Below the pieces are notes generated by a model. That model worked only from the letters and a program-made list of their open reading frames with translations. It had not been told where the DNA came from and did no database searches. The position numbers were made by a program, and so were the translations under genes. Positions 1 to 64,000 of a DNA stretch of 64,000 nucleotides are shown in pieces. The stretch comes from Stramonita haemastoma (lineage: Eukaryota > Mollusca > Gastropoda > Neogastropoda > Muricidae), in NCBI GenBank assembly GCA_030674155.1, contig CM060334.1:31243874-31307873 (forward strand), read 5' to 3'. Each line of letters opens with the position of its first letter. The first letter of the stretch is position 1.

Positions 1-236
1 GAGGGACAAGTCAAAGACCCCTCCCTATACAACACTGAATTATTGCAGGTTGGGGAAAATTCTGTAGGAAAAAACCAGCTACTCTGGTTGGCAAATATGC
101 ACACACATAGACCTGAAGGAAAAAGTGATGCTCACCCTAAAGAGCAGTGGAGAAATGGATGATGATGATAGATAATATGATGTAACTGGATGTAAGTATT
201 GTGTGGCACAGTGGAGACTGGGTGGGTGTTTTTCAG

Positions 237-376
237 ATTACTGCGACATCCCGGTGCTGATGAACCACCTTCAGACCAACTACCGCCGCTGGAAGGAGAT
301 GGAGGACACCCCCAAGGAGAGCGGCCCTGCACCTGCCAAGGCGCCTGGCTCCGCTCAGGCCTCGGCCAAGTCCTGA
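237..376 (+). CDS. Terminal coding exon of an unidentified plus-strand gene
   Basis: A pyrimidine-rich acceptor ending in TTTTTCAG at 236 precedes an open frame entered in phase 1 (two bases complete the first codon). It gives 45 complete codons and a TGA at 374-376. The peptide starts YCDIPVLMNHLQTNYRRW, an amphipathic helix-like stretch, and ends in a low-complexity Pro/Ala/Lys/Ser tail (PAPAKAPGSAQASAKS). Coding character is supported by the sharp acceptor, the GC-rich third positions against an AT-rich background and the clean stop. Earlier exons lie outside the window. I do not recognise the family and assign no function. A longer frame over 199-522 in another register is a shadow. Confidence 0.7.
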
Positions 377-1942
377 GCCTGGGGTGTTGCCTGTGCAAGG
401 GGCGTTTCGGCTGCCTGCCTGCCTGCCTGCCAGCCTGCATCTGTCTGTCTGTTCCAGATTGGCCCACACAGTGTGGGATGGATGGCTCCTGCATCTGTTC
501 AGAATTTGTGGATAAGATGTGATGTGTTTAGTCCACATTTTAGTGTGTGAGCCCTGATGTGGAATTAGCCAGTTTTCCCCCCTGTGTTAGTGATGTGGGT
601 GAAGATAATAATGTGATATGTCCACATGTGTTTGTGTGGATAACGATGGTGATATGTCCTCATGTGTTCGTGTGGGGAAAAAAATGATCACCTTTTGTTG
701 TGGAAGGGATGAGGCGTGAGTAAAGGGCACATGCACATCCTCTGTGTTGTTGGGCAAAGCTCATTGGTCTTGGGAGCCGGGCGTTTTGAGCTGTGCTGCT
801 TTTTGCCCTCCTCTCTCCAGATCTTCGGCCACAACACTGTGGGACTTGGCCTAGTTAATGAAGTGACAGCTATAGAATCTTCTGTACAAAGGTAGTGAGT
901 GCAAGACATGGTTCCTGTCCATTTGTGCTGTCGACAACATTGTGAGTTTTTGTGTGATGTGATGTGTCCTGTTGGAATGGGTGTCCGTTTATGTTGAGAG
1001 AAACCCTCGCTGTGCATGGACCCCAGTGACACATTGGTCATCACTTCATGAAACTGATAGGGAAGGGGGGGGGAGGGGGTTGTTGGAGAATACTGATGTA
1101 ATGTGGTTACTATTTTTTGTTTTGGGTTTTGTATGCACATGGCACTGTTGTCAAAGACTGATCTCATAATGGTCCGTTCGTTGTCAGGAGACCTGCTGTC
1201 CACCCGACGTTTACATGCTGGCTTCACATGTTGTCAACAAGAGGACAACATGAGGAATAGTTTTTACTGCATTGAAAAGTGTACCCTTTAGAAAACAAGT
1301 GATAGCTTGGACCGTGATTCTCCAGAGGTCGTTAATAAGCCACTGGTTTGCTGCTTTTCCTCATTTTAATGGAACAACATAATGTTGAAAATTCAGCATC
1401 TTGGCAGGTGTGATGTAACACAAGTTCTGAAGAAGCACAGCTATAGTGGTATTTTTGATGACGATGTACAAGCCTGTGAAACAGGGTGTCCTTGTGGGGA
1501 GAGAGAAGAGGGTATTCAGGACATTGCAAATGGTAACTGGCCTTTGCTGTCTTTTACCGGGGTTTGTTCCAGTGTAATGTAGGCACAGGCACACATTGCT
1601 TGAATTGCCGTTGGTTACAGAGCATCGAGTGGATAACAAGGCAGTAGTCTTTATTCTCCTGAAAGAGAACTATTTCTGAAAATGGAATATGAATGCTGAA
1701 AGGCCATTTTGTAGTTGTGCAAGGATACATGTCAGATTGTGGAAAGGGCACACCCAACACCGAGGGAGAAAGGAACTGGACGTGCGTGCGGTCAGGGCCA
1801 CAGTGCCCAAGTCATGGTGGAGCCACTGCTCTTTTTGAGTGGACAGTAATGTAGTAGAAGTTGCAGTTCCGTTGGTTTGAGAGTGTTAGTGAGCAGGTAT
1901 GTAGAGCAACACAAGTTTTTGAATGCAGTGTCTACTAATAAA
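377..1942 (+). other. Probable 3' UTR of the plus-strand gene
   Basis: Non-coding sequence follows the TGA and runs without recognised repeats, apart from a short CCTG/GCCT run at about 412-435, to an AATAAA at 1937-1942, the first good polyadenylation hexamer on this strand. The transcript end is inferred and an earlier non-canonical site is possible. Confidence 0.4.
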
Positions 1943-2243
1943 TAGGACTGAATTTTTTAAAATAATTTATTTCAGTTAACCAAGAATGAAGAGCATAAAA
2001 AAAAAGATATTGATGTGCTCAGTTGTCGGGTCAGTGAAGTTGTTTTTTTTTTTTCCTCCAGTGATCCCCTTTGTCGTGGTCAGGATGAAATAACACAGCA
2101 GAAAGCTGTGCTCCCCATGCGTGTGTAGCTAGCCTGTGGAAAGCTTCAGCAGAATTTGGGGGGGGGGGTTGTAGTATTCTCACCAAGTAACGGGTCAGTT
2201 TTGTGCTGGGATGCTTTGAAAACAGCCTTGGTTTAGTTCAGAG

Positions 2244-2590
2244 GTGGGATAGGCTGTGCTGAGACTTGGGATAGGCTGTGCTGAGACTTGGGATAGGCTG
2301 TGCTAAGACTTGGGATAGGCTGTGCTGAGACTTGGGATAGGCTGTGCTAAGACTTGGGATAGGCTGTGCTGAGACTTGGGATAGGCTGTGCTGAGACTTG
2401 GGATAGGCTGTGCTGAGACTTGGGATAGGCTGTGCTGAGACTTGGGATAGGTGTGCTAAGACTTGGTGGCTCTAAGACTTGGGATAGGCTGTGCTGAGAC
2501 TTGGGATAGGCTGTGCTAAGACTTGGGATAGGCTGTGCTGAGACTTGGGATAGGCTGTGCTAAGACTTGGGATAGGCTGTGCTGAGACTT
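2244..2590. repeat. 22-bp minisatellite, about 15-16 copies
   Basis: Head-to-tail copies of a 22-base unit built on GGGATAGGCTGTGCTGAGAC plus TT. Two variants differ at one base (GCTGAGACTT against GCTAAGACTT) and partly alternate. One rearranged unit interrupts the array at about 2449-2478. Confidence 0.95.
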
Positions 2591-3347
2591 TGCTCAGTTC
2601 ACAGGCGACAGAAAGGATGGAGATGGTCATCAAATGAGAAGACTGAAAAAGAAATCTTTAAATGTGAAGCTACAGACGTGTGCATTGCAGACTGTGGACA
2701 TGGTGATCACACTGTGGACCTACCTACAAGCTGAAATGGGCAGATCTGCCCTCGTCGTGCTCACAACTGTGTGAGATGACACTGCACCACAGTCAGCAAT
2801 CTGCTGGATGGACTGATTTCATTCTCCTTATTCGTTCCATCATCATCATCAGGAATGGTTGGGATCGAGTGCATCTGCCATTTATTAAGTCTTCAAAGGC
2901 CAACAGACCTGTACAAAGTTAACACTGTTAATTCGCCATCCCTCAAGTGATTGGGCAGCAGTAAAACCAGTTGTGTAGGCTTTGCACCACTTATTTTGGT
3001 CACAAGTAGCATCATCACTGAATGGTGTATCATCCATAAGTTGGGCAAGCTGTCATTTGGAATCACTGCCAACATGCTCCGACTACAATCTATAAATGTT
3101 CAGCTGCGCAGTAGGAAATGAGACCTCCCAGTCCTCAAAGGAATTTGGGATAATATATGAATAATATTGGAAGAAGAAAAAGAGGGGGAGGGGTGGGGGT
3201 GTTGTCACTATTTGGAAGGTCAGGAGAAGCTAGGCTTGCCTAGCATGCTTTTTCAGTAGAGTGTAGAACCTTAGATGAACATTTTCCAAAATCAGAGTAG
3301 TCAGTTCAGCAAACCTAGTTCTAGGCAACAATACTTTCACACACTGA

Positions 3348-3379
<32 letters not shown>

Positions 3380-4674
3380 TTCCTCTCTCACAAAAAGTGC
3401 CACTGAGGAAAGGGAAGTATTAAGTTCTAGATGATTGATGATCAAAAGGCATACTCTGCCAGAAAAATAAATTGAAACAGCTTGATGCAAATCTGTGCAC
3501 ATTTATAGAACTCGACTTCCATTTTTTATAGATCAGTTCTTTTCATCCCTGTTATCTATCAATGTCAACTGAAGCAGATTTTTTCCTTACCATTTATGCA
3601 CGCTATTTTTGTGTGTGTGGCATTTCAACTCTCCACACTTGTATGGCACTGCCTCATATTTCTTTGGCTTCTAGGTCATTCATTTCTCCTGCATGTCGTA
3701 TTTTTCTTTGCGTGTCAGAGAGCGACATTTTGGGGAACCATCGAAGTTCTAGCCAATGAATAAAGAATAGTAGCCCTTTATAGCTATTGCTGTAACTTGA
3801 ATGCCGATTAAAAAAAAGCAAAAAACCTAACCCCCCCCCCGAAACAGACCTGTGCACCCCCATACACCAAATTCAGTAATTTAGAGGCAATTTTCAGTAT
3901 TTTTGCCTGTTGTTTGCGACACACTTTTCAAAAGGACAGGAAGAATGTACAACTTCTTTCTGTTCAATTTTTTTCTAATTTTTTTTTCTCTCTTTGCTCT
4001 TCCTCCCACTGTAAAAAGTTCCTAAGTTTTTTTGTTGTTTTTTTTCATCACATAGCAAATCTGGAAGGTCTGATATACGGGGATAGTCCCAGATACTGTT
4101 CAAAATTTTCTTGTGAAAGCTTTCAAAAAGGAAGATACCAGTAAGATGTATGTGTGGGTGTGGGGGAAGACAGACAGATAGGAAGGGAGGTATGGGGAGA
4201 AACAGTGTGTAAGAGAAGAGGGAGGGGGTAGGGGAAGATGAGGAGAGAGGGAGATGAGTGGGAGTAGCGTTCTAAAGAGGGAAGGGAGAAAGATAGTGTG
4301 TGTGTGTGCATGTGAAGAAACATTGATGCACTCTCTTACAAAGATTGAAGAAGATCCTATGCCTTCCTTAGTTTTATATCAAATTGGAGCCCCTGTACAA
4401 AAGATTTATTTTCTGACCATGGTCCACGTAGGACATCACTTGCCAATGAAAGCTTAGATTTCACACTGAAATGAACCTTACCTGTTCTCGCCCCATCCTG
4501 GTAATGTGAACAATAACAGTGTTTTCAGTGGCCGGATTTTGGGGGATAAAAAATGGATTATGATAAGTGAAATCTAATTTTAATCCAGAACAAATACAGA
4601 AAAATATGGAGGGTGCATAGGTCTGAAATAAAAATGGTGGTAGTCACAAAGGATGTGTAGGTTTTTTCTCTCCA
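2591..4674. other. Intergenic stretch, no gene recognised
   Basis: AT-rich sequence with homopolymer runs, including about 20 G at 3360-3380 and a C run near 3830. Short open frames here have no splice context or family resemblance. Confidence 0.5.
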
Positions 4675-5690
4675 GATTTAAGAGGTTATTTTTTTTGGCT
4701 GCCTCATCTGTGACGTTCCTGTCCCTGCTGTTCCGACACCGCTTGTTTCAATCTCCCTGCCACAGCCATACCCAGGTTCATTGTCTCATCCTCGGGTCGG
4801 AAGTCCACAGGGACCCATCAATATCAGGCTGTCGCAGGGCCAACAGCCAGAAAGGACCAGCACTGCTGCTGGATCCTTTGGTGGTGTTCAGTGGTGCCTG
4901 TTCTGAGCTAACATACGCAGGACACCACCTACTAACAACAGTATTAGCTCAGTCGGGAACGGAATAACATAGTGGTCAGAACATTGTGCTCACAATTTGA
5001 CGACCCTGGTTCGATTCCTGTTCAAGGGCACTTTCCTCTTGAGTTAATCATCAGTGCTGACTCCACTCTCCCCAAAAGTCCTTCGGATGAGACTATAAAC
5101 CAGGCCCAGTGTGCAAACGCACGCAAAACATCTTGTGCACACGTTAACTTTTCGTAAGAGTAGGACATTCGTGTGCCGGTGGGACAGATAACAGGTACAA
5201 CACTTGCACCTCACCGTCAAGGTACTGACCGATTTGAAGAGGAGCCAGACTGAGTGAAAGGCCCACCTGAGGTGGCGACCACCACAACGTCCCACCCCAA
5301 AGGCACAGAGGCGTATGGGCAAATCGAATTTGAGGTCACCATGAGACCAGAGCAACCAGGGCCACAGAATCGAGGACTCTTTTTTGCATTGCATGATGAT
5401 CAATGAGGATGATGTAATGGTGCTGCTGTGGAAGTGCATACGCTTGGAGACTACTGTCATAATATATCCCGGTGAGAGATACGGACACCTGCAGTGTTGG
5501 TCAGGTAATTTGAGCAACACACTCAGTCGCATCCTTACATAAAGTGGATAAAGCTTGACTGTGTGGTCCCAGTCTTCCCATTGAGCCCACTCACTCTGGG
5601 TAGGAGCCGGTCGGAGCCCGAAAAATCCTCATGACTCCTATGAGATTTGAACCTGCGACCTTCCAGTCCGAAATCCAAGGCGCTAACCAC
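4675..5690 (+). repeat. Interspersed repeat family D, split by a SINE
   Basis: The 5' part (TCTGTGACGTTCCTGTCC onwards, 4705-4935) and the 3' part (about 5205-5690, including TGAGGTCACCATGAGACCAG) recur in the same order at 30455-31065 and 61245-61735, and inverted at 36285-36520. Here the two parts are separated by a family A SINE. No coding capacity is seen. The element class is unknown. Confidence 0.75.
4951..5200 (+). mobile_element. tRNA-derived SINE, family A
   Basis: It has a tRNA-like head with a B-box-like GGTTCGATTCCTG near 5010, then a SINE body containing CAGTGCTGACTCCACTCTCC and the shared core GATGAGACTATAAACC. It ends near GTGTGCCGGTGGGACAG. Copies also occur at 22.8, 28.2, 42.8, 59.4 and 63.0 kb. 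It sits inside repeat family D and is therefore younger than that copy. Confidence 0.8.
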
Positions 5691-6689
5691 TGTTTATACA
5701 CGTTTTTTGTATTTTGTGCAGTGTAATTCATTCTTTTTTTATCGTCAAAGGCAGGCAGACACTTTCTTCAGGTCTTTGGAAAAATATTCTATGAATCCCA
5801 AGTGACAGGAGCTTATTCTAGCTGCAGAATTTGACAACAAAAAGCTTGGAGGGGATTTTACTGAGAAGTGTACACATGGACTTGCCACTTTCAAAGCTGT
5901 GAAGCCAGCAAGATCACCCCACCACTTCAAAGAGAATACTGAGGGTTTTTTTTTTGTTCTTGGTGGAGTGACAAGAATTTTGTGCATGTGTTGTGCTGAC
6001 AATCTGTCTTGTTACCTGCTCAATCATGAAGTGTAATGTGATCTGAAAATGTTTCCCTCCAACAATGGTAGGATTTGGCGAGGACTTGCCTACCAACCAC
6101 AAAGTGGTGGCTTTTTTTTTTTTTTTAAGTGACTTTTTTTTTTTTAAATGACATTTCCAAGTAGAAGGTATATCATCAGTTGTGATAGTATGAAGACCCA
6201 GTGAAATAAGAGTTGTGAGGGTTTTTGTTCTCGTCCTGGGTAGGATAGGGAGAAATAAGCAAGTCGCCACATTTTCCCCTTAAGACCTCGTGTTTGTGTG
6301 ATGGACATTAGTTATGGATATGTATGAATTGCTATGTTTGTAAATTTGACTTCATACACTGGAATTTTTTCTTATATATGTGAGGGAGGGCAAGGGAGTA
6401 GATTTATAGACGAGTGAAACATGGATACCCCATGCATGGTGTGGTAATATTGTACATACATTAGAATCTCTACACATGAATATGCTGTAACAAGACTTTA
6501 TTGTCATTGAATTTTTAATAGGAAAATACATTAAATACCTTCTGAAAGAGCAGTGTTGTATGAATGGATTGTTTCTGAAGAAATGAAAGAATATTCACTA
6601 ATTCCAGCAGCATAAAAAATGCACAAGAGGGGAATGCTAGACATGACTTTGATTCATATGTAGTCCTGGGCATGATTTCAGTAGAAAAT

Positions 6690-7070
6690 TTTGTATTTGT
6701 ACCACTTTGTCACAGCAGATTTCTCTGCGTGAAATTCGGGCTGCTCTCACCCGGGAAATTCGGGCTGCTCTCACCGGGAAATTCGGGCTGCTCTCCCCGG
6801 GAAGAGTGCATCGCCTACCCTTTTTTCTCTACAGAATTTTGCCAGGGTCAACCACCTTGTTGCCGTGGGTGCTTTTATGTGCGCTAAATAGTGATGTGAA
6901 ACGCACGGGATCTCAGTTTATCGTCTCATCTGAAAGACTAGCGCCCAGACCACCACTCAGGGGTCTAATGAATGGGGGGGAAAGTTTGGGGCCCAAACGG
7001 GGTACGAACTACAGCACACTCCGACCCAGATTTCTAGGCAAGGCACATTACCACCTAGACCACTGATCCA
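6690..7070 (-). mobile_element. tRNA-derived SINE, family B
   Basis: Reverse-oriented copy of the roughly 420-bp element best preserved at 51985-52405. It retains the tail segment (CAGCAGATTTCTCTGCGTGA on the plus strand), the TTTTGCCAGGG segment, the core (TCGTCTCATCTGAAAGAC) and the tRNA-like head near 7060. An 18-base piece around GAAATTCGGGCTGCTCTC is present three times in tandem at 6730-6800. Confidence 0.8.
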
Positions 7071-7139
7071 GTTTCTGTACTATTTGCATACAGTAGAAAA
7101 CATTGAATACTGTGCAACCAGACAATGATGCAAACAAAT

Positions 7140-7800
7140 TTTGTTGGACTAAGTGGGCTTGTGTGGGCCGCCACCCTCCATCCCCGACCACCATCCCTGC
7201 AGGTTACTTTCCTATATACTTTCCTAAAGCCCCACTGAGAACAGCTCACTGCAATTTTCGACCAATGAGAAATTGCAATTTTCGACCAATGAGAAATTGC
7301 AATTTTCGAACCAATGAGAAATGCATTGCATGAGAAATGAGAGAGTAATACTCACAAATGGGGCTTTTGGAAGGTATATAAGAAAGTACCCCGTAGGGTG
7401 GGGGTCGGGGATGGTGGCGGCACACACAAACCCACCTAGTCTACAAACTTAAAACACACTTTTGCTAAGCCTTTTAAAATGTTGTGTTTTAAGTTTGTAG
7501 ACTAGGTGGGTTTGTGTGTCCGCCACCATCCCCGACCCCCACCCTACGGGGTACTTTCTTATATACCTTCCAAAAGCCCCATTTGTGAGTTACTACTCTT
7601 TCTCGCAATTCTCATTGGTCGAAAACTGCAATTTCTCATTGGTCGAAAACTGCAATTTCCATTTCTCATTGGTCGAAATCATTTTATGGTCGAAATTTTT
7701 CTCATTGGTCGAACTCAATTATGTCAACTGCAATTTCTCATTGGTTGAAAATTGCAGTGAGCTGTTCTCAGTGGATTCTGAACACTAGGCTATAGGGGTG
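7140..7800. repeat. Large inverted repeat with CCAAT arrays and outward TATA boxes
   Basis: The arm 7322-7440 (GGTATATAAG, then GGGTGGGGGTCGGGGATGG) is repeated inverted at 7500-7590. The two flank a short near-palindromic centre that reads CTAGTCTACAAACTT at one side and AAGTTTGTAGACTAG at the other. Each arm also has an array of CCAATGAGAA or TTCTCATTGG motifs spaced about 24-25 bases (7260-7320 and 7610-7750). TATATA motifs lie at the outer edges of the left array. No open frame follows on either side. The layout resembles a divergent TATA/CCAAT promoter that has been duplicated and inverted; function is inference. Confidence 0.75.
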
Positions 7801-8204
7801 GGGCTTTTCAGGCTGTATGCACCCTGTAGCAAGCCAGTGTCTCACAGCACAGGAGGGGTGGGGTGAAGGTGGAGGCTTACAATACAAACTTTACTACTGA
7901 AATATGCCCAGAAGAAATAAAATATTGGATACATAGCTTACAATACAAACTGTTCTACTGAAATCATTGTGCTCAGAACATATAAACTTATTTAAAAATA
8001 TCTGGATACATAGCTTACAGTACAAACTTTTCTACTGAAATCATGCCCAGAACAAATAAAATTATTAAAAAATATTGGATACATAGGTGTTGATTCCAGG
8101 TTTTCAATAAATGGAGAGCCCTTTTGGTTGACATCCCCCCCCATTTAGTGTGTGCTATTTAGAAAATCCAACAATATGACAGGCTGTCAGGGAATTCTAT
8201 TCCA
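7801..8204. other. Short direct repeats, no gene
   Basis: Three loosely repeated units carry ACATAGCTTACAATACAAAC and CTACTGAAAT at about 7875, 7930 and 8010. They form a degenerate tandem repeat of roughly 70-80 bases. Nothing else is recognised. Confidence 0.5.
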
Positions 8205-8465
8205 CAATGGACAGGGTAGAATGTGACACTCCACCATGAAATGAATTGCTGACCTACTTTTCAGCTAGAAGCCAGGTTGTCAATATTGATTATATATAAA
8301 ACTATAGCCATCTTTTTACCTTAAACAAATATATCAAGATTCAGATTTCAATCTGCCCTTTTTAGCAGATTAATAATAAAATGCCAATACCTAAAAATTC
8401 AACTCTGGTGGAATGCAACTCATGTGGTGGAGCATCACACATCTTCGGATAGTATACCCAGACAT
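8205..8465 (+). repeat. Interspersed repeat family E
   Basis: Shares an ordered set of segments with 41877-42330: CACCATGAAATGA, the bases around AAAACTATAGCCAT, GCAGATTAATAA, and TGGAATGCAACTCATGTGG. The copies are well diverged. No open frame is seen and the class is unknown. Confidence 0.65.
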
Positions 8466-9339
8466 TTCATAATTTCCAAATCCGGTGGCTTTTTTTCTTT
8501 TTTTGGGGGGGGGAAGCTGCACTGTTTCTGTAAAAAAGCTGACTGCATGATATGGTTTCTCTACCCCTCACTATCCCTACTGACATGGTGATTGTGTATG
8601 TGCTTGTAGCTACTGTTCACTATGATAAGATTATTGTTTGGTTATGACAAATTAAGGTTTGAAAATATCTATATATTTTGACATGAAGAGACCTCCTGTT
8701 TATTACTTTGATTAGTTAGCAAAAAAAAAAGAAAAAAAAAGAGATGTCCTATTACTGATCACACAACTAATCTACATTTCAAATTAGATCTAGTTATTTA
8801 TCATTTTTTACGAAGACCTATCCGTGATATGTTTCATTATGTTTCATGTTAAAAAGTACATGTGATAGTAAAAGATGTTGAAAGAATTGTACAGAGTTTG
8901 GGTGAACTTGAATGCAAAATGAGTTGTTAATGTGTCTCTTTTAAAGAGAGACACATTAGCAAACTGTAGTTTTAAGTACTACTTTAAACTCAGCCTGCTA
9001 CCCTAACAATCCTGCAAGACACCCCCTACTGCAACACTCTAAATAAACCGTAAGGCTGGTGCAAAGTGCTATTTGCTGATGAGAAAGTGCATGCACCTGG
9101 GCCTTGTCTCAACACAGACAAACCAGTGACAGGAAGATGTGTGCCTAAGGAATATGCCTACCACTTCAAGGGCAAGTACCCATAACATTACTTGAAAATA
9201 AAATCAAAATTGAAACAAGTGAAAAAGATCATTATCTCCAACCTATAAAAGTGACCTAATCTAGATCAGATTTACCTCTTTCCTCGAAAAAGATTTCCTC
9301 TGAACAGAGGTGGTGAAAAATGAGTAAGCTTTTGATCAT

Positions 9340-9640
9340 CATAGCCGCCACTGTAGTCAAGTGGTTAGGGTGTTGGACTCGTAATCTGAAGGTTGCGGGT
9401 TCGATCCCAGCTTTCGGCTATGGCGTTGTGCCCTTGGAAAAGGCACTTTACGGCTATTTGCTCACCCCACCCAGGTGTAAAAGGGGTACCAACCTTGTGT
9501 TGGGGGTTAACCCTGCGATAGACTGTGTTGGGTTAACCCTGCGATGACGGCTCCTGTCCAGGGGGGAGTCTATGACTCCGTCGCTTAACGCCACAGAAAC
9601 CGGGTTAATCACAGATTGATTAGCTGCACCTTACAGAATC
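9340..9640 (+). mobile_element. tRNA-derived SINE (family C) with a well-preserved tRNA-like head
   Basis: Positions 9342-9421 fold as a tRNA-like head. The ends TAGCCG and CGGCTA can pair, an A box (TAGTCAAGTGG) and a B box (GGTTCGATCCC) are present, and the seven-base anticodon loop reads CTCGTAA. It is followed directly by a non-tRNA body (CCTTGGAAAAGGCACTTTAC and so on, with a duplicated GGTTAACCCTGCGAT), which identifies a SINE and not a free tRNA gene. The body ends near the GATTAGCTGCACC at 9620. Confidence 0.75.
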
Positions 9641-11545
9641 ATAAAAAATCCTGTATCTCCCCCCCCCCCCCCCCTTCCCAACCTTTATATTTTTATTTAC
9701 AGAGAGATTATTGGTAATAGATTCTTCAACAAATCCATAGTAGCCTGGGTTCTCCTTCCTTTCTTAGATTGTGCCTTCCTATTCTTTCATACATTTGGCG
9801 ACATATTTATGAGAGCTGTTCAAGAAGTTCATTGCCTAACTATGAAGATGTCAACAGATTTTTTCTCACCTGTTATTTTCCAATGTAGTCTCCCTTCAAC
9901 ATCACACACATGCACCGGTGCTTCTACCTGAAATATTGCACTGATACATGAATCATACAATCTTTCTTTGCTTCAGTCACATAACTCATCCTGCTTTCAG
10001 CCGACTGCTGGCTGCCAACTACAGCACTCAAAGGCTATAGACACTGCAGCCAAGCAGATGTGCATGAACACACTATATACATACGGAGGGAGGGGTCACC
10101 TTCTGAGATGAAGAACTTCAAGGACATCACAAACAAAGGTCAATCGAGCAACAGCAAACTCTGTACGAATACTGGGCAGTTCTGCACCATTTCAGGCATG
10201 ACTTGTAAAATAAGCTGCAAAAGCATATTAGGCACAACTACAACATCCCATTTCACCTGAAAAAAGAAACCTGGAAGAGTTTCTTAGACACAGTTACCAC
10301 TTACTACTTTATCTTCTTTTCATGCTTTCACCAACCACAGTCAATGCTGCTTAACTGTCGCTTGGGGAAAGAAAGTGCTCTGACCACTGAGCTATCCCGT
10401 CCCATAATGTATAGTATAGTATAGTATGTATAGTATATATAGTTTATAGTTAGATGCATGAACATTACCATTCAGCCTGATTATCAAACACAGGGTGTAT
10501 GTAATGCTGATTACAATGTCTACTAATTGCTCTAGTGCCCAACTTTAAAATCAGATGTAAGCAGAGATCGCTGTAAGTCTGCAAGCAAACAATCCCTACC
10601 TGGCCTGAAAAGTACCACTTAACAAACCATTCCTTTTCACTAAAGTGAGGGGGGGAGGAGGGGGGTACAGACAGTTTCTAGGGGCGACATTCTTGTATAA
10701 CAGGGGAATGAATATGCCCAAAGACAAAATTCCCACATCTGAAACAGCACAATATTTAAGAAACTATTCTATTCCTCACCAGCCCTTTCTTTGGCAGGAA
10801 ACTTCAGCGCCTGTCATTTCTCCGCAAATCCTCAAGAGCTGGGTTGTGAAAGTTGCACACACAAAAAATTGATGAAAATACAACAGCACAGCAAACAGCC
10901 ACCAATCATGCATCAAGGACACCCTGGGCAGTGACCTCAGCTGCGACCTTTCGTCTTGTCAAAATAGATAGTCAACTTTTCTTTGTTACATTTATCACAT
11001 TTTCCCCAACAGCAGGAGTAAAGCCATTCACATCACTGAAATGTCACATTGGGCCACGGAACATTGAAGGCAAATAAGACCATCCCGTATTCTGGAAGGA
11101 ACAATTTCTTCATCAGACGTTTCTTACAAAAGAAACCTGGAAAAGAAAATTACTACGTGATTAGAACAGTTTTCAAGCATGCACATTCAGAAAATGTTAG
11201 TGGCACGGGCTTGATTCATCTGAGGGTTCAAAACCAATCTGTAGACCTTGGCAAGCATGTATAATATGGAGAGGGAAACAAAAACTAACCATCAACACAT
11301 CACATCATAGATGATGAAAAAAAAAAAAGGTATTACAGAGGAACGGCCCAAATGAATTTGTAAATAAATACACCTGCATTAAACATTTGTACTATGGTTT
11401 ATTAATTACAAGAATGAAAGATTACACCGAGAACAGGTAGAATGCTGTCATGATAAAAAGGAGACAATTTCTGCACGTTTTCAAATGTATGACTGAGGCG
11501 ATCGGACTAATATTTGGGAAAGAATGAAGGTGGAAAGGATGGTTA
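9641..11545. other. No gene recognised; small SINE remnant
   Basis: It starts with a long C run (9660-9674). At 10330-10410 there is a reverse tRNA-like SINE head (GAAAGTGCTCTGACCACTGA GCTATCCCGTCCC on plus) related to 34840-34890. A short TAGTA-type repeat lies at 10408-10450. The rest is AT-rich with no supported exon. Confidence 0.45.
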
Positions 11546-11960
11546 AGACGTTCGCCTGCCAACAAGTAAAACCGTGAGTTTCTGGGTTCATACCCAGCCT
11601 CACCCTTTCTTCCCAGTTTGACGAAAAAATCGAACTGAATGTCAAAGTCATTCAGATGAGACTATAAACCGAGGCCCTGTGTGCGGACGCACGCAGAACA
11701 TCTTGCACACACGTTAAAACCCCATTCCGCCTTTCGGAAGAGCAGGCCATTGCCTGCTGGTAGGAGCAGATGACAAAATTATTTTAAAAAAATCAGCATG
11801 CACACAGGTGTCGCGTTTAGACACCATCCCCGAGGGAAAAAAAAAAAAAAGGGTAGGCGCTGCACTTGTGGCGATGCGCTCTCCCTGGGAGAGCAGCCCG
11901 AATTTCACGCAGAGAAATCTGCTGTGACATAAAGTGGTATAAAATAAAATAAAAGACAGG
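11546..11960 (+). mobile_element. Composite SINE copy (family A' joined to family B tail)
   Basis: A tRNA-like head (GTTAAGACGTTCGCCTGCC, then GGGTTCATACCC) is followed by the core CAGATGAGACTATAAACC and family A body to about 11790. After that comes the family B tail (GGGTAGGCGCTGCACTTGTG through TCTGCTGTGACATAAAG) ending in AAATAAAATAAAA. The head and tail come from different families, so this is either a chimeric SINE or a nested insertion. Confidence 0.65.
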
Positions 11961-14719
11961 CTGTCATTTGTAAATAAGTTCAGAGACAGAACAATGAGAT
12001 ATAGAAAGTAAAGATACAAGAACTCTGATCTCAGATATTCATCAAACAAATAAAACACCAAACAAATTGCTTCCATGAAAACGTATCCGTATTTTGGCAG
12101 AAACACCCTGCCACGGACCACTCTTTATTCGATTCCTTGTCATAAACATAAAACAGAACACAAAATAGTGATGCCGATGGCCCAATGAAAAGCTAATTCA
12201 AGAAGCACGAAAACAAAGTTCAACCAGCACAAAAAACAATATTGATAACAACAACAACAACAATCAATAACCAGCACTGCGACATGCCAAATAAACATGG
12301 CTTTCTATGATGTATGACAGTTAACTTTAAGGAAACAGATACAGCAATGCTAAATAAATAGAAAAGTGGAATTAAGTCACTTTTCTTCAATAGATTCAAT
12401 AACGAACCCACCAGAAAGACCTCTATCTGTGCATTTGGCTTGGTCTGTCTTTCGTTCTCTAAAAAATCATTTCACGTGAATTGATTTATAACTGTTTATA
12501 GCCCAGCCCACCAGAAAGGCCCTTTTATAACTGACACTGTCTCAGAAATGCTACAATGGCAACTTTTCTTTGAAGTTTGAAAACAGACAAATATAACTAT
12601 TAAGCATGCAAGGACTCTGTCAGAACATCCCGTTCATCCACTGGGACAGGTTGGGAGTTACCGCTCTTCTACTTTGATTACATTACAGTTCCAGCAGAAA
12701 GTTCGGGGAGGGGGAACAGAAACACCCTGTCACTCAGCTGAGAAATGCAGACACTGCCATTATTTAAATATAGACAATCATAATTTTATCTAAGCAGTGG
12801 TAACATGCTTCATTTTCTTTTTCTTACTAGTCTGAGTTCAGTTTCAATATATAGCTCTTGTGACAGACTGGGTAATAAAACATGATCACAGCTATCAAAG
12901 GCTAGGCCTAGGTATGACGCATTCTTTAAAACCAAACACAGCCTGCAACAATTCGAACGTTTTGAAGGACACATGCAATTTGATTGGTAGTCAGGTCCAC
13001 AGCATCTGCACATAGCTGGATGAGGGCATATTGTTGGTAATAGCAGAAACAAACATCGCCAGTGGCTTTTGTCCCGAAGAACACTGGATTCTGAAGCAAG
13101 GTTAATTACAAAGGGACACTTACACATGCCCTTAGCAACAACAACAAAGAAAAAGGAATCAAAACAAAAACTCGCACAAAAAAACAAAAAAAAACACCCC
13201 CCCCAAATCCTAATTAAGGATCTGAATGCAATAATCAAAAACAATGCAGCATTCGCTTGTATCCATTCTTTTTTAAAGCAAAACTTTTTTTTCCAAAATT
13301 GCGTTTTTGCACCAGAAACATACACACCAATACCACACTGTTTTATAGACTCGGTTACACCAAGAGCAATTTCAGTGTACGCACTACGCTTCTCTTCCTC
13401 CTCTTCAAAACAGAAGTAAAACTCACCTGACATTCAATGCACATAGGTAGGAATCATGAATACACCACACCACATAAAGCTCAATTCTTTCACCGAACTC
13501 ATGTTTTCTTCGTGGACCCAGAGGACAAAATTACAGTTCAAGACAGGGACTAGAATTACCATTTTTCTCAAAGAGAGGAGAGGAAAGACTGATTTTAGGT
13601 TGTGGTCCAGAAGGCAGAGTCATAGGCCTAGGTTGGCTAGTAGCTCTGGGGCCAGAGATGAACTAGGACAACTACCCCCCCCCCCCAAAAAAAAAACACA
13701 CCCCACAACCCCAACCAACCAAACCACATAAAAAGAGGACGCCTTTCAAGAGGGACATACCTGCAATACTACTACCTTCCAGCTAGAACAGGACCCCTAC
13801 TCAAGCATGATCTTTTCATTTTTTCATTTAATTTCACCAGTGGTGAGATTTTGCACATGCAACCGTTTTTACCCACCATGACGGTAGCCACATTCCAACT
13901 TCGGGGACAAACATGAGCTGAATGAGAAAAAAAAAAAAAGACAGCAGGCAAATGAAAACCAAAATCTACACATTCACTATGCTCATATCTGGTTCAAAAG
14001 ACATCGACAGCAATCCTTTTTATGCTGGAATCTAGACAAGGACAGCACACAACCCACCCTCACTCCTGCCTCAATGGAACCCATCCACAGCTACAGCTTT
14101 GGCCCCAAAACTTACCCAAGTCCTTTAAAGAGTAATAGGAACTGACAGAGGCAATGAAGAGGACTCTGAACTGAACTGAAGATAGGAACATGGCAGGGAT
14201 TGCCAAACATGAAAGAAGTCCCACAGCACCCTTGTTTGATTATGTGGTATTATCAACCAGTCCAATAAAAATGAATAATTTACCACAACAAATTTAAACT
14301 CAAAATACAAAACAAAAGCATGCTTGCTGTGACAAAAAAGTGACTTGCAGGTACCCATGGTCGCTGCTTTGCTACCAGCTTTCAAGCTCCCTCACGAACA
14401 TCCACAGACTTGTAATGATGGTAACTCTTCACACCCCAAAATTGTTATAAAAAATTTTTTTTTTTAAATTGATCATGAGTTTTTCATCAGATAAATCCTT
14501 ATCACTTTCAAGGAACAATGGAAACCTTATCACAAGAAAGTGCTACCAAGAGTATCCAAGACCTCCAGACAAAACTATGCATTGAGATTATTTGGCCGAA
14601 CTGCCCAGCCCACATCAGACAAGAGAACAACTTCACAGTCTTGGGTCTGTCTTACAAGGCAGTCAACCATGACATTTTCCCAGTGCCTATTCATAACAAA
14701 ACATTATATATATATATAC

Positions 14720-14750
<31 letters not shown>

Positions 14751-16290
14751 ATAAGCACATAATGCCCCTAAAAGCTTCGAGCGATCAGAAAGTAAATCCC
14801 ACACATTTCACCAACACATTATATTGAATTTGTATAAAGAGAAACTCTAAAATAACTGCTTGATGTGCTGAATATTGCATACTGAGAAAGTTCAACATCA
14901 TAGCATGTCTCTCAACTCAACTGTCCCCACTGCTGCTGTCGTCAGCAGGAGCTCCACGCAGTGCCATCAGGGTTGGCCATCTCTGTCCGTCCCTGCTGAT
15001 ATCTACGATGATCATTAACAATGGTGTAAACATAGCAGCCAACCTTAAGGAATGAAAAAAAAAAAAGAGCAGTGGTCAGGTAGTGCAGCCAGCCCCTCTG
15101 AAGCTGAAGACATTTTTTATGATTACAGGAGCAAACTTTTCAGCTCCTGAAAAACATGCTGAAGTTAGGAAAGAATACAGCTTCAGCCTTGCTTTGTTGT
15201 TTTGAACTTCGACAGAAACAAATTCATCCATGTAAGGCGATCGATACACGACGGCCCCAACTTAATATGCATGCACAATCAGCCATTATCTCCCTTGCAC
15301 GTTATCGACTGCTACTACTTGTTTGTTTTGGCCTCACCTTTGCATGCATAAAGGCATTCCCATGCATTAGCACTTGCACTAGAAACTTGTAAAAAATCAG
15401 TTTTTGAGCACCTCGCATAGCAGTCAAGCAAGACCACTGAAAACAGAACTGGATGCCAAAATTGTGCTCATGTGCAGCAAAGTCATTTTGTCCATTGCAT
15501 GAAATTTTACAATTGCACCAGCACAAGAGTGGAGCAGAAGGCAGACCTTTTGCCTAGTCAAAACTGATCGATGCATGGAAAATCCTCCTTGTCTTTGAGA
15601 ACAAACTTCAGACAGACACAGCTATCAAACTTTGTGCTTTTCTTCTACATCTTGGTGATTGGCAATGGACACCAGACGTGCTGCTGTCATACTCAATTAA
15701 CATGATTTTTTTTTCTCAAAATTTTGGAAACTGGAAACTTTCCTTTTTAGATCATAATCATGGATTAAAAAATGGAAAAAAATCCAGGAAAAAAAAAAGG
15801 AATAGTTGGCAGCTATGCATAACTTATGCAACAAAAAGATACTGACCCAGTCAAAACTCTTGTTCAAACTGCAAAATGAAACCACAAACTGTGCACGCAG
15901 AACTAGGTCACATCCAGTGAGAAAGTGACAGTCATTCTCATTTGTTCCTGACACTAACTAGATACCACAGGCACCAAAAACAAAAACAAAAAAAAAAAAT
16001 AATAATAAAAAAATAAATAAATAAATAAATATATATAAATAAAACTTTTTTTTTTAAAGAAAAACAACAACTAGATACCACATGCAGAACATGACCTTCT
16101 CAACACCAGCTCTGAAAGCAGTATCTGATCCAAAACCCAAGGGGAACACTGCAGAAACACCCAACACCTCTAGCAAAAAGAAAAGACCTTCACAATAAGT
16201 ATAGATGCCCATACCTCTAAGAGATGAAGTTAGAATCCATCCCTGAAAAGGCAAACTACATTCAGAGTATCTCAATATCTCCTGAGCTAA
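11961..16290. other. Non-coding stretch, no gene recognised
   Basis: AT-rich DNA with A and C runs, an AT/AC microsatellite at 14705-14752 and A-rich repeats near 15985-16045. A 207-codon open frame on the minus strand (12810-13433) is Lys/Cys/Phe-rich and unlike any family I know. A donor-like CAGGTGAGT lies at its very start, so I do not call it. This stretch could include distal 3' sequence of the minus-strand gene that ends at 17927. Confidence 0.4.
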
Positions 16291-17385
16291 TTAACTCTCC
16301 TACTACCGCCCCGGCGGGTTGACCCGCCCGCTTACTACTTGGTCCGCGAAGCCGCGGGCGGGTGTGCCCGCCGAATACCTGGGAACACCTGGTGTCTCCC
16401 TTTGCGCTATTTATACACCATGGTCATACACCCTTTATCCTTTGAGCATGCGCAGTGGCTCCCAAATAGAGTTAGCTGCCGCCATTTGCAATTTTGTCTT
16501 CGGTGGATCGATTTTTGTGCTGTTTTTTGCGATTTTACGGCGATGTCATCGAGTGACGAGTTATGGAGGGAAGCCCATCAAGATGGCGACAGCTACAGCG
16601 AACTTTTTGGAGGATTTTCTGTGAATAAAACAGTGGAATCTGAACTTATGTGGACTGAAATGGACTTAGAAGCTGCACAGACGATGCAGGAGTTGCAGAG
16701 TGGAATCGAAGTGCTGTGTTTACGGACAGTTCGAGTGATGAAGATGACAATGGCAGTGACGTAAATAACGATCTTGCCGAGGGGAACATGTGACTGTTGC
16801 TGGTTGAAAATGAAAGAATTATGTGAAAATAGTGGCTCCAGAAACTTAAAAAACGATGCTAGTGACTGGTGAGATGTACAATGTTTTTTTTTTCTCGGTT
16901 TTTCACTGACGAAGTGCAAAATAAAATTGGAACTAACCATGATCCGATTTCAATGGCTGTTTGTTCGTCAGCCTGTATGCTTGTTTGCGAGTGTGTTTGC
17001 ATGTTATTCTAGCATTATCTGATCATTTTTATTTATTTTCCATGCATGCATGTTTGATTTTAGTTTACTTCATCATGATGATTCTTTGCCGCTTGAAGTA
17101 CTCGTATTAAAAAAAAAAAATATTGAGTAACCACCGTCGTCAACAACAACCACAACATCATCACCATCAGCATTCAACAACAACAAGTCACACAAGAGTC
17201 AGATGAAGAAGTATGTTTCTTTCTTCAAAACTACACAAGCACAGAAAGTTTCATGCAAATGTGTCTGTATTTCGATTTTTTATGATTTTTTAAAGTCAGT
17301 AGGTGTGAAACTGATGGGCACTGGTGAAATTACTTGGTATGCAGTGGTGAGTAAGAGAAATGGAACTCGGTAGTAGGAGAGTTAA
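16291..17385. mobile_element. piggyBac-like non-autonomous element
   Basis: Bounded on both sides by TTAA (16291-16294 and 17382-17385), the target site of the piggyBac superfamily. Perfect 14-bp terminal inverted repeats are present: CTCTCCTACTACCG at the left and its complement CGGTAGTAGGAGAG at the right. The left end is GC-rich (GCGGGCGGGTGTGCCCGCCG) and carries the beginning of an acidic open frame. The central catalytic part of a transposase is missing, so the element is an internally deleted derivative of about 1.1 kb. Confidence 0.85.
16543..16764 (+). pseudogene. Transposase N-terminal remnant inside the piggyBac-like element
   Basis: The frame starts MSSSDELWREAHQDGDSY and continues for 73 codons to a TAA, with many Glu/Asp/Ser residues. 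A plus-one or plus-two shift just before the end opens an even more acidic continuation (TDSSSDEDDNGSDVNND) to 16791. This suggests the visible stop is caused by an indel. Acidic, disordered N-termini are usual in piggyBac transposases, but the DDE/DDD catalytic domain is absent here. Assignment rests mainly on the TTAA-flanked element around it. Confidence 0.6.
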
Positions 17386-17926
17386 GCACAAGATGATGCA
17401 GGAAACTGCAATAGCTTTTCATGTATTAGCAACCATCTTCGTTTTGCCCATCAATGCCTTCAGGATGCTAAAGCTAGCAGAAATGCAACTACCATGGATA
17501 CTTGGCAGGTCTGTCTTTTTTGTGCCTTCATATGACGGTATATGAAAACAATGTCTTTTCACTGAAGATTGTATAACTTCAGCCCCCACCCCACCCCCAC
17601 CTCAGTGACAGTGCCATTCTTACCACTGCTCTAATCAAAAACAAAACTGAACATCTCTCCACTTTTTTCAGGAAGAAAATAAAACACAAAAATTCACATC
17701 CGACACTACCGATGACTGCAACAGGGTCTACGGTCCATTTCAATCTTTCTCCTCATTCACTCACGTTTTCCAGGGACATGTCACCAAGACATGTCCCCCC
17801 CATACACCATCCTAGCTCACACCACATGGACAACACAAAATGTGCTCTGTCATCTTCAGTAAACACATCACAAAGGAACAGACCAGACAAGAGTGCACCA
17901 CAGTCTTTTCTGCGGGCATCAGATTT

Positions 17927-18142
17927 TCAGGAGGCAGCAGCGTTATCCTCTGAAGCTGCTGTTGCTGCTGCTGCCGCCTCTCCTGCTGCCCCCGCTGCCG
18001 CCTTCTTCTTGGAGGGGAGGATGTGTTCCGGGGGTTTCCAGCCTAGCACGCTTTCAATGTTTTCTGGCGGGAGCCACAGCACGTTGGGGGATGTGCCGGG
18101 CACGTACAGGCTTTTGGTGTAGAAGAAGAGGATACCGTCCAC
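17927..18142 (-). CDS. Module 2 last exon (cap-stacking Trp and Ala-rich tail)
   Basis: Acceptor CTTGCAG, entry phase 0, 71 codons then TGA (17927-17929). It begins VDGILFFYTKSLYVPG and has the conserved Trp at residue 23 of the exon (LWLPP), the same offset as in module 1 and human snurportin. The last 25 residues are Lys then Ala/Glu-rich (PSKKKAAAGAAGEAAAAATA), a simple-sequence extension from GCT/GCC repeats. Downstream, the first minus-strand AATAAA-like signals lie inside the piggyBac-like element near 17030, so the 3' UTR may end there. Confidence 0.9.
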   Translation of the reverse strand: MDGILFFYTKSLYVPGTSPNVLWLPPENIESVLGWKPPEHILPSKKKAAAGAAGEAAAAATAASEDNAAAS

Positions 18143-21100
18143 CTGCAAGGTCATCCACACTGCTGGCTGAGAGAGTCAAAGGGTCAGTCACGTTTGGGGC
18201 GGCACAGGACCAGGTCATGGTCCTTGTGTCATGCACACACCTGCCTGCCCTTATGTATCAACCTTCCACAATTATAATAATAATACTAATAAATGGAATT
18301 TATATAGCGCTATATCTTAACTGTACTTCAGAACTGCAACTTTTCATCAAGGGTTTACCACCCGATTCAAAGAGAAGTCCTCTTATTCAAAGTCATATTT
18401 CTTAACATATCTTTTGTAACAAAACACGACTTCAACATTTAATGCTTTAGAAAAAGTGGCAGCATGCTCACTGTCCCTCTTCAGACTCCAAACAGCAGGC
18501 CACTTGCAGGGACTGATCTATCTCAAAAAGGAAAACACCCATTCCTACAAACACAGGCCCCTCTCTCATCTGCCGGCCCTCAACCCAAAAGTGAGAGGAA
18601 TAGCATGAGACTGAATGGAATCACATACAATTTAGCTATTTAAAGCGAAAATTTTCTTCTTTATTCACTCTGTCCTTCCTAATAAATTCCCCGTTTATTA
18701 AATAAATGCTTTACACTAAAAATCCAGACGTGGAATTTAAGATTTATATAAATGTAGTTGGGTGTTTTTTGTTGTTGTTTTTTTGGCATCAGGCAATGAC
18801 AGCATGATGATAAGCTAATAGTAGAGCAGCTGGTCTGTTTCTTCCAAAAAGCAACCCATCAGGCCTTCCTTGAGATAAAAGAAATTATTTCTTTTATATA
18901 AAAAAAACAATTTTCAATCTAAAATGGTAAAGCAAGAAATTTTATACTCTGACACCAACAAGGTCAGTGTTTTATTACATCCTTGGTATTCTCTCTAATT
19001 GCTACGTACATCTCATCGTCTGTATGAACTTCCGATGAGAAATGTCAATGATCTGAGTACTGCTGTTATAATTCTTTGCTAGTATGTGGGTTTTTAAATC
19101 TTCTTTTCAATCAATTTTTCACCCTGCTTAAAATATCAAACTTCTAAATAATACCCACTTCAAGCTTTCAATCTTTGTTTTCTGTTGAAATGTTTTAAAC
19201 AAAATTTTGGTGTACAAAAGATGCAAGGCAAGATTCCCTGCAATTCTGACTCCCCCCCCCCCCCCCCAAATCCCCTTAAAAAAAAAAAAAAAAATAGAAG
19301 CCATGCCAGCTTACCTTGAACTGTGTCTTGTCGAGCGCCTCATACAATGCTTCCTTGCTGTAGGGTATACGCGGCATGCTCTTGAACTTATACTGAAAAT
19401 ATAACAACAGCCAGTATGTTAAACTACCAACATTCATTCCTTTTCTGCCTGCAGCTTGATTTTCAAAAACGGCTGGCGAAAAAAGTAGAAATCACAGAAT
19501 CTAGATTCATTTACAATTAAATATTCATTAAAGTGGAATTACTACTTTCACCAGTAAAAAGAAATAGCTGGTGTTATTGAATAAATTAGCTGATACTAAG
19601 TACATGAATTATCTTATCACACACTTGTTCACAAATACACATGGATGCACACATAACTTTGCATCATCAGCTAGGACAATTCCATGAAATGATTTTACAT
19701 TTTTTATTGCTCCACAGCCTGCCTTTGTAGCTGAATTTATGAAGAATCATTTTTAAATTAGTCCATTCAAATATATATAATATCAAAATAGCTTGTTCAT
19801 TTTTAAAATACAATACAAACTACAATTCAGCAAAATAAAACAGTAAAAATTCCCACAAAGAATTTATAAATTATTCAAAGATCAATATTTCTTTCTTTCA
19901 GACATTAGGCTATCACAACCCAAGATGCAATAAACACTATATTATATTTTTTATAGGGAACCAGTCAACCATCACTATGAGCCTAACTTGCAGGTTGTGT
20001 TATCTATCAGCTTTTCTCTGTAACTAAGTCAACTATCACAACCATTTTTTTAAAACATCAATCTGGATAAAAACCTTTTTCTCCTACAAAATTTGCCACA
20101 ATCTCAATTTGCTGCCATTCGCAAAATCCATATGAAAGGAATTGTGTGCAAAGTCGTTTTTGTTCCTTTTATATTCAAGATTTGAAGCAAGATAGGTGGA
20201 AATTTCACAGTCTAAAATGTACTGAAGATCGTCAAATGTTTAGTAGCAGGTTTTGGTGGTGGTGGGGGAGGGCTATGCCCAGCAAAGGGTTAAACAAAAA
20301 ATCCTTTTTTTCTAGATGCTTGTCTCAACAGATGGGATAATAAACGGATGGCAATGAAGCGAAACATCAGCCACACATTTAGGAACCCACATCAGCAACA
20401 AGAGTTGACCCATGGCAAGAATTCTGTAGTGAAAAACCTGCCCTTGCTGCAGGCAATCATGTATGCAGCCAGGGAAAAACACACAGGGTTTGCTATACCA
20501 TGTCCTCCACAGGATGAGCTGAGCAGTCTGAATCTAACACCACCACATCTGCTGTGACAAGAGGCAAGGTGACAGAAAAGGACAATACCATGACACATCT
20601 GTCATGTCATTGGAACAGGTGGTCAGGTTGGTCGCTACCCAGACAAATACAGGTTACCTCGTTCTCTGGGTGGATTGTGGTCAGGTCCCTTTCGCTCTCC
20701 ACCTGGTTAATCCAGTGAAATCGGAACTCTGCCTGTAAACCCATCAAACACATTGGATTAGCTAAACACACTGGGTTAGCAAAACACCACAGTCATCGCC
20801 TTTTTCTTTAATCTTTTTTTTTTTTTTTAAATCTTTTCTTTTAGAGGATAATGGAATAAGCACTTATGTGCTTTTTCTACATCCAGGACCTTGATTTATA
20901 GTCTCATCCAAAGGAGCCTCAAAGTCTCACAGCGCTCTGCCAACTAACTTATAGTCACACCATTGCAGAACACAGTACTTCTCATGAAATGCAGTCTTAA
21001 CTTCTTCTGTGTTCAAGTGTTAGTACTGACAGAGAAAGATGATGAACCCTAGTGGTAACAGGTGGAGCTCCTACCTTTGACAGAGGTGATGGAGACAGTG

Positions 21101-24100
21101 AACAGGTGTCAGTGGGGTGAAGAATCCCAAAACTACTGAACATGCACCAAAGGCTTCATCAGCACTCTTGAAGGTCATGCTCTATATATATATATAATAA
21201 ACCATCTGTCCAGAGGATTCTTTGGTAGAGATGGTGTGGTATACAAGAAGAGATCCATTTAAAAGCAGTGACTAACACTATGGGAAAACGACACACACAC
21301 TGAAAGAAAACCCAAATCAACCTTAAAACAATGCTGTAGTAACTTGAACCAAACTGCTTATCCCCACCAGAGAGCACTGTGAATGAATAATGCCTGTCCC
21401 AAAAAGGCCAGGAGTAGTACCTCTGACTGGTAGTATGGCAGCTGTTTCCAATGCATCAGATCCAGAATGTAGAAGGTACGGTCTGCCTTCAAGTGCAGGC
21501 AGTCCAGAATACACATGTCTGTAAGTAACAACACAACAACACTGGGTTATATGGCGTCCAGCTTTAACAAACAATACAGAGCTAAGACTTTGAATGTACA
21601 GCTATAAATGACTTCTTTATCCCCTAAGTCTTACAGAGAGAACTGACATTTTCAATTTCCTGCTCATAAAAGGATTTCGCCAAAATGAGCTGAAATGGGT
21701 AGGTATGTTAGAAATGTAATACCTCTCATACTTCTTCCTCAAGCACTCAGACAGCAACTATTGTTGCCTGTCATAATCAGTGTGAAAACGCATTGCTCTG
21801 TCATTAAGCACCTGACAAATCAGGCCCAGCGCATCCCACTTTGGCATAACCTCTCACAGTATAGAACAGATCTTCATGAAATTTAAGGACAATGTTGATT
21901 GATATATTTGTTGCATTACATTTCTGACATGTTTGTTTCATGTGACAAGACAAAGTGATTTGTTTATTTTGTCCATAATTATGATGTACTCTAACATAAA
22001 ACACAATTGTGTGAGTGTTATTTGTATGTACTCAGTATAAAAGCACAACTAATTTGAACTATACTAAGCACACAACAAACAAAAAACACAAAAGGAAACT
22101 ACTTGTGCTGTTAGATCAACTCTTTCACTTGGGGCCCTTTTAACTGTTAACTGATCATTGTGCAGTGTTTCAAGATATAAATATGCATTTTTGGCAAAGA
22201 GTTGGGTTTTTTAAAGTATGCCATCACAAAGGAAGTTGCTTGATTTTTCCATGAATATCTAAACTTTTTACTTCAAAACTGATTCTTGAGGATGACGAAA
22301 CTTAGCTGTGTGTAAAATCAGTCATTCTTTTTGTGGTCAAGCTGTTAGATATTTATACCTTGTCCAAAACAACATTGTGGTTAAGTCTGCGTCTTTCAGA
22401 TTTGTTTTTTTTTTAAGCACTGACTGGTTTAAAAAATAAAATAAACAAAGCTTATATTGAAAAAAAAAATCTATGTAAATAAGAGTACAGAAGATAAACT
22501 TTTCAATCAAAACACGTCTAGTTTTATCAATTTCACTATGTTTGCTGATCTTTTTAAAAAAATTTTTTTTAAAGGCAGTATTACAGAATAGCTAACAAAA
22601 AACCTTTAAAGCAATACCAATGAATTAACAGATGTAACTTAGGTGTTGCTCAAATCACCTGACCAACACTGTGCAGGTGTCTTATCCATTGGGCCTGGAT
22701 GACGCCAGGACATATTTTGACAGTAAGTGTAGAGTACAGGCTTGTACCTCTGACCCTGAGGATGCAATATGACAAGCTTGGTTAAGGCCCTGGGTTAAAG
22801 CTGGGTTCGAGTCCGGTTGAGGAAATTTTCTTCCTGGAGTTAACATCAGTGCTGACTCCACTCTCCCCAAAAGTCCTTTGGATGAGACTTTAAACCGAGG
22901 CCCCGTGTGCGAACGCACGCAGAACATCTTGCGCAAACGTTAAATCCTGTTCCGCTTTTCGTAAGAGTAGGCCATCGTGTGCCGGTGGGAACAGATGACA
23001 ATATTTACAAAACTGCATACACACGGGGACCGGATGAAAAAAAGCACATGATTGCTTATTCTGTTATCCTCGATATAAAAGAATAAATGATAAAAAATAA
23101 AAAATAATAATAATAATAATAAGGCCAGGGTGGAGAGACTGAAATGAAGAGCGTGGGAACAGAAGGACAGAAATGTCACAGAAATACAGTGGCAACAAAC
23201 AAAAAAAACACCACAAAATATTGAGAGTACAATGCCAATTCCAATACACGTCTGATCAACAGTAAAAGATGCACAAGTCCCAGTAAAAAAAGCAAAACAA
23301 CTTTCTGTCAGTAAAAATACATCAACAACTGTAGAGAGCATTTCGTTAGTACATAATAAAAAATAAGAACAATTTAAAAGAGAGATCTAAAACAAAAAAA
23401 AGGGTCAATACGGAGAAAAAAGATAAAGCCCATATTCTGCTTACCATTGCTCTTGATGACTTGAACAGAATGTAAGTTGCCCCCTGGCAGTGCAGACTGG
23501 AACTTCCTGTCCATGTTCATCAGTTTGTTGTAGCTGCACGTCCAGCCCTGCACACACACACAGTGACCACATTTCAACACTGCACAGCTACAATACCAAA
23601 AATGAGCTAAGAGCAAGTAAATTCTCCCTCAGGTGAAAATGTACAGTTTGCTGCATCATTGAACATACTGTCATCAAGTGAAAAAGTAGTCTGCATCATT
23701 TATGCTACACTCTCATATAACTGAATTCAGAAAAAGTTGTCTACAATCAACTGTAATAAAATTGCTGAAATTAAGCTGCTTCACAAAGTCAGTCACACTT
23801 CCTTTTTCATAAAATATTGTAAAAAGTTAATGCATAAGCCCCATTCTCGAGTCAGTTGTAACATAGATTACACCTGTTCCCTCATGAGCCATACCATTGC
23901 AAAAGCTGCAAAAGATTTTTTTTATTCCTCAGCAAGAATTCCAAGGTAATGCTGATGAGATTTTTTATTGCATGTACGCAATTGTTTGCCTGCCACCACG
24001 GTAAATGCATTCCAACCTCAGGGATGATGTCTGAGCACTATCACCTTACTGTTCACAGAATGATCTGGCCAAAATGAGCTGAACATGGGTAAGTATATTT

Positions 24101-27100
24101 AAAATGCAATAACTGATACTATACAACAGATCTGCATGAAATTTATGGATAATGTTGGAAAATGATTGTTAGATATGTTGCATTATTTTTCTTACTTGCA
24201 TTATTTTTCTTACATGTCTGTGTCATGTGTAAAAGTCATTTGTTTATTTTTATTTATTTGTAGGAATGATGTAACCACTTGTAAACAGCATAAAACATAA
24301 TTGTATAATTGGTGTTTGCATGTATTCTGAATGAAGAACAGCAATACTAAACAAACAAATGAAAAATACAAAACATATGTTAAGTATGAAAAAAGTAAAA
24401 AGAAATCAACTAGATACCTTTTGTCAACCAACCACAAAGACAAACATTGGCAGAAATCACTCGCCACGAAAAAAAACAAAAAACTGGCCAAGCCATAACA
24501 CACAAATTCTGATTTTGGACCAGAAATTTCTTGAAATAGTCAGTAACAAATGTTCATGGCCACCTGGAACACTCTTTGCAACCATCATCACTCTCACCAG
24601 AAATACTATCAACCTCACCAACATCACCTACAGTCACTTCCATGTCAATTTTCGCTTGTGTGAAGCTTTCAAAATAATTTTCTGAGTCAGAATCGACAAA
24701 CATTTCCTGCAAAAATCTTTTGAAATCTACGTCCACCATTATGGTGTTAAAAAAATCAGAAAACTAATGATTACTTTCACAGATATTCATGTTATGTGTC
24801 ATGTTGAAGGAAATGCAAATGGAGGACAGAAGAGGAAACTTCAGCCTAGCTTTGAACCTAAAGTAGCAGCTGCCATTATTTTTAACAGAAATTATGCTGA
24901 TGAACTGCAAAATTTGAACAGCCTACGTTCAGCAACATACGCACCACACACATGCAAGGGAAATAACCAGGTTCAAAGACGATGCGTCTATGGCATGCTA
25001 AATGTTGACATAATTTGCATAGAAATGCAGCATATCTTTCATCATAAATTTGGTGTATTTTTCAGCTATTTCTCTGAAAAGTTCTGCCATTTTGATGCTC
25101 ATACAAAATGGCAAAAATGGATTCATGCGGTGTGCTAGGGCATGGAAGCATAAGTCTATAAATTATCGCTGATCAGTTTTCATTAAAGTTTCTCTCCTAG
25201 ATTTGCTAGACAAAACAACCACAAAAAAACCCCAATAGATGATGTACAAAATCCTCTGTTTCTATATTTTGCCTACAAGAACAGGAAAATATGAAAGGTG
25301 TGCATGTCTTTGAATTTTTTAAAAAAAGCTCATCCCTTGTTTGATAAAACAAAAACAAAAAAATGCATGGATCAAAGAGATTTTTTTTTTTCATTCCTGG
25401 GTGCTAAATCCCGATTTGGGTTGTTTTTTTTAGAAGTCAATCCTACAAGATAAAAAAAAGCACCACAATCAACAAAAAAATACATTAAAACAAGGCAGGT
25501 GCAGGTTGCTACAGACTAAAACTTATTTTCACTACAGAGAAAAAAAATACACACACTAATCAAAGTAAAACATAAAAAAATCTGAAAACTATTGCAAAGC
25601 ATGTCTCTCTTACCAGATAGGAAACCACAATTCTCCTCTTAGCAACAGGGCAGATGACAGCCATATACTCTTTGTCAAAGTTTTCAGGAATGTACTCCAT
25701 GTTGACAGACATCATCACCTGCGCAGATCAAAACAAAACAAAAAATATTATTCGAGTATTGCATTAAATATTTTCACATTGTGAAAAAACATGAAGACTT
25801 AAAATACTTTCAGTTACATTCATTCATTTAAATATAGCAGAACAATTTTTAACCAGTATGGTGTGATGGCCAAATTTCTTCCAGTAAACTGCGATGAGCC
25901 ACGATAGTGGTTTTGTATACGTCAGGTTCAACACATCGACTATCATCGAAGCCTTTGGAAAACTGCCTCATTTTCACTTGGTTGCATCCCTCACCTGCCA
26001 AACTTCCATTCTCTGTGTGATTAGCATAGTACTGGGAGTGAACTCAAGAGGAATGTTGTTACACCAGCAAGTCAATTGTGGAAGCTTTTGTGACAAAAGT
26101 AATGATGGTGATGGAAGTAGATTTCTTCTCCGACACTAACATGCATCTAACCCTGTGTTGGCTTTGTTCTTGTTATTCTATTTAAAATTTTGTCTCTGCC
26201 AATATTGTTCATTCTGTTAAATTATGTCTCTGCCATTGAAAGGGGGTGTAGTTGATGAAGAGTGGGAGGGGTTTACCTGTCTGCAGAGCTTTTTCAATAC
26301 AATTTGTGGGATATCTCCACTACATACTAGGTTTATGTCTTTTTGTTATTAGTACATTTTACTTGTCTCTCTTTTCAAAAATGTATAGGTTTCACCTATC
26401 TAGTGTTTATTATAAACATAAAAAACCTAAATAAAAACAGAACAAAGGTAACCGCAGCTAAAAATTCTTAAAGTGCAATTTCTGTGAGCAACAATAATTA
26501 TATCCAGCAAAGCAAGGATTAAGTTTTATTTATCTATTTTATACATAATTAAGAAACTTGAAAGGCTATAGTAGATTTGTTATGCTTGGTTTAGTCAGTA
26601 CAAAACTTCATTAATTTACTACTTTATCAATTTTTTTAAAAATCTATCACATCATATCATAGCAGTTTTTAACATATAGAGAGAAGTAAGGAAAAAAACT
26701 GCCACAAACAATCTTAAAAAAGGATGTCAGAAAAGTGTAAAATGTAAATCATACTGCCAATTTTAACAGATTACAGAAACAAAGGAAAAATGCTGATAAA
26801 ATAAAACAAGTTTTTGATCATTCTGAGTAGCAATTCTGATTTTTAAGTTTGGGGTATACATGTATACACACTACATCAGAATATTATACACTAAGCATTT
26901 TGTTCAGTGGCAAAGCAGTGCTCTGATTAATGAATCAACCACCACTAAGACAGTGTTAGATTTAAACAACACAAAATCACAGAAAAAATTTTTTAAAAGG
27001 GGGGGAGGGTGGTGGAGGAGGAGAAGAAATATGGGAGAGAAAGGATAAAAAAAAATGCTTGATTTACCTCATGCCTTTCATAGTAGTCCCAGTTTGGTCG

Positions 27101-27148
27101 CTCATCAGGCACAGGCAGATGCACTTTCTTCACCCCATGGTCTCCCCC
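17927..27148 (-). CDS. Second snurportin-like m3G-cap-binding module (7 exons)
   Basis: Exons 27068-27148, 25614-25718, 23445-23547, 21421-21518, 20658-20732, 19315-19392 and 17927-18142 join in frame to 251 residues. The product matches the cap-binding half of snurportin-1, which recognises the 2,2,7-trimethylguanosine cap of U snRNAs during nuclear import. Visible family blocks are ICPVAKRRIVVS, SALPGGN, CILDCLHLKADRTFYILDLM, AEFRFHWIN and VDGILFFY. Compared with human snurportin (from memory), the equivalents of R129, K144 and W276 are kept; W107 is Asn. The end is a Lys patch followed by an Ala-rich tail and TGA. There is no importin-beta-binding segment. No start codon lies in the first exon, so it is either spliced to the upstream module (38674-57759) or begins at 29272-29280. 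Confidence 0.85.
19315..19392 (-). CDS. Module 2 exon 6
   Basis: A 26-codon exon, phase 0 on both sides, between TATTTTCAG and the donor GTAAGC. It encodes YKFKSMPRIPYSKEALYEAL and following residues, matching the FKF-x-(L/M) segment that leads into the cap-stacking exon of snurportin. Confidence 0.88.
20375..20575 (+). mobile_element. Degenerate SINE family B fragment
   Basis: AGGAACCCACATCAGCAACA, GGCAAGAATTCTGTAG and CATCTGCTGTGACAAG follow the order of the family B body and tail at 52190-52375, but with heavy divergence. Confidence 0.55.
20658..20732 (-). CDS. Module 2 exon 5
   Basis: 25 codons, phase 0/0, acceptor TTTACAG, donor GTAACC. It starts AEFRFHWINQVESERDL, the counterpart of the TDFRFYW segment in human snurportin. 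Confidence 0.88.
21421..21518 (-). CDS. Module 2 exon 4
   Basis: 98 bases entered in phase 1 (the split codon makes Asp) and left in phase 0 at a GTACTA donor. It encodes MCILDCLHLKADRTFYILDL, the most conserved strand pair of the cap-binding fold. Confidence 0.9.
21670..22100 (+). repeat. Interspersed repeat family G, copy 1
   Basis: Shares ordered blocks with 24060-24375: CCAAAATGAGCTGAA, ACAGATCTTCATGAAATTTA, ATATTTGTTGCATTA, GTGATTTGTTTATTTT, AACATAAAACACAATTGT and the terminal AAACAAACAAA-type run. The two copies lie in neighbouring introns of module 2. Confidence 0.65.
22760..23120 (+). mobile_element. SINE family A, near full length
   Basis: The head contains GGGTTCGAGTCCGG, and the body contains CAGTGCTGACTCCACTCTCC, GATGAGACTTTAAACCGAGG and GTGTGCCGGTGGGAACAG. 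The tail GATATAAAAGAATAAATGA is followed by (AAT)n. Confidence 0.85.
23445..23547 (-). CDS. Module 2 exon 3
   Basis: 103 bases, phase 0 in and phase 1 out, acceptor TGTGCAG, donor GTAAGC. It encodes GWTCSYNKLMNMDRKF, then SALPGGN. The Lys of SYNK aligns without gaps to K144 of human snurportin. Confidence 0.9.
24060..24375 (+). repeat. Interspersed repeat family G, copy 2
   Basis: Partner of 21670-22100 (see blocks there). It has an extra short duplication of TTGCATTATTTTTCTTAC at 24178-24215. It directly abuts the acidic reading frame at 24554-24739, so both may belong to one mobile element. Confidence 0.6.
24554..24739 (-). pseudogene. Acidic open frame, possibly a transposon-derived N-terminus
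   Basis: 61 codons starting MVDVDFKRFLQEMFVDSDSE, then a strongly acidic Gly/Glu/Asp-rich stretch and a Cys-containing end before TGA. It lies inside an intron of the snurportin-like gene on the same strand, next to repeat family G. Acidic N-termini of this kind occur in piggyBac-type transposases. No TTAA-bounded inverted repeats could be placed, so the class is a guess. Confidence 0.3.
25614..25718 (-). CDS. Module 2 exon 2
   Basis: 35 codons, phase 0/0, acceptor GCGCAG, donor GTAAGA. It encodes VMMSVNMEYIPENFDKEYMA, then VICPVAKRRIVVS. The alignment to human snurportin is ungapped over this stretch: the Ser-105 position is kept and the Trp-107 position is Asn. Confidence 0.9.
27068..27148 (-). 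CDS. Module 2 exon 1 (linker)
   Basis: 27 codons, phase 0/0, acceptor TTGGCAG followed by a G run, donor GTAAAT. It encodes GGDHGVKKVHLPVPDERPNW and then DYYERHE. It contains no Met, so it cannot start the protein. It lies where the other module has the [14 protein letters not shown] exon. Confidence 0.8.
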
Positions 27149-27349
27149 CTGCCAAACACAGTAGCAGAAATAGGAAATGACCAACTAATCACACTGGGTC
27201 CATGCATTGCAATTTACATCAAAATCCTTCTCAAAATCTGCATTTCACTACCTCTCATCATGATCATCATCATGTCACAGGCATGAGGTCTTCCTGACTT
27301 CAGAACAAAACACAAAAGCCAAATTCTTCACACAGTCAACTATAGGCAT

Positions 27350-27710
27350 AGGGGGGCAGGATCTAGACTTGTGGTCACAGCATGATCTGACAGCCAGGGA
27401 TCAAGCCACCAACTGGTAGCACATTTACAGGGATTTTTCCTCTGGAGTTGACATCAGTAACCAACTCCACTCCACCGAAAGTCCTTTGGACCACCACACA
27501 TAGAACATCTTTTGTACATGTTTAAACCTGTTCTGCCACTCAGATGAATGGCAGAGTGGGGAACAGGATAGCCTAGTGCCAGTAGTGGTCAGAACATTGC
27601 GTTCGCAATTTTAAGACCAGGTTCAATTCCCGTTCGAGGGGATTTTTCCCCTAGAGTTAACATCAGTGCTAACTCCACTCTCCCCAAAAGTCCTTTGGAT
27701 GAGACTAGCT
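27350..27710 (+). mobile_element. Two tandem truncated SINE family A copies
   Basis: One fragment covers about 27365-27540 (GGGATTTTTCCTCTGGAGTT, then AGTCCTTTGGACC). A second starts at 27560 (GGGGAACAGGATAGCCTAG, GGTTCAATTCCCG) and breaks off after GATGAGACTA at 27706. Confidence 0.7.
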
Positions 27711-27964
27711 TTTGAAACTTTCTACCCAGCCAAATTTGTCACAAAAATCCAGGATTTCATAAGAAAAATCACACAAAAAATCAGAAAAACTGGACAATGT
27801 CTTAAAAAATCTGTAAAACTGAAGAAAGCAATTGTAAAAACTTGTATGCAAAACACAATTACAATATGTTTAACATTTTTGAAGTTTTCTTCTTTCAAAA
27901 TGTTTGTTGGCCATTTTGAACTCGTTTCCATGGAGACGGAAGGTCATACTACATAGGGCCTACT

Positions 27965-28465
27965 ACACAGGGTCTCGATTTATAGTCTCATCCAAAGGAC
28001 TTTTGGGGAGAGTGTAGTCAGTAGGCCTACTGATGTTAACTCCTGGGGAAAATTCCCCTGGAATAGAATACTAATTTTGAGCCAATGTTCTGATCACTAG
28101 GCCAAGGCCATCCCAGCCCAGGCATTATTTTATTTATAAATTTTAATCTTTTATATCGAGGATAATGGAATAAGCACTCATGTGCTTTTTTCCATCCAGT
28201 CCCCGTGTGTATGCAGTTTTGTAAGTATTATGTTCCCACCGGCACACAATGGCCTGTCTTACGAAAAGCGGAACAGGATTTAACATGTGCGCAAGATATT
28301 CTGCGTGCGTTCGCACACGGGGCCTCGGTTTACAGTCTCATCCGAAAGACTTTGGGGAGAATGGAGTTGGCACTGATGTTAACTCCAGGGGAAAAATCCC
28401 CTCGACCGGGAACCGGACTCGGGTTGGCATTACGCATCAGAAGACAAAGGACTAGGCTACACTAG
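27965..28465 (-). mobile_element. Two reverse SINE family A copies
   Basis: The first (27970-28120) is a head-proximal fragment. The second (28145-28460) runs from the tail (TTTATATCGAGGATAATGGA) through the CCGGCACACAATGGCC block to the head. Together with the plus-strand pair at 27.4-27.7 kb they form a SINE cluster upstream of module 2. Confidence 0.8.
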
Positions 28466-29029
28466 CTAGGCCTCCTCGGGAGACCAGGCACTATGCATCC
28501 CATCCGGTAGGCCTAAGGAAACACATTTCTAAGAAAAAGAGAAGGTATCCTTAGGTGGGCCTAAGGAATATGCTTAAATCATATGCCTAAACTTTAATCA
28601 AAACTATTAATAAAAAGGGGCAACGATGGCTGCCGGCATGGATAAAAAATTTTAAAAGGGAGGTTTAAAATAAAATATCGATATTTACTTCTTTGCTTTG
28701 CGTATTTGCTGACCTTGCTCTTGTTCTTTCTCTTTCCCATTCTGTGCCAGTAAGAGTATGCCTGATACCGACAGCTTTTTGAGGATAAACAAGTGCGGTG
28801 CGTTAGGCCTATGTGCTAGGCTTGAATTCCAGAGTTGTCTGCAGCGAGCGGCCATTAACGAGGGATCATTCGTTGTCGTCTCACACCTAACAGTGTAAAA
28901 CGTTAATAGACAGATTGTAATATGTTCATACTACGTACAAAAAAGTGCATTACATTTATGTGTTGGTGAACTTATACGACAATAAGAGTACAATAGATTT
29001 TAAAAAGCGTTTCACCTTGGTTTTTTCTG

Positions 29030-29340
29030 CATTTTATCGACTGATCCCTTGTGGCGTCTTTTTGCCGGTTAGCTACACTAGTAGCTAGATAACCTTCGGC
29101 TAACTGCAAATAAATCAAGTCGAGCCGAGTAAAACCGTTTGAATTGATCACACAGAGGGACACCAAACTAGTTTTTGACCACCGGGGGAATAGGCCTAGC
29201 TTGCTCGTGCATTTTGCCGAGTAGCTACATGACGGATTTGGGAGCTCGGCTAAAATGCGAGAAGCGCTCACGCGGCGCATGCTTGTGCTTACGGTAACAC
29301 TATCGTATCCCTTTCGATTCCGTCTCTAAACCTCACAAGC
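29030..29340. promoter_or_regulatory. CpG-rich patch, candidate internal promoter
   Basis: CpG dinucleotides are frequent here (GAAGCGCTCACGCGGCGCAT and neighbours) in an otherwise CpG-poor background, and no SINE explains them. On the minus strand it lies immediately upstream of module 2 and contains an ATG with a good donor (29272-29280). No TATA box is evident. Confidence 0.4.
29272..29280 (-). CDS. Alternative first coding exon for module 2
   Basis: ATGCGCCGC is followed at once by the strong donor GTGAGC and has A at -3. Its phase (0) fits the phase-0 acceptor of 27068-27148, which would give MRR-GGDHGVKK and a 254-residue protein. It competes with splicing from the exon at 38674-38939. 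Confidence 0.35.
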
Positions 29341-30454
29341 AGATGTCACTGCATTAAAAAAAAAAAAAGTATCAAAATCTACGGCTAAAAAAAGAAGAAG
29401 AAAAAATGGGGGGTGGAGGGGTTAAAGTACGGGGGGATCCCCAAACAAACCACAATCTGATGGGTTTTTGTTTTAACTCACTGACAGCAGTAAATAAATC
29501 AATTTTCCAGGGCATCTTTTCTCACTGGACAACTTTAAACCCATCATCATCTGTTTTCCTTCATCCTCAGCATCCTGTATAAATTTCCTGTGTAAAACCG
29601 GCCTGAATTTTAAAAAAATATTAAATGCTGTCTGGTGACCCCCCCCCCCCCCCAAAAAAAAAAAAAAAAAAAATTGGGGGAGGGGGGGCTGCAAAGAAGG
29701 GGAGGGTGCTTATATTGGTTTTGTTCTCTTTTTTCTTAACAGTTGAAACTTTGAGATCGCGCTTCAGATCCTAAAATGGGTCTGCCAGCAACTGAATTTA
29801 AGTGAATGCATAGTAGTACATATTGTGCCTGTAAAGCATAATTGTTACTGCATATAAAACCTGGAATGTCTTTTTCAAAATGATTGCTGGCGATTGCTAA
29901 AGAAGCATGTATAAGCAGTTGAACACAAAGCACATGTCTTAAGGACTGGTGAGGCCTCCAGTCTCTGAGAGAGAGGGGGAGATGGGAGGGGGGGGAGAGA
30001 CAGACAGAGAGTGAGGATAGATCATGCATGTTTGCATAAATGCATGTGTAACTGAGTGCAAGAAAATTAATATGAATGTGCGTTTCTGCAGGGGTTTTTT
30101 TTTTTTGGGGGGGGTTACGTCACTTTATTGTTGATGTTAATAAAGCCAATGACTTTTTCCATTAATTTAGTTGGTGACAATTTTGTTGCCGTTGGATTCT
30201 TCTACATTCAGTAAATACATACTACCTATGCAATTTTATCACAATTTTGTGGCCATGGGCTCTTTCTTTCACATTCAGAAAATGCATGCAGAGATCGGAA
30301 AATGCAACTTACTGCGTTTTTTTTGTTTCTTTGGCTTTTTGGAGGTTATTTTAAAGGTTTAATGATATGGTTGAAAAAAAATCCTGTGTAACTACAGCAA
30401 AATAATTCTCTAGCGTTCGTTTTACTTTCTTTAATACATTTTCTTAAAAACTTT
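29341..30454. other. No gene recognised
   Basis: AT-rich, with long C and A runs at 29640-29673, a GA-rich patch near 29970-30015 and a T/G run at 30098-30115. Confidence 0.4.
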
Positions 30455-31065
30455 GTTTTTTGTTTTGCCTTGTCTTCTGTGACATTTCTGTCCTGCTGTT
30501 GTTCCCACACTGCTCATTTCAATCTCTACCACAGCTATACCCAGATTCATAATGTCATATTCTCAGGGTCAAAGTCCACAGGAAGCCTAATGTTGTCAGG
30601 CTGCCCTAGGGCCGCTTTAACACAAACTTACCATAGGCACAGAAGTAATTTATGGGAAAACCAAAACTGAGGTCACCATGTGACCAGAGCAACTGGGGTC
30701 ACCAAATAGGAGACAATTTTCTTTTATTGCATGATGATCAATGACAAAGAAGATGCTGTAATGCTGTTGCTATAGAAGTGCATCACTAAATGGGCTTTGA
30801 GGCTACATGACAGGACTGTATCCCTGCATCAACCAGGCTGGAGAGATACAGACATCTGCATTGCTACAGTGTTGGTCACGTAATTTCAGCGACACTCTCA
30901 AACTTGCATCCATAAAGTAGATGAAGCTTGACTGACTAGTCTCAGTCTTCCCAATGAGCCCTTTGCAAACTCACTCTGGATAGGACCTGCTGGAGACTGA
31001 AAAATCCCCAGGACACTCATGGGATTCTAACCAGCAACCAGTCCATAACCAAAGGCCCTATCCTA
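30455..31065 (+). repeat. Repeat family D, nearly complete
   Basis: Contains TCTGTGACATTTCTGTCC, the CCACAGCTATACCCAGATTC block, TGAGGTCACCATGTGACCAG and GAGATACAGACATCTGCA in the order seen at 4.7-5.7 kb. No SINE insertion is present here, so this copy shows the uninterrupted arrangement. Confidence 0.75.
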
Positions 31066-31222
31066 GTCAATTCAAGTCAAAAACACTTTAATCATCCCTG
31101 AAGGGCAAGTATCCACTCCACCAAGGCAGCAGCTTTTTAGGTGTGTGTGGGGTTGTTTTTTTTTGAAAAGGTTTTATTCCATTGTAAGTATGTAGTATAT
31201 TGTTATCATCTATCTCAGTTGT

Positions 31223-31225
<3 letters not shown>

Positions 31226-31275
<50 letters not shown>
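31226..31275. repeat. (GT)n microsatellite
   Basis: About 25 uninterrupted GT units, ending in GCGTGCGTGT. Confidence 0.95.
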
Positions 31276-31278
<3 letters not shown>

Positions 31279-31354
31279 CGTGTGTTCCTGTGTGTTTAAT
31301 TCCTCAGCTTATCAGGCCACTGATAAACATTTTTGCACATTTTATTTATTTTAT

Positions 31355-31575
31355 TTTTATACCACTTTATGTCACAGCAGATTTCTCTGTGTGAAATTCG
31401 GGCTGCTCTCCCCGGAAAGAGCGAGCCGCCACAAGTGCAGCGCCTACCCATTATTTTTTTGTTCTTTTTCCTGTCTGCAACTGTTTGTTTCCCTATCAGA
31501 GTGGAATTTTTTCTACAGAATTTTGCCAGGGACAACCCTCACACCAAGAATCCCGCTGCTCTACAAAGTTTTTGT
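31355..31575 (-). mobile_element. SINE family B, 3' half, reverse
   Basis: Preceded by TTATTTATTTTATTTTTATA, then ACCACTTTATGTCACAGCAG, GGGCTGCTCTCCCCGG and TTTTGCCAGGGACAACCC. Confidence 0.8.
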
Positions 31576-34230
31576 TTCCATATGAGTTCTGTCTTTGGAA
31601 GCTGAAAATAGAGTGAAATATGACCTGCTCACTGACCCGCTAGGTCTTCATGGAAACAGCATACATGTGTCTGGCAAACTGGTGGCGTGGGAAAGTTTGG
31701 ATTCTCTGTAGGAAGAAAAGCTGGAGATTTTTAATTAAAAAAAACATGTTGCCTGTATGTGGGTGCTATGTACTGTTGTGCAGATAGCTAACACTGCCCA
31801 GTGGTGGGTGCTATGGAAGAAAGGGTTCTTAGACGCTGGTTACCCTATAGTAGGTTACCCATAGGGAAGAGGTTCAGGACAATGGAACAGCATGAGAAAA
31901 TAAGGCAATGTTTTCATTTGCTGCCCACTTTATCTTATTTTCCTACATGATAATTTTAGCTCTGTTCTGGGTGCTGTATTAAAAAAAATCTTTAAAAGCT
32001 AGTGTAGTCTCAAATGAAATATTTAGGCTATCACTTGCATGAAAGTAAGACGGTGGATACCTCACAACAATAGCTAGGTCATAGCTTAACTCTATTTTCA
32101 CTGCCACAGGCCACAGGGAGGAATCTATCATTTCTCTCAAACTGTACCAGCCTACCAACAGCAATACCAGCATGGGAAAAAAAACACCAGTTACATGTTG
32201 CGCTTAGTATGCACTACCATGAAAGAAAGTTTTCAAGTGAAGGCAGTTGAGTACAAACTCCGGAAAGACTGATACAAAGTTAGGTATCAGACACTCATCT
32301 CTCTTTTACTACGAACTTATAAGCATCTCGTGATTATTTTCACACAATCTTGCAGTAAAAATGACAGCTGACAGAGATCAATTTTTTTGTTTGCTTTTTT
32401 TTGGGGGTTGTTGTTTTGTTGGGGTTTTTTAGAGGGGGGGGAGGGGGCAGGGAAGATTTGGGGATTGTACCATGGAAAGAATAATTCAAGCGATTTTACA
32501 TGAAGTAGGGCAGCTTTAAAAAAAGAAAAAAAAAGTACAATAGTAAATCTGAAGATGGAATAGGCAACCAAGCTGAAGAAGATAACAAGGTGGACAGCAA
32601 TGCTGATGATAACACTGCCGACAATGCAATAAATAAAAGTATTGACTAACACTGGTAGATGTGACCGAGTTTGCACTGCCAACTGTTACCACATACTTCC
32701 ACTCAAAAACAAAACCAACCTCTCTTTTTAACCGATATGTCACAGCTTTTTTTTTTTTTTTAAAAAGACTGCGACTGATGAAACAAATGATATACAAAGC
32801 AGTAGATGGCTACTTAAGGCTTATTTTCACATCTACTTTAGATGACAGGTGACATAGCATTGCTGTACCTGTACAGTGACACTGACAACTTCCAGGATGG
32901 CAAGTGGTGAATGAGACACACAGTTTTGTTCGTGTTTTTTGTTGTGGTTGTAAAGAGTCAGCTGTGTATATGGATTTATGTTTAGATAATGTACAGCATG
33001 TGGTGCATTCATTGTTACACTCCACCCCTTTGGGAACTTTCTACTAAGAAAACGTGGTCTTGGTGACACTAATTTGTGACAGGTGTGAGTGATGGACTGG
33101 CTTACGGTGATGATGGCTGGAGAGAACACATTTCAGGTGGACTGTATTTGTCATTTCTGACTCACTAACACATGTTAATGTGTACTATGTCAGAGTAGAT
33201 GTGGCCTGATGGATTTCATCATCATTTTACCTTCTATTGTTAACAGTTTAGGGAACACATTTAGATAGGGCATCTTTGGATGCAAAACAAAGAATTACCA
33301 CTTGTGAATACTTTGATAAAATATCAATGCTTTGCAAGTGGTAGTAATTGCAAAGAGTTATATGTACATGTGAACTCGATCTTTATTTAAAGAATCAGTT
33401 TTAAATACTAAGGAAAGCTTCTCAAAGGTACTGGCAGAAGCCTTTATCCATTTTGGACAAAAGGAAGCTGTAAGTACAGGTAACATGGCAGCATCTTGTT
33501 TTGCTAAATAAATTTTGTCATCGACAATGGTTATGGTGTCCGCTGAAAGAAGACTTGAAAGCCTATAGAGCAGATTGATTAAGACTGATCGAGTCGATTG
33601 AAAAGAGTAGCCTAGAAGCTGTTGCTGGCAAGTTTGATGGAAGTGATTGTGCCTGCGATACTAATAGCAAAAAAATGATGAGATGTCATGGTTAACTTTT
33701 TGTTGTTGGTAATTAAGTGCACAACTGCAAAAAAAATTGGCCCAGTGTGTACTCGACTCTAAGCAGAATGCACGAAATATCATTGTTTGCAGTGAAAGAT
33801 TGCATAGATCTTTCATGGTTTTTTGTTAAGTGACTGTTGAAAATTATTTGAAAATTACTTCCCTCGACCGAAGTACTGTACAAAGTGAAAGTGCCAGGTG
33901 ACCTCTCTAAAAAAGAGTGAATACTTCAGTGTAAGGAAACAGAAAGCTTACAGTTTTATGATTAACTGAAATCTCAAAATCAACAACACGACCCCACCTG
34001 CCTATAATGGCTTCTAGTGGAAAAGTGGGTCAGGCGTAATGTGATTTATTTCATTGTGGTGAGTCAGGTATGGACTATTCCCTACGTGCCACAACACACC
34101 TTCTGAGAAAGTCTTTTTGCAGATACTTATGAAGCCTCAGATACAGGCAGAGTATTTTCATGTGAACACAACCCACCACATGTTGACATGGATTACAGGG
34201 TTGTTACTTATCTCAAAGCTGAGCCACAGC
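31576..34230. other. Intronic or intergenic, no gene recognised
   Basis: Sequence between the two snurportin-like modules with scattered T and G runs. If the modules are separate genes, the missing last exon of module 1 should lie between here and 38673. I could not place one. Confidence 0.4.
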
Positions 34231-34564
34231 TTAACCCTTAGACTGCCGAGGATTTTGGCTAATAGGAAAAACCCCATTTTTCAAGGATTCCCCCCCCCCC
34301 CCAATTAATGACTGTTGAAAAAAATCTTGTGAATTAAATTCTGAACTAATGTATATATAATGTATATTTTTTCAAAGAAAAAATTAATGAATAATGTATA
34401 TAAAAATACTTTATTATGATTTAAGAAACTCACAACCTACAAAGAAAGTGCTTTTCATACAATCGGGACACATGGCCAGTGTTCCGTAACAGCGCTCATG
34501 GCATCGTGAGGGGTGTGGTTTATCTGCTGTTCAGGAATGGCAAACATGGCAGGCTAAAGGTTAA
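34231..34564. mobile_element. piggyBac-like MITE
   Basis: TTAA at both ends and terminal repeats TTAACCCTTAGACTGCC at the left and GGCAGGCTAAAGGTTAA at the right (complementary except for two or three bases). The CCC-T start is the common piggyBac type. On the minus strand, 34420-34560 reads as a Cys-rich peptide (CHVCHS, then CYGTLAMCPDCMKSTFFVGC) ending in TAA and an AATAAAG, as expected for the C-terminal Cys-rich region of a piggyBac transposase. Confidence 0.8.
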
Positions 34565-34689
34565 GTTTAACTACACCATCAGTTCAGTATGATATGCTGA
34601 CACTTCATAAAAGTGAGGGTGTTCCCATAACCAATGTGGTCATTGAAGAGCAACGTGTGAGAGACCTAGGCTTCTCTAGGAGTCAGCAT

Positions 34690-34895
34690 TTTGAGGGCAG
34701 CCCCCATCTCTTCTCCCTCCCTGCTTTAGACTTACCTTTTCTGTCCCTGACTAAGGCAGGTTCCCATTTACAGCTGGGTGAACTGGGGGACTAGGTATTT
34801 AAACAGTCACCCACCCAAGAGGTAACCACGCTCAATGCTGCTGAACATTAGCTTAGGGAGAGCAAGTGCTCTGACAACTGACCTATGACCTCTTA
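34690..34895 (-). mobile_element. SINE-like fragment with tRNA-like end
   Basis: The segment TTCCCATTTACAGCTGGGTG AACTGGGGGA leads to AACCACGCTCAATGCTGC and GCAAGTGCTCTGACAACTGA, the last part shared with 10330-10410. Reverse orientation is inferred from the tRNA-like head at the right end. Confidence 0.5.
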
Positions 34896-35319
34896 GGCTT
34901 GGATAAAATTTGCTTTTTGGTAAAAACAACAGGTGAGGTTCAATCCAAGGGAAACAACTAAGGTGTTCAAACAAATTTTGTTTCCCATCAAGCATGAATC
35001 CATTTATACTGTACTAGAACAAAGATGTTTTGAAACAAACTGTAAAATCAGACTCTACCCAGAGTTAAGCATTTTTTAAAAGCTGATTTACAAGACCCAT
35101 GGAATGAGTTTTAGGCGTGAAAATCATCTATTTTTTCCCCTGGTGGATGATAAAGTTAATTATAATAGTATACACAAAATCTTTATATCATTAACTTTTT
35201 CAAAAGATATCAGAAGCGCACAAGGAAACACAGCAAGTTTCAAAGCAGACACAATCAACACTGTATTGTATCAAAAGGTATGTATTGTGTTGTAAAGTAT
35301 TGTATTGTTATTGTATTGT

Positions 35320-35565
35320 ATTGCATTCTATACCACTTTCAGTTAGTTACACCAGAAATCTGTTTGTGAAATTCAGGCTGCTCTCCCTGAGGACAGTGCA
35401 TCTCCACAAGAGCAACATCACCTTTTTTTCTCTTTTTAAAAATTTTTTCCTGTCCCCAACATATTGTTCTTTCACTATCAGAGTACCTTTTTTTCCACAC
35501 AATTTTGCCTCTTGCCCTGGGTTCTTTATGCGCTTGACATGTGTGATACATGAGACCTCAGTTCG
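35320..35565 (-). mobile_element. SINE family B fragment, reverse
   Basis: ACCACTTTCAGTTAGTTACA, AATTCAGGCTGCTCTCCC and ACACAATTTTGCC match the family B tail and body in reverse. It is more diverged than the 6.7-kb copy. Confidence 0.65.
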
Positions 35566-35910
35566 GTCCAATCCAATCTTGTTTATAGCCCCAAGGCTGT
35601 CATCTTGTAAAATTTAAATCACAGATTAAAACTGTGCTAACAAGAATGAGGAGACAAAGAAGAAAAGAAACAAGGCAGAAACAAAGACAGGGTAGTAAAG
35701 AGGGAATTCCTAACACAAAATTTCCAGACGTGGGATATTACTTATAGTGACATGCCCCCTGCATCCCCATGACGAAGGGGTAGGGGAGGGAAAGGTCATC
35801 CAATCCAATCCAATCCTGGCATTTATAGCCCCACTGACCACACAGGTCATATCAGGGCTGTCACCTTGTAAAATTTTAAATCTTAGAAAAAAAACTGTGC
35901 AACTATACAC
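35566..35910. repeat. Direct duplication of an approximately 100-bp segment
   Basis: TCCAATCCAATCTTGTTTAT AGCCCC...CTTGTAAAATTTAAAT...AACTGTGC occurs at 35567-35640. It returns with changes at 35798-35905 (CCAATCCAATCCTGGCATTT ATAGCCCC...CTTGTAAAATTTTAAAT...AACTGTGC). Confidence 0.7.
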
Positions 35911-36284
35911 AGATTACAATGGAGTGTAAAACCAACTCTACTGTCGTTCCTTTATACTAATCAACGCCCTGGTCTTGAGTTCAAATCCCAACTCATGGCA
36001 GCCAAGCTTGAAGAGGCTTTTCTCTTAAGAACCAATGTTTGCACAGACTTCAGTCCCAACTTAGTTCTTGTGAGGCTTCAAACTGAGTTCTGGGTATCAA
36101 CACTAGTGGAACAAGTTTGCACATTCCATTCCACCTTTTGTTTTTGTTCTTTGTTCCTTGGCTCGAGCTCGAGGAATCACCAAAGGTGAGATTTTGCGTA
36201 TGTGACTGCTTTCATCATCATTAAGTAGACATATTTCCACTTTTGGGGAAGATGTCTGAATTTAGTATCAGAGTGCATTAGTTG

Positions 36285-36520
36285 TGTCCTGTGTATGTTA
36301 GCTCAGAACAGGCACCACTGAACACCACAAAAGTGACCCAGCAGAAGTGCAGGGCCCCTCTGGCTGGTGGCCCCACGGCACCTAATATTGATGAGCTCCT
36401 TGTGGACTTCCAACCCTGGGGATGAGACATGACAAACCTGGGCATGGCTGTGGCGGGGAAATTGAAGCGAGCGGTGGGAACAGCAGGGATGGGGGCATCA
36501 CAGAAGATGAAGCAGCAACA
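36285..36520 (-). repeat. Repeat family D fragment, reverse
   Basis: AGCTCAGAACAGGCACCACT and GGACTTCCAACCCTGGGG with GGGCATGGCTGTGGCGGGG are the reverse complement, block by block, of 4730-4915. Confidence 0.65.
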
Positions 36521-37479
36521 AAAAACAAAAAATATCAGTGTGCATGTGGTTTTTTAATTTTGTCATCTGTTCTTACAAGCTATAAGCATAAAGGCCTACT
36601 TTTCCGAAATGCAAACTGGTTTTAATGTCGTGTGTAAGATGTTCAGCTTACGTTTAAACACGGAACCTTGGTCTACAGTCTCATCCTAAGCATTTACTCC
36701 ACATTTTAAAGAACAGGCCGTTGCTTTGCTGGTAGGATCACCAGAAAGATATGCATGCACCCTAGATGACATGTATTATCCCTAAAATGAAAATTAATCT
36801 GGCAACCTTGATTCACACCTCACCTGTCCTGTAGTCTTGCGGACCATGAAGCACCACTGAATATTTTGCAACCAGCTTCCTCCACTCGTCACGGTCCTCT
36901 GCCCCAGCAGATCACTCCACCAAGGCCCTGTTCACTCACTACCTTGACAGCAGGATTAAAAAAAAAAAATCCACATACACAAAAAACACAAAGGCAGTAC
37001 ACAAAAATCACATGAGACCTGTGCATCCCCATACTACTGATTTCAGTATTTTCATGGCAATTTGTATTATTTTTTCACAGAATTTCAGTATTTTTGCACA
37101 GTGACTGCCACCAGCTTTTTCAACATCCCCTCCCCCCCAATTTTTTTCTCTTAAATCATGCTTTTTTTCCTTCTTAAATGATACTTTTTTTTCTTCATTT
37201 GCTTGCTGTTGTTTTCCCCAAATTTCTTTCCACAGTACAAAAGTTCATATGCTTTCTTTTTTTTTTAACCACTAGGAAATCTGGACAGTCTGATATATGG
37301 GAATACCATTCAAAATTTGTATTTCTTTTAAAGATCAATGCACTCTCTTGTGAAAAAAAGCAAATAAAAATTTGTCTGATTACGGAATGGACTCACCAGA
37401 ACATATTTATTGCATGGTCAGTACACAAGGCCTGTGTGTGTGTTTTGCTACTATCCAGTACAGCAGCAGAGTAGGAAGT

Positions 37480-37820
37480 GTGCAGTGGCTCGATTCCGGT
37501 TTGGGCCTGAAACTTTTCCCCCAACCCTTCAGACCATGAGTGGCAGTCTTTAGGATGAGATGATAAACCAAGGTTCTGTGGTTACACATAATTAGTTAGC
37601 ACACGTAAAAGAACCCACATCAACAAAAAAGTTGTCCCTGGCAAAATTCTATCAAAAAAAAACTGTGATTGGGAAACAGATATAAGTTGCAGACAGGAAA
37701 AGAAAAAAAAAATAATGGGTGGTGCTGCTCTTGTGGTACACACACTTCCCAGGGAAAGCAGCCGAATTTCACACAGAAGATCTGCTGGGACTTAAAGTGG
37801 TATAATAAAATAAAATCCCC
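37480..37820 (+). mobile_element. SINE family B
   Basis: From GCTCGATTCCGGTTTGG through the core GATGAGATGATAAACCAAGG, CACGTAAAAGAACCCACATC and GGCAAAATTCTATC to CTTAAAGTGGTATAATAAAA. Confidence 0.8.
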
Positions 37821-38673
37821 CCCCCCCCATTTTTTTTTTTTTTTTAATGATTAGAAGTCACAAAGTTCAGTATTTTCTGTGATTGACACCACTTGCAAAT
37901 GAAAGCTTAACTTTCACTGATGCAAGAGATGCAGCACTGGTTCCACTCCTTACTCCACAAAATAAACGGCCAATTTTGCTGTGTGTGCATCTACATCCGC
38001 AACTGTGCCTCTTCTAACCCCATCCTGGCATGTTACATCATTTTGCGTTTACTCCACGATTTTCTTTGCATGTGAGTGTGTCAGCTTGGTCAGTTTTTCC
38101 ACGAAATTCTCCACCATGTTCTGCCATGTTGTTATGAAAGTGACGCTGTGCATACGCGTGCTGACTCGATAGTGTAGTAGACCTAAGGGGAGACTAATTT
38201 CTGAATGATAGCAGACGATGCATTGTGAGGTGAACAGAAGTCTACGAATGATAGCAGAAAACATTTTCAATCTAAAGATTTTTTGTTGACGAAAACCAGA
38301 TTCTCTTTCATGAAATTATAATTATTACTGTATTTCCCCGACTTTTTCCAGAACACATACGGAAAAATACAGAGGGTGCACAAATCTGCAGAGGTGAACT
38401 TCCAGACATCTAGTTGATAAACAAAGACAACATCCCCCATCCCTAACCCCCACCCCCCAAAATAAACAACAACAACAAACAAAACAGTACATAAGTTAAA
38501 CAAAGGTCTTTAAAAACAAAACACAAAAAGAAGACCAAATTTGAAAAAAAAAAAAAAAAACAACACACCAGCAAACAAGTTAAACAAAGGTCTTTGAAAA
38601 AGAAAGACACACACACACACAGCCACAAAAAGAACAGGAGACCAACAAAAACCAACAAGACAGAACACCCTAC

Positions 38674-38939
38674 CTGTTTGTTCTTCTTCTGCTGCTGGTG
38701 TCCCTGGTTGTATTTGGAGGAGACGCTGTCTCTGTACCCCTGCATCTGGCTCAGCGTCTGGAAGAAGTGGTCATGGGGCGCCTGGGAATAGTACCCCCCC
38801 TGCGACTGATCGTACATGTAGTTCAGGTTGTAGCCCCCATAGCCGCCGAAGCCATAGCCTCCGTAGCCGATGAAGGGCTGGTAGGGGTCTTGCGAGTAGT
38901 TCTGCGAGTACTGATGCTGTCCTGTAATTTCAAAATCGC
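38674..38939 (-). CDS. Module 1 exon 12, Tyr/Gly/Gln-rich low-complexity tail
   Basis: Entered in phase 1 (the split codon makes Ser), left in phase 0 at GTAGGG, 88 full codons. It contains [16 protein letters not shown], then [17 protein letters not shown] and [10 protein letters not shown], and a basic Gln/Lys end (QQQKKNKQ). Composition is like FUS/EWS-type prion-like domains (family knowledge; function inferred). A second in-frame acceptor lies 18 bases inside (exon start 38921). Confidence 0.82.
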
Positions 38940-40133
38940 CTGTAATTTGAAAAAGAGAGGAAAAAACACAGAACAAAGTTAGTCTATTGGTCGCCTGACT
39001 GCTCAGTTGTCTCCACGGGGGAAGAGAACATTCTCACTCCCAAAATAAAAACTGGGGAGAGGGGATGGGGCTGTGAACTTCTTTGCTTCGTCTTTACTAG
39101 ATTTCCCTGATTCAATTCCATGAAGTATACACCCTGTTGGGAGCATTCGTCTTAGTCTCACCCTTTTACACACAAGAAATATACACACACAAGTTGGATA
39201 ATGGGGCTGAAACGTCAAGTACTCAGCAATAGAGATAGTGAATCACATGTGGGCTTTGGCCTCTCCCAGTCAAAACCATCACATCATTTTCTTCCTACTG
39301 TTTTCTGTGTTCATGTGTCACTAGTGAGCACCCCCATTTCCCCTTTGACACTGCTAGTCACAATGTTCCTATTTATGTACTGTGCACATCTTATAGAAAA
39401 ACACAACTCAAAACAAAAAGGAAGCACATGTGCTTTCAGTGTTGATTCTACGACTTCAACCAAAAAAAAAAGGGGGGGGGAATGGCAGCATCTTTTTTGC
39501 ATGTTGACTTTATGTCATACAATATGTGCAAAATTATACCTCTCTTTTAACCTCTTTTGGTATTGCAGTGTTGATTCTAGGATTTCAAAAAAGGGGGCCC
39601 AAGGGCCCCCTAAAATGGAAAAAAGGGGGCATTTGCCCCCCCCCCCCTTCCTTTCCCTAGGGGGACAAGTATTAAGTAGTATTTGCTCATAATACTATTA
39701 CTACTCTAATTTCTACTATTTTTCAAGGACGAGAGACAAAACAAACAGGACGGTATGTAGGCAGACAGGATTAAATATGTGCCCTTACATATTGCAGCTA
39801 GTCTGTAGCATGATTTTCTGACACAAGAAAGTAAGAGAGGGGGTGTGGGGTGGGGTTAAAGTTTTATTTCCAGATTGTGGTACATTCAGATGTAGAGGGA
39901 CACATACTACATAGATATAGGAGGAGATGCATTATTTGTATACAAGAGACACAGAGACAGAGACATAGAGAGACAGAGACACAGAGAGAGGAAGGAAGGG
40001 AAGGAGAGAGAGAGTCAAAGTCAAATTTGTATTTCCACATTCTGAGTTGGAGAGCTAGATCTAGATAATAAATTAAAAAAAAAAAAAAAGAGGCAAGAGC
40101 CAAAATCAGTCTGATCCCCCCCCCCCCCCCCCC

Positions 40134-40219
<86 letters not shown>

Positions 40220-40357
40220 AGAGATGGGGGAGGGAGGGAGGGATGTCAAAAGTCAATTTTGTATTTCCAATCAGAGTTGGAGGGAAAACTAGATTTAGAT
40301 CTAGATGAGAAAAGGGGTTAAAGCCAATATCAAAGTATTATCTTTTCCTCCCATATG

Positions 40358-40454
<97 letters not shown>

Positions 40455-40559
40455 CGGATCAAAGTCAATTTAGTATTTCCAATTTCAGAGTTAGAGATCT
40501 AGATGAGAAGAGAGATGATGCCAATATCAAAGTCTTGCCCCTCCCCCCTCCCCATGAGG

Positions 40560-40655
<96 letters not shown>

Positions 40656-40727
40656 CTGTTGGAAAAAGATGTAGATGTAGATGAGAAGAGAGGTGAAATC
40701 CAATATCAAAGTCATGTTTTTTCCTCC

Positions 40728-40812
<85 letters not shown>

Positions 40813-43800
40813 GTCAAAGTTATTTTGATACATGGCCTATAGTCTACCCCATGCCGTCATCCTTCTTCTCAAGCCAGGGCTACTTGTCTGAAAAACCGCC
40901 TGGAAAACTCTTTGCTCCACCAGCTTTGAACCCTGCTGGGATGTGGCGACTTCTGCTATCTTCTTAACGATCTTTGTCATTGTTTATGTCACAATGACGT
41001 CACATGTTTCAGGCGTGCACGCTCCTTTGAAAATAGCGTAATGACGTAAATAAGTAGCTAAATGACGTCAGACTAGCCGCTTTGTGATGATTGTGATGAC
41101 TGTAGGCGCTAATCAGTGCACCTTGCTGTCCCTGGGGTATCAACATAATGACAAACGCATGTAGCGTTATTAAGAAACTGTACAAACGGCAGTTACCAGG
41201 GCGCACTGTTTGTTCAAATATGCGGCATCCACAGTTTTTTTGCGTCCGTTAGGGTGCACTGGTCACATTATTTTGCGGCAAAGTTGAAAAAAATGCGGGA
41301 ATCCCGCAAGGGCGCACCCTAGAATCAACACTGGTATTGTTCATGTATCCTACAATCAACACAGCACCCTTCTACAGGAACTTCGATCTTGACCAAGCTA
41401 TCAGGCTATGCACATGAATCATCATCACTTTAGCCTACCAATTTCTGCAGGCGTTACACAGTATACACACACAATATTCCCAGCATAACACCTTGAAAAA
41501 CTTGAAAGTTTTTGTGTTTTTTTAAAGATAAAAAAGGAAGAGAGCTTACTTCTGCCCCCAGCAGAGGAGTTGATGTTCTGATTCCCCTGAGGCGGTTTCT
41601 TCTTGTTTCTGGCGGGCCTGGAGGAAGAACAGCGCACGGCGTACAGCTCCTCCTCTGACATCTCGTAGCGCGTCTTCCGCCAGTTCTGCTTGGCCTGTAC
41701 CCTCTCCTGAGAGGCCAGGGTTTTGGCCGAGATGTTGAGCACCGACGGGACAAAGCTCGTCTCCACCCAGATGCCCAGCGGGGTGAGGCCAGGCAGGTAC
41801 AGCGCTCGCTTGTGGTAGAACAGCAACCCCGTTATCTGGCAACACACAATATTCATGACAATTTTTTTTTAAACACATGACGTTCCACCACGAAATGAGT
41901 CGCTTAGCACATAACCCACTTTTCCGCTAAAAGCTATTAAAGGCAGGTGGGGTCAAGTTGGCAATTTTCAGATTTTGATTGATTATAAAACTATAGCCAT
42001 TATTCTACCTTGTAATGAAATATCAAGTCATAATTTTGTATCATTTTTCTTTTAAACATGCTTTAAAAATGTCCAAGCCCTTATTCTGACCATTTATTAT
42101 GATGCTAAGCTTGTCCGTTTCTTGTTTTGTCATTTCCTGCAGTCTATAATTTCAACTTGTAATAATTTTTCATAGAATTGTCCAATTTTTAATCTGTTTT
42201 TTTCTATTGTATAGCCATTCTATTGCAGATTAATAAAACGTCAATAACTAAAAATTGACCTCTGGTACAATGCGACTCCTTATGTGGTGCAGCGTCACAA
42301 ATATGCAATTCTAGTGGCTTTCTACACTGCATGATTTTAGTTGAACGCTACTTCATTTGCAATGCATTCCAGGCTAAAGCCATCATCCACACGCACTGAC
42401 AAATACACAGGAATATAAACTGAACGCTTTACGGCACAAAATAACACTCTATGCAGCAGCATGTGGTAAAAAGCAGGAGAGAGAACTGGCAGGGCTAAAT
42501 AAATGCAAAATTCCCAGATCCAGAGACCAACCTCTGTATGATTCTAAGCCATGACAGCTTTCCAACAAATTTCAACTGTGTCAATAATACAGCTGACGTG
42601 AAATATAACAAGACACATGGGTCACAGTTGAGAGGGAAACATACAGTCCAACAATCTATGAATACTATGAGCTCACTGAACCCCCTAACTGTTGATGTGC
42701 AATGTATGTGTGTACGTATATAATATATAAATACATGGGTTTGAATTCTGTTCAAAGGGATTTTTCCCTAATATCAGTGCAGACTCCATTCACACTCCCC
42801 CCAAAGTCCTTCAGATGAGACTATAAACCTAAGCCCTGTGTGCCAATGCAAGCAGAACATCTTGTGCGCATGTTAAATCCTGTTCTGCTTTTCGAAAGAG
42901 TAGGCCATTGTGTGCCAGTGACAAAATTTACAAAATTGCATACACACAGGGGCTGGATGTAAAAAAAAAGCACATGAGTGCTTATTCCATTATCCTTGAT
43001 ATAAAAGAATAAATAAATTTTTTAAAAATAATAATCTGTCTCCCACAAATGCTGTGCACAGCGTACATCACTGTGTAATGCTCACTTTGTAGTTGCCAGC
43101 ATTGCAGAAAAACTGCCTGCAAGACCTCAGACTACCTTCCTTGATATCTCTTTCTTTCAGGAGTAGCACAAGCTTTTATTACTGGGCCACTTGCATCAAC
43201 TAATCCAAGGATTACTGAAAGTTATACAAAGCTTGAACACTTGTTTTTGAAGTCAAGAACACACACAAATGCTTGATCCAGCATTGGAAGAAAATACTTC
43301 ACAATTCCAACTAAGAAGCTTAAAGAATCTGGTCTAAACATTGTACAGTCACTGCAAAACAAATCTGACCCTGAGTGTACATTTTTGTTTTCATCTTGTG
43401 TTTCAAGACCTTTGCGTGACAATTAGGCTCATTACTTGAAAAGATTGCTGCCACAAACAGTATCTTCGCTCATTTTTCTTTCAGTGGATATACACTTTTA
43501 TGCAGATATCTTCAGTACTATACAAAATATGAGCAAATGAAAGGCATAATTTTTCTGGGGAGTTTTGTGAAAAAGTTCTCAGCATACATCATAGCCAAAC
43601 ATGAGAGGAGACAAAGGGTTAAAAATCTCATTCTCACAGCCAAACAAAAGAGGAGAGAAAGAGTTAAAGATCTTATTCTTACCATAAACTTGGCTTCAGC
43701 AATGGCTCTGCACATTCCTTCCATGTCACTCTTCTCCGCGAACGGAAGAGTGAGGAACGGAACTGAAAATGAAAAGCGCAACTGATAATGACATGCCTGA

Positions 43801-43971
43801 ATAAAAAAGGGGAGGGGGGGAAGTTGCTTCGAGGTTCACCAATGGTGAGATATTTTCCTTTAGGCAACCATTTTTCATACAATTGGGTAGCTTTACCTCC
43901 GTTTCTTTTGTATGCATGTGTGTACATGAGTGCATGGCACGTGCGAAAAATGCCACGACACACCACACATC

Positions 43972-44013
<42 letters not shown>

Positions 44014-45472
44014 CCAGAAGACATAGACAGATGTGCCCACCCCAGTGTCAACAATGTCACAAACTAGTAGCACAGTAATGAAGCAGTCAGATAAAAAAAA
44101 AAGTTCCACTGACAGAGGGAAAAAAAAAAAGAAAACAAAGGAGTCAAAACCTGCCTTTAAAAAAATGTAGAAGGAATATTGACTGGACAGGGGGCAAAGA
44201 AAACAATTGAAAAGAGAAATAATTGTAAAAGAGACAGGCAACAAAAGATGAAAAAAACAAATAAACCACAAGGGCCAGATAAAAAAGATTAACTGAATAA
44301 AAATTAATTTTCAAGCCCATGATTTCCAAACATAAAAATACTAATTATACTAAAAGAGGCCCCATCATATCTCGACAAATGGTTTTATGAGCACTAGAAC
44401 ACAGTAAAACAATGACTTTTAAAGAACTAAGAAAATACATGTGTTTAAAGACACAAATGATAAAAAAAACATAAAAAAGTGAGACCAAATGACAGCAATA
44501 CGGGATACAAGAATGCTAAACGATCTTTAGGAAAGAAATATGCCGCGTTTTTTAGCACTCAACATGAAAGAAAAAGAAAGGAAAAAGAAGTGTGTAGTTA
44601 AGGTATGCTTGTACTTTTGTGACACTTTTCGTGAATAAAATCTGTTTAAACAAACTAGTGATAAGTGTATTTAATAGAGAGAGGGAAGGAGGGTCAGAAA
44701 GATGAATGGACAGACAGTGGGGGGGGTGGGGTGGAAAGATGGAGGGGTGGGTGGACAGCAGAATGGATTGAAGAATGGAGGGAGGAATGGACAGAAGGAC
44801 AAACACAGAGAAAAATAAAACAGAAAAAGATTCAGGCAACAATCAAATAAAGAAAAAAACAATTAAACCAATCATAAATTCCACCTCTTCAATTCATTTC
44901 TCCCACCATATTACTTTCCCTTAAATTCTGCATTTCATCATCTGCCACATCACCTCAATATCATATATAAATAAACCTACAAACCAACCAACAAACAACA
45001 AAAAAATACACTCAAGTATTACAGAAAATGTCTCCACAATACCAACAGTAAAAACCCAAACAACAAAACAAAGGAAAGCAAAGGAAAAAAAAAACCATAT
45101 AACAACTGACTCACAGGGTTGGACTGGGAGACGTTCTTTATGCTGGACAGGGCTTTCATTTTCTCCCTCAGGCTGCTCATGCGCTCACTGGTCTGCAAGT
45201 TTACACACACAGCACAAAAATGCAGTGAACACAGTGATTGCCAAAACTTTAAGAAGCACAAATAATTTAACTGCATACATGCCGGGACTGGATGAAAAAA
45301 AAGCACATGAGTGCTTATTCCATTATCATTGAAATAAAAGAATAAAATGAATAAGTAAAAATGATTTAAAATAAATAAATGGTAATAAGATGTGTGCTGT
45401 GTGTGGCGGAATTACAATGTGGATTCTTTCTAATTCTTAAGAATGTGAGTGTGTGAATATATGTCTGTGTAT

Positions 45473-45544
<72 letters not shown>

Positions 45545-48500
45545 TATATGTCTGTTCAAAAAACAAATGACAAAATTATATTGCATTAAACTACACTTTC
45601 CATTTTTAATAGAAATTATCTCCAAGGCCCTTGACTATTAGAATATAATTATTTCTTAGCAGTTCTCCAGTGCTGCTCCAGGAATTGATGAGATGTCAAG
45701 CCGCGTCAATATGGTATGCACTTTATATTATGTTGTGACTTAGTGACAGAAAAAAAAAAATCTAGGGATGTATGCACTGTATATTGTATTGTGCTGTAAT
45801 GACTTATAAAAAAAAATCCTAGGGGTGCATGCACTTTATATTGTGCTGTCTTAATGACTTATAAAAAAAATCCTAGGGGTGCATGCACTTTATATTGTGC
45901 TGTCTTAATGACTTATAAAAAAAATCTTAGGGGTGCATGCACTTTATATTGTGCTGTGCCTTACTGGCTTATAAAAAAAATCCTAGGGGTGCATGCACTT
46001 TATATTGTGCTGTGCCTTACTGGCTTATAAAAAAAATCCTAGGGGCGCATGCACTTTATATTGTGCTGTGCCTTACTGGCTTATAAAAAAAATCCTAGGG
46101 GCGCATGCACTTTATATTGTGCTGTGCCTTACTGGCTTATAAAAAAAATCCTAGGGGCGCATGCACTTTATATTGTGCTGTGCCTTAATGACTTATGCAC
46201 TTTATATTGTGCTGTGCATTAATGACTTCTAAAAAAAATTCTAGGGGTGCAAGCACTTTATACTGTGCTGTGCCTTACTGACAAAAAATTCTAGGGGTGC
46301 ACGCACTTTATATTGTGCTGTGCCTTAATGATTTATCAAAAAAATCTAGGGGTGCATGCACTTTATACTGTGCTGTGCCTTACTGACAAAAAAAATCTAG
46401 GGGTGCATGCACTTTATACTGTGCTGTGCCTTACTGACAAAAAAATCTAGGGGTGCATGCACTTTATACTGTGCTGTGCCTTACTGACAAAAAATTCTAG
46501 GGGTGCACGCACTTTATATTGTGCTGTGCCTTAATGATTTATCAAAAAAATCTAGGGGTGCATGCACTTTATACTGTGCTGTGCCTTACTGACAAAAAAA
46601 TCTAGGGGTGCATGCACTTTATATTGTGCTGTGCCTTACTGACAAAAAGTTCTAGGGGCACATGCACTTTATATTGTGCTGTCTTAATAACATAAAAAAC
46701 TTCTAGGGGCACATGCACTTTATATTGTGCTGTGCCTTACTGGCTTATAAAAAAAAATCTAGGGGTGCATGCACTTTATATTGTGCTGTGCCTTAATGAC
46801 TTATCAAAAAAAATTCTAGGGGCGCATGAACTTTATATTGTGTTGTGCCTTAATGACTTATGCACTTTATATTGTGCTGTGCATTAATGACTTCTAAAAA
46901 AAATTCTAGGGGTGCATACAGTTTATAATGCGTTGTGCCTTACTGACTTATAAAAAAAAAAAAAATTCTACAAGCACATGCACTTTACATTGTGTTGTGA
47001 CTTAGTGACTGACAAAAAAAAATCTAGGGGTGTATGTACTTTATATTGTGTTGTGCCATAATGACTTATAAAAAAAATCCTAGGGAAGCACGCACTTTAT
47101 GTTGTGTTAAGCCTTAATGACATAAAAAAATTCTAGGGGTGCATGCACTTTATATTGTGTTGTGCCTTAATGACTTATGCACTTTATATTCTGCTGTGCC
47201 TTACTGACATAAAAAAAATTCTAGGGGCGCATGCACTTTATATTGTGTTGTGCCTTAATGACATAAAAAATCCTAGGGATGCATGCACTTCATATTGTGC
47301 TGTGCCTTACTGACTTACAAAAAAATTTCTAGGGTTGCATGCACTTTATATTGTGTTAAGCCTTAATGATTTATCAAAAAAATTCTAAGGATGCATGCAC
47401 TTTATATTGTGCTGCCTTACTGATTTATAAAAAAAAATTCTAAGGGTGCATGCACTTTATATTGTGTTGTGCAGTAGAATGACTTAGAAAAAAATTCTAC
47501 GGGCACATGCACTTTATATTGTGTTGTGACTTAGTGACTGACAAAAAATATCTAGGGGTGTATGCACCTTATTTTGTATTGTGTCATAATGACATTAAAA
47601 AAAAAATCCTATGGGTACATGCACTTTATATTGAGCTGTGCCTTAATGGCTTATTAAAAAAAATCTAGGGGTACATGCACTTAATATTGTGTTGTGCCTT
47701 ACTGACTTATAAAAAAAATTCTAGGGGCGCATGCACTTTATTTTGTGTTGTGCTTAATGACTTGTACAAAAAAATTCTAGGGGTGCAAGCACTTTATATT
47801 GTGCTGTGCAGTAATGACTTAGAAAAAAATTCTACGGGCACATGCACTTTATATTGTGTTGTGACTTAGTGACTGACAAAAAATATCTAGGGGTGTATGC
47901 ACTTTATTTTGTATTGTGTCATAATGACATTAAAAAAAAATCCTATGGGTACATGCACTTTATATTGAGCTGTGCCTTAATGGCTTATTAAAAAAAATCT
48001 AGGGGTACATGCACTTAATATTGTGTTGTGCCTTACTGACTTATAAAAAAAATTCTAGGGGCGCATGCACTTTATTTTGTGTTGTGCCTTAATGATTCAT
48101 CAAAAAAAATTCTAGGGGTGCAAGCACTTTATATTGTGCTGTGCCTTACTGATTTATAAAAAAAATTCTAGGGGTGCATGCACTTTATTTCGTGTTGTGC
48201 CTTAATGACTTGTACAAAAAAATTCTAGGGGCGCATGCACTTTATATTGTGTTGTGTCTTAATGACTTATAAAAAAAAATCCTATGGGTACATGCACTTT
48301 ATACTGAGCTGTACCTTAATGACATAAAAAAAATTCTAGGGGTGCATGCGCTTTATATTGTGTTGTGCCTTAATAATTTATCCAAAAAAATTCTAGGGGT
48401 GTATGCACTTTATGTGTTGTGCCTTAATGATTTATCAAAAAAAATTCTAGGGATGCACGCACTTTATATTGTGCTGTGCCTTACAAAAAAAATTCTAGGG

Positions 48501-49986
48501 GTGCATACAGTTTATATTTCGTTGTGCCTTAATGACATCAAAAACCCCCCACCAAATCTAGGGGTGCATGCAGTTGATATTGTACTGTGCCTTACTGACT
48601 GATAAAAAATCTAGAGGTGCATGCACTTTATATTGTGTTGTGCCTTAGTGACTGATAACCAAAAATAGTGGGTGCATTATATAATTGGAAGCACTTTGAA
48701 ACGTGTAAAATAAGTTACTGTGAAAGCATGGAAAGTAACGTTACCTCATACTTGTAGAAGCTGTGGCCTTGCCAGCTCAGCATGTCGACGACATAGTAGG
48801 TCTCATTTTCATCATTGTACAGGCAGTCCAGAATTGTGCACTGACCCTCGTCTGATACAGAAAATTCACATTTTGCTAATGTCAAGTCGAAATACTTTAA
48901 CTCATTGGCGTTATGTTTAGCTATTGACACAACAATAAAAAAAATTTAAACACTTAAATCTTTTTTCAATCCAAAGGAAATTACTCAGGTTGCTAGCTGA
49001 ATTAGTCTCCTATCAAATGATTTCCTCCCTTTAACTGTTAGTTGCTTTGCATTTTATGCTGTTGGACTTTTTCTAACATTACTGTGAGCTGATGATTGTT
49101 CAATGTGAAAATGGTGACAAAGAAGAGGTGCAAATTGAAAGAGGCAGCATTGCCAAATTTTTCTTGACAGTGACTCCTGAGCCTCAAGAAACATAACTGT
49201 GTGAGAAATCCATGTGATTCCTTCATGAGGATTAGCAGATGGATTTTACACCTTGTTGAGAGAAGCCTGTGTGTGTCAAAAGTTTTGTGTTGTTTTTTTT
49301 CTTTTAGCAACCACTGACCAACTTTAAGGAAAAACACAAAAAACATTGGGAGATCTGTGGAGAAATAGCTCTGTAAATCCTAAGTGTTTCAAATAAACTT
49401 TGATATATGATATATTTGGTTTTATCAATCTGAGAGTGATATATAATTTTTTTTAAAAGGATGCCAAAAGACTGTCACAGTTTTGTTGAGAAGTGCAAAG
49501 GACTGTGACTCCATTGTGTGAATCATACCATGAAGGTAAACTGCAGAGTTTAACACTGACAGGCGTGCAATATGGTAAAGACCACAGGCTAGGCCACACA
49601 TGAGTAAGTCAAGGCATAAAATTTGTGCAAAATTCGAATTTGTTAAAACTGTAAATTGTTGTTGATTGTGTGTTGTGTAGGTCAAATGCAAGCGCTTTGA
49701 TTTATTTTTACAAGATATAGCGCTACACAAATTCCATATATTATTATTATTATAAAGGGTAAAAAATGCTATCAACAGTTTATATCCATTAACAGGTATT
49801 TTCTATGTAAACACAAGTTCCAGGCTTGCATACATGTGTACAAGCATCATATGCATGTGTGTGCCTGTGTATGGATATATATATGTGTGCATGTGCATGT
49901 ATGCATGTGTGTGTGTGTGTGTCTTTGCGTGTGTGCATGCGTGCGTGTGTGCGAGTGTTTGACTCTGTGTGTATGTGTGAGTGACT

Positions 49987-50030
<44 letters not shown>

Positions 50031-50474
50031 GCGTGTGTGCACGTGTGCACGCGTGCATGTGTGTACATGAGTGCGTGCATGCGCTTCCATATATGTGCAT
50101 GTCCATGAGTGCGCATATGCCTGTGTGCCTGCATGCCTGTGAGAGCAAGTTGTCCCTAGAAGGTGTAAGAATGCAAGCATACAAGCCGTATCTGTAGTGT
50201 TGGATGGAGGAAAAGCCTGCAGCAGAAAAAGGCATTTAAATCTGTGTGCAAAATACCTTCCACTTTGCTGATGTCACTGGGACTGCCACCAGGCAAGTGT
50301 GTGTCATGCTCACAGATCCACGTCCCCTCCATGTCGTACACGCGTGTTGATTTCTGTTTCAGAAAGAGTATATATTAGGGCACTCCACTCACATATGCAC
50401 ACACATGCACATACACACAAACACATACACACACAACATGCATACACACACACTCACATACACATACGCCAAGA

Positions 50475-50547
<73 letters not shown>

Positions 50548-51883
50548 CTTGAACATGCATCCCCCCCCCCCCAACCACCACCACAACTACTAATACTATC
50601 ACAGCCACTATACTTGTACTACTGAGCTAACCCATCATACTATCGCTTATCCCTGAAGTAAAAATGCGGCTACCTCAAAAAAACGATGGCATATAATAAA
50701 ATCTAAACATAGGTGAACCTCAAAGAACACCAAGGAACAACCCCCCACCCCACCCCCCAAACAACATCACAAAAACAAACCAGCTTTGACACAGCCATCA
50801 CATCCCAGGAGAACTCACATGGGAGGCAATGACCAGGACCCGGTCGGCCTCAGGACACACGGTGCACAGCCACTCCTGCACAAGGTCCTCAGGCATCTGC
50901 TCTTTCTGGTCCACCACAGTAGGCATCATGATCTGGGAGGGGCAGAAGTTTGCACGTTAAAAGCTCACAGTGTGGGGCACAGACGGAAATCTATGGTACA
51001 CACACACACACACAATGACAAAGCTAAATGCATACGCACAAACACACAGAGAAGATCCTGACCCTACATTTAGTTTGATCTCATAATATGGACATATTGT
51101 TTATGAATACTTGATGACACTTTCCTTTTTAAAAAAAGAAGTAAAATCAGTGATACATGCGCACACACAAAGATACATGCATACGCACAAACACAGAGAA
51201 GATCCTGACCCTACATTTATTTGACTGCATGATATGGACATACCGTTTATGAATACTTGATGACTTTTTTTTCTTTTTTTAAAGTAAAATCTAGACCAAA
51301 ACTTTTGGTCTAACATATGCTAACACACCTTTCTTTTCAGTCAATGTTTCCTTTTAAAATTGATTTGATATCCTAATTTTAGACATGCCACGAACTTGAA
51401 CTAAATCCCTTTTCTGAGTTCATTAAGTAACTAATTGGAGCTGTTTTAAGGTTTAAGCAATATTTATTCTATGATGCACTGTTTTGGCCATTTCTTAAAA
51501 ATTAACCATCCCTTATAGACAGAATGTGGCAACTGAAAGGTGGGTAAAAACAGTCGCATATGCAAAATATAACCATTGGTGAACCTAGGAAGTCTAGCTG
51601 AGGAATAAATAAAATCCCCAACAACAACAAACAAATGAATAAACAATCAGCAAACATAATGGAACTGGTAAGACCAGCCATATCATGTTTTAATCTTAAA
51701 GTTTATTTTGTGTGCTTTTGATATTTATGATGAATTTTAAAAAATATGAATAGATATCTTTGTGTATTTTGTATTAAATCAAAGCAGTGAATGCCATTAA
51801 ACCAAAATGTTTGGACACTCACATACTTATCTTGACAAGGTGTAAGTTTAACAGATAATCGCAAGCAATATTCAAATTACTTG

Positions 51884-51957
<74 letters not shown>

Positions 51958-52125
51958 AGTATATATGTACTACTTGTATATATATCGGTGGATCGGTGGT
52001 CTAGGTGGTCACGCGCCTTGCCTAGAAAGCAAAAAGTCCGGGTCGGAGTGTGCGGGGTTCGTACCCCGTTTGGACCCAAAACTTTTTCCCCATCCATTAG
52101 ACCCTGAGTGGTGGTCTGGGCGCTA

Positions 52126-52156
<31 letters not shown>

Positions 52157-52417
52157 CGTGTGTTACACATCACTATTTAGCGCACGTAAAAGAACCCATG
52201 GCAACAAGGGAGTTGTCCCTGGCAAAATTCTGTAGAAAAAAGCCACTCTGATAGGGAAACAAATACACTTGCATGCAGGAAAAAGAAAAAAAAATGGGTA
52301 GGCGCTGCACTTGTGGCGACGTGCTCTCCCCGGGGAGAGCAGCCCCAATTTCACGCAGAGAAATCTGCCGTGACATAAAGTGGTACAAAATACAAAAATA
52401 CAAAAATATATATATAT

Positions 52418-52480
<63 letters not shown>

Positions 52481-53522
52481 ATATCTATATCTTTATCCTC
52501 AATGTCACACTAAAATAAATTATGAAAAGCAGATCATTGTGCTGCTCTGGCAGTCTCAAATGTAACTGGATTTCTATCGCATCATCATTATCAACTTTAC
52601 TGATCACTGCGAAATAAATAAAAGTCAGTTTCAAACGAATGATTTTTCAAAAATTCAAATAGATCCCACATCATTCTATATCATCACTTTTACACAATAC
52701 AGTATCACTTGTGCATTTTTCATTATGGGTGCTTTCTGAAAAATAAGATTTACAAAGGCTATAATGTTAAAGGGGCATTGTAAGGCTGGAAACAAAAAGC
52801 AGAAAAGAAAATGCATTTTTTCCTGCAGCTCCCAGAGTGAAACTATGTCTGAGAAAACAGCCAGAGGTGAACTACACAGTGAGCTGTCTTTCTAACCCCT
52901 CTTTTTCCACAAAAGGTAAGGCAAGTTTATGTAACTGAGTTTACACTGTTTACTGAGTTTACAAGTTTACACTGTAGCTACACTGAAATGTGCTAGTTTG
53001 GCCATTGTTTAAAAATTCAGCAAATATGAAATAAATGGATTTAACTAGACTAGATCTACAGTTTCTTTTATGTACTAATTTTAGAGGCATATTTTCCTTA
53101 TTTTTTGTGCTAGTCAAATTTTTCACGTTCATATGTAACCTACTTAAACTGATTTGACTGTACAGCGCGGTGAGCCCATGTTTTGGGGAATTTGCGCTAT
53201 ATAAGCCTCCATTTTATTATCATTACTATCATTATATATTATCAGTACAGTACAGCAAAGTATGGTCTGCATACCTGGTTCTGGAAGCAGTTGAAGTAGG
53301 ACTGGTTGTTGTCCCCTGCCCCGTTTTCTCCTGTCTTTGGCTTGGTGGCCTGCACGATGCGCTTGATCAGCCCTTCGTCGTCAAAGCCAGACCTTGAGTT
53401 GTTCAAAACCCTTTACACTCAAACATTAGTCTTTCAAGAAGTTAGGACGAGAGAGAGACACACAGACAAACAGACAGACAGACAGACAGAGAGAGAGAGA
53501 GAGACAGAGAGAGACAGAGACA

Positions 53523-53586
<64 letters not shown>

Positions 53587-56500
53587 CACAGAGAGAGAAG
53601 ACAGAGAGAGAGAGAGACACAGAGAGAGAGAGACACAGAGAGAAGAGAGAGAGAGAGAGAGGGGAGAAGAGAGAGAGAGAGAGAGAAGAGAGAGAGAGAA
53701 AGAGAGAGAGAAAGAGAAGAGAGAGAGAGAAACTGAGAGGGAGAAACAGAGACAAAGAGAGAGAGAAACTGAGAGGGAGAGACAGAGACACAGAGAAAAA
53801 GAGTGGTGCATGTATGTGTGCATGCATGTCCGCATACGCAATTCTACTAATCCTTCATAACCGTCAAGTTATATTTTAATTACAGCATAAATGAATAAAT
53901 ACTTCATCTGCTATTTAAAAAGTCAAAACTAAGCATCAAATTGCATATAACACAACAAAATAGTTATGCTGCTATCTCATCTCAAATATATTGCACCCAA
54001 TTACACATAATGCATCACTACAACACAACTTGCTTTTTGCTTTTGTCCTTATTGTTTATCTCAACTCCAGGCCCTCATCTTCCTAGCTCTTCCCTTGTGC
54101 ATTTTTAATTCAAACATTTTAACCTACCTTCCAGTTACATCATAAACCTCACTTTCCCTTTAACTTCTATTGCTAGGTACCCAACATCAACAAGTGTAAC
54201 AATCTTGTAACTAAGTTCCAGCCCCTAAGCTACTCTTAAGATACATCATTTTTCCTTCATCTTCTCTTACTAGACATCTATTAGCAAAAACTTTGAACTT
54301 CTTAACAGAATAATCTTGCAACATAGATCCTGCTACCACACCACAAGATACATCACCAACACACTCCCTTTCGCCTCAAATTCTCTTACTAGGCATCTGA
54401 TATTAAAAAGTATGAACAGAATTTTATATGTGCATGTGTGTGCAATGCATGTGTGTGTATGTGAGTGAACACTTGCATGTGGGTGAACATGCATGTGGGT
54501 GGTTTGTGTACTTGCATGTGCATGTACGGATATCAATGATGTATAAAAATACTAAATATGCACACAGCATACAAAACTGCCTAGAATACCGTAACTGACA
54601 AGCCTATTTTCCATGACAAACTCTTTTCCAAACACTTATAAATCTGACTCGTAACTCACATGAACTGAACATCTATAAACACAGTGACTGACAAGCAATG
54701 TTTTCCACTCATAACAAACTGTTTTCCTAACGTTTATAAATCTGACTCGTAACTCACATGAACTGAACGTCTATAAACACTGTGACTGACAAGCACTAAT
54801 TTCCATTCATAACAAACTGTTTTCCTAACTGAACGTCTATAAAGACTGTGACTGACAAGCACTGTTTCGATTCACAACAAACAGTTTTCCTATCTAACCT
54901 TTATAAATCTGACTCGTACCTCACATAAACCGAACGTCTGGTTTTTTGTTGTAAGGACATAAAAGTATTGATGAACATGCCTGCACATACCAGCTTCCTC
55001 CCCCTGGCTAAACACTTACAAGCTCTGCTTCTGCAGGACCTGTTTGCGCAGTGTGTCCAGCTGTTCCGGGGTGGCCGTGTACACCATCTCCTCCATGTCC
55101 AGCAGCTGACCCCCAGGGTCCAGCCTCAGGCCGGAGGACACTTTCTCCGCCAACTCATCTACCTCTCTGCCCACACAAAAAACAACATTCAGTTAGTTAC
55201 TTTTTTTTTTGAGGGGGGGGGGGGAGGTTTATCAGGTGTATGCCTATTCTCTGAAAATTTCACACTGGAAAATGTTTTTTTTGGTATAATTTTCAATCAC
55301 TTCATCTAAATGTTCTTTATCTATAGATAATTTTCAATCACTTCATTTAAATGTTCTTGCCCTATGATTTTCTATCACTTCCTCATCCTGTATCAGCAAT
55401 TTGTCTACTAACTGAAAATTCTAGGTTTGAATACTACTAAAAAAAAAAAATCCTATCACTTCACCTTTCAGTACCAGCTGTAGACTCAATGTTTGAAATT
55501 TCTGTGTTAATTTTTTTTTTTTCTTTTTGATCACTTTGTCTTCCTGTATTGATTTCACTTTGTGCCCAGTCTGTGAACATTGTGTACAAGAAGTTTTTCT
55601 CTTTTGAGTTTTTATCACTTTGTCTTCCGAATATAAAATAACATACCCACTCTTCTGAAGTTATCAAACTGTTTTGTTTGCTTTTTTTTTTTGGGGGGGG
55701 GGGGGGGGGAGGGAGGGGGGAGGGGGTTCTTGCTTAGCAAAGATCTCTTACCCTCGTTGGTCAAAAAGGAACTCTGTAAATGTAATCCCACAACCACAAA
55801 CATGCCATGCTGATATGAGTGTTGTCTTGATGAAGACATTGGGCAGAGTGGGAACAGCCTTTTGGGGAGAGTGGAGTCAGCACTGATGTTAACTCCAGGG
55901 GAAAAATCCTCTCCAACGGGAATCGAACTCAGGTTGTCAAATCGCCAGCGCAATGTTCTGACCACTAGGCTAAGGGTAAGGTACTAAGGGTAACATCTAT
56001 GCTTGATTTCAGTCCATTTTTTTGGTAACAATTCAACCTTAGTACTAAACTTCTTAAGCCTTCTTTATATGCATTAATGAACACAATAACTTGAATAAGC
56101 TCCAAAAGCTTAAACAGACAATAACTGGTATTACAGGAACTCGATGGAACAATAGAATATATAGATATGCGGGTCAACAAACAGTACTACTGAATTAAAC
56201 TTACATTGCATACAGTCTCCACCAGACCTCTTGATATTTATAGATCCTGTGACAAGCATCAAATGAGTCCAAAGTTAAGGGCATGCTAAAGCTAAGACAG
56301 TACAGCTGCTGGGAAGGGTCTTCATTCACAGCACCCCCCCCCCCCCCCCCCTCCCTATTTCTAGGAATTAAAAAAAAAAAAATCTGTACTTTACGACTTA
56401 TTCAAGTTACTGCGTTTTTAGACTTGTTGCATGTTCTTGTGGGTTTTTTTTTCTTCAGTTTATCATCATTTCTTTGATTCATTTTTATTGAACAAGATAG

Positions 56501-56670
56501 TGGGCAACTTCTATCAAAAGTTTGCACTGAACTGAATCCTTTGCCTCATGTGAACTCACAATACAATGTGCTTATCCAGTTATCCTGTATCTCAATTCAG
56601 AGATCAATTTCACTGCATGATCTTCAGTGTCATCTTTCTCTTAAGCTGAGAGTCAAAATGATTAAACTAA

Positions 56671-56725
<55 letters not shown>

Positions 56726-57759
56726 GTGTGTGTGTGGTGTGTCGTGTGTGGTGTGTGTGTGTGTGGTGTGTGAGTGTTAGTGTGTGCATGCATGTGTGCA
56801 TGCACATGTGTACATGTGCATGTGTGTGAAACACAAAACGGATGTAGCAAATGCTGTGGTTTTTAGGTTTACCTTTTTTTCTAACCCAGAAATCAGCTCA
56901 TCATTAAATCTTTTCAATTCTTTTTGATATTTTTTTTTGGCTGGCCTAGAGATCCATTTCCAAAATTGTTTGCACAAATTTATACCCTATGGCTTTTTTT
57001 AATATATATTTTTTAATCTTCCTCCATTTTTAAAGCACTTAGGCTAATGTGAATATTCAGGCTGTGCCACAAGAAGTTACGACAGGTGTAACTCAAATGG
57101 GCCCCTTGTATTCAATTTCCACTTCTTCCGTTTCATCAATTTCTCTTCCGAAGCACAGCAAGACAAAAGCGAAAAAAGCCCGTACCGTAGACGACTTTTA
57201 ACACAGCTTTTTCCCCAAAAGACACAACTGTCAATAACATAGGCCTGCTTTAACTTCATTTTGTGATGCGCTTTTTGTCTGATAGAATTGTTTTGAGTCA
57301 CGACTCGGGTTTGTTGTGTAGGTGTGCAAACACTGCCAATGGTTGGCCGGCGTGTTACTGTACCGTGTACGGTTAACTTTCAACAAATGTTTTAAGACTC
57401 CTCATATCTCCTTACATAGTATCTCCCTGAGAAATTGATGACAGAAAAGCTGTCATTCAAAAAAATATGGTCTAATGGCTTTACGAGTGTAGGGCACTGT
57501 AACACCAGAGTGTTTTCATTTTGTTATGTGCAGACGACAGTGTTCCGTCGTAGGCCTAACAGATGAGCAGAGCAGTCTGCGGCCGCAGAAAACTCACCCC
57601 TTCATTTCAATAATTTTAAGACACCTCATGCCTGAATGATATGTGCATCATCAAATGAAAACAAAAAAGTGCATTCACATGTAACTTCGGGTTTGCATTC
57701 AGCATGTACACTACACAATGAGCCTTCAAAACAATTTGCAAAACGTACCTTGTCGCCAT
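38674..57759 (-). CDS. First snurportin-like m3G-cap-binding module (12 exons)
   Basis: Exons 57749-57759, 57598-57624, 56873-56945, 55020-55162, 53275-53392, 50819-50932, 50257-50353, 48745-48851, 45115-45192, 43683-43781, 41550-41835 and 38674-38939 join in frame to 473 residues without a stop. Residues 1-85 are Lys/Glu-rich and helix-prone ([17 protein letters not shown]). About 125-330 form a snurportin-type cap-binding domain ([62 protein letters not shown]). Then come a basic segment ([11 protein letters not shown]) and a Tyr/Gly/Gln tail. W276 of human snurportin has its equivalent at 312. W107 and K144 equivalents are lost, so cap binding may be weak. The last exon ends in phase 0 at a GTAGGG donor, so translation must continue elsewhere, most simply into the exon at 27148. 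Confidence 0.82.
39940..40815. repeat. Compound (GA)n minisatellite, about five units
   Basis: Long (GA)n arrays at 40135-40224, 40362-40448, 40559-40650 and 40730-40810 alternate with a roughly 100-base spacer (TCAAAGTCAATTT, GTATTTCCAA, GATCTAGATGAGAAGAG, CCAATATCAAAGT). Array and spacer together form the repeat unit. Confidence 0.9.
40990..41075. promoter_or_regulatory. Cluster of CRE-like TGACGTCA motifs
   Basis: TGACGTCA occurs at 40995-41002 and 41063-41070, with TGACGTAA at 41042-41049. All lie in the hAT-like element, so they may be mobile binding sites for CREB/ATF-type factors. Function is not shown. Confidence 0.45.
41550..41835 (-). CDS. Module 1 exon 11 (cap-stacking Trp)
   Basis: Acceptor TTGCCAG, phase 0 in, phase 1 out at GTAAGC. 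It begins [20 protein letters not shown] with Trp at residue 23. It continues into a charged helical region ([20 protein letters not shown]) and a basic Asn/Gly-rich end. It is longer than the corresponding part of human snurportin. Confidence 0.92.
41877..42330 (+). repeat. Repeat family E, longer copy
   Basis: Starts CGTTCCACCACGAAATGA and ends near CAATTCTAGTGGCTTTC. It shares ordered blocks with 8205-8465 and contains an additional 150 bases in the middle. Confidence 0.65.
42735..43035 (+). mobile_element. SINE family A
   Basis: Head GGGTTTGAATTCTG, body with ACTCCATTCACACTCCCC, core GATGAGACTATAAACC, GTGTGCCAGTGACAAAATTT, tail CTTGATATAAAAGAATAAAT. Confidence 0.8.
43683..43781 (-). CDS. 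Module 1 exon 10
   Basis: 33 codons, phase 0/0, donor GTAAGA. The acceptor ATTATCAG at 43782 keeps the frame ([20 protein letters not shown]). A nearer TTTTCAG, 18 bases inside, would lose the frame with the preceding exon, although in this register it could serve only if phase 1 were supplied. The upstream acceptor is therefore chosen. Confidence 0.8.
43974..44009. repeat. (CA)n microsatellite
   Basis: About 17 CA units. Confidence 0.95.
45115..45192 (-). CDS. Module 1 exon 9
   Basis: 26 codons, phase 0/0, acceptor CTTGCAG, donor [26 protein letters not shown] is more diverged than the matching module 2 exon (AEFRFHWIN) but has nearly the same length (26 against 25 codons) and the same flanking phases. 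Confidence 0.82.
45265..45350 (+). mobile_element. SINE family A, 3' end only
   Basis: TGCATACATGCCGGGACTGG ATGAAAAAAAAGCACATGAG and the GAAATAAAAGAATAAAATGA tail, inserted about 75 bases upstream (in gene direction) of exon 45115-45192. Confidence 0.75.
45477..45550. repeat. (AT)n microsatellite
   Basis: About 35 AT units with one ATAATAT break. Confidence 0.95.
45690..48660. repeat. 3-kb satellite array, unit about 54-58 bp, some 50 copies
   Basis: The unit contains CTAGGGGTGCATGCACTTTA, then TATTGTGCTGTGCCTTACTG and GCTTATAAAAAAAAT. Copies vary by point changes and A-run length. Sub-types (CTTACTGGCTTATAA, CTTAATGACTTAT, TGACTTAGTGACTGACAAA) recur in blocks, showing higher-order duplication (for example 47460-47700 is repeated at 47815-48050). 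It lies wholly in the intron between exons 48745-48851 and 45115-45192. Confidence 0.97.
48745..48851 (-). CDS. Module 1 exon 8
   Basis: Phase 1 in (Asp across the junction), phase 0 out at [26 protein letters not shown] is followed by [15 protein letters not shown], very close to the human [20 protein letters not shown] block. Confidence 0.95.
49880..50130. repeat. GT/GC-rich simple sequence
   Basis: GTGTGTGC-type runs with a pure (GT)n core at 49998-50024. Open frames across it are repeat artefacts. Confidence 0.9.
50257..50353 (-). CDS. Module 1 exon 7
   Basis: Phase 0 in, phase 1 out at GTATTT, acceptor [26 protein letters not shown], then [12 protein letters not shown]. The K144 position of human snurportin is Met here. 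Confidence 0.92.
50395..50560. repeat. (CA)n microsatellite
   Basis: Interrupted ACAC-type repeats followed by a pure array of about 34 CA units (50476-50545), 40 bases from exon 50257-50353. Confidence 0.93.
50819..50932 (-). CDS. Module 1 exon 6
   Basis: 38 codons, phase 0/0, acceptor CCTCCCAG, donor [23 protein letters not shown], then [19 protein letters not shown]. It has three more residues than human before the QEW motif; the W107 position is Val. Confidence 0.93.
51886..51957. repeat. (AT)n microsatellite at the SINE head
   Basis: About 34 AT units directly before the SINE at 51985. Confidence 0.95.
51985..52405 (+). mobile_element. SINE family B, best copy
   Basis: tRNA-like head (GGTGGTCTAGGTGGTCACGC, B-box-like GGGTTCGTACCCCG). 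The core TTCGGATGAGACGATAAACC is followed by CGCACGTAAAAGAACCCATG, GTTGTCCCTGGCAAAATTCT, GGGTAGGCGCTGCACTTGTG and ACATAAAGTGGTAC. It ends in (AAATAC)n running into (AT)n. Confidence 0.9.
52406..52500. repeat. (AT)n microsatellite at the SINE tail
   Basis: (AT)n with one ATAAT break, continuous with the A-rich SINE tail. It was probably seeded by it. Confidence 0.93.
53275..53392 (-). CDS. Module 1 exon 5
   Basis: 118 bases; the first base completes Leu, then [20 protein letters not shown] and a Gly/Asn-rich end, phase 0 out at GTATGC. The acceptor AACTCAAG is weak (poor pyrimidine tract); it is chosen because it restores the frame from the previous donor. Confidence 0.75.
53447..53805. repeat. 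GA/GACA simple-sequence tract
   Basis: GACAGACA, then (GA)n with CAGAGA, AGAAGAGA and GAAACTGAGAGGGAGA sub-repeats. It begins about 50 bases from exon 53275-53392. Confidence 0.93.
54060..54420. repeat. Degenerate tandem repeat, about 105-110 bp unit
   Basis: Three units end in related strings: CTATTGCTAGGTACCCAACA, TCTTACTAGACATCTATTAG and CTCTTACTAGGCATCTGATA. Each is preceded by AGATACATCA or GTTACATCA. The copies are strongly diverged. Confidence 0.55.
54585..54945. repeat. Tandem repeat, about 107-bp unit, 3.5 copies
   Basis: TATAAATCTGACTCGTAACT CACATGAACTGAAC and CTGACAAGCA...ACAAACTGTTTTCCTAAC recur in register. The third copy is shortened. Confidence 0.88.
55020..55162 (-). CDS. 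Module 1 exon 4
   Basis: [37 protein letters not shown] and on, phase 2 out at GTAAGT. Two overlapping acceptors exist (GGGCAG and GCAGAG). Start 55162 fits a phase-0 upstream exon (56873-56945). Start 55166 would fit the phase-2 donor at 57598 directly, skipping that exon. Confidence 0.85.
55855..55985 (-). mobile_element. SINE family A, head half, reverse
   Basis: TTTTGGGGAGAGTGGAGTCA GCACTGATG, AACTCCAGGGGAAAAATCC and CGGGAATCGAACTCAGGTTG end at the tRNA-like start. Confidence 0.8.
56673..56800. repeat. (GT)n microsatellite, imperfect
   Basis: About 25 pure GT units, then GTGTGGTGTGTCGTG-type variants. It lies 70 bases beyond exon 56873-56945. Confidence 0.92.
56873..56945 (-). CDS. Module 1 exon 3
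   Basis: 73 bases, first base completes Gly, then [24 protein letters not shown] and a GTAAAC donor in phase 0. Acceptor ATCTCTAG. The peptide is helical and Lys-rich and runs smoothly into VDELAEKV. It carries basic charge but no snurportin-type importin-beta-binding sequence. Confidence 0.6.
57100..57610. promoter_or_regulatory. CpG-rich region at the 5' end of the snurportin-like locus
   Basis: CpGs are dense (CGTACCGTAGACGAC, TTGGCCGGCGTG, CGTCGTAGG, CTGCGGCCGCAG) compared with flanking DNA. It covers the proposed first coding exons and intron, as CpG-rich promoters often do. No TATA box is seen. Confidence 0.45.
57598..57624 (-). CDS. Module 1 exon 2, 27-base micro-exon
   Basis: Between GCATGAG and the strong donor GTGAGT it encodes CLKIIEMK with split codons at both sides (phase 2/2). 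It fits both neighbours. An in-frame ATG at 57629 just before it would also allow translation to start here (MRCLKII). Short length makes this the least certain of the coding exons. Confidence 0.45.
57749..57759 (-). CDS. Module 1 first coding exon (proposed start)
   Basis: ATGGCGACAAG followed by donor GTACGT, with G at +4 of the start. Joined to the next exon it gives [13 protein letters not shown]. Upstream sequence to a CCTCCAG acceptor (57810) would be 5' UTR. The same exon is open in another frame ([20 protein letters not shown]), which cannot continue beyond the next junction. Confidence 0.45.
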
Positions 57760-57898
57760 TGTACCAAACGTAATGTGAACTCAACAGAATTCTCTCCCTT
57801 GAATACTGCTGGAGGTAAATAAAAAAAAAAAAAAAGGCAGAAGAAGAAAAAAAGTAAAAGACCAAAAAAAAATTGCATGTATCGACTTACCAGAATCT

Positions 57899-58070
57899 TA
57901 AAAAAAACTATCATTTTTTTTGTAGCCATTGAATAGCGCACAAAGAAAAAGAGTTTCGGCATTGCGAACGGACTCCAATGTATCATGTCTATTGTGTACA
58001 AAATCCTGGACCCTGCATATGATGCCACTGCCCATTTTGCAATGCTGCCTGCCTTCAGGGTTCTGAGAAA
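57899..58070 (-). other. Possible non-coding 5' exon
   Basis: An acceptor-like TTTCTCAG at 58071 and a strong donor GTAAGT after position 57899 bracket 172 bases that could splice to 57810. Two frames are open over much of it; neither joins the coding frame downstream, so it is listed as a possible 5' UTR exon with an upstream open frame (MATKKMIVFFKIL). Confidence 0.3.
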
Positions 58071-58228
58071 GAACACTGAACACTGAAATCATTTATTTTA
58101 CTTCGGCCTTTGGCCACAATACAATTCAAAGGGAAGATTAAAGTGAAGAAAATGAAATATAACTACACGTAACAGATGATAAGAATTTGCCATAATTGTA
58201 CCTGATTACAATGTGCATGTTGTATACC

Positions 58229-58400
<172 letters not shown>

Positions 58401-58562
58401 CTGTTTTTATTTTTGGCTTCTTGACTGTTGTTTCCTATTATTTTTTTCTGTTATAACTTATTGATGTTGTTGTTGTTTGTTGGTTTTTTTTTCATTGTTG
58501 TTGTTTGTTGTTTGGGGGGAGGGGGCCCGCATATCTGCTTTAATAAAGAAAATTATCTATCA

Positions 58563-58566
<4 letters not shown>

Positions 58567-58633
<67 letters not shown>
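58567..58633. repeat. (GT)n microsatellite
   Basis: About 33 GT units. Confidence 0.95.
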
Positions 58634-59030
58634 TGTGGTGTACTCAGTCCTCTCTCCCTTCTTTAACTGTTCCCTAGAAAACTGTTACATGAAAGACTTA
58701 GTTTGTTATGTAGTTTCTTTTTCTTGGCATGCACTGTTTCAAGGTTTGGCAAACTTCTTCAATGGCGACTTCAGTCAAAAGTGACGGGATGCAATGTCAT
58801 GACTGGCTGTCAACTCCAGTTGTCTGGGTCCTGATTTCCATGCCAGATTTTCTGGTTTCAGTCAGTCCCTCAACAAGATCACCAGTTCTTCAGTCTGTGA
58901 AAATGTCAAAGTCATCCACAAAACAAGATCCTGATCTTACTGGTTCCTCCTCCAGTGTTAACTTTGCTGATGTGATCTTTTGGTAAAGTAGACTAGTTAT
59001 GGCAAAGTCTGAGTATGTAATTAAACATGT

Positions 59031-59033
<3 letters not shown>

Positions 59034-59096
<63 letters not shown>
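59034..59096. repeat. (AT)n microsatellite
   Basis: About 28 AT units. Confidence 0.95.
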
Positions 59097-59101
<5 letters not shown>

Positions 59102-59334
59102 TATTAATAAATAAAATATAAAGCAAACCTGATGAACTCCAACTAAGGTATGGATTCACTCTCCAAAATAAGATACTCCGAAGCGAGTACTTCAATGAGT
59201 TGAAGGTTGGAATAGCACAGTGGATAGAAATATTAATAATTGTGACCTGACAGTGATCAGAAGGCTTGGGTTCAAGTCACACACAAGCTGTTTGAAGAGA
59301 TTTTCGGTTTTCCCTGCTATAAGTGGATTTTAAA

Positions 59335-59695
59335 AAAATTATTTATTTTATTCTTTTATATCGATGATAACGGAATACGCACTTGTTGCTTTTTTCATCC
59401 AGTCCCCATGTGTATGCAGTTTTGTAAATATTGTCATCTGTTCCCACAGGCACACAATGGCCTGCTCTTACGAAAATCGAAACAGGATTAAACGTGTGCG
59501 CAAGATGTTTTGCATGCGTTTGCACACGGGGCCTCAGTTTACAGTCTCATCCAAAAGACTTTTGGGGAGAGTGGAGTCAGCACTGATGTTAACTCCAGGA
59601 GAAAAAATCTCCTCGAACGGGAATCGAACTCGGGTCGTCAAATTGCGAGCGCAATGTTCTGACCACTAGGCTATCCCGTCCCAGGGATGAGACTG
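59335..59695 (-). mobile_element. SINE family A, full length, reverse
   Basis: Tail TTCTTTTATATCGATGATAA, CCACAGGCACACAATGGCC, CGAAATCGAAACAGGATTAA, ACAGTCTCATCCAAAAGAC, GGGAATCGAACTCGGGTCG, and head end ACTAGGCTATCCCGTCCC. This is the clearest statement of the family's tRNA-like 5' end. Confidence 0.88.
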
Positions 59696-60759
59696 TGAAC
59701 CAAGGTCCCAAGTACGAACACGGGCATAACCTGTTGCACATCATCAGGGATCCATCCATCTTGAATACAAGTTGTGCTGGCCTGTTAGGACTTTGGCATA
59801 GAGGACACAAACCCAGCAAAGAAACAGTGAGGTCCCCCAAGCTTAGCTTGTGCATGTCGTACAGTTTGAGGGTTTTTTGTTTTACAGTGCTCTGATGGTC
59901 TCAGAAGCTAAAGGAGAAGTCAAATCTAGCCACTGTATTAGCTGTTGGGAGTGTGAACAACTTCTGTTCAATAGTGACATTTCTTTATAGTATCTCAAGT
60001 CAAGCCACTCTATGGTTACTTTGGAGTATTGCTGTTGGAGCGTGCTCAAAAACTTCTGCTCAGTACAATAGTAACCATTTTTTTTGTAGTGTCTCCTGCC
60101 GAACTGTACAAATTTTCTTGAAATCCTAGAGACTTGTAAATCTCCCTTGTGATGCTGGAATTGTTTTATGCAATTTGTTCATTAGATCTGAATGATCTGT
60201 TTGATGGTATTTTGCTGCTTTCACTTTTTTTTTTTCAGAACCAGCCTTTTCTTCATAAGGAGTGAGTGATTGAGCATAATCTTGTCAAACACACATTAAA
60301 CCTCATCAAACTTTTGAAATTGTTGAGAAAGTGTGAACACCTAGCTTTCTACATGATGTCTGTTTCCAACTGCATGAATCCATTTGACCTGTCATATGTT
60401 AGTTGTATGACTAACACAATGCACATGGAAGTAATTTTTTGGCAGTTGCACATACACAGTATGATTTACAATCAGAAGGGAAAAAAAAGTTTTGAAGAAA
60501 AATCTAGGCACTGGTTTGTATGCATCATAGTTTGATGTGCACACTGTTGCAGTCTTGCTCTAAATACTATCATCCAAAACATTCATGTTGTTGATCAAAG
60601 CTCTAAGTCTTATTTCTACAGTCGATATAGGGGTTTATCTAGTTGTGTTGAGTGGATTCCTCAATTCATCGTTTATTATCTAAAGTGTGTTAAAAAGAAA
60701 GTCATACAAACTAGATCTAGCCGCTGAGGAATGACTGTAAAGCATTGTGTTCATATTTA

Positions 60760-61135
60760 TGTTTGATTGGACACTAAAGCCAAATGGCTAAGACCCCTTG
60801 ATTTCAATTCCACAGATACATGAAGTCATGGGTTTGAATCTGGGTGGCATCTGGTGAATTAAGGGTGGGAATTTTTATGATCTCCCAGGTAAACTTCAAG
60901 TGCACACCTGCTTGTTCCTTATTTCCCTTCTGTGTATACATGTAGAAGATCAAATACGCACATTAAAGATCCTGTAATTCATGTCACTGTTCAGATGGTT
61001 TCATAAACACAAACATATCCAGCATACATCCCCAAAGTTGGGATATGGCTTCTTTCATGGTGGGCAAAAACAGTCGCATACACAAAATCTCACCAATGGT
61101 TAACCCTGGAGCTTTAGCTGAGAAACAACAAAAAA
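60760..61135 (+). mobile_element. tRNA-derived SINE, family F
   Basis: Head with GGGTTTGAATCTGGGTGGC, body with CACACCTGCTTGTTCC and ATTAAAGATCCTGTAATTCA, then CCCCAAAGTTGGGATATGGC and CAGTCGCATACACAAAATCT CACC. Related pieces are at 63540-63760, 51540-51600 (reverse), 36180-36260 and 23980-24050. Confidence 0.65.
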
Positions 61136-61244
61136 AATATATAGGCCTACATACTGCCATTCCTGTCTCAGACACCCTTCACCTTCTGTGAAAGAAAGAA
61201 GGAGGAAAATGGTAAGATGTTCACCTGCCTAACAATTAAACTGT

Positions 61245-61740
61245 GCTTTCCCCTTTGGCAGTGTACAGTATGCCTCAGGTGTGATCTCACCCTACACAGA
61301 TGAGGACACTACCAACACAGTTAGCTGCCTCTCTACTGCTGACAATCACAGCCTTGTTGTGGAGCCACACTGAGAGCAAACCATCCTGTGGTGACAACAA
61401 TCACACATCTCTCCAAACACTTGTTTCCCATACAAATCCACACCCCAAACATTTTGACGCAAGGTCATAAGAAGTCAGCCACCATGAGACTAGGGCAATG
61501 AGGGCCACTGAAATGAGACCATTGTTTTTGTTTTCTTTCATGACTAGTGGTGATGAGGATGAAAATGTTATAAAAGTTCCCCTTGGGTGGAGACTTACTC
61601 AGTTACTGTCATGATATAACCCAGGTCAATTCAACCCAACAGTACCTGTGGTGTTGATCCAGTAACTTGAGCCACATTCTGAAACTGCATTCATCAGGGA
61701 ATGAGAATCAACTATGTGGTCCTAGAAACCAAACTTCTTT
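61245..61740 (+). repeat. Repeat family D, diverged copy
   Basis: GCCACCATGAGACTAGGGCA, GTGATGAGGATGAAAATG, GTCATGATATAACCCAGG and AGTAACTTGAGCCACATTCT follow the order of the 5.3-5.6 kb segment. Confidence 0.65.
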
Positions 61741-62179
61741 TGGGTGAAGCCAGCAGGCCTGAATGAAAAACAAAACCAAACCCCCATAAAACAAACCTCA
61801 ACAAACCTGCCTCTTTATGGACTTTGAACTCAAAGGCTTTCAGACAGGAATACAACAAAATGACCACTGCACTCGAGTCACAGATTTCAACTGGCCGTCT
61901 GAGTTTGCACTGGTATGAGGTTGTGTGATTTTGCAAAATATATTTGTTGATACACTGTTTATTTTTGACTCAAGTTCAAGTTCTGGCCCAAGTGCCTTCA
62001 TGAACAATGCTGTAGACATTCCTCTCTTCTCTTGTTTGCTTTACACAGTCAGATGTGTCTGGGGAAAAAATGGCATGGCCTTTCTAGTTCCTCTCATGGG
62101 CGCACAGCTTGGTTTGCAGGGTTATTTCTTGTTAACCACACAATATTCCTCAGGTTACTGTATAGTGAGCATCTTTAAA

Positions 62180-62510
62180 TTAAAGGATGTGCTTGCCAGT
62201 CTGGTTTTCTTTACCACGGACACACAGGGGAGAAAAAATGAGTTTCAGCTTTGTAGACATATGGTGATTTAGCCTGTGTGCCCAGTGCAGTCTTAGAATG
62301 ACGACTTGTTCTCTTTTGAGATGGTGGTAGTCGTCCTTCTCTCTCTGGGTCAGGCCAATGATTTGATGATTGTTTTCTTTTCTTTCGATAGAAGGTGAGG
62401 TTGCTTTTACATGTTCTTTCTGTGCACATTTTGTAAGTTCATCAGCCTGGTCATTGCCAGGTCTGGAGTCTGACCCTATCTGTGTAGTCGTGGATTATGC
62501 TTGTCCTAGT
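62180..62510 (-). pseudogene. Non-LTR retrotransposon ORF2 3' remnant (RNase H end)
   Basis: An uninterrupted frame of about 105 codons ends in TAA at 62180-62182. GNDQADELTKCAQKEHVKA is the C-terminal RNase H motif (GNxxADxLAK). It is followed by KREQVVILRLHWAHRLNHHM and a CVRG-KENQTGKHIL segment resembling the Cys-His-rich end of CR1/Jockey/I-type ORF2 proteins. Upstream (62510-62640) weaker matches run through stops. The reverse transcriptase is absent, so this is a 5'-truncated dead copy. Confidence 0.7.
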
Positions 62511-62639
62511 GAGTTTTACCATGCGGTGAGTGCCTCACTGTGTCATACTGATTCTTTGGAGCCGGTACTGACATGGTGTGGATGCCATGAATCAGCAGAG
62601 GATAGGGTACCTCCAATGTGCCAGATCATACTGCCATTC

Positions 62640-63090
62640 CTGTCTCAGACACCCTTCACTCTGTGAAAGAAAGAAGGGGGGAAAATGGTTATGATGTTCA
62701 CCTGCCTATCAAGTAAACTGCGCTTTCCCTTTCTTCCACTTTGACAAGAAAATCAAACTGAATGTCAAAGTCCATCAGATGAGAATATAAACTGAGGCCC
62801 CAAGTATATGCATCACACACATGCATGCACGCACATGCACACATGGTAGTGTGTGCATGTGTCCCCAAAAGTCTTTTGGATGAGACTTTAAACTGAGGCC
62901 CCGTTGTGCGAAACACCGTTTAATCCTGTTCCGCTTTTTCGTAAGAGTAGGCTATTGTGTGCCGGTGGGAACAGATGACAAGATTTGCAAAACTGCATAC
63001 ACACGGGGACAGGATGAAAAAAAGCACATGACTGCTTATTCCAATATCCTTGATACAAATAAATAAATAAAATAAATAAAACACACACAC
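62640..63090 (+). mobile_element. SINE family A' fragment followed by SINE family A fragment
   Basis: GTTATGATGTTCACCTGCC, the AATCAAACTGAATGTCAAAG block and CAGATGAGAATATAAACTGA make the first piece. After a short CA-rich stretch, family A resumes at CCCAAAAGTCTTTTGGATGA and runs to the tail CTTGATACAAATAAATAAAT. Confidence 0.75.
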
Positions 63091-63299
63091 AGACACTCAC
63101 ATGCAAGTACAGCCTTGCACACAATCATGCATTAGTGCACACATAGTCATGTAAAACAACGTCAGTGTTCTTTCGTACAAGCTATTTGATATCACTGCTC
63201 ACATAGACGCATTCAAACATGTGCACACAGGCATCCACCAAACCACCACCAAACAACGGGTCTGACTCTTATTTTGAGACAAAAAATACTTTTATTCCA

Positions 63300-63455
63300 T
63301 ACACACACAAAATCATCATCATCATCATTTTTATGATGCTCTCTGTCTGTCTGTGCTGTCTCTCACCACACACAAACACACACACACATCATTCATCATC
63401 ATTAAGCCTGTAATGGTCTCTTACATAAACAACACATCACGCATGATGCACACCA

Positions 63456-63486
<31 letters not shown>

Positions 63487-63520
63487 CAACCCCACACCAC
63501 ACCACACACACACACATCCT
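63300..63520. repeat. CA-rich and ATC-rich simple sequence
   Basis: (ATC)n at 63310-63330, then ACACAC-type runs at 63365-63390 and 63450-63515. Confidence 0.9.
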
Positions 63521-63539
63521 GACTCCGTACAAGTCTTGA

Positions 63540-63765
63540 CGCTGCTTTGAATCCCAGTGGCACCTATCAGATTAAAAACAAATGGGAGATTGACCTGATG
63601 TCCTTGAACAACCCACTGTACCTAACTCCATTTTGTATCTAAATTATGTGCACACAGAAAATCAAAAACCCCGTAATTCATGGCACAGTTACCAAAAGAC
63701 AAAAACATGGCATCAGAGGCATCACCAAAGTTAAACAGCTGGTATGACATCAGTTGGAATTTTTG
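63540..63765 (+). mobile_element. SINE family F fragment
   Basis: GAATCCCAGTGGCACCTATC, GTGCACACAGAAAATCAAAA and CCCGTAATTCATGGCACAGT match the family F order at 60830-60985. Confidence 0.5.
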
Positions 63766-64000
63766 GAAACTAACAGAAATATGAAGTACTCCACACACTG
63801 TTGATACCTCCTTTACAATTGATGCATACGTGGAAAAGCATAATCATGTGTAAACAGTGACCCCTCCTTGAAAACAGAAGAAAATCAAAACTGGGCTGGA
63901 AAGCAAATGCAGGCCAAGAGAAATCAGTCGTGGGGAGGTGTGCCAGTTGTTTCCAACTAGGAAAAGCTAGGGACCTGAACAAATGGTGTTAAAGGATGTG

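What the first reader, a model, noticed from the sequence alone, without database searches (positions are those of the whole stretch)
17927..57759. Two snurportin-type cap-binding modules with identical intron architecture
Both modules contain the same ordered exon set: CP(V/E)xxxR strand, LPGG segment, ILDCL block, variable 25-26 codon exon, pre-Trp exon, LLFYHK/ILFFYT exon. All six boundaries within or entering the domain have the same phase (0, 0, 1, 0, 0, 0), and the cap-stacking Trp is residue 23 of its exon in both. This shows duplication of a multi-exon block, not retroposition. Snurportin has one such domain in the animals I know.
Basis: partly seen in the sequence, partly recalled or inferred. 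Interest (0 to 1): 0.88.

Follow-up and report, generated by a model that had tools for sequence, protein, structure and literature searches.

The report
Two snurportin-like genes without import tag
The stretch holds two old, diverged copies of the RNA-cap-binding part of snurportin, the adaptor that carries splicing RNAs into the nucleus; no import tag was found on either and both lack the residue tied to choosing the special cap, so they probably do a different job from the complete snurportin found elsewhere in the same genome.

Summary
On the minus strand lie two multi-exon copies of the snurportin cap-binding domain, A (57759-38674) and B (27148-17927). Both match Pfam PF21974 far above cut-off (E 3e-38 and 3e-49) and human snurportin-1. 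All six domain junctions agree in phase (0,0,1,0,0,0) and the cap-stacking Trp is residue 23 of its exon. The reading changes, because the same genome holds a complete snurportin 5.8 Mb away (C19:37.066-37.074 Mb) with the same junctions and phases, plus a B-like copy on C13. The shared architecture is therefore that of the snurportin gene and does not show that A and B are copies of each other (24% identity). One importin-beta-binding domain was found genome-wide, in the complete gene. A keeps an export-signal pattern but not the basic import segment. A, B and the C13 copy lack the Trp107 reported to discriminate trimethyl from monomethyl caps; A and B keep the stacking Trp276. B and the C13 copy show purifying selection (dN/dS about 0.1). 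I judge them diverged, import-disabled snurportin paralogs. Their function is inferred.

The parts
57749..57759 (-). A exon 1: predicted start (MATR), donor phase 2
   Evidence: ATGGCGACAAG|GTACGT read; phase fits exon 2. Weakest exon of the model; no RNA evidence.
55020..55166 (-). A exon 2: export-signal-like segment [14 protein letters not shown], then a segment in place of the importin-beta-binding domain; ends phase 2 as in the complete gene
   Evidence: end-anchored similarity to the NES/IBB exon of the complete gene, both ends together 0 of 20000 shuffles (anchors chosen by eye)
53275..53392 (-). A exon 3: linker exon, phase 2 in, phase 0 out
   Evidence: acceptor context weak, a second in-phase acceptor 18 bases upstream is possible
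50819..50932 (-). A exon 4: domain start, CPEADR strand; Trp107 absent
50257..50353 (-). A exon 5: LPGG exon, ends phase 1
48745..48851 (-). A exon 6: ILDCL exon
   Evidence: found by the PF21974 genome search
45115..45192 (-). A exon 7: variable exon, 26 codons
   Evidence: aligned with the FRFYW exon of the complete gene
43683..43781 (-). A exon 8: pre-Trp exon, 33 codons
41550..41835 (-). A exon 9: LLFYHK exon with the Trp276 equivalent as residue 23
38674..38939 (-). A exon 10: Gln/Gly/Ser/Tyr-rich tail, donor phase 0
   Evidence: highest coding score in 41500-25750 (the score was trained on A, B and the complete gene, this exon included); tail composition
27068..27148 (-). B linker exon (first B exon found), phase 0 in (the complete gene and A have phase 2 here)
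   Evidence: homologous exon in the C13 copy
25614..25718 (-). B CPVAKR exon; Asn at the Trp107 position
23445..23547 (-). B LPGG exon, ends phase 1
21421..21518 (-). B ILDCL exon
   Evidence: found by the PF21974 genome search
20658..20732 (-). B FRFHW (variable) exon, 25 codons
19315..19392 (-). B pre-Trp exon, 26 codons
17927..18142 (-). B last exon: ILFFYT, Trp276 equivalent as residue 23, stop codon; AATAAA at 17037

Best explanation
A and B are old, diverged paralogs of snurportin-1 that keep the cap-binding fold but have lost, or never had, the nuclear-import role. Shown: both are snurportin m3G-cap-domain proteins with the intron pattern of the complete gene; no importin-beta-binding domain is recognisable in what was found of them or near them; the stacking Trp276 is kept and Trp107 is absent in both. 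Inferred: A is exported by CRM1 through its N-terminal signal but cannot be imported by importin beta, so it stays mainly in the cytoplasm and holds capped RNA (m7G or a broader range than m3G) through Trp276 stacking, with its Gln/Gly/Ser/Tyr-rich tail joining RNP assemblies. B likewise binds capped RNA with altered methyl preference, with an N-terminus of its own that is still unknown. Import of spliceosomal snRNPs stays with the complete gene.
For: PF21974 in A, B and the C13 copy at E 3.4e-38, 3.4e-49, 2.9e-40; the complete gene at 4.5e-78 plus the IBB family PF11538 at 8.1e-9. The whole-genome search for PF11538 at E up to 1 gives one match, in the complete gene (26 candidates scored). 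Junction phases and columns are shared. A exon 2 is the counterpart of the NES/IBB exon: same phase-2 exit, similarity anchored at both ends in 0 of 20000 shuffles, all five hydrophobic export-signal positions kept (40 of 20000 shuffles do so), while net charge over 46 residues at the IBB position falls from +10 to -2. Trp107 is W in human and the complete gene and Q (or V if ungapped), N, T in A, B, C13; Trp276 is kept in A and B. PMC3278928 (passages seen) says in its text that Trp276 stacks on the cap and Trp107 discriminates m7G from m3G. B against the C13 copy: dN 0.22, dS 2.1, ratio 0.10 over 184 codons (NG86). The B protein, searched against the whole genome at E up to 1, matched only B (6 places), C13 (4) and the complete gene (1).
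Against: No transcript or protein data. The first exon of B is unknown, so B could carry an import signal of another type. One missing Trp does not show that m3G binding is lost, and in A the Pfam match begins at profile position 10 of 179, so the Trp107 position of A rests on the five-row alignment alone. A legend of the cited review names Trp107, not Trp276, as the stacking residue, against its own text; the original structure paper was not held. The export motif of A has Val for the Met that is essential in human snurportin (PMC4588050 passage), and the human signal itself is called a weak CRM1 binder (PMC4596688 passage). The anchors of the exon-2 test were chosen by eye, and an unanchored local alignment is not significant (140 of 2000 shuffles). 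dS is saturated, and two of three dN/dS methods failed (YN00, LWL85). The C13 copy runs into an assembly gap before its Trp276 position, and its LPGG-exon donor is uncertain. The IBB profile also rang, below cut-off, in 1 of 14 control genomes.
Confidence: 0.6

Rival explanations
1. A and B are one gene: the A tail exon (donor phase 0) splices to the B linker exon (acceptor phase 0), giving a protein with two cap-binding domains.
For: The join is in frame and open; the coding-score scan of 41500-25750 found, besides those two exons, one weak candidate of another phase (38164-38049, score 8.4); same strand, 11.5 kb apart.
Against: The C13 copy of B was found without an A-like partner: the PF21974 search found the domain at four places in the genome, one on C13 (best candidates only), and the N-terminal peptides gave only low scores (at most 34) in the 47 kb upstream of it. 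Many short terminal-exon candidates and 20 poly-A signals lie in the gap, though such short candidates are expected by chance.
Confidence: 0.2
2. A and B are redundant snurportins that still import snRNPs, with an undetected or replaced importin-binding segment.
For: The cap-binding domain is intact and B keeps Ser105, Arg129, Lys144 and Trp276 (that the first three are cap contacts is recalled); the B N-terminus is unknown.
Against: One IBB match in the genome; none found by local alignment in the window or in 60 kb around the C13 copy; A's counterpart segment has net charge -2; Trp107 absent.
Confidence: 0.12
3. One or both are decaying copies without function.
For: A is long-branched (tree); the last exon of the C13 copy is interrupted by a gap; terminal exons of A and B were not found.
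Against: The exons found are open with AG/GT at internal ends; B against C13 shows dN/dS about 0.1; the domain scores are far above cut-off.
Confidence: 0.06

Closest known systems
Snurportin-1 (SNUPN; PDB 1XK5, 3GJX)
   Same: Cap-binding domain PF21974 over nearly its whole length, stacking Trp276, LPGG and ILDC motifs; junction phases equal to the complete gene of this genome; A keeps the hydrophobic spacing of the N-terminal export signal
   Different: No importin-beta-binding domain found; Trp107 replaced in A, B and the C13 copy; 34-37% identical to human, against 58% for the complete gene; A has a low-complexity tail; B has a different 5' junction phase
mRNA guanylyltransferase (capping enzyme, PF01331)
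   Same: The complete gene has a sub-threshold match to its profile (E 0.058); snurportin is described as resembling it (PMC3278928 passage)
   Different: A and B show no match at E up to 5 (HMMER's filters drop most matches above 0.1); no catalytic role is suggested

Membership tests
Snurportin-1 | m3G-cap-binding domain (PF21974) | tested here: met
   A 131.9 bits, B 167.7 bits, cut-off 27
Snurportin-1 | Importin-beta-binding domain (PF11538) at the N-terminus | tested here: not met
   No match in A or B as assembled, one match in the whole genome, in the complete gene, none by local alignment in the window. B's first exon is not known.
Snurportin-1 | N-terminal CRM1 export signal with five hydrophobic positions | tested here: inconclusive
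   A keeps the spacing with Val in place of the first Met; B's N-terminus was not found
Snurportin-1 | Cap-stacking Trp276 | tested here: met
   Trp in A and B; the C13 copy is cut by a gap
Snurportin-1 | Trp107, tied to m3G/m7G discrimination | tested here: not met
   Q or V in A, N in B, T in C13; W in human and the complete gene. In A the Pfam match starts just past this position.
Snurportin-1 | Specific binding of m3G-capped snRNA and import | not testable with these tools
   Needs binding and import assays
Retroposed copy | Intronless copy | tested here: not met
   Ten exons found in A, seven in B
mRNA capping enzyme | PF01331 catalytic domain | tested here: not met
   No match for A or B at E up to 5

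The most novel reading that the evidence does not exclude
Snurportin has an ancient side branch, older than or near the split of protostomes and deuterostomes and lost in vertebrates, of import-disabled cap readers with changed methyl preference. In this animal A and B could even be one two-headed protein that grips two capped RNAs.
Probability: 0.15. Interest if true: 0.75.

Novelty: new variant of a known kind. Interest (0 to 1): 0.48.

Why it matters
A review calls snurportin-1 the only vertebrate protein with a solved structure compatible with the trimethylguanosine cap (PMC9145092 passage); it is the importin-beta adaptor for snRNPs, and its deficiency causes a muscular dystrophy in people (PMC10899626, passages seen). 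Natural paralogs that keep the stacking Trp but lack Trp107 and the import tag would separate cap binding, cap discrimination and transport, and would show that the fold has been reused for another RNA task. Binding assays on A and B would test the proposed role of Trp107 directly.

Tried and rejected
Rejected: retroposition (introns kept); A and B as recent copies of each other (24% identity); the shared intron pattern as evidence of an A-B block duplication (also in the complete gene and, where placeable, the C13 copy).

Led nowhere: IBB-like peptides in the window and 60 kb around the C13 copy (best 38 against 170 for the true exon) and N-terminal peptides upstream of B and C13; shared upstream exons of B and C13 by donor-anchored comparison and by tblastn (output cut, where rows of queries that also hit the complete-gene region were dropped: what remained upstream of the linker exon looked like dispersed repeats); coding-score search for the missing exons; a tree of five domain sequences with human as the only outside one (LG+G4, 100 bootstraps: support 54 for A with B, uninformative). 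One search failed for a wrong option and gave no hits. Pfam on parts of the window with stops read as X (three minus frames of 27000-41999; three plus frames of 1-15000; three minus frames of 3000-17999; one minus frame of 50000-63999) gave only a weak PF21974 match, A's last domain exon; the rest of the window was not scanned this way. Viral contigs: 38 stretches matched a pattern, none confirmed. Literature: searches for snurportin with mollusc, gastropod, paralog, invertebrate, gene duplication, or as '-1-like' listed no paper whose title or shown abstract start deals with snurportin paralogs; one search showed 15 of 6,547, one search showed 4 of 5, its one paper, searches found none. The library lacks most subscription journals. 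Structure prediction was not used, because the spliced proteins are not letter-for-letter readings of the DNA. The species was not identified: the planned test (molluscan haemocyanin family PF14830; that it is mollusc-type is recalled) did not complete.
Full report
What is there. The window is part of a 2.17-Gb genome (contig C19, 31243874-31307873). On its minus strand lie two sets of exons that encode the snurportin cap-binding domain. Set A runs from a predicted start codon at 57759 through nine further exons to 38674; set B runs from a linker exon at 27148 to a stop codon ending at 17927. With the then unplaced stretch before the last exon masked, both match human snurportin-1 in the PDB (E 1.1e-29 for A, 6.2e-27 for B). 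With all exons found, A reaches 7.7e-33. Pfam gives PF21974 (snurportin m3G-cap-binding domain) at 131.9 and 167.7 bits against a cut-off of 27.

The six junctions entering and inside the domain have phases 0,0,1,0,0,0 in both, and the Trp that stacks on the cap is residue 23 of its exon in both.

A genome-wide search with PF21974 returned six exon matches in four places: A, B, a gene at C19:37.066-37.074 Mb on the plus strand, and a gene at C13:49.552-49.558 Mb. The search works exon by exon and scores only the best candidates, so a further diverged copy is not excluded; the B protein, searched at E up to 1, matched only B, C13 and the complete gene, and the same search with A did not complete. 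The C19 gene is a complete snurportin, with an N-terminal MDELTAALAGSFEI, an importin-beta-binding domain (PF11538, E 8.1e-9) and the cap domain at E 4.5e-78. It is 58% identical to human in the domain. Its exons start in phases 0, 2, 0, 0, 1, 0, 0, 0, and its Trp is again residue 23. Five of six domain junctions fall in the same alignment column in the four copies; the third differs by up to four columns in a gapped stretch, one of them because I marked C13 at its first whole codon. In the C13 copy the LPGG-exon donor is uncertain, and its assembled frame breaks at that exon for this reason; its other junction ends agree. So the intron pattern is that of the snurportin gene itself. It shows DNA-level duplication of a multi-exon gene, not retroposition, and it does not tie A to B. 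A and B share 24% of residues; A and B each share 36% with the complete gene; B and the C13 copy share 72%.

Import part. PF11538 matched once in the genome at E up to 1, in the complete gene (in 14 control genomes it rang once, below cut-off). Local alignment of the import-domain peptide to the window and to 60 kb around the C13 copy found nothing comparable (best 38 in the window, none at 34 or more near C13, against 170 for the true exon). A's second exon sits where the complete gene has its NES/IBB exon, leaves in the same phase (2) and resembles it at both ends (18 BLOSUM units each; 16, 33 and, for the sum, 0 of 20000 shuffles). The anchors were chosen by eye, and an unanchored alignment is not significant (140 of 2000). 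The five hydrophobic positions of the export signal are M, L, L, F, I in the complete gene and V, L, V, L, L in A (40 of 20000 shuffles keep all five). Over 46 residues at the import position the net charge changes from +10 to -2. A review states that the first Met of the human signal is essential for CRM1 binding (PMC4588050, passages), and another paper calls the human signal a weak binder (PMC4596688, passages), so A's signal is a prediction with reservations. B's linker exon begins in phase 0, not 2, in B and in the C13 copy if the nearest upstream acceptor is used, so B's N-terminus seems rebuilt; its first exon was not found.

Cap pocket. By human numbering (N100 as the first residue of the human row, which puts W at 107 and 276), the Trp276 equivalent is present in A and B. 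Trp107 is W in human and the complete gene, but Q (V if aligned without gap) in A, N in B and T in the C13 copy. In A the Pfam match starts at profile position 10, so this column rests on the five-row alignment. A review summarising the crystal structure says in its text that Trp276 stacks on the cap while Trp107 lies by the N2 dimethyl group and discriminates m3G from m7G; a figure legend of the same review names Trp107 as the stacking residue (PMC3278928, passages), and the structure paper itself was not held. Arg129 is kept in all; Lys144 is Met in A; Ser105 is Pro in A (that these three are cap contacts is recalled, not checked). Loss of selectivity is an inference.

Age and selection. Between B and the C13 copy, 184 codons give dN 0.22 and dS 2.1 (NG86, saturated; two other methods failed), ratio 0.10. 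The uncertain end of the LPGG exon and most of the last exon were left out of that count. This means long-standing constraint on the protein. Where human and the complete gene differ, A matches human only at 15 sites and the complete gene only at 14; for B the counts are 10 and 11, for the C13 copy 10 and 13. There is no sign that A or B arose late in this lineage, but with two references and saturated divergence this is weak. The unrooted tree gives 100 for B with C13 and 54 for A with B.

Mechanism, most likely. A and B are cap-binding proteins outside the import route. A probably leaves the nucleus by CRM1 and is not re-imported by importin beta; its Gln/Gly/Ser/Tyr/Asn-rich tail (59% of the last 118 residues found) suits RNP assemblies. 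Shown: domain, no import domain found, residue changes, constraint on the B type. Inferred: localisation, cap preference, partner RNAs.

Limits. An in-frame join of A's tail exon to B's linker exon is possible, so a two-domain protein is not excluded; the lone B copy on C13 speaks against it.

Noticed in passing
window 45716-48666: A 56-base minisatellite of several dozen copies (TRF) fills much of the intron between A exons 6 and 7.
   Followed up: no
window 2245-2590: Tandem array of a 22-base unit, 16 copies.
   Followed up: no
window 9347-9419, plus strand: tRNA-like match just above the Rfam threshold (31.6 against 29 bits), not called by ARAGORN; may be a tRNA-derived repeat.
   Followed up: partly
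window about 22.9, 27.6, 42.9, 45.3 and 62.9 kb; also L007, L008, L010: One or more dispersed repeats recur in introns of A, B, the complete gene and the C13 copy and outside them (tblastn matches).
   Followed up: no
L010, C13:49557940 onward: The last exon of the C13 B-like copy runs into a stretch of N soon after its LFFHCKGLY segment, so its stacking Trp cannot be checked.
   Followed up: no
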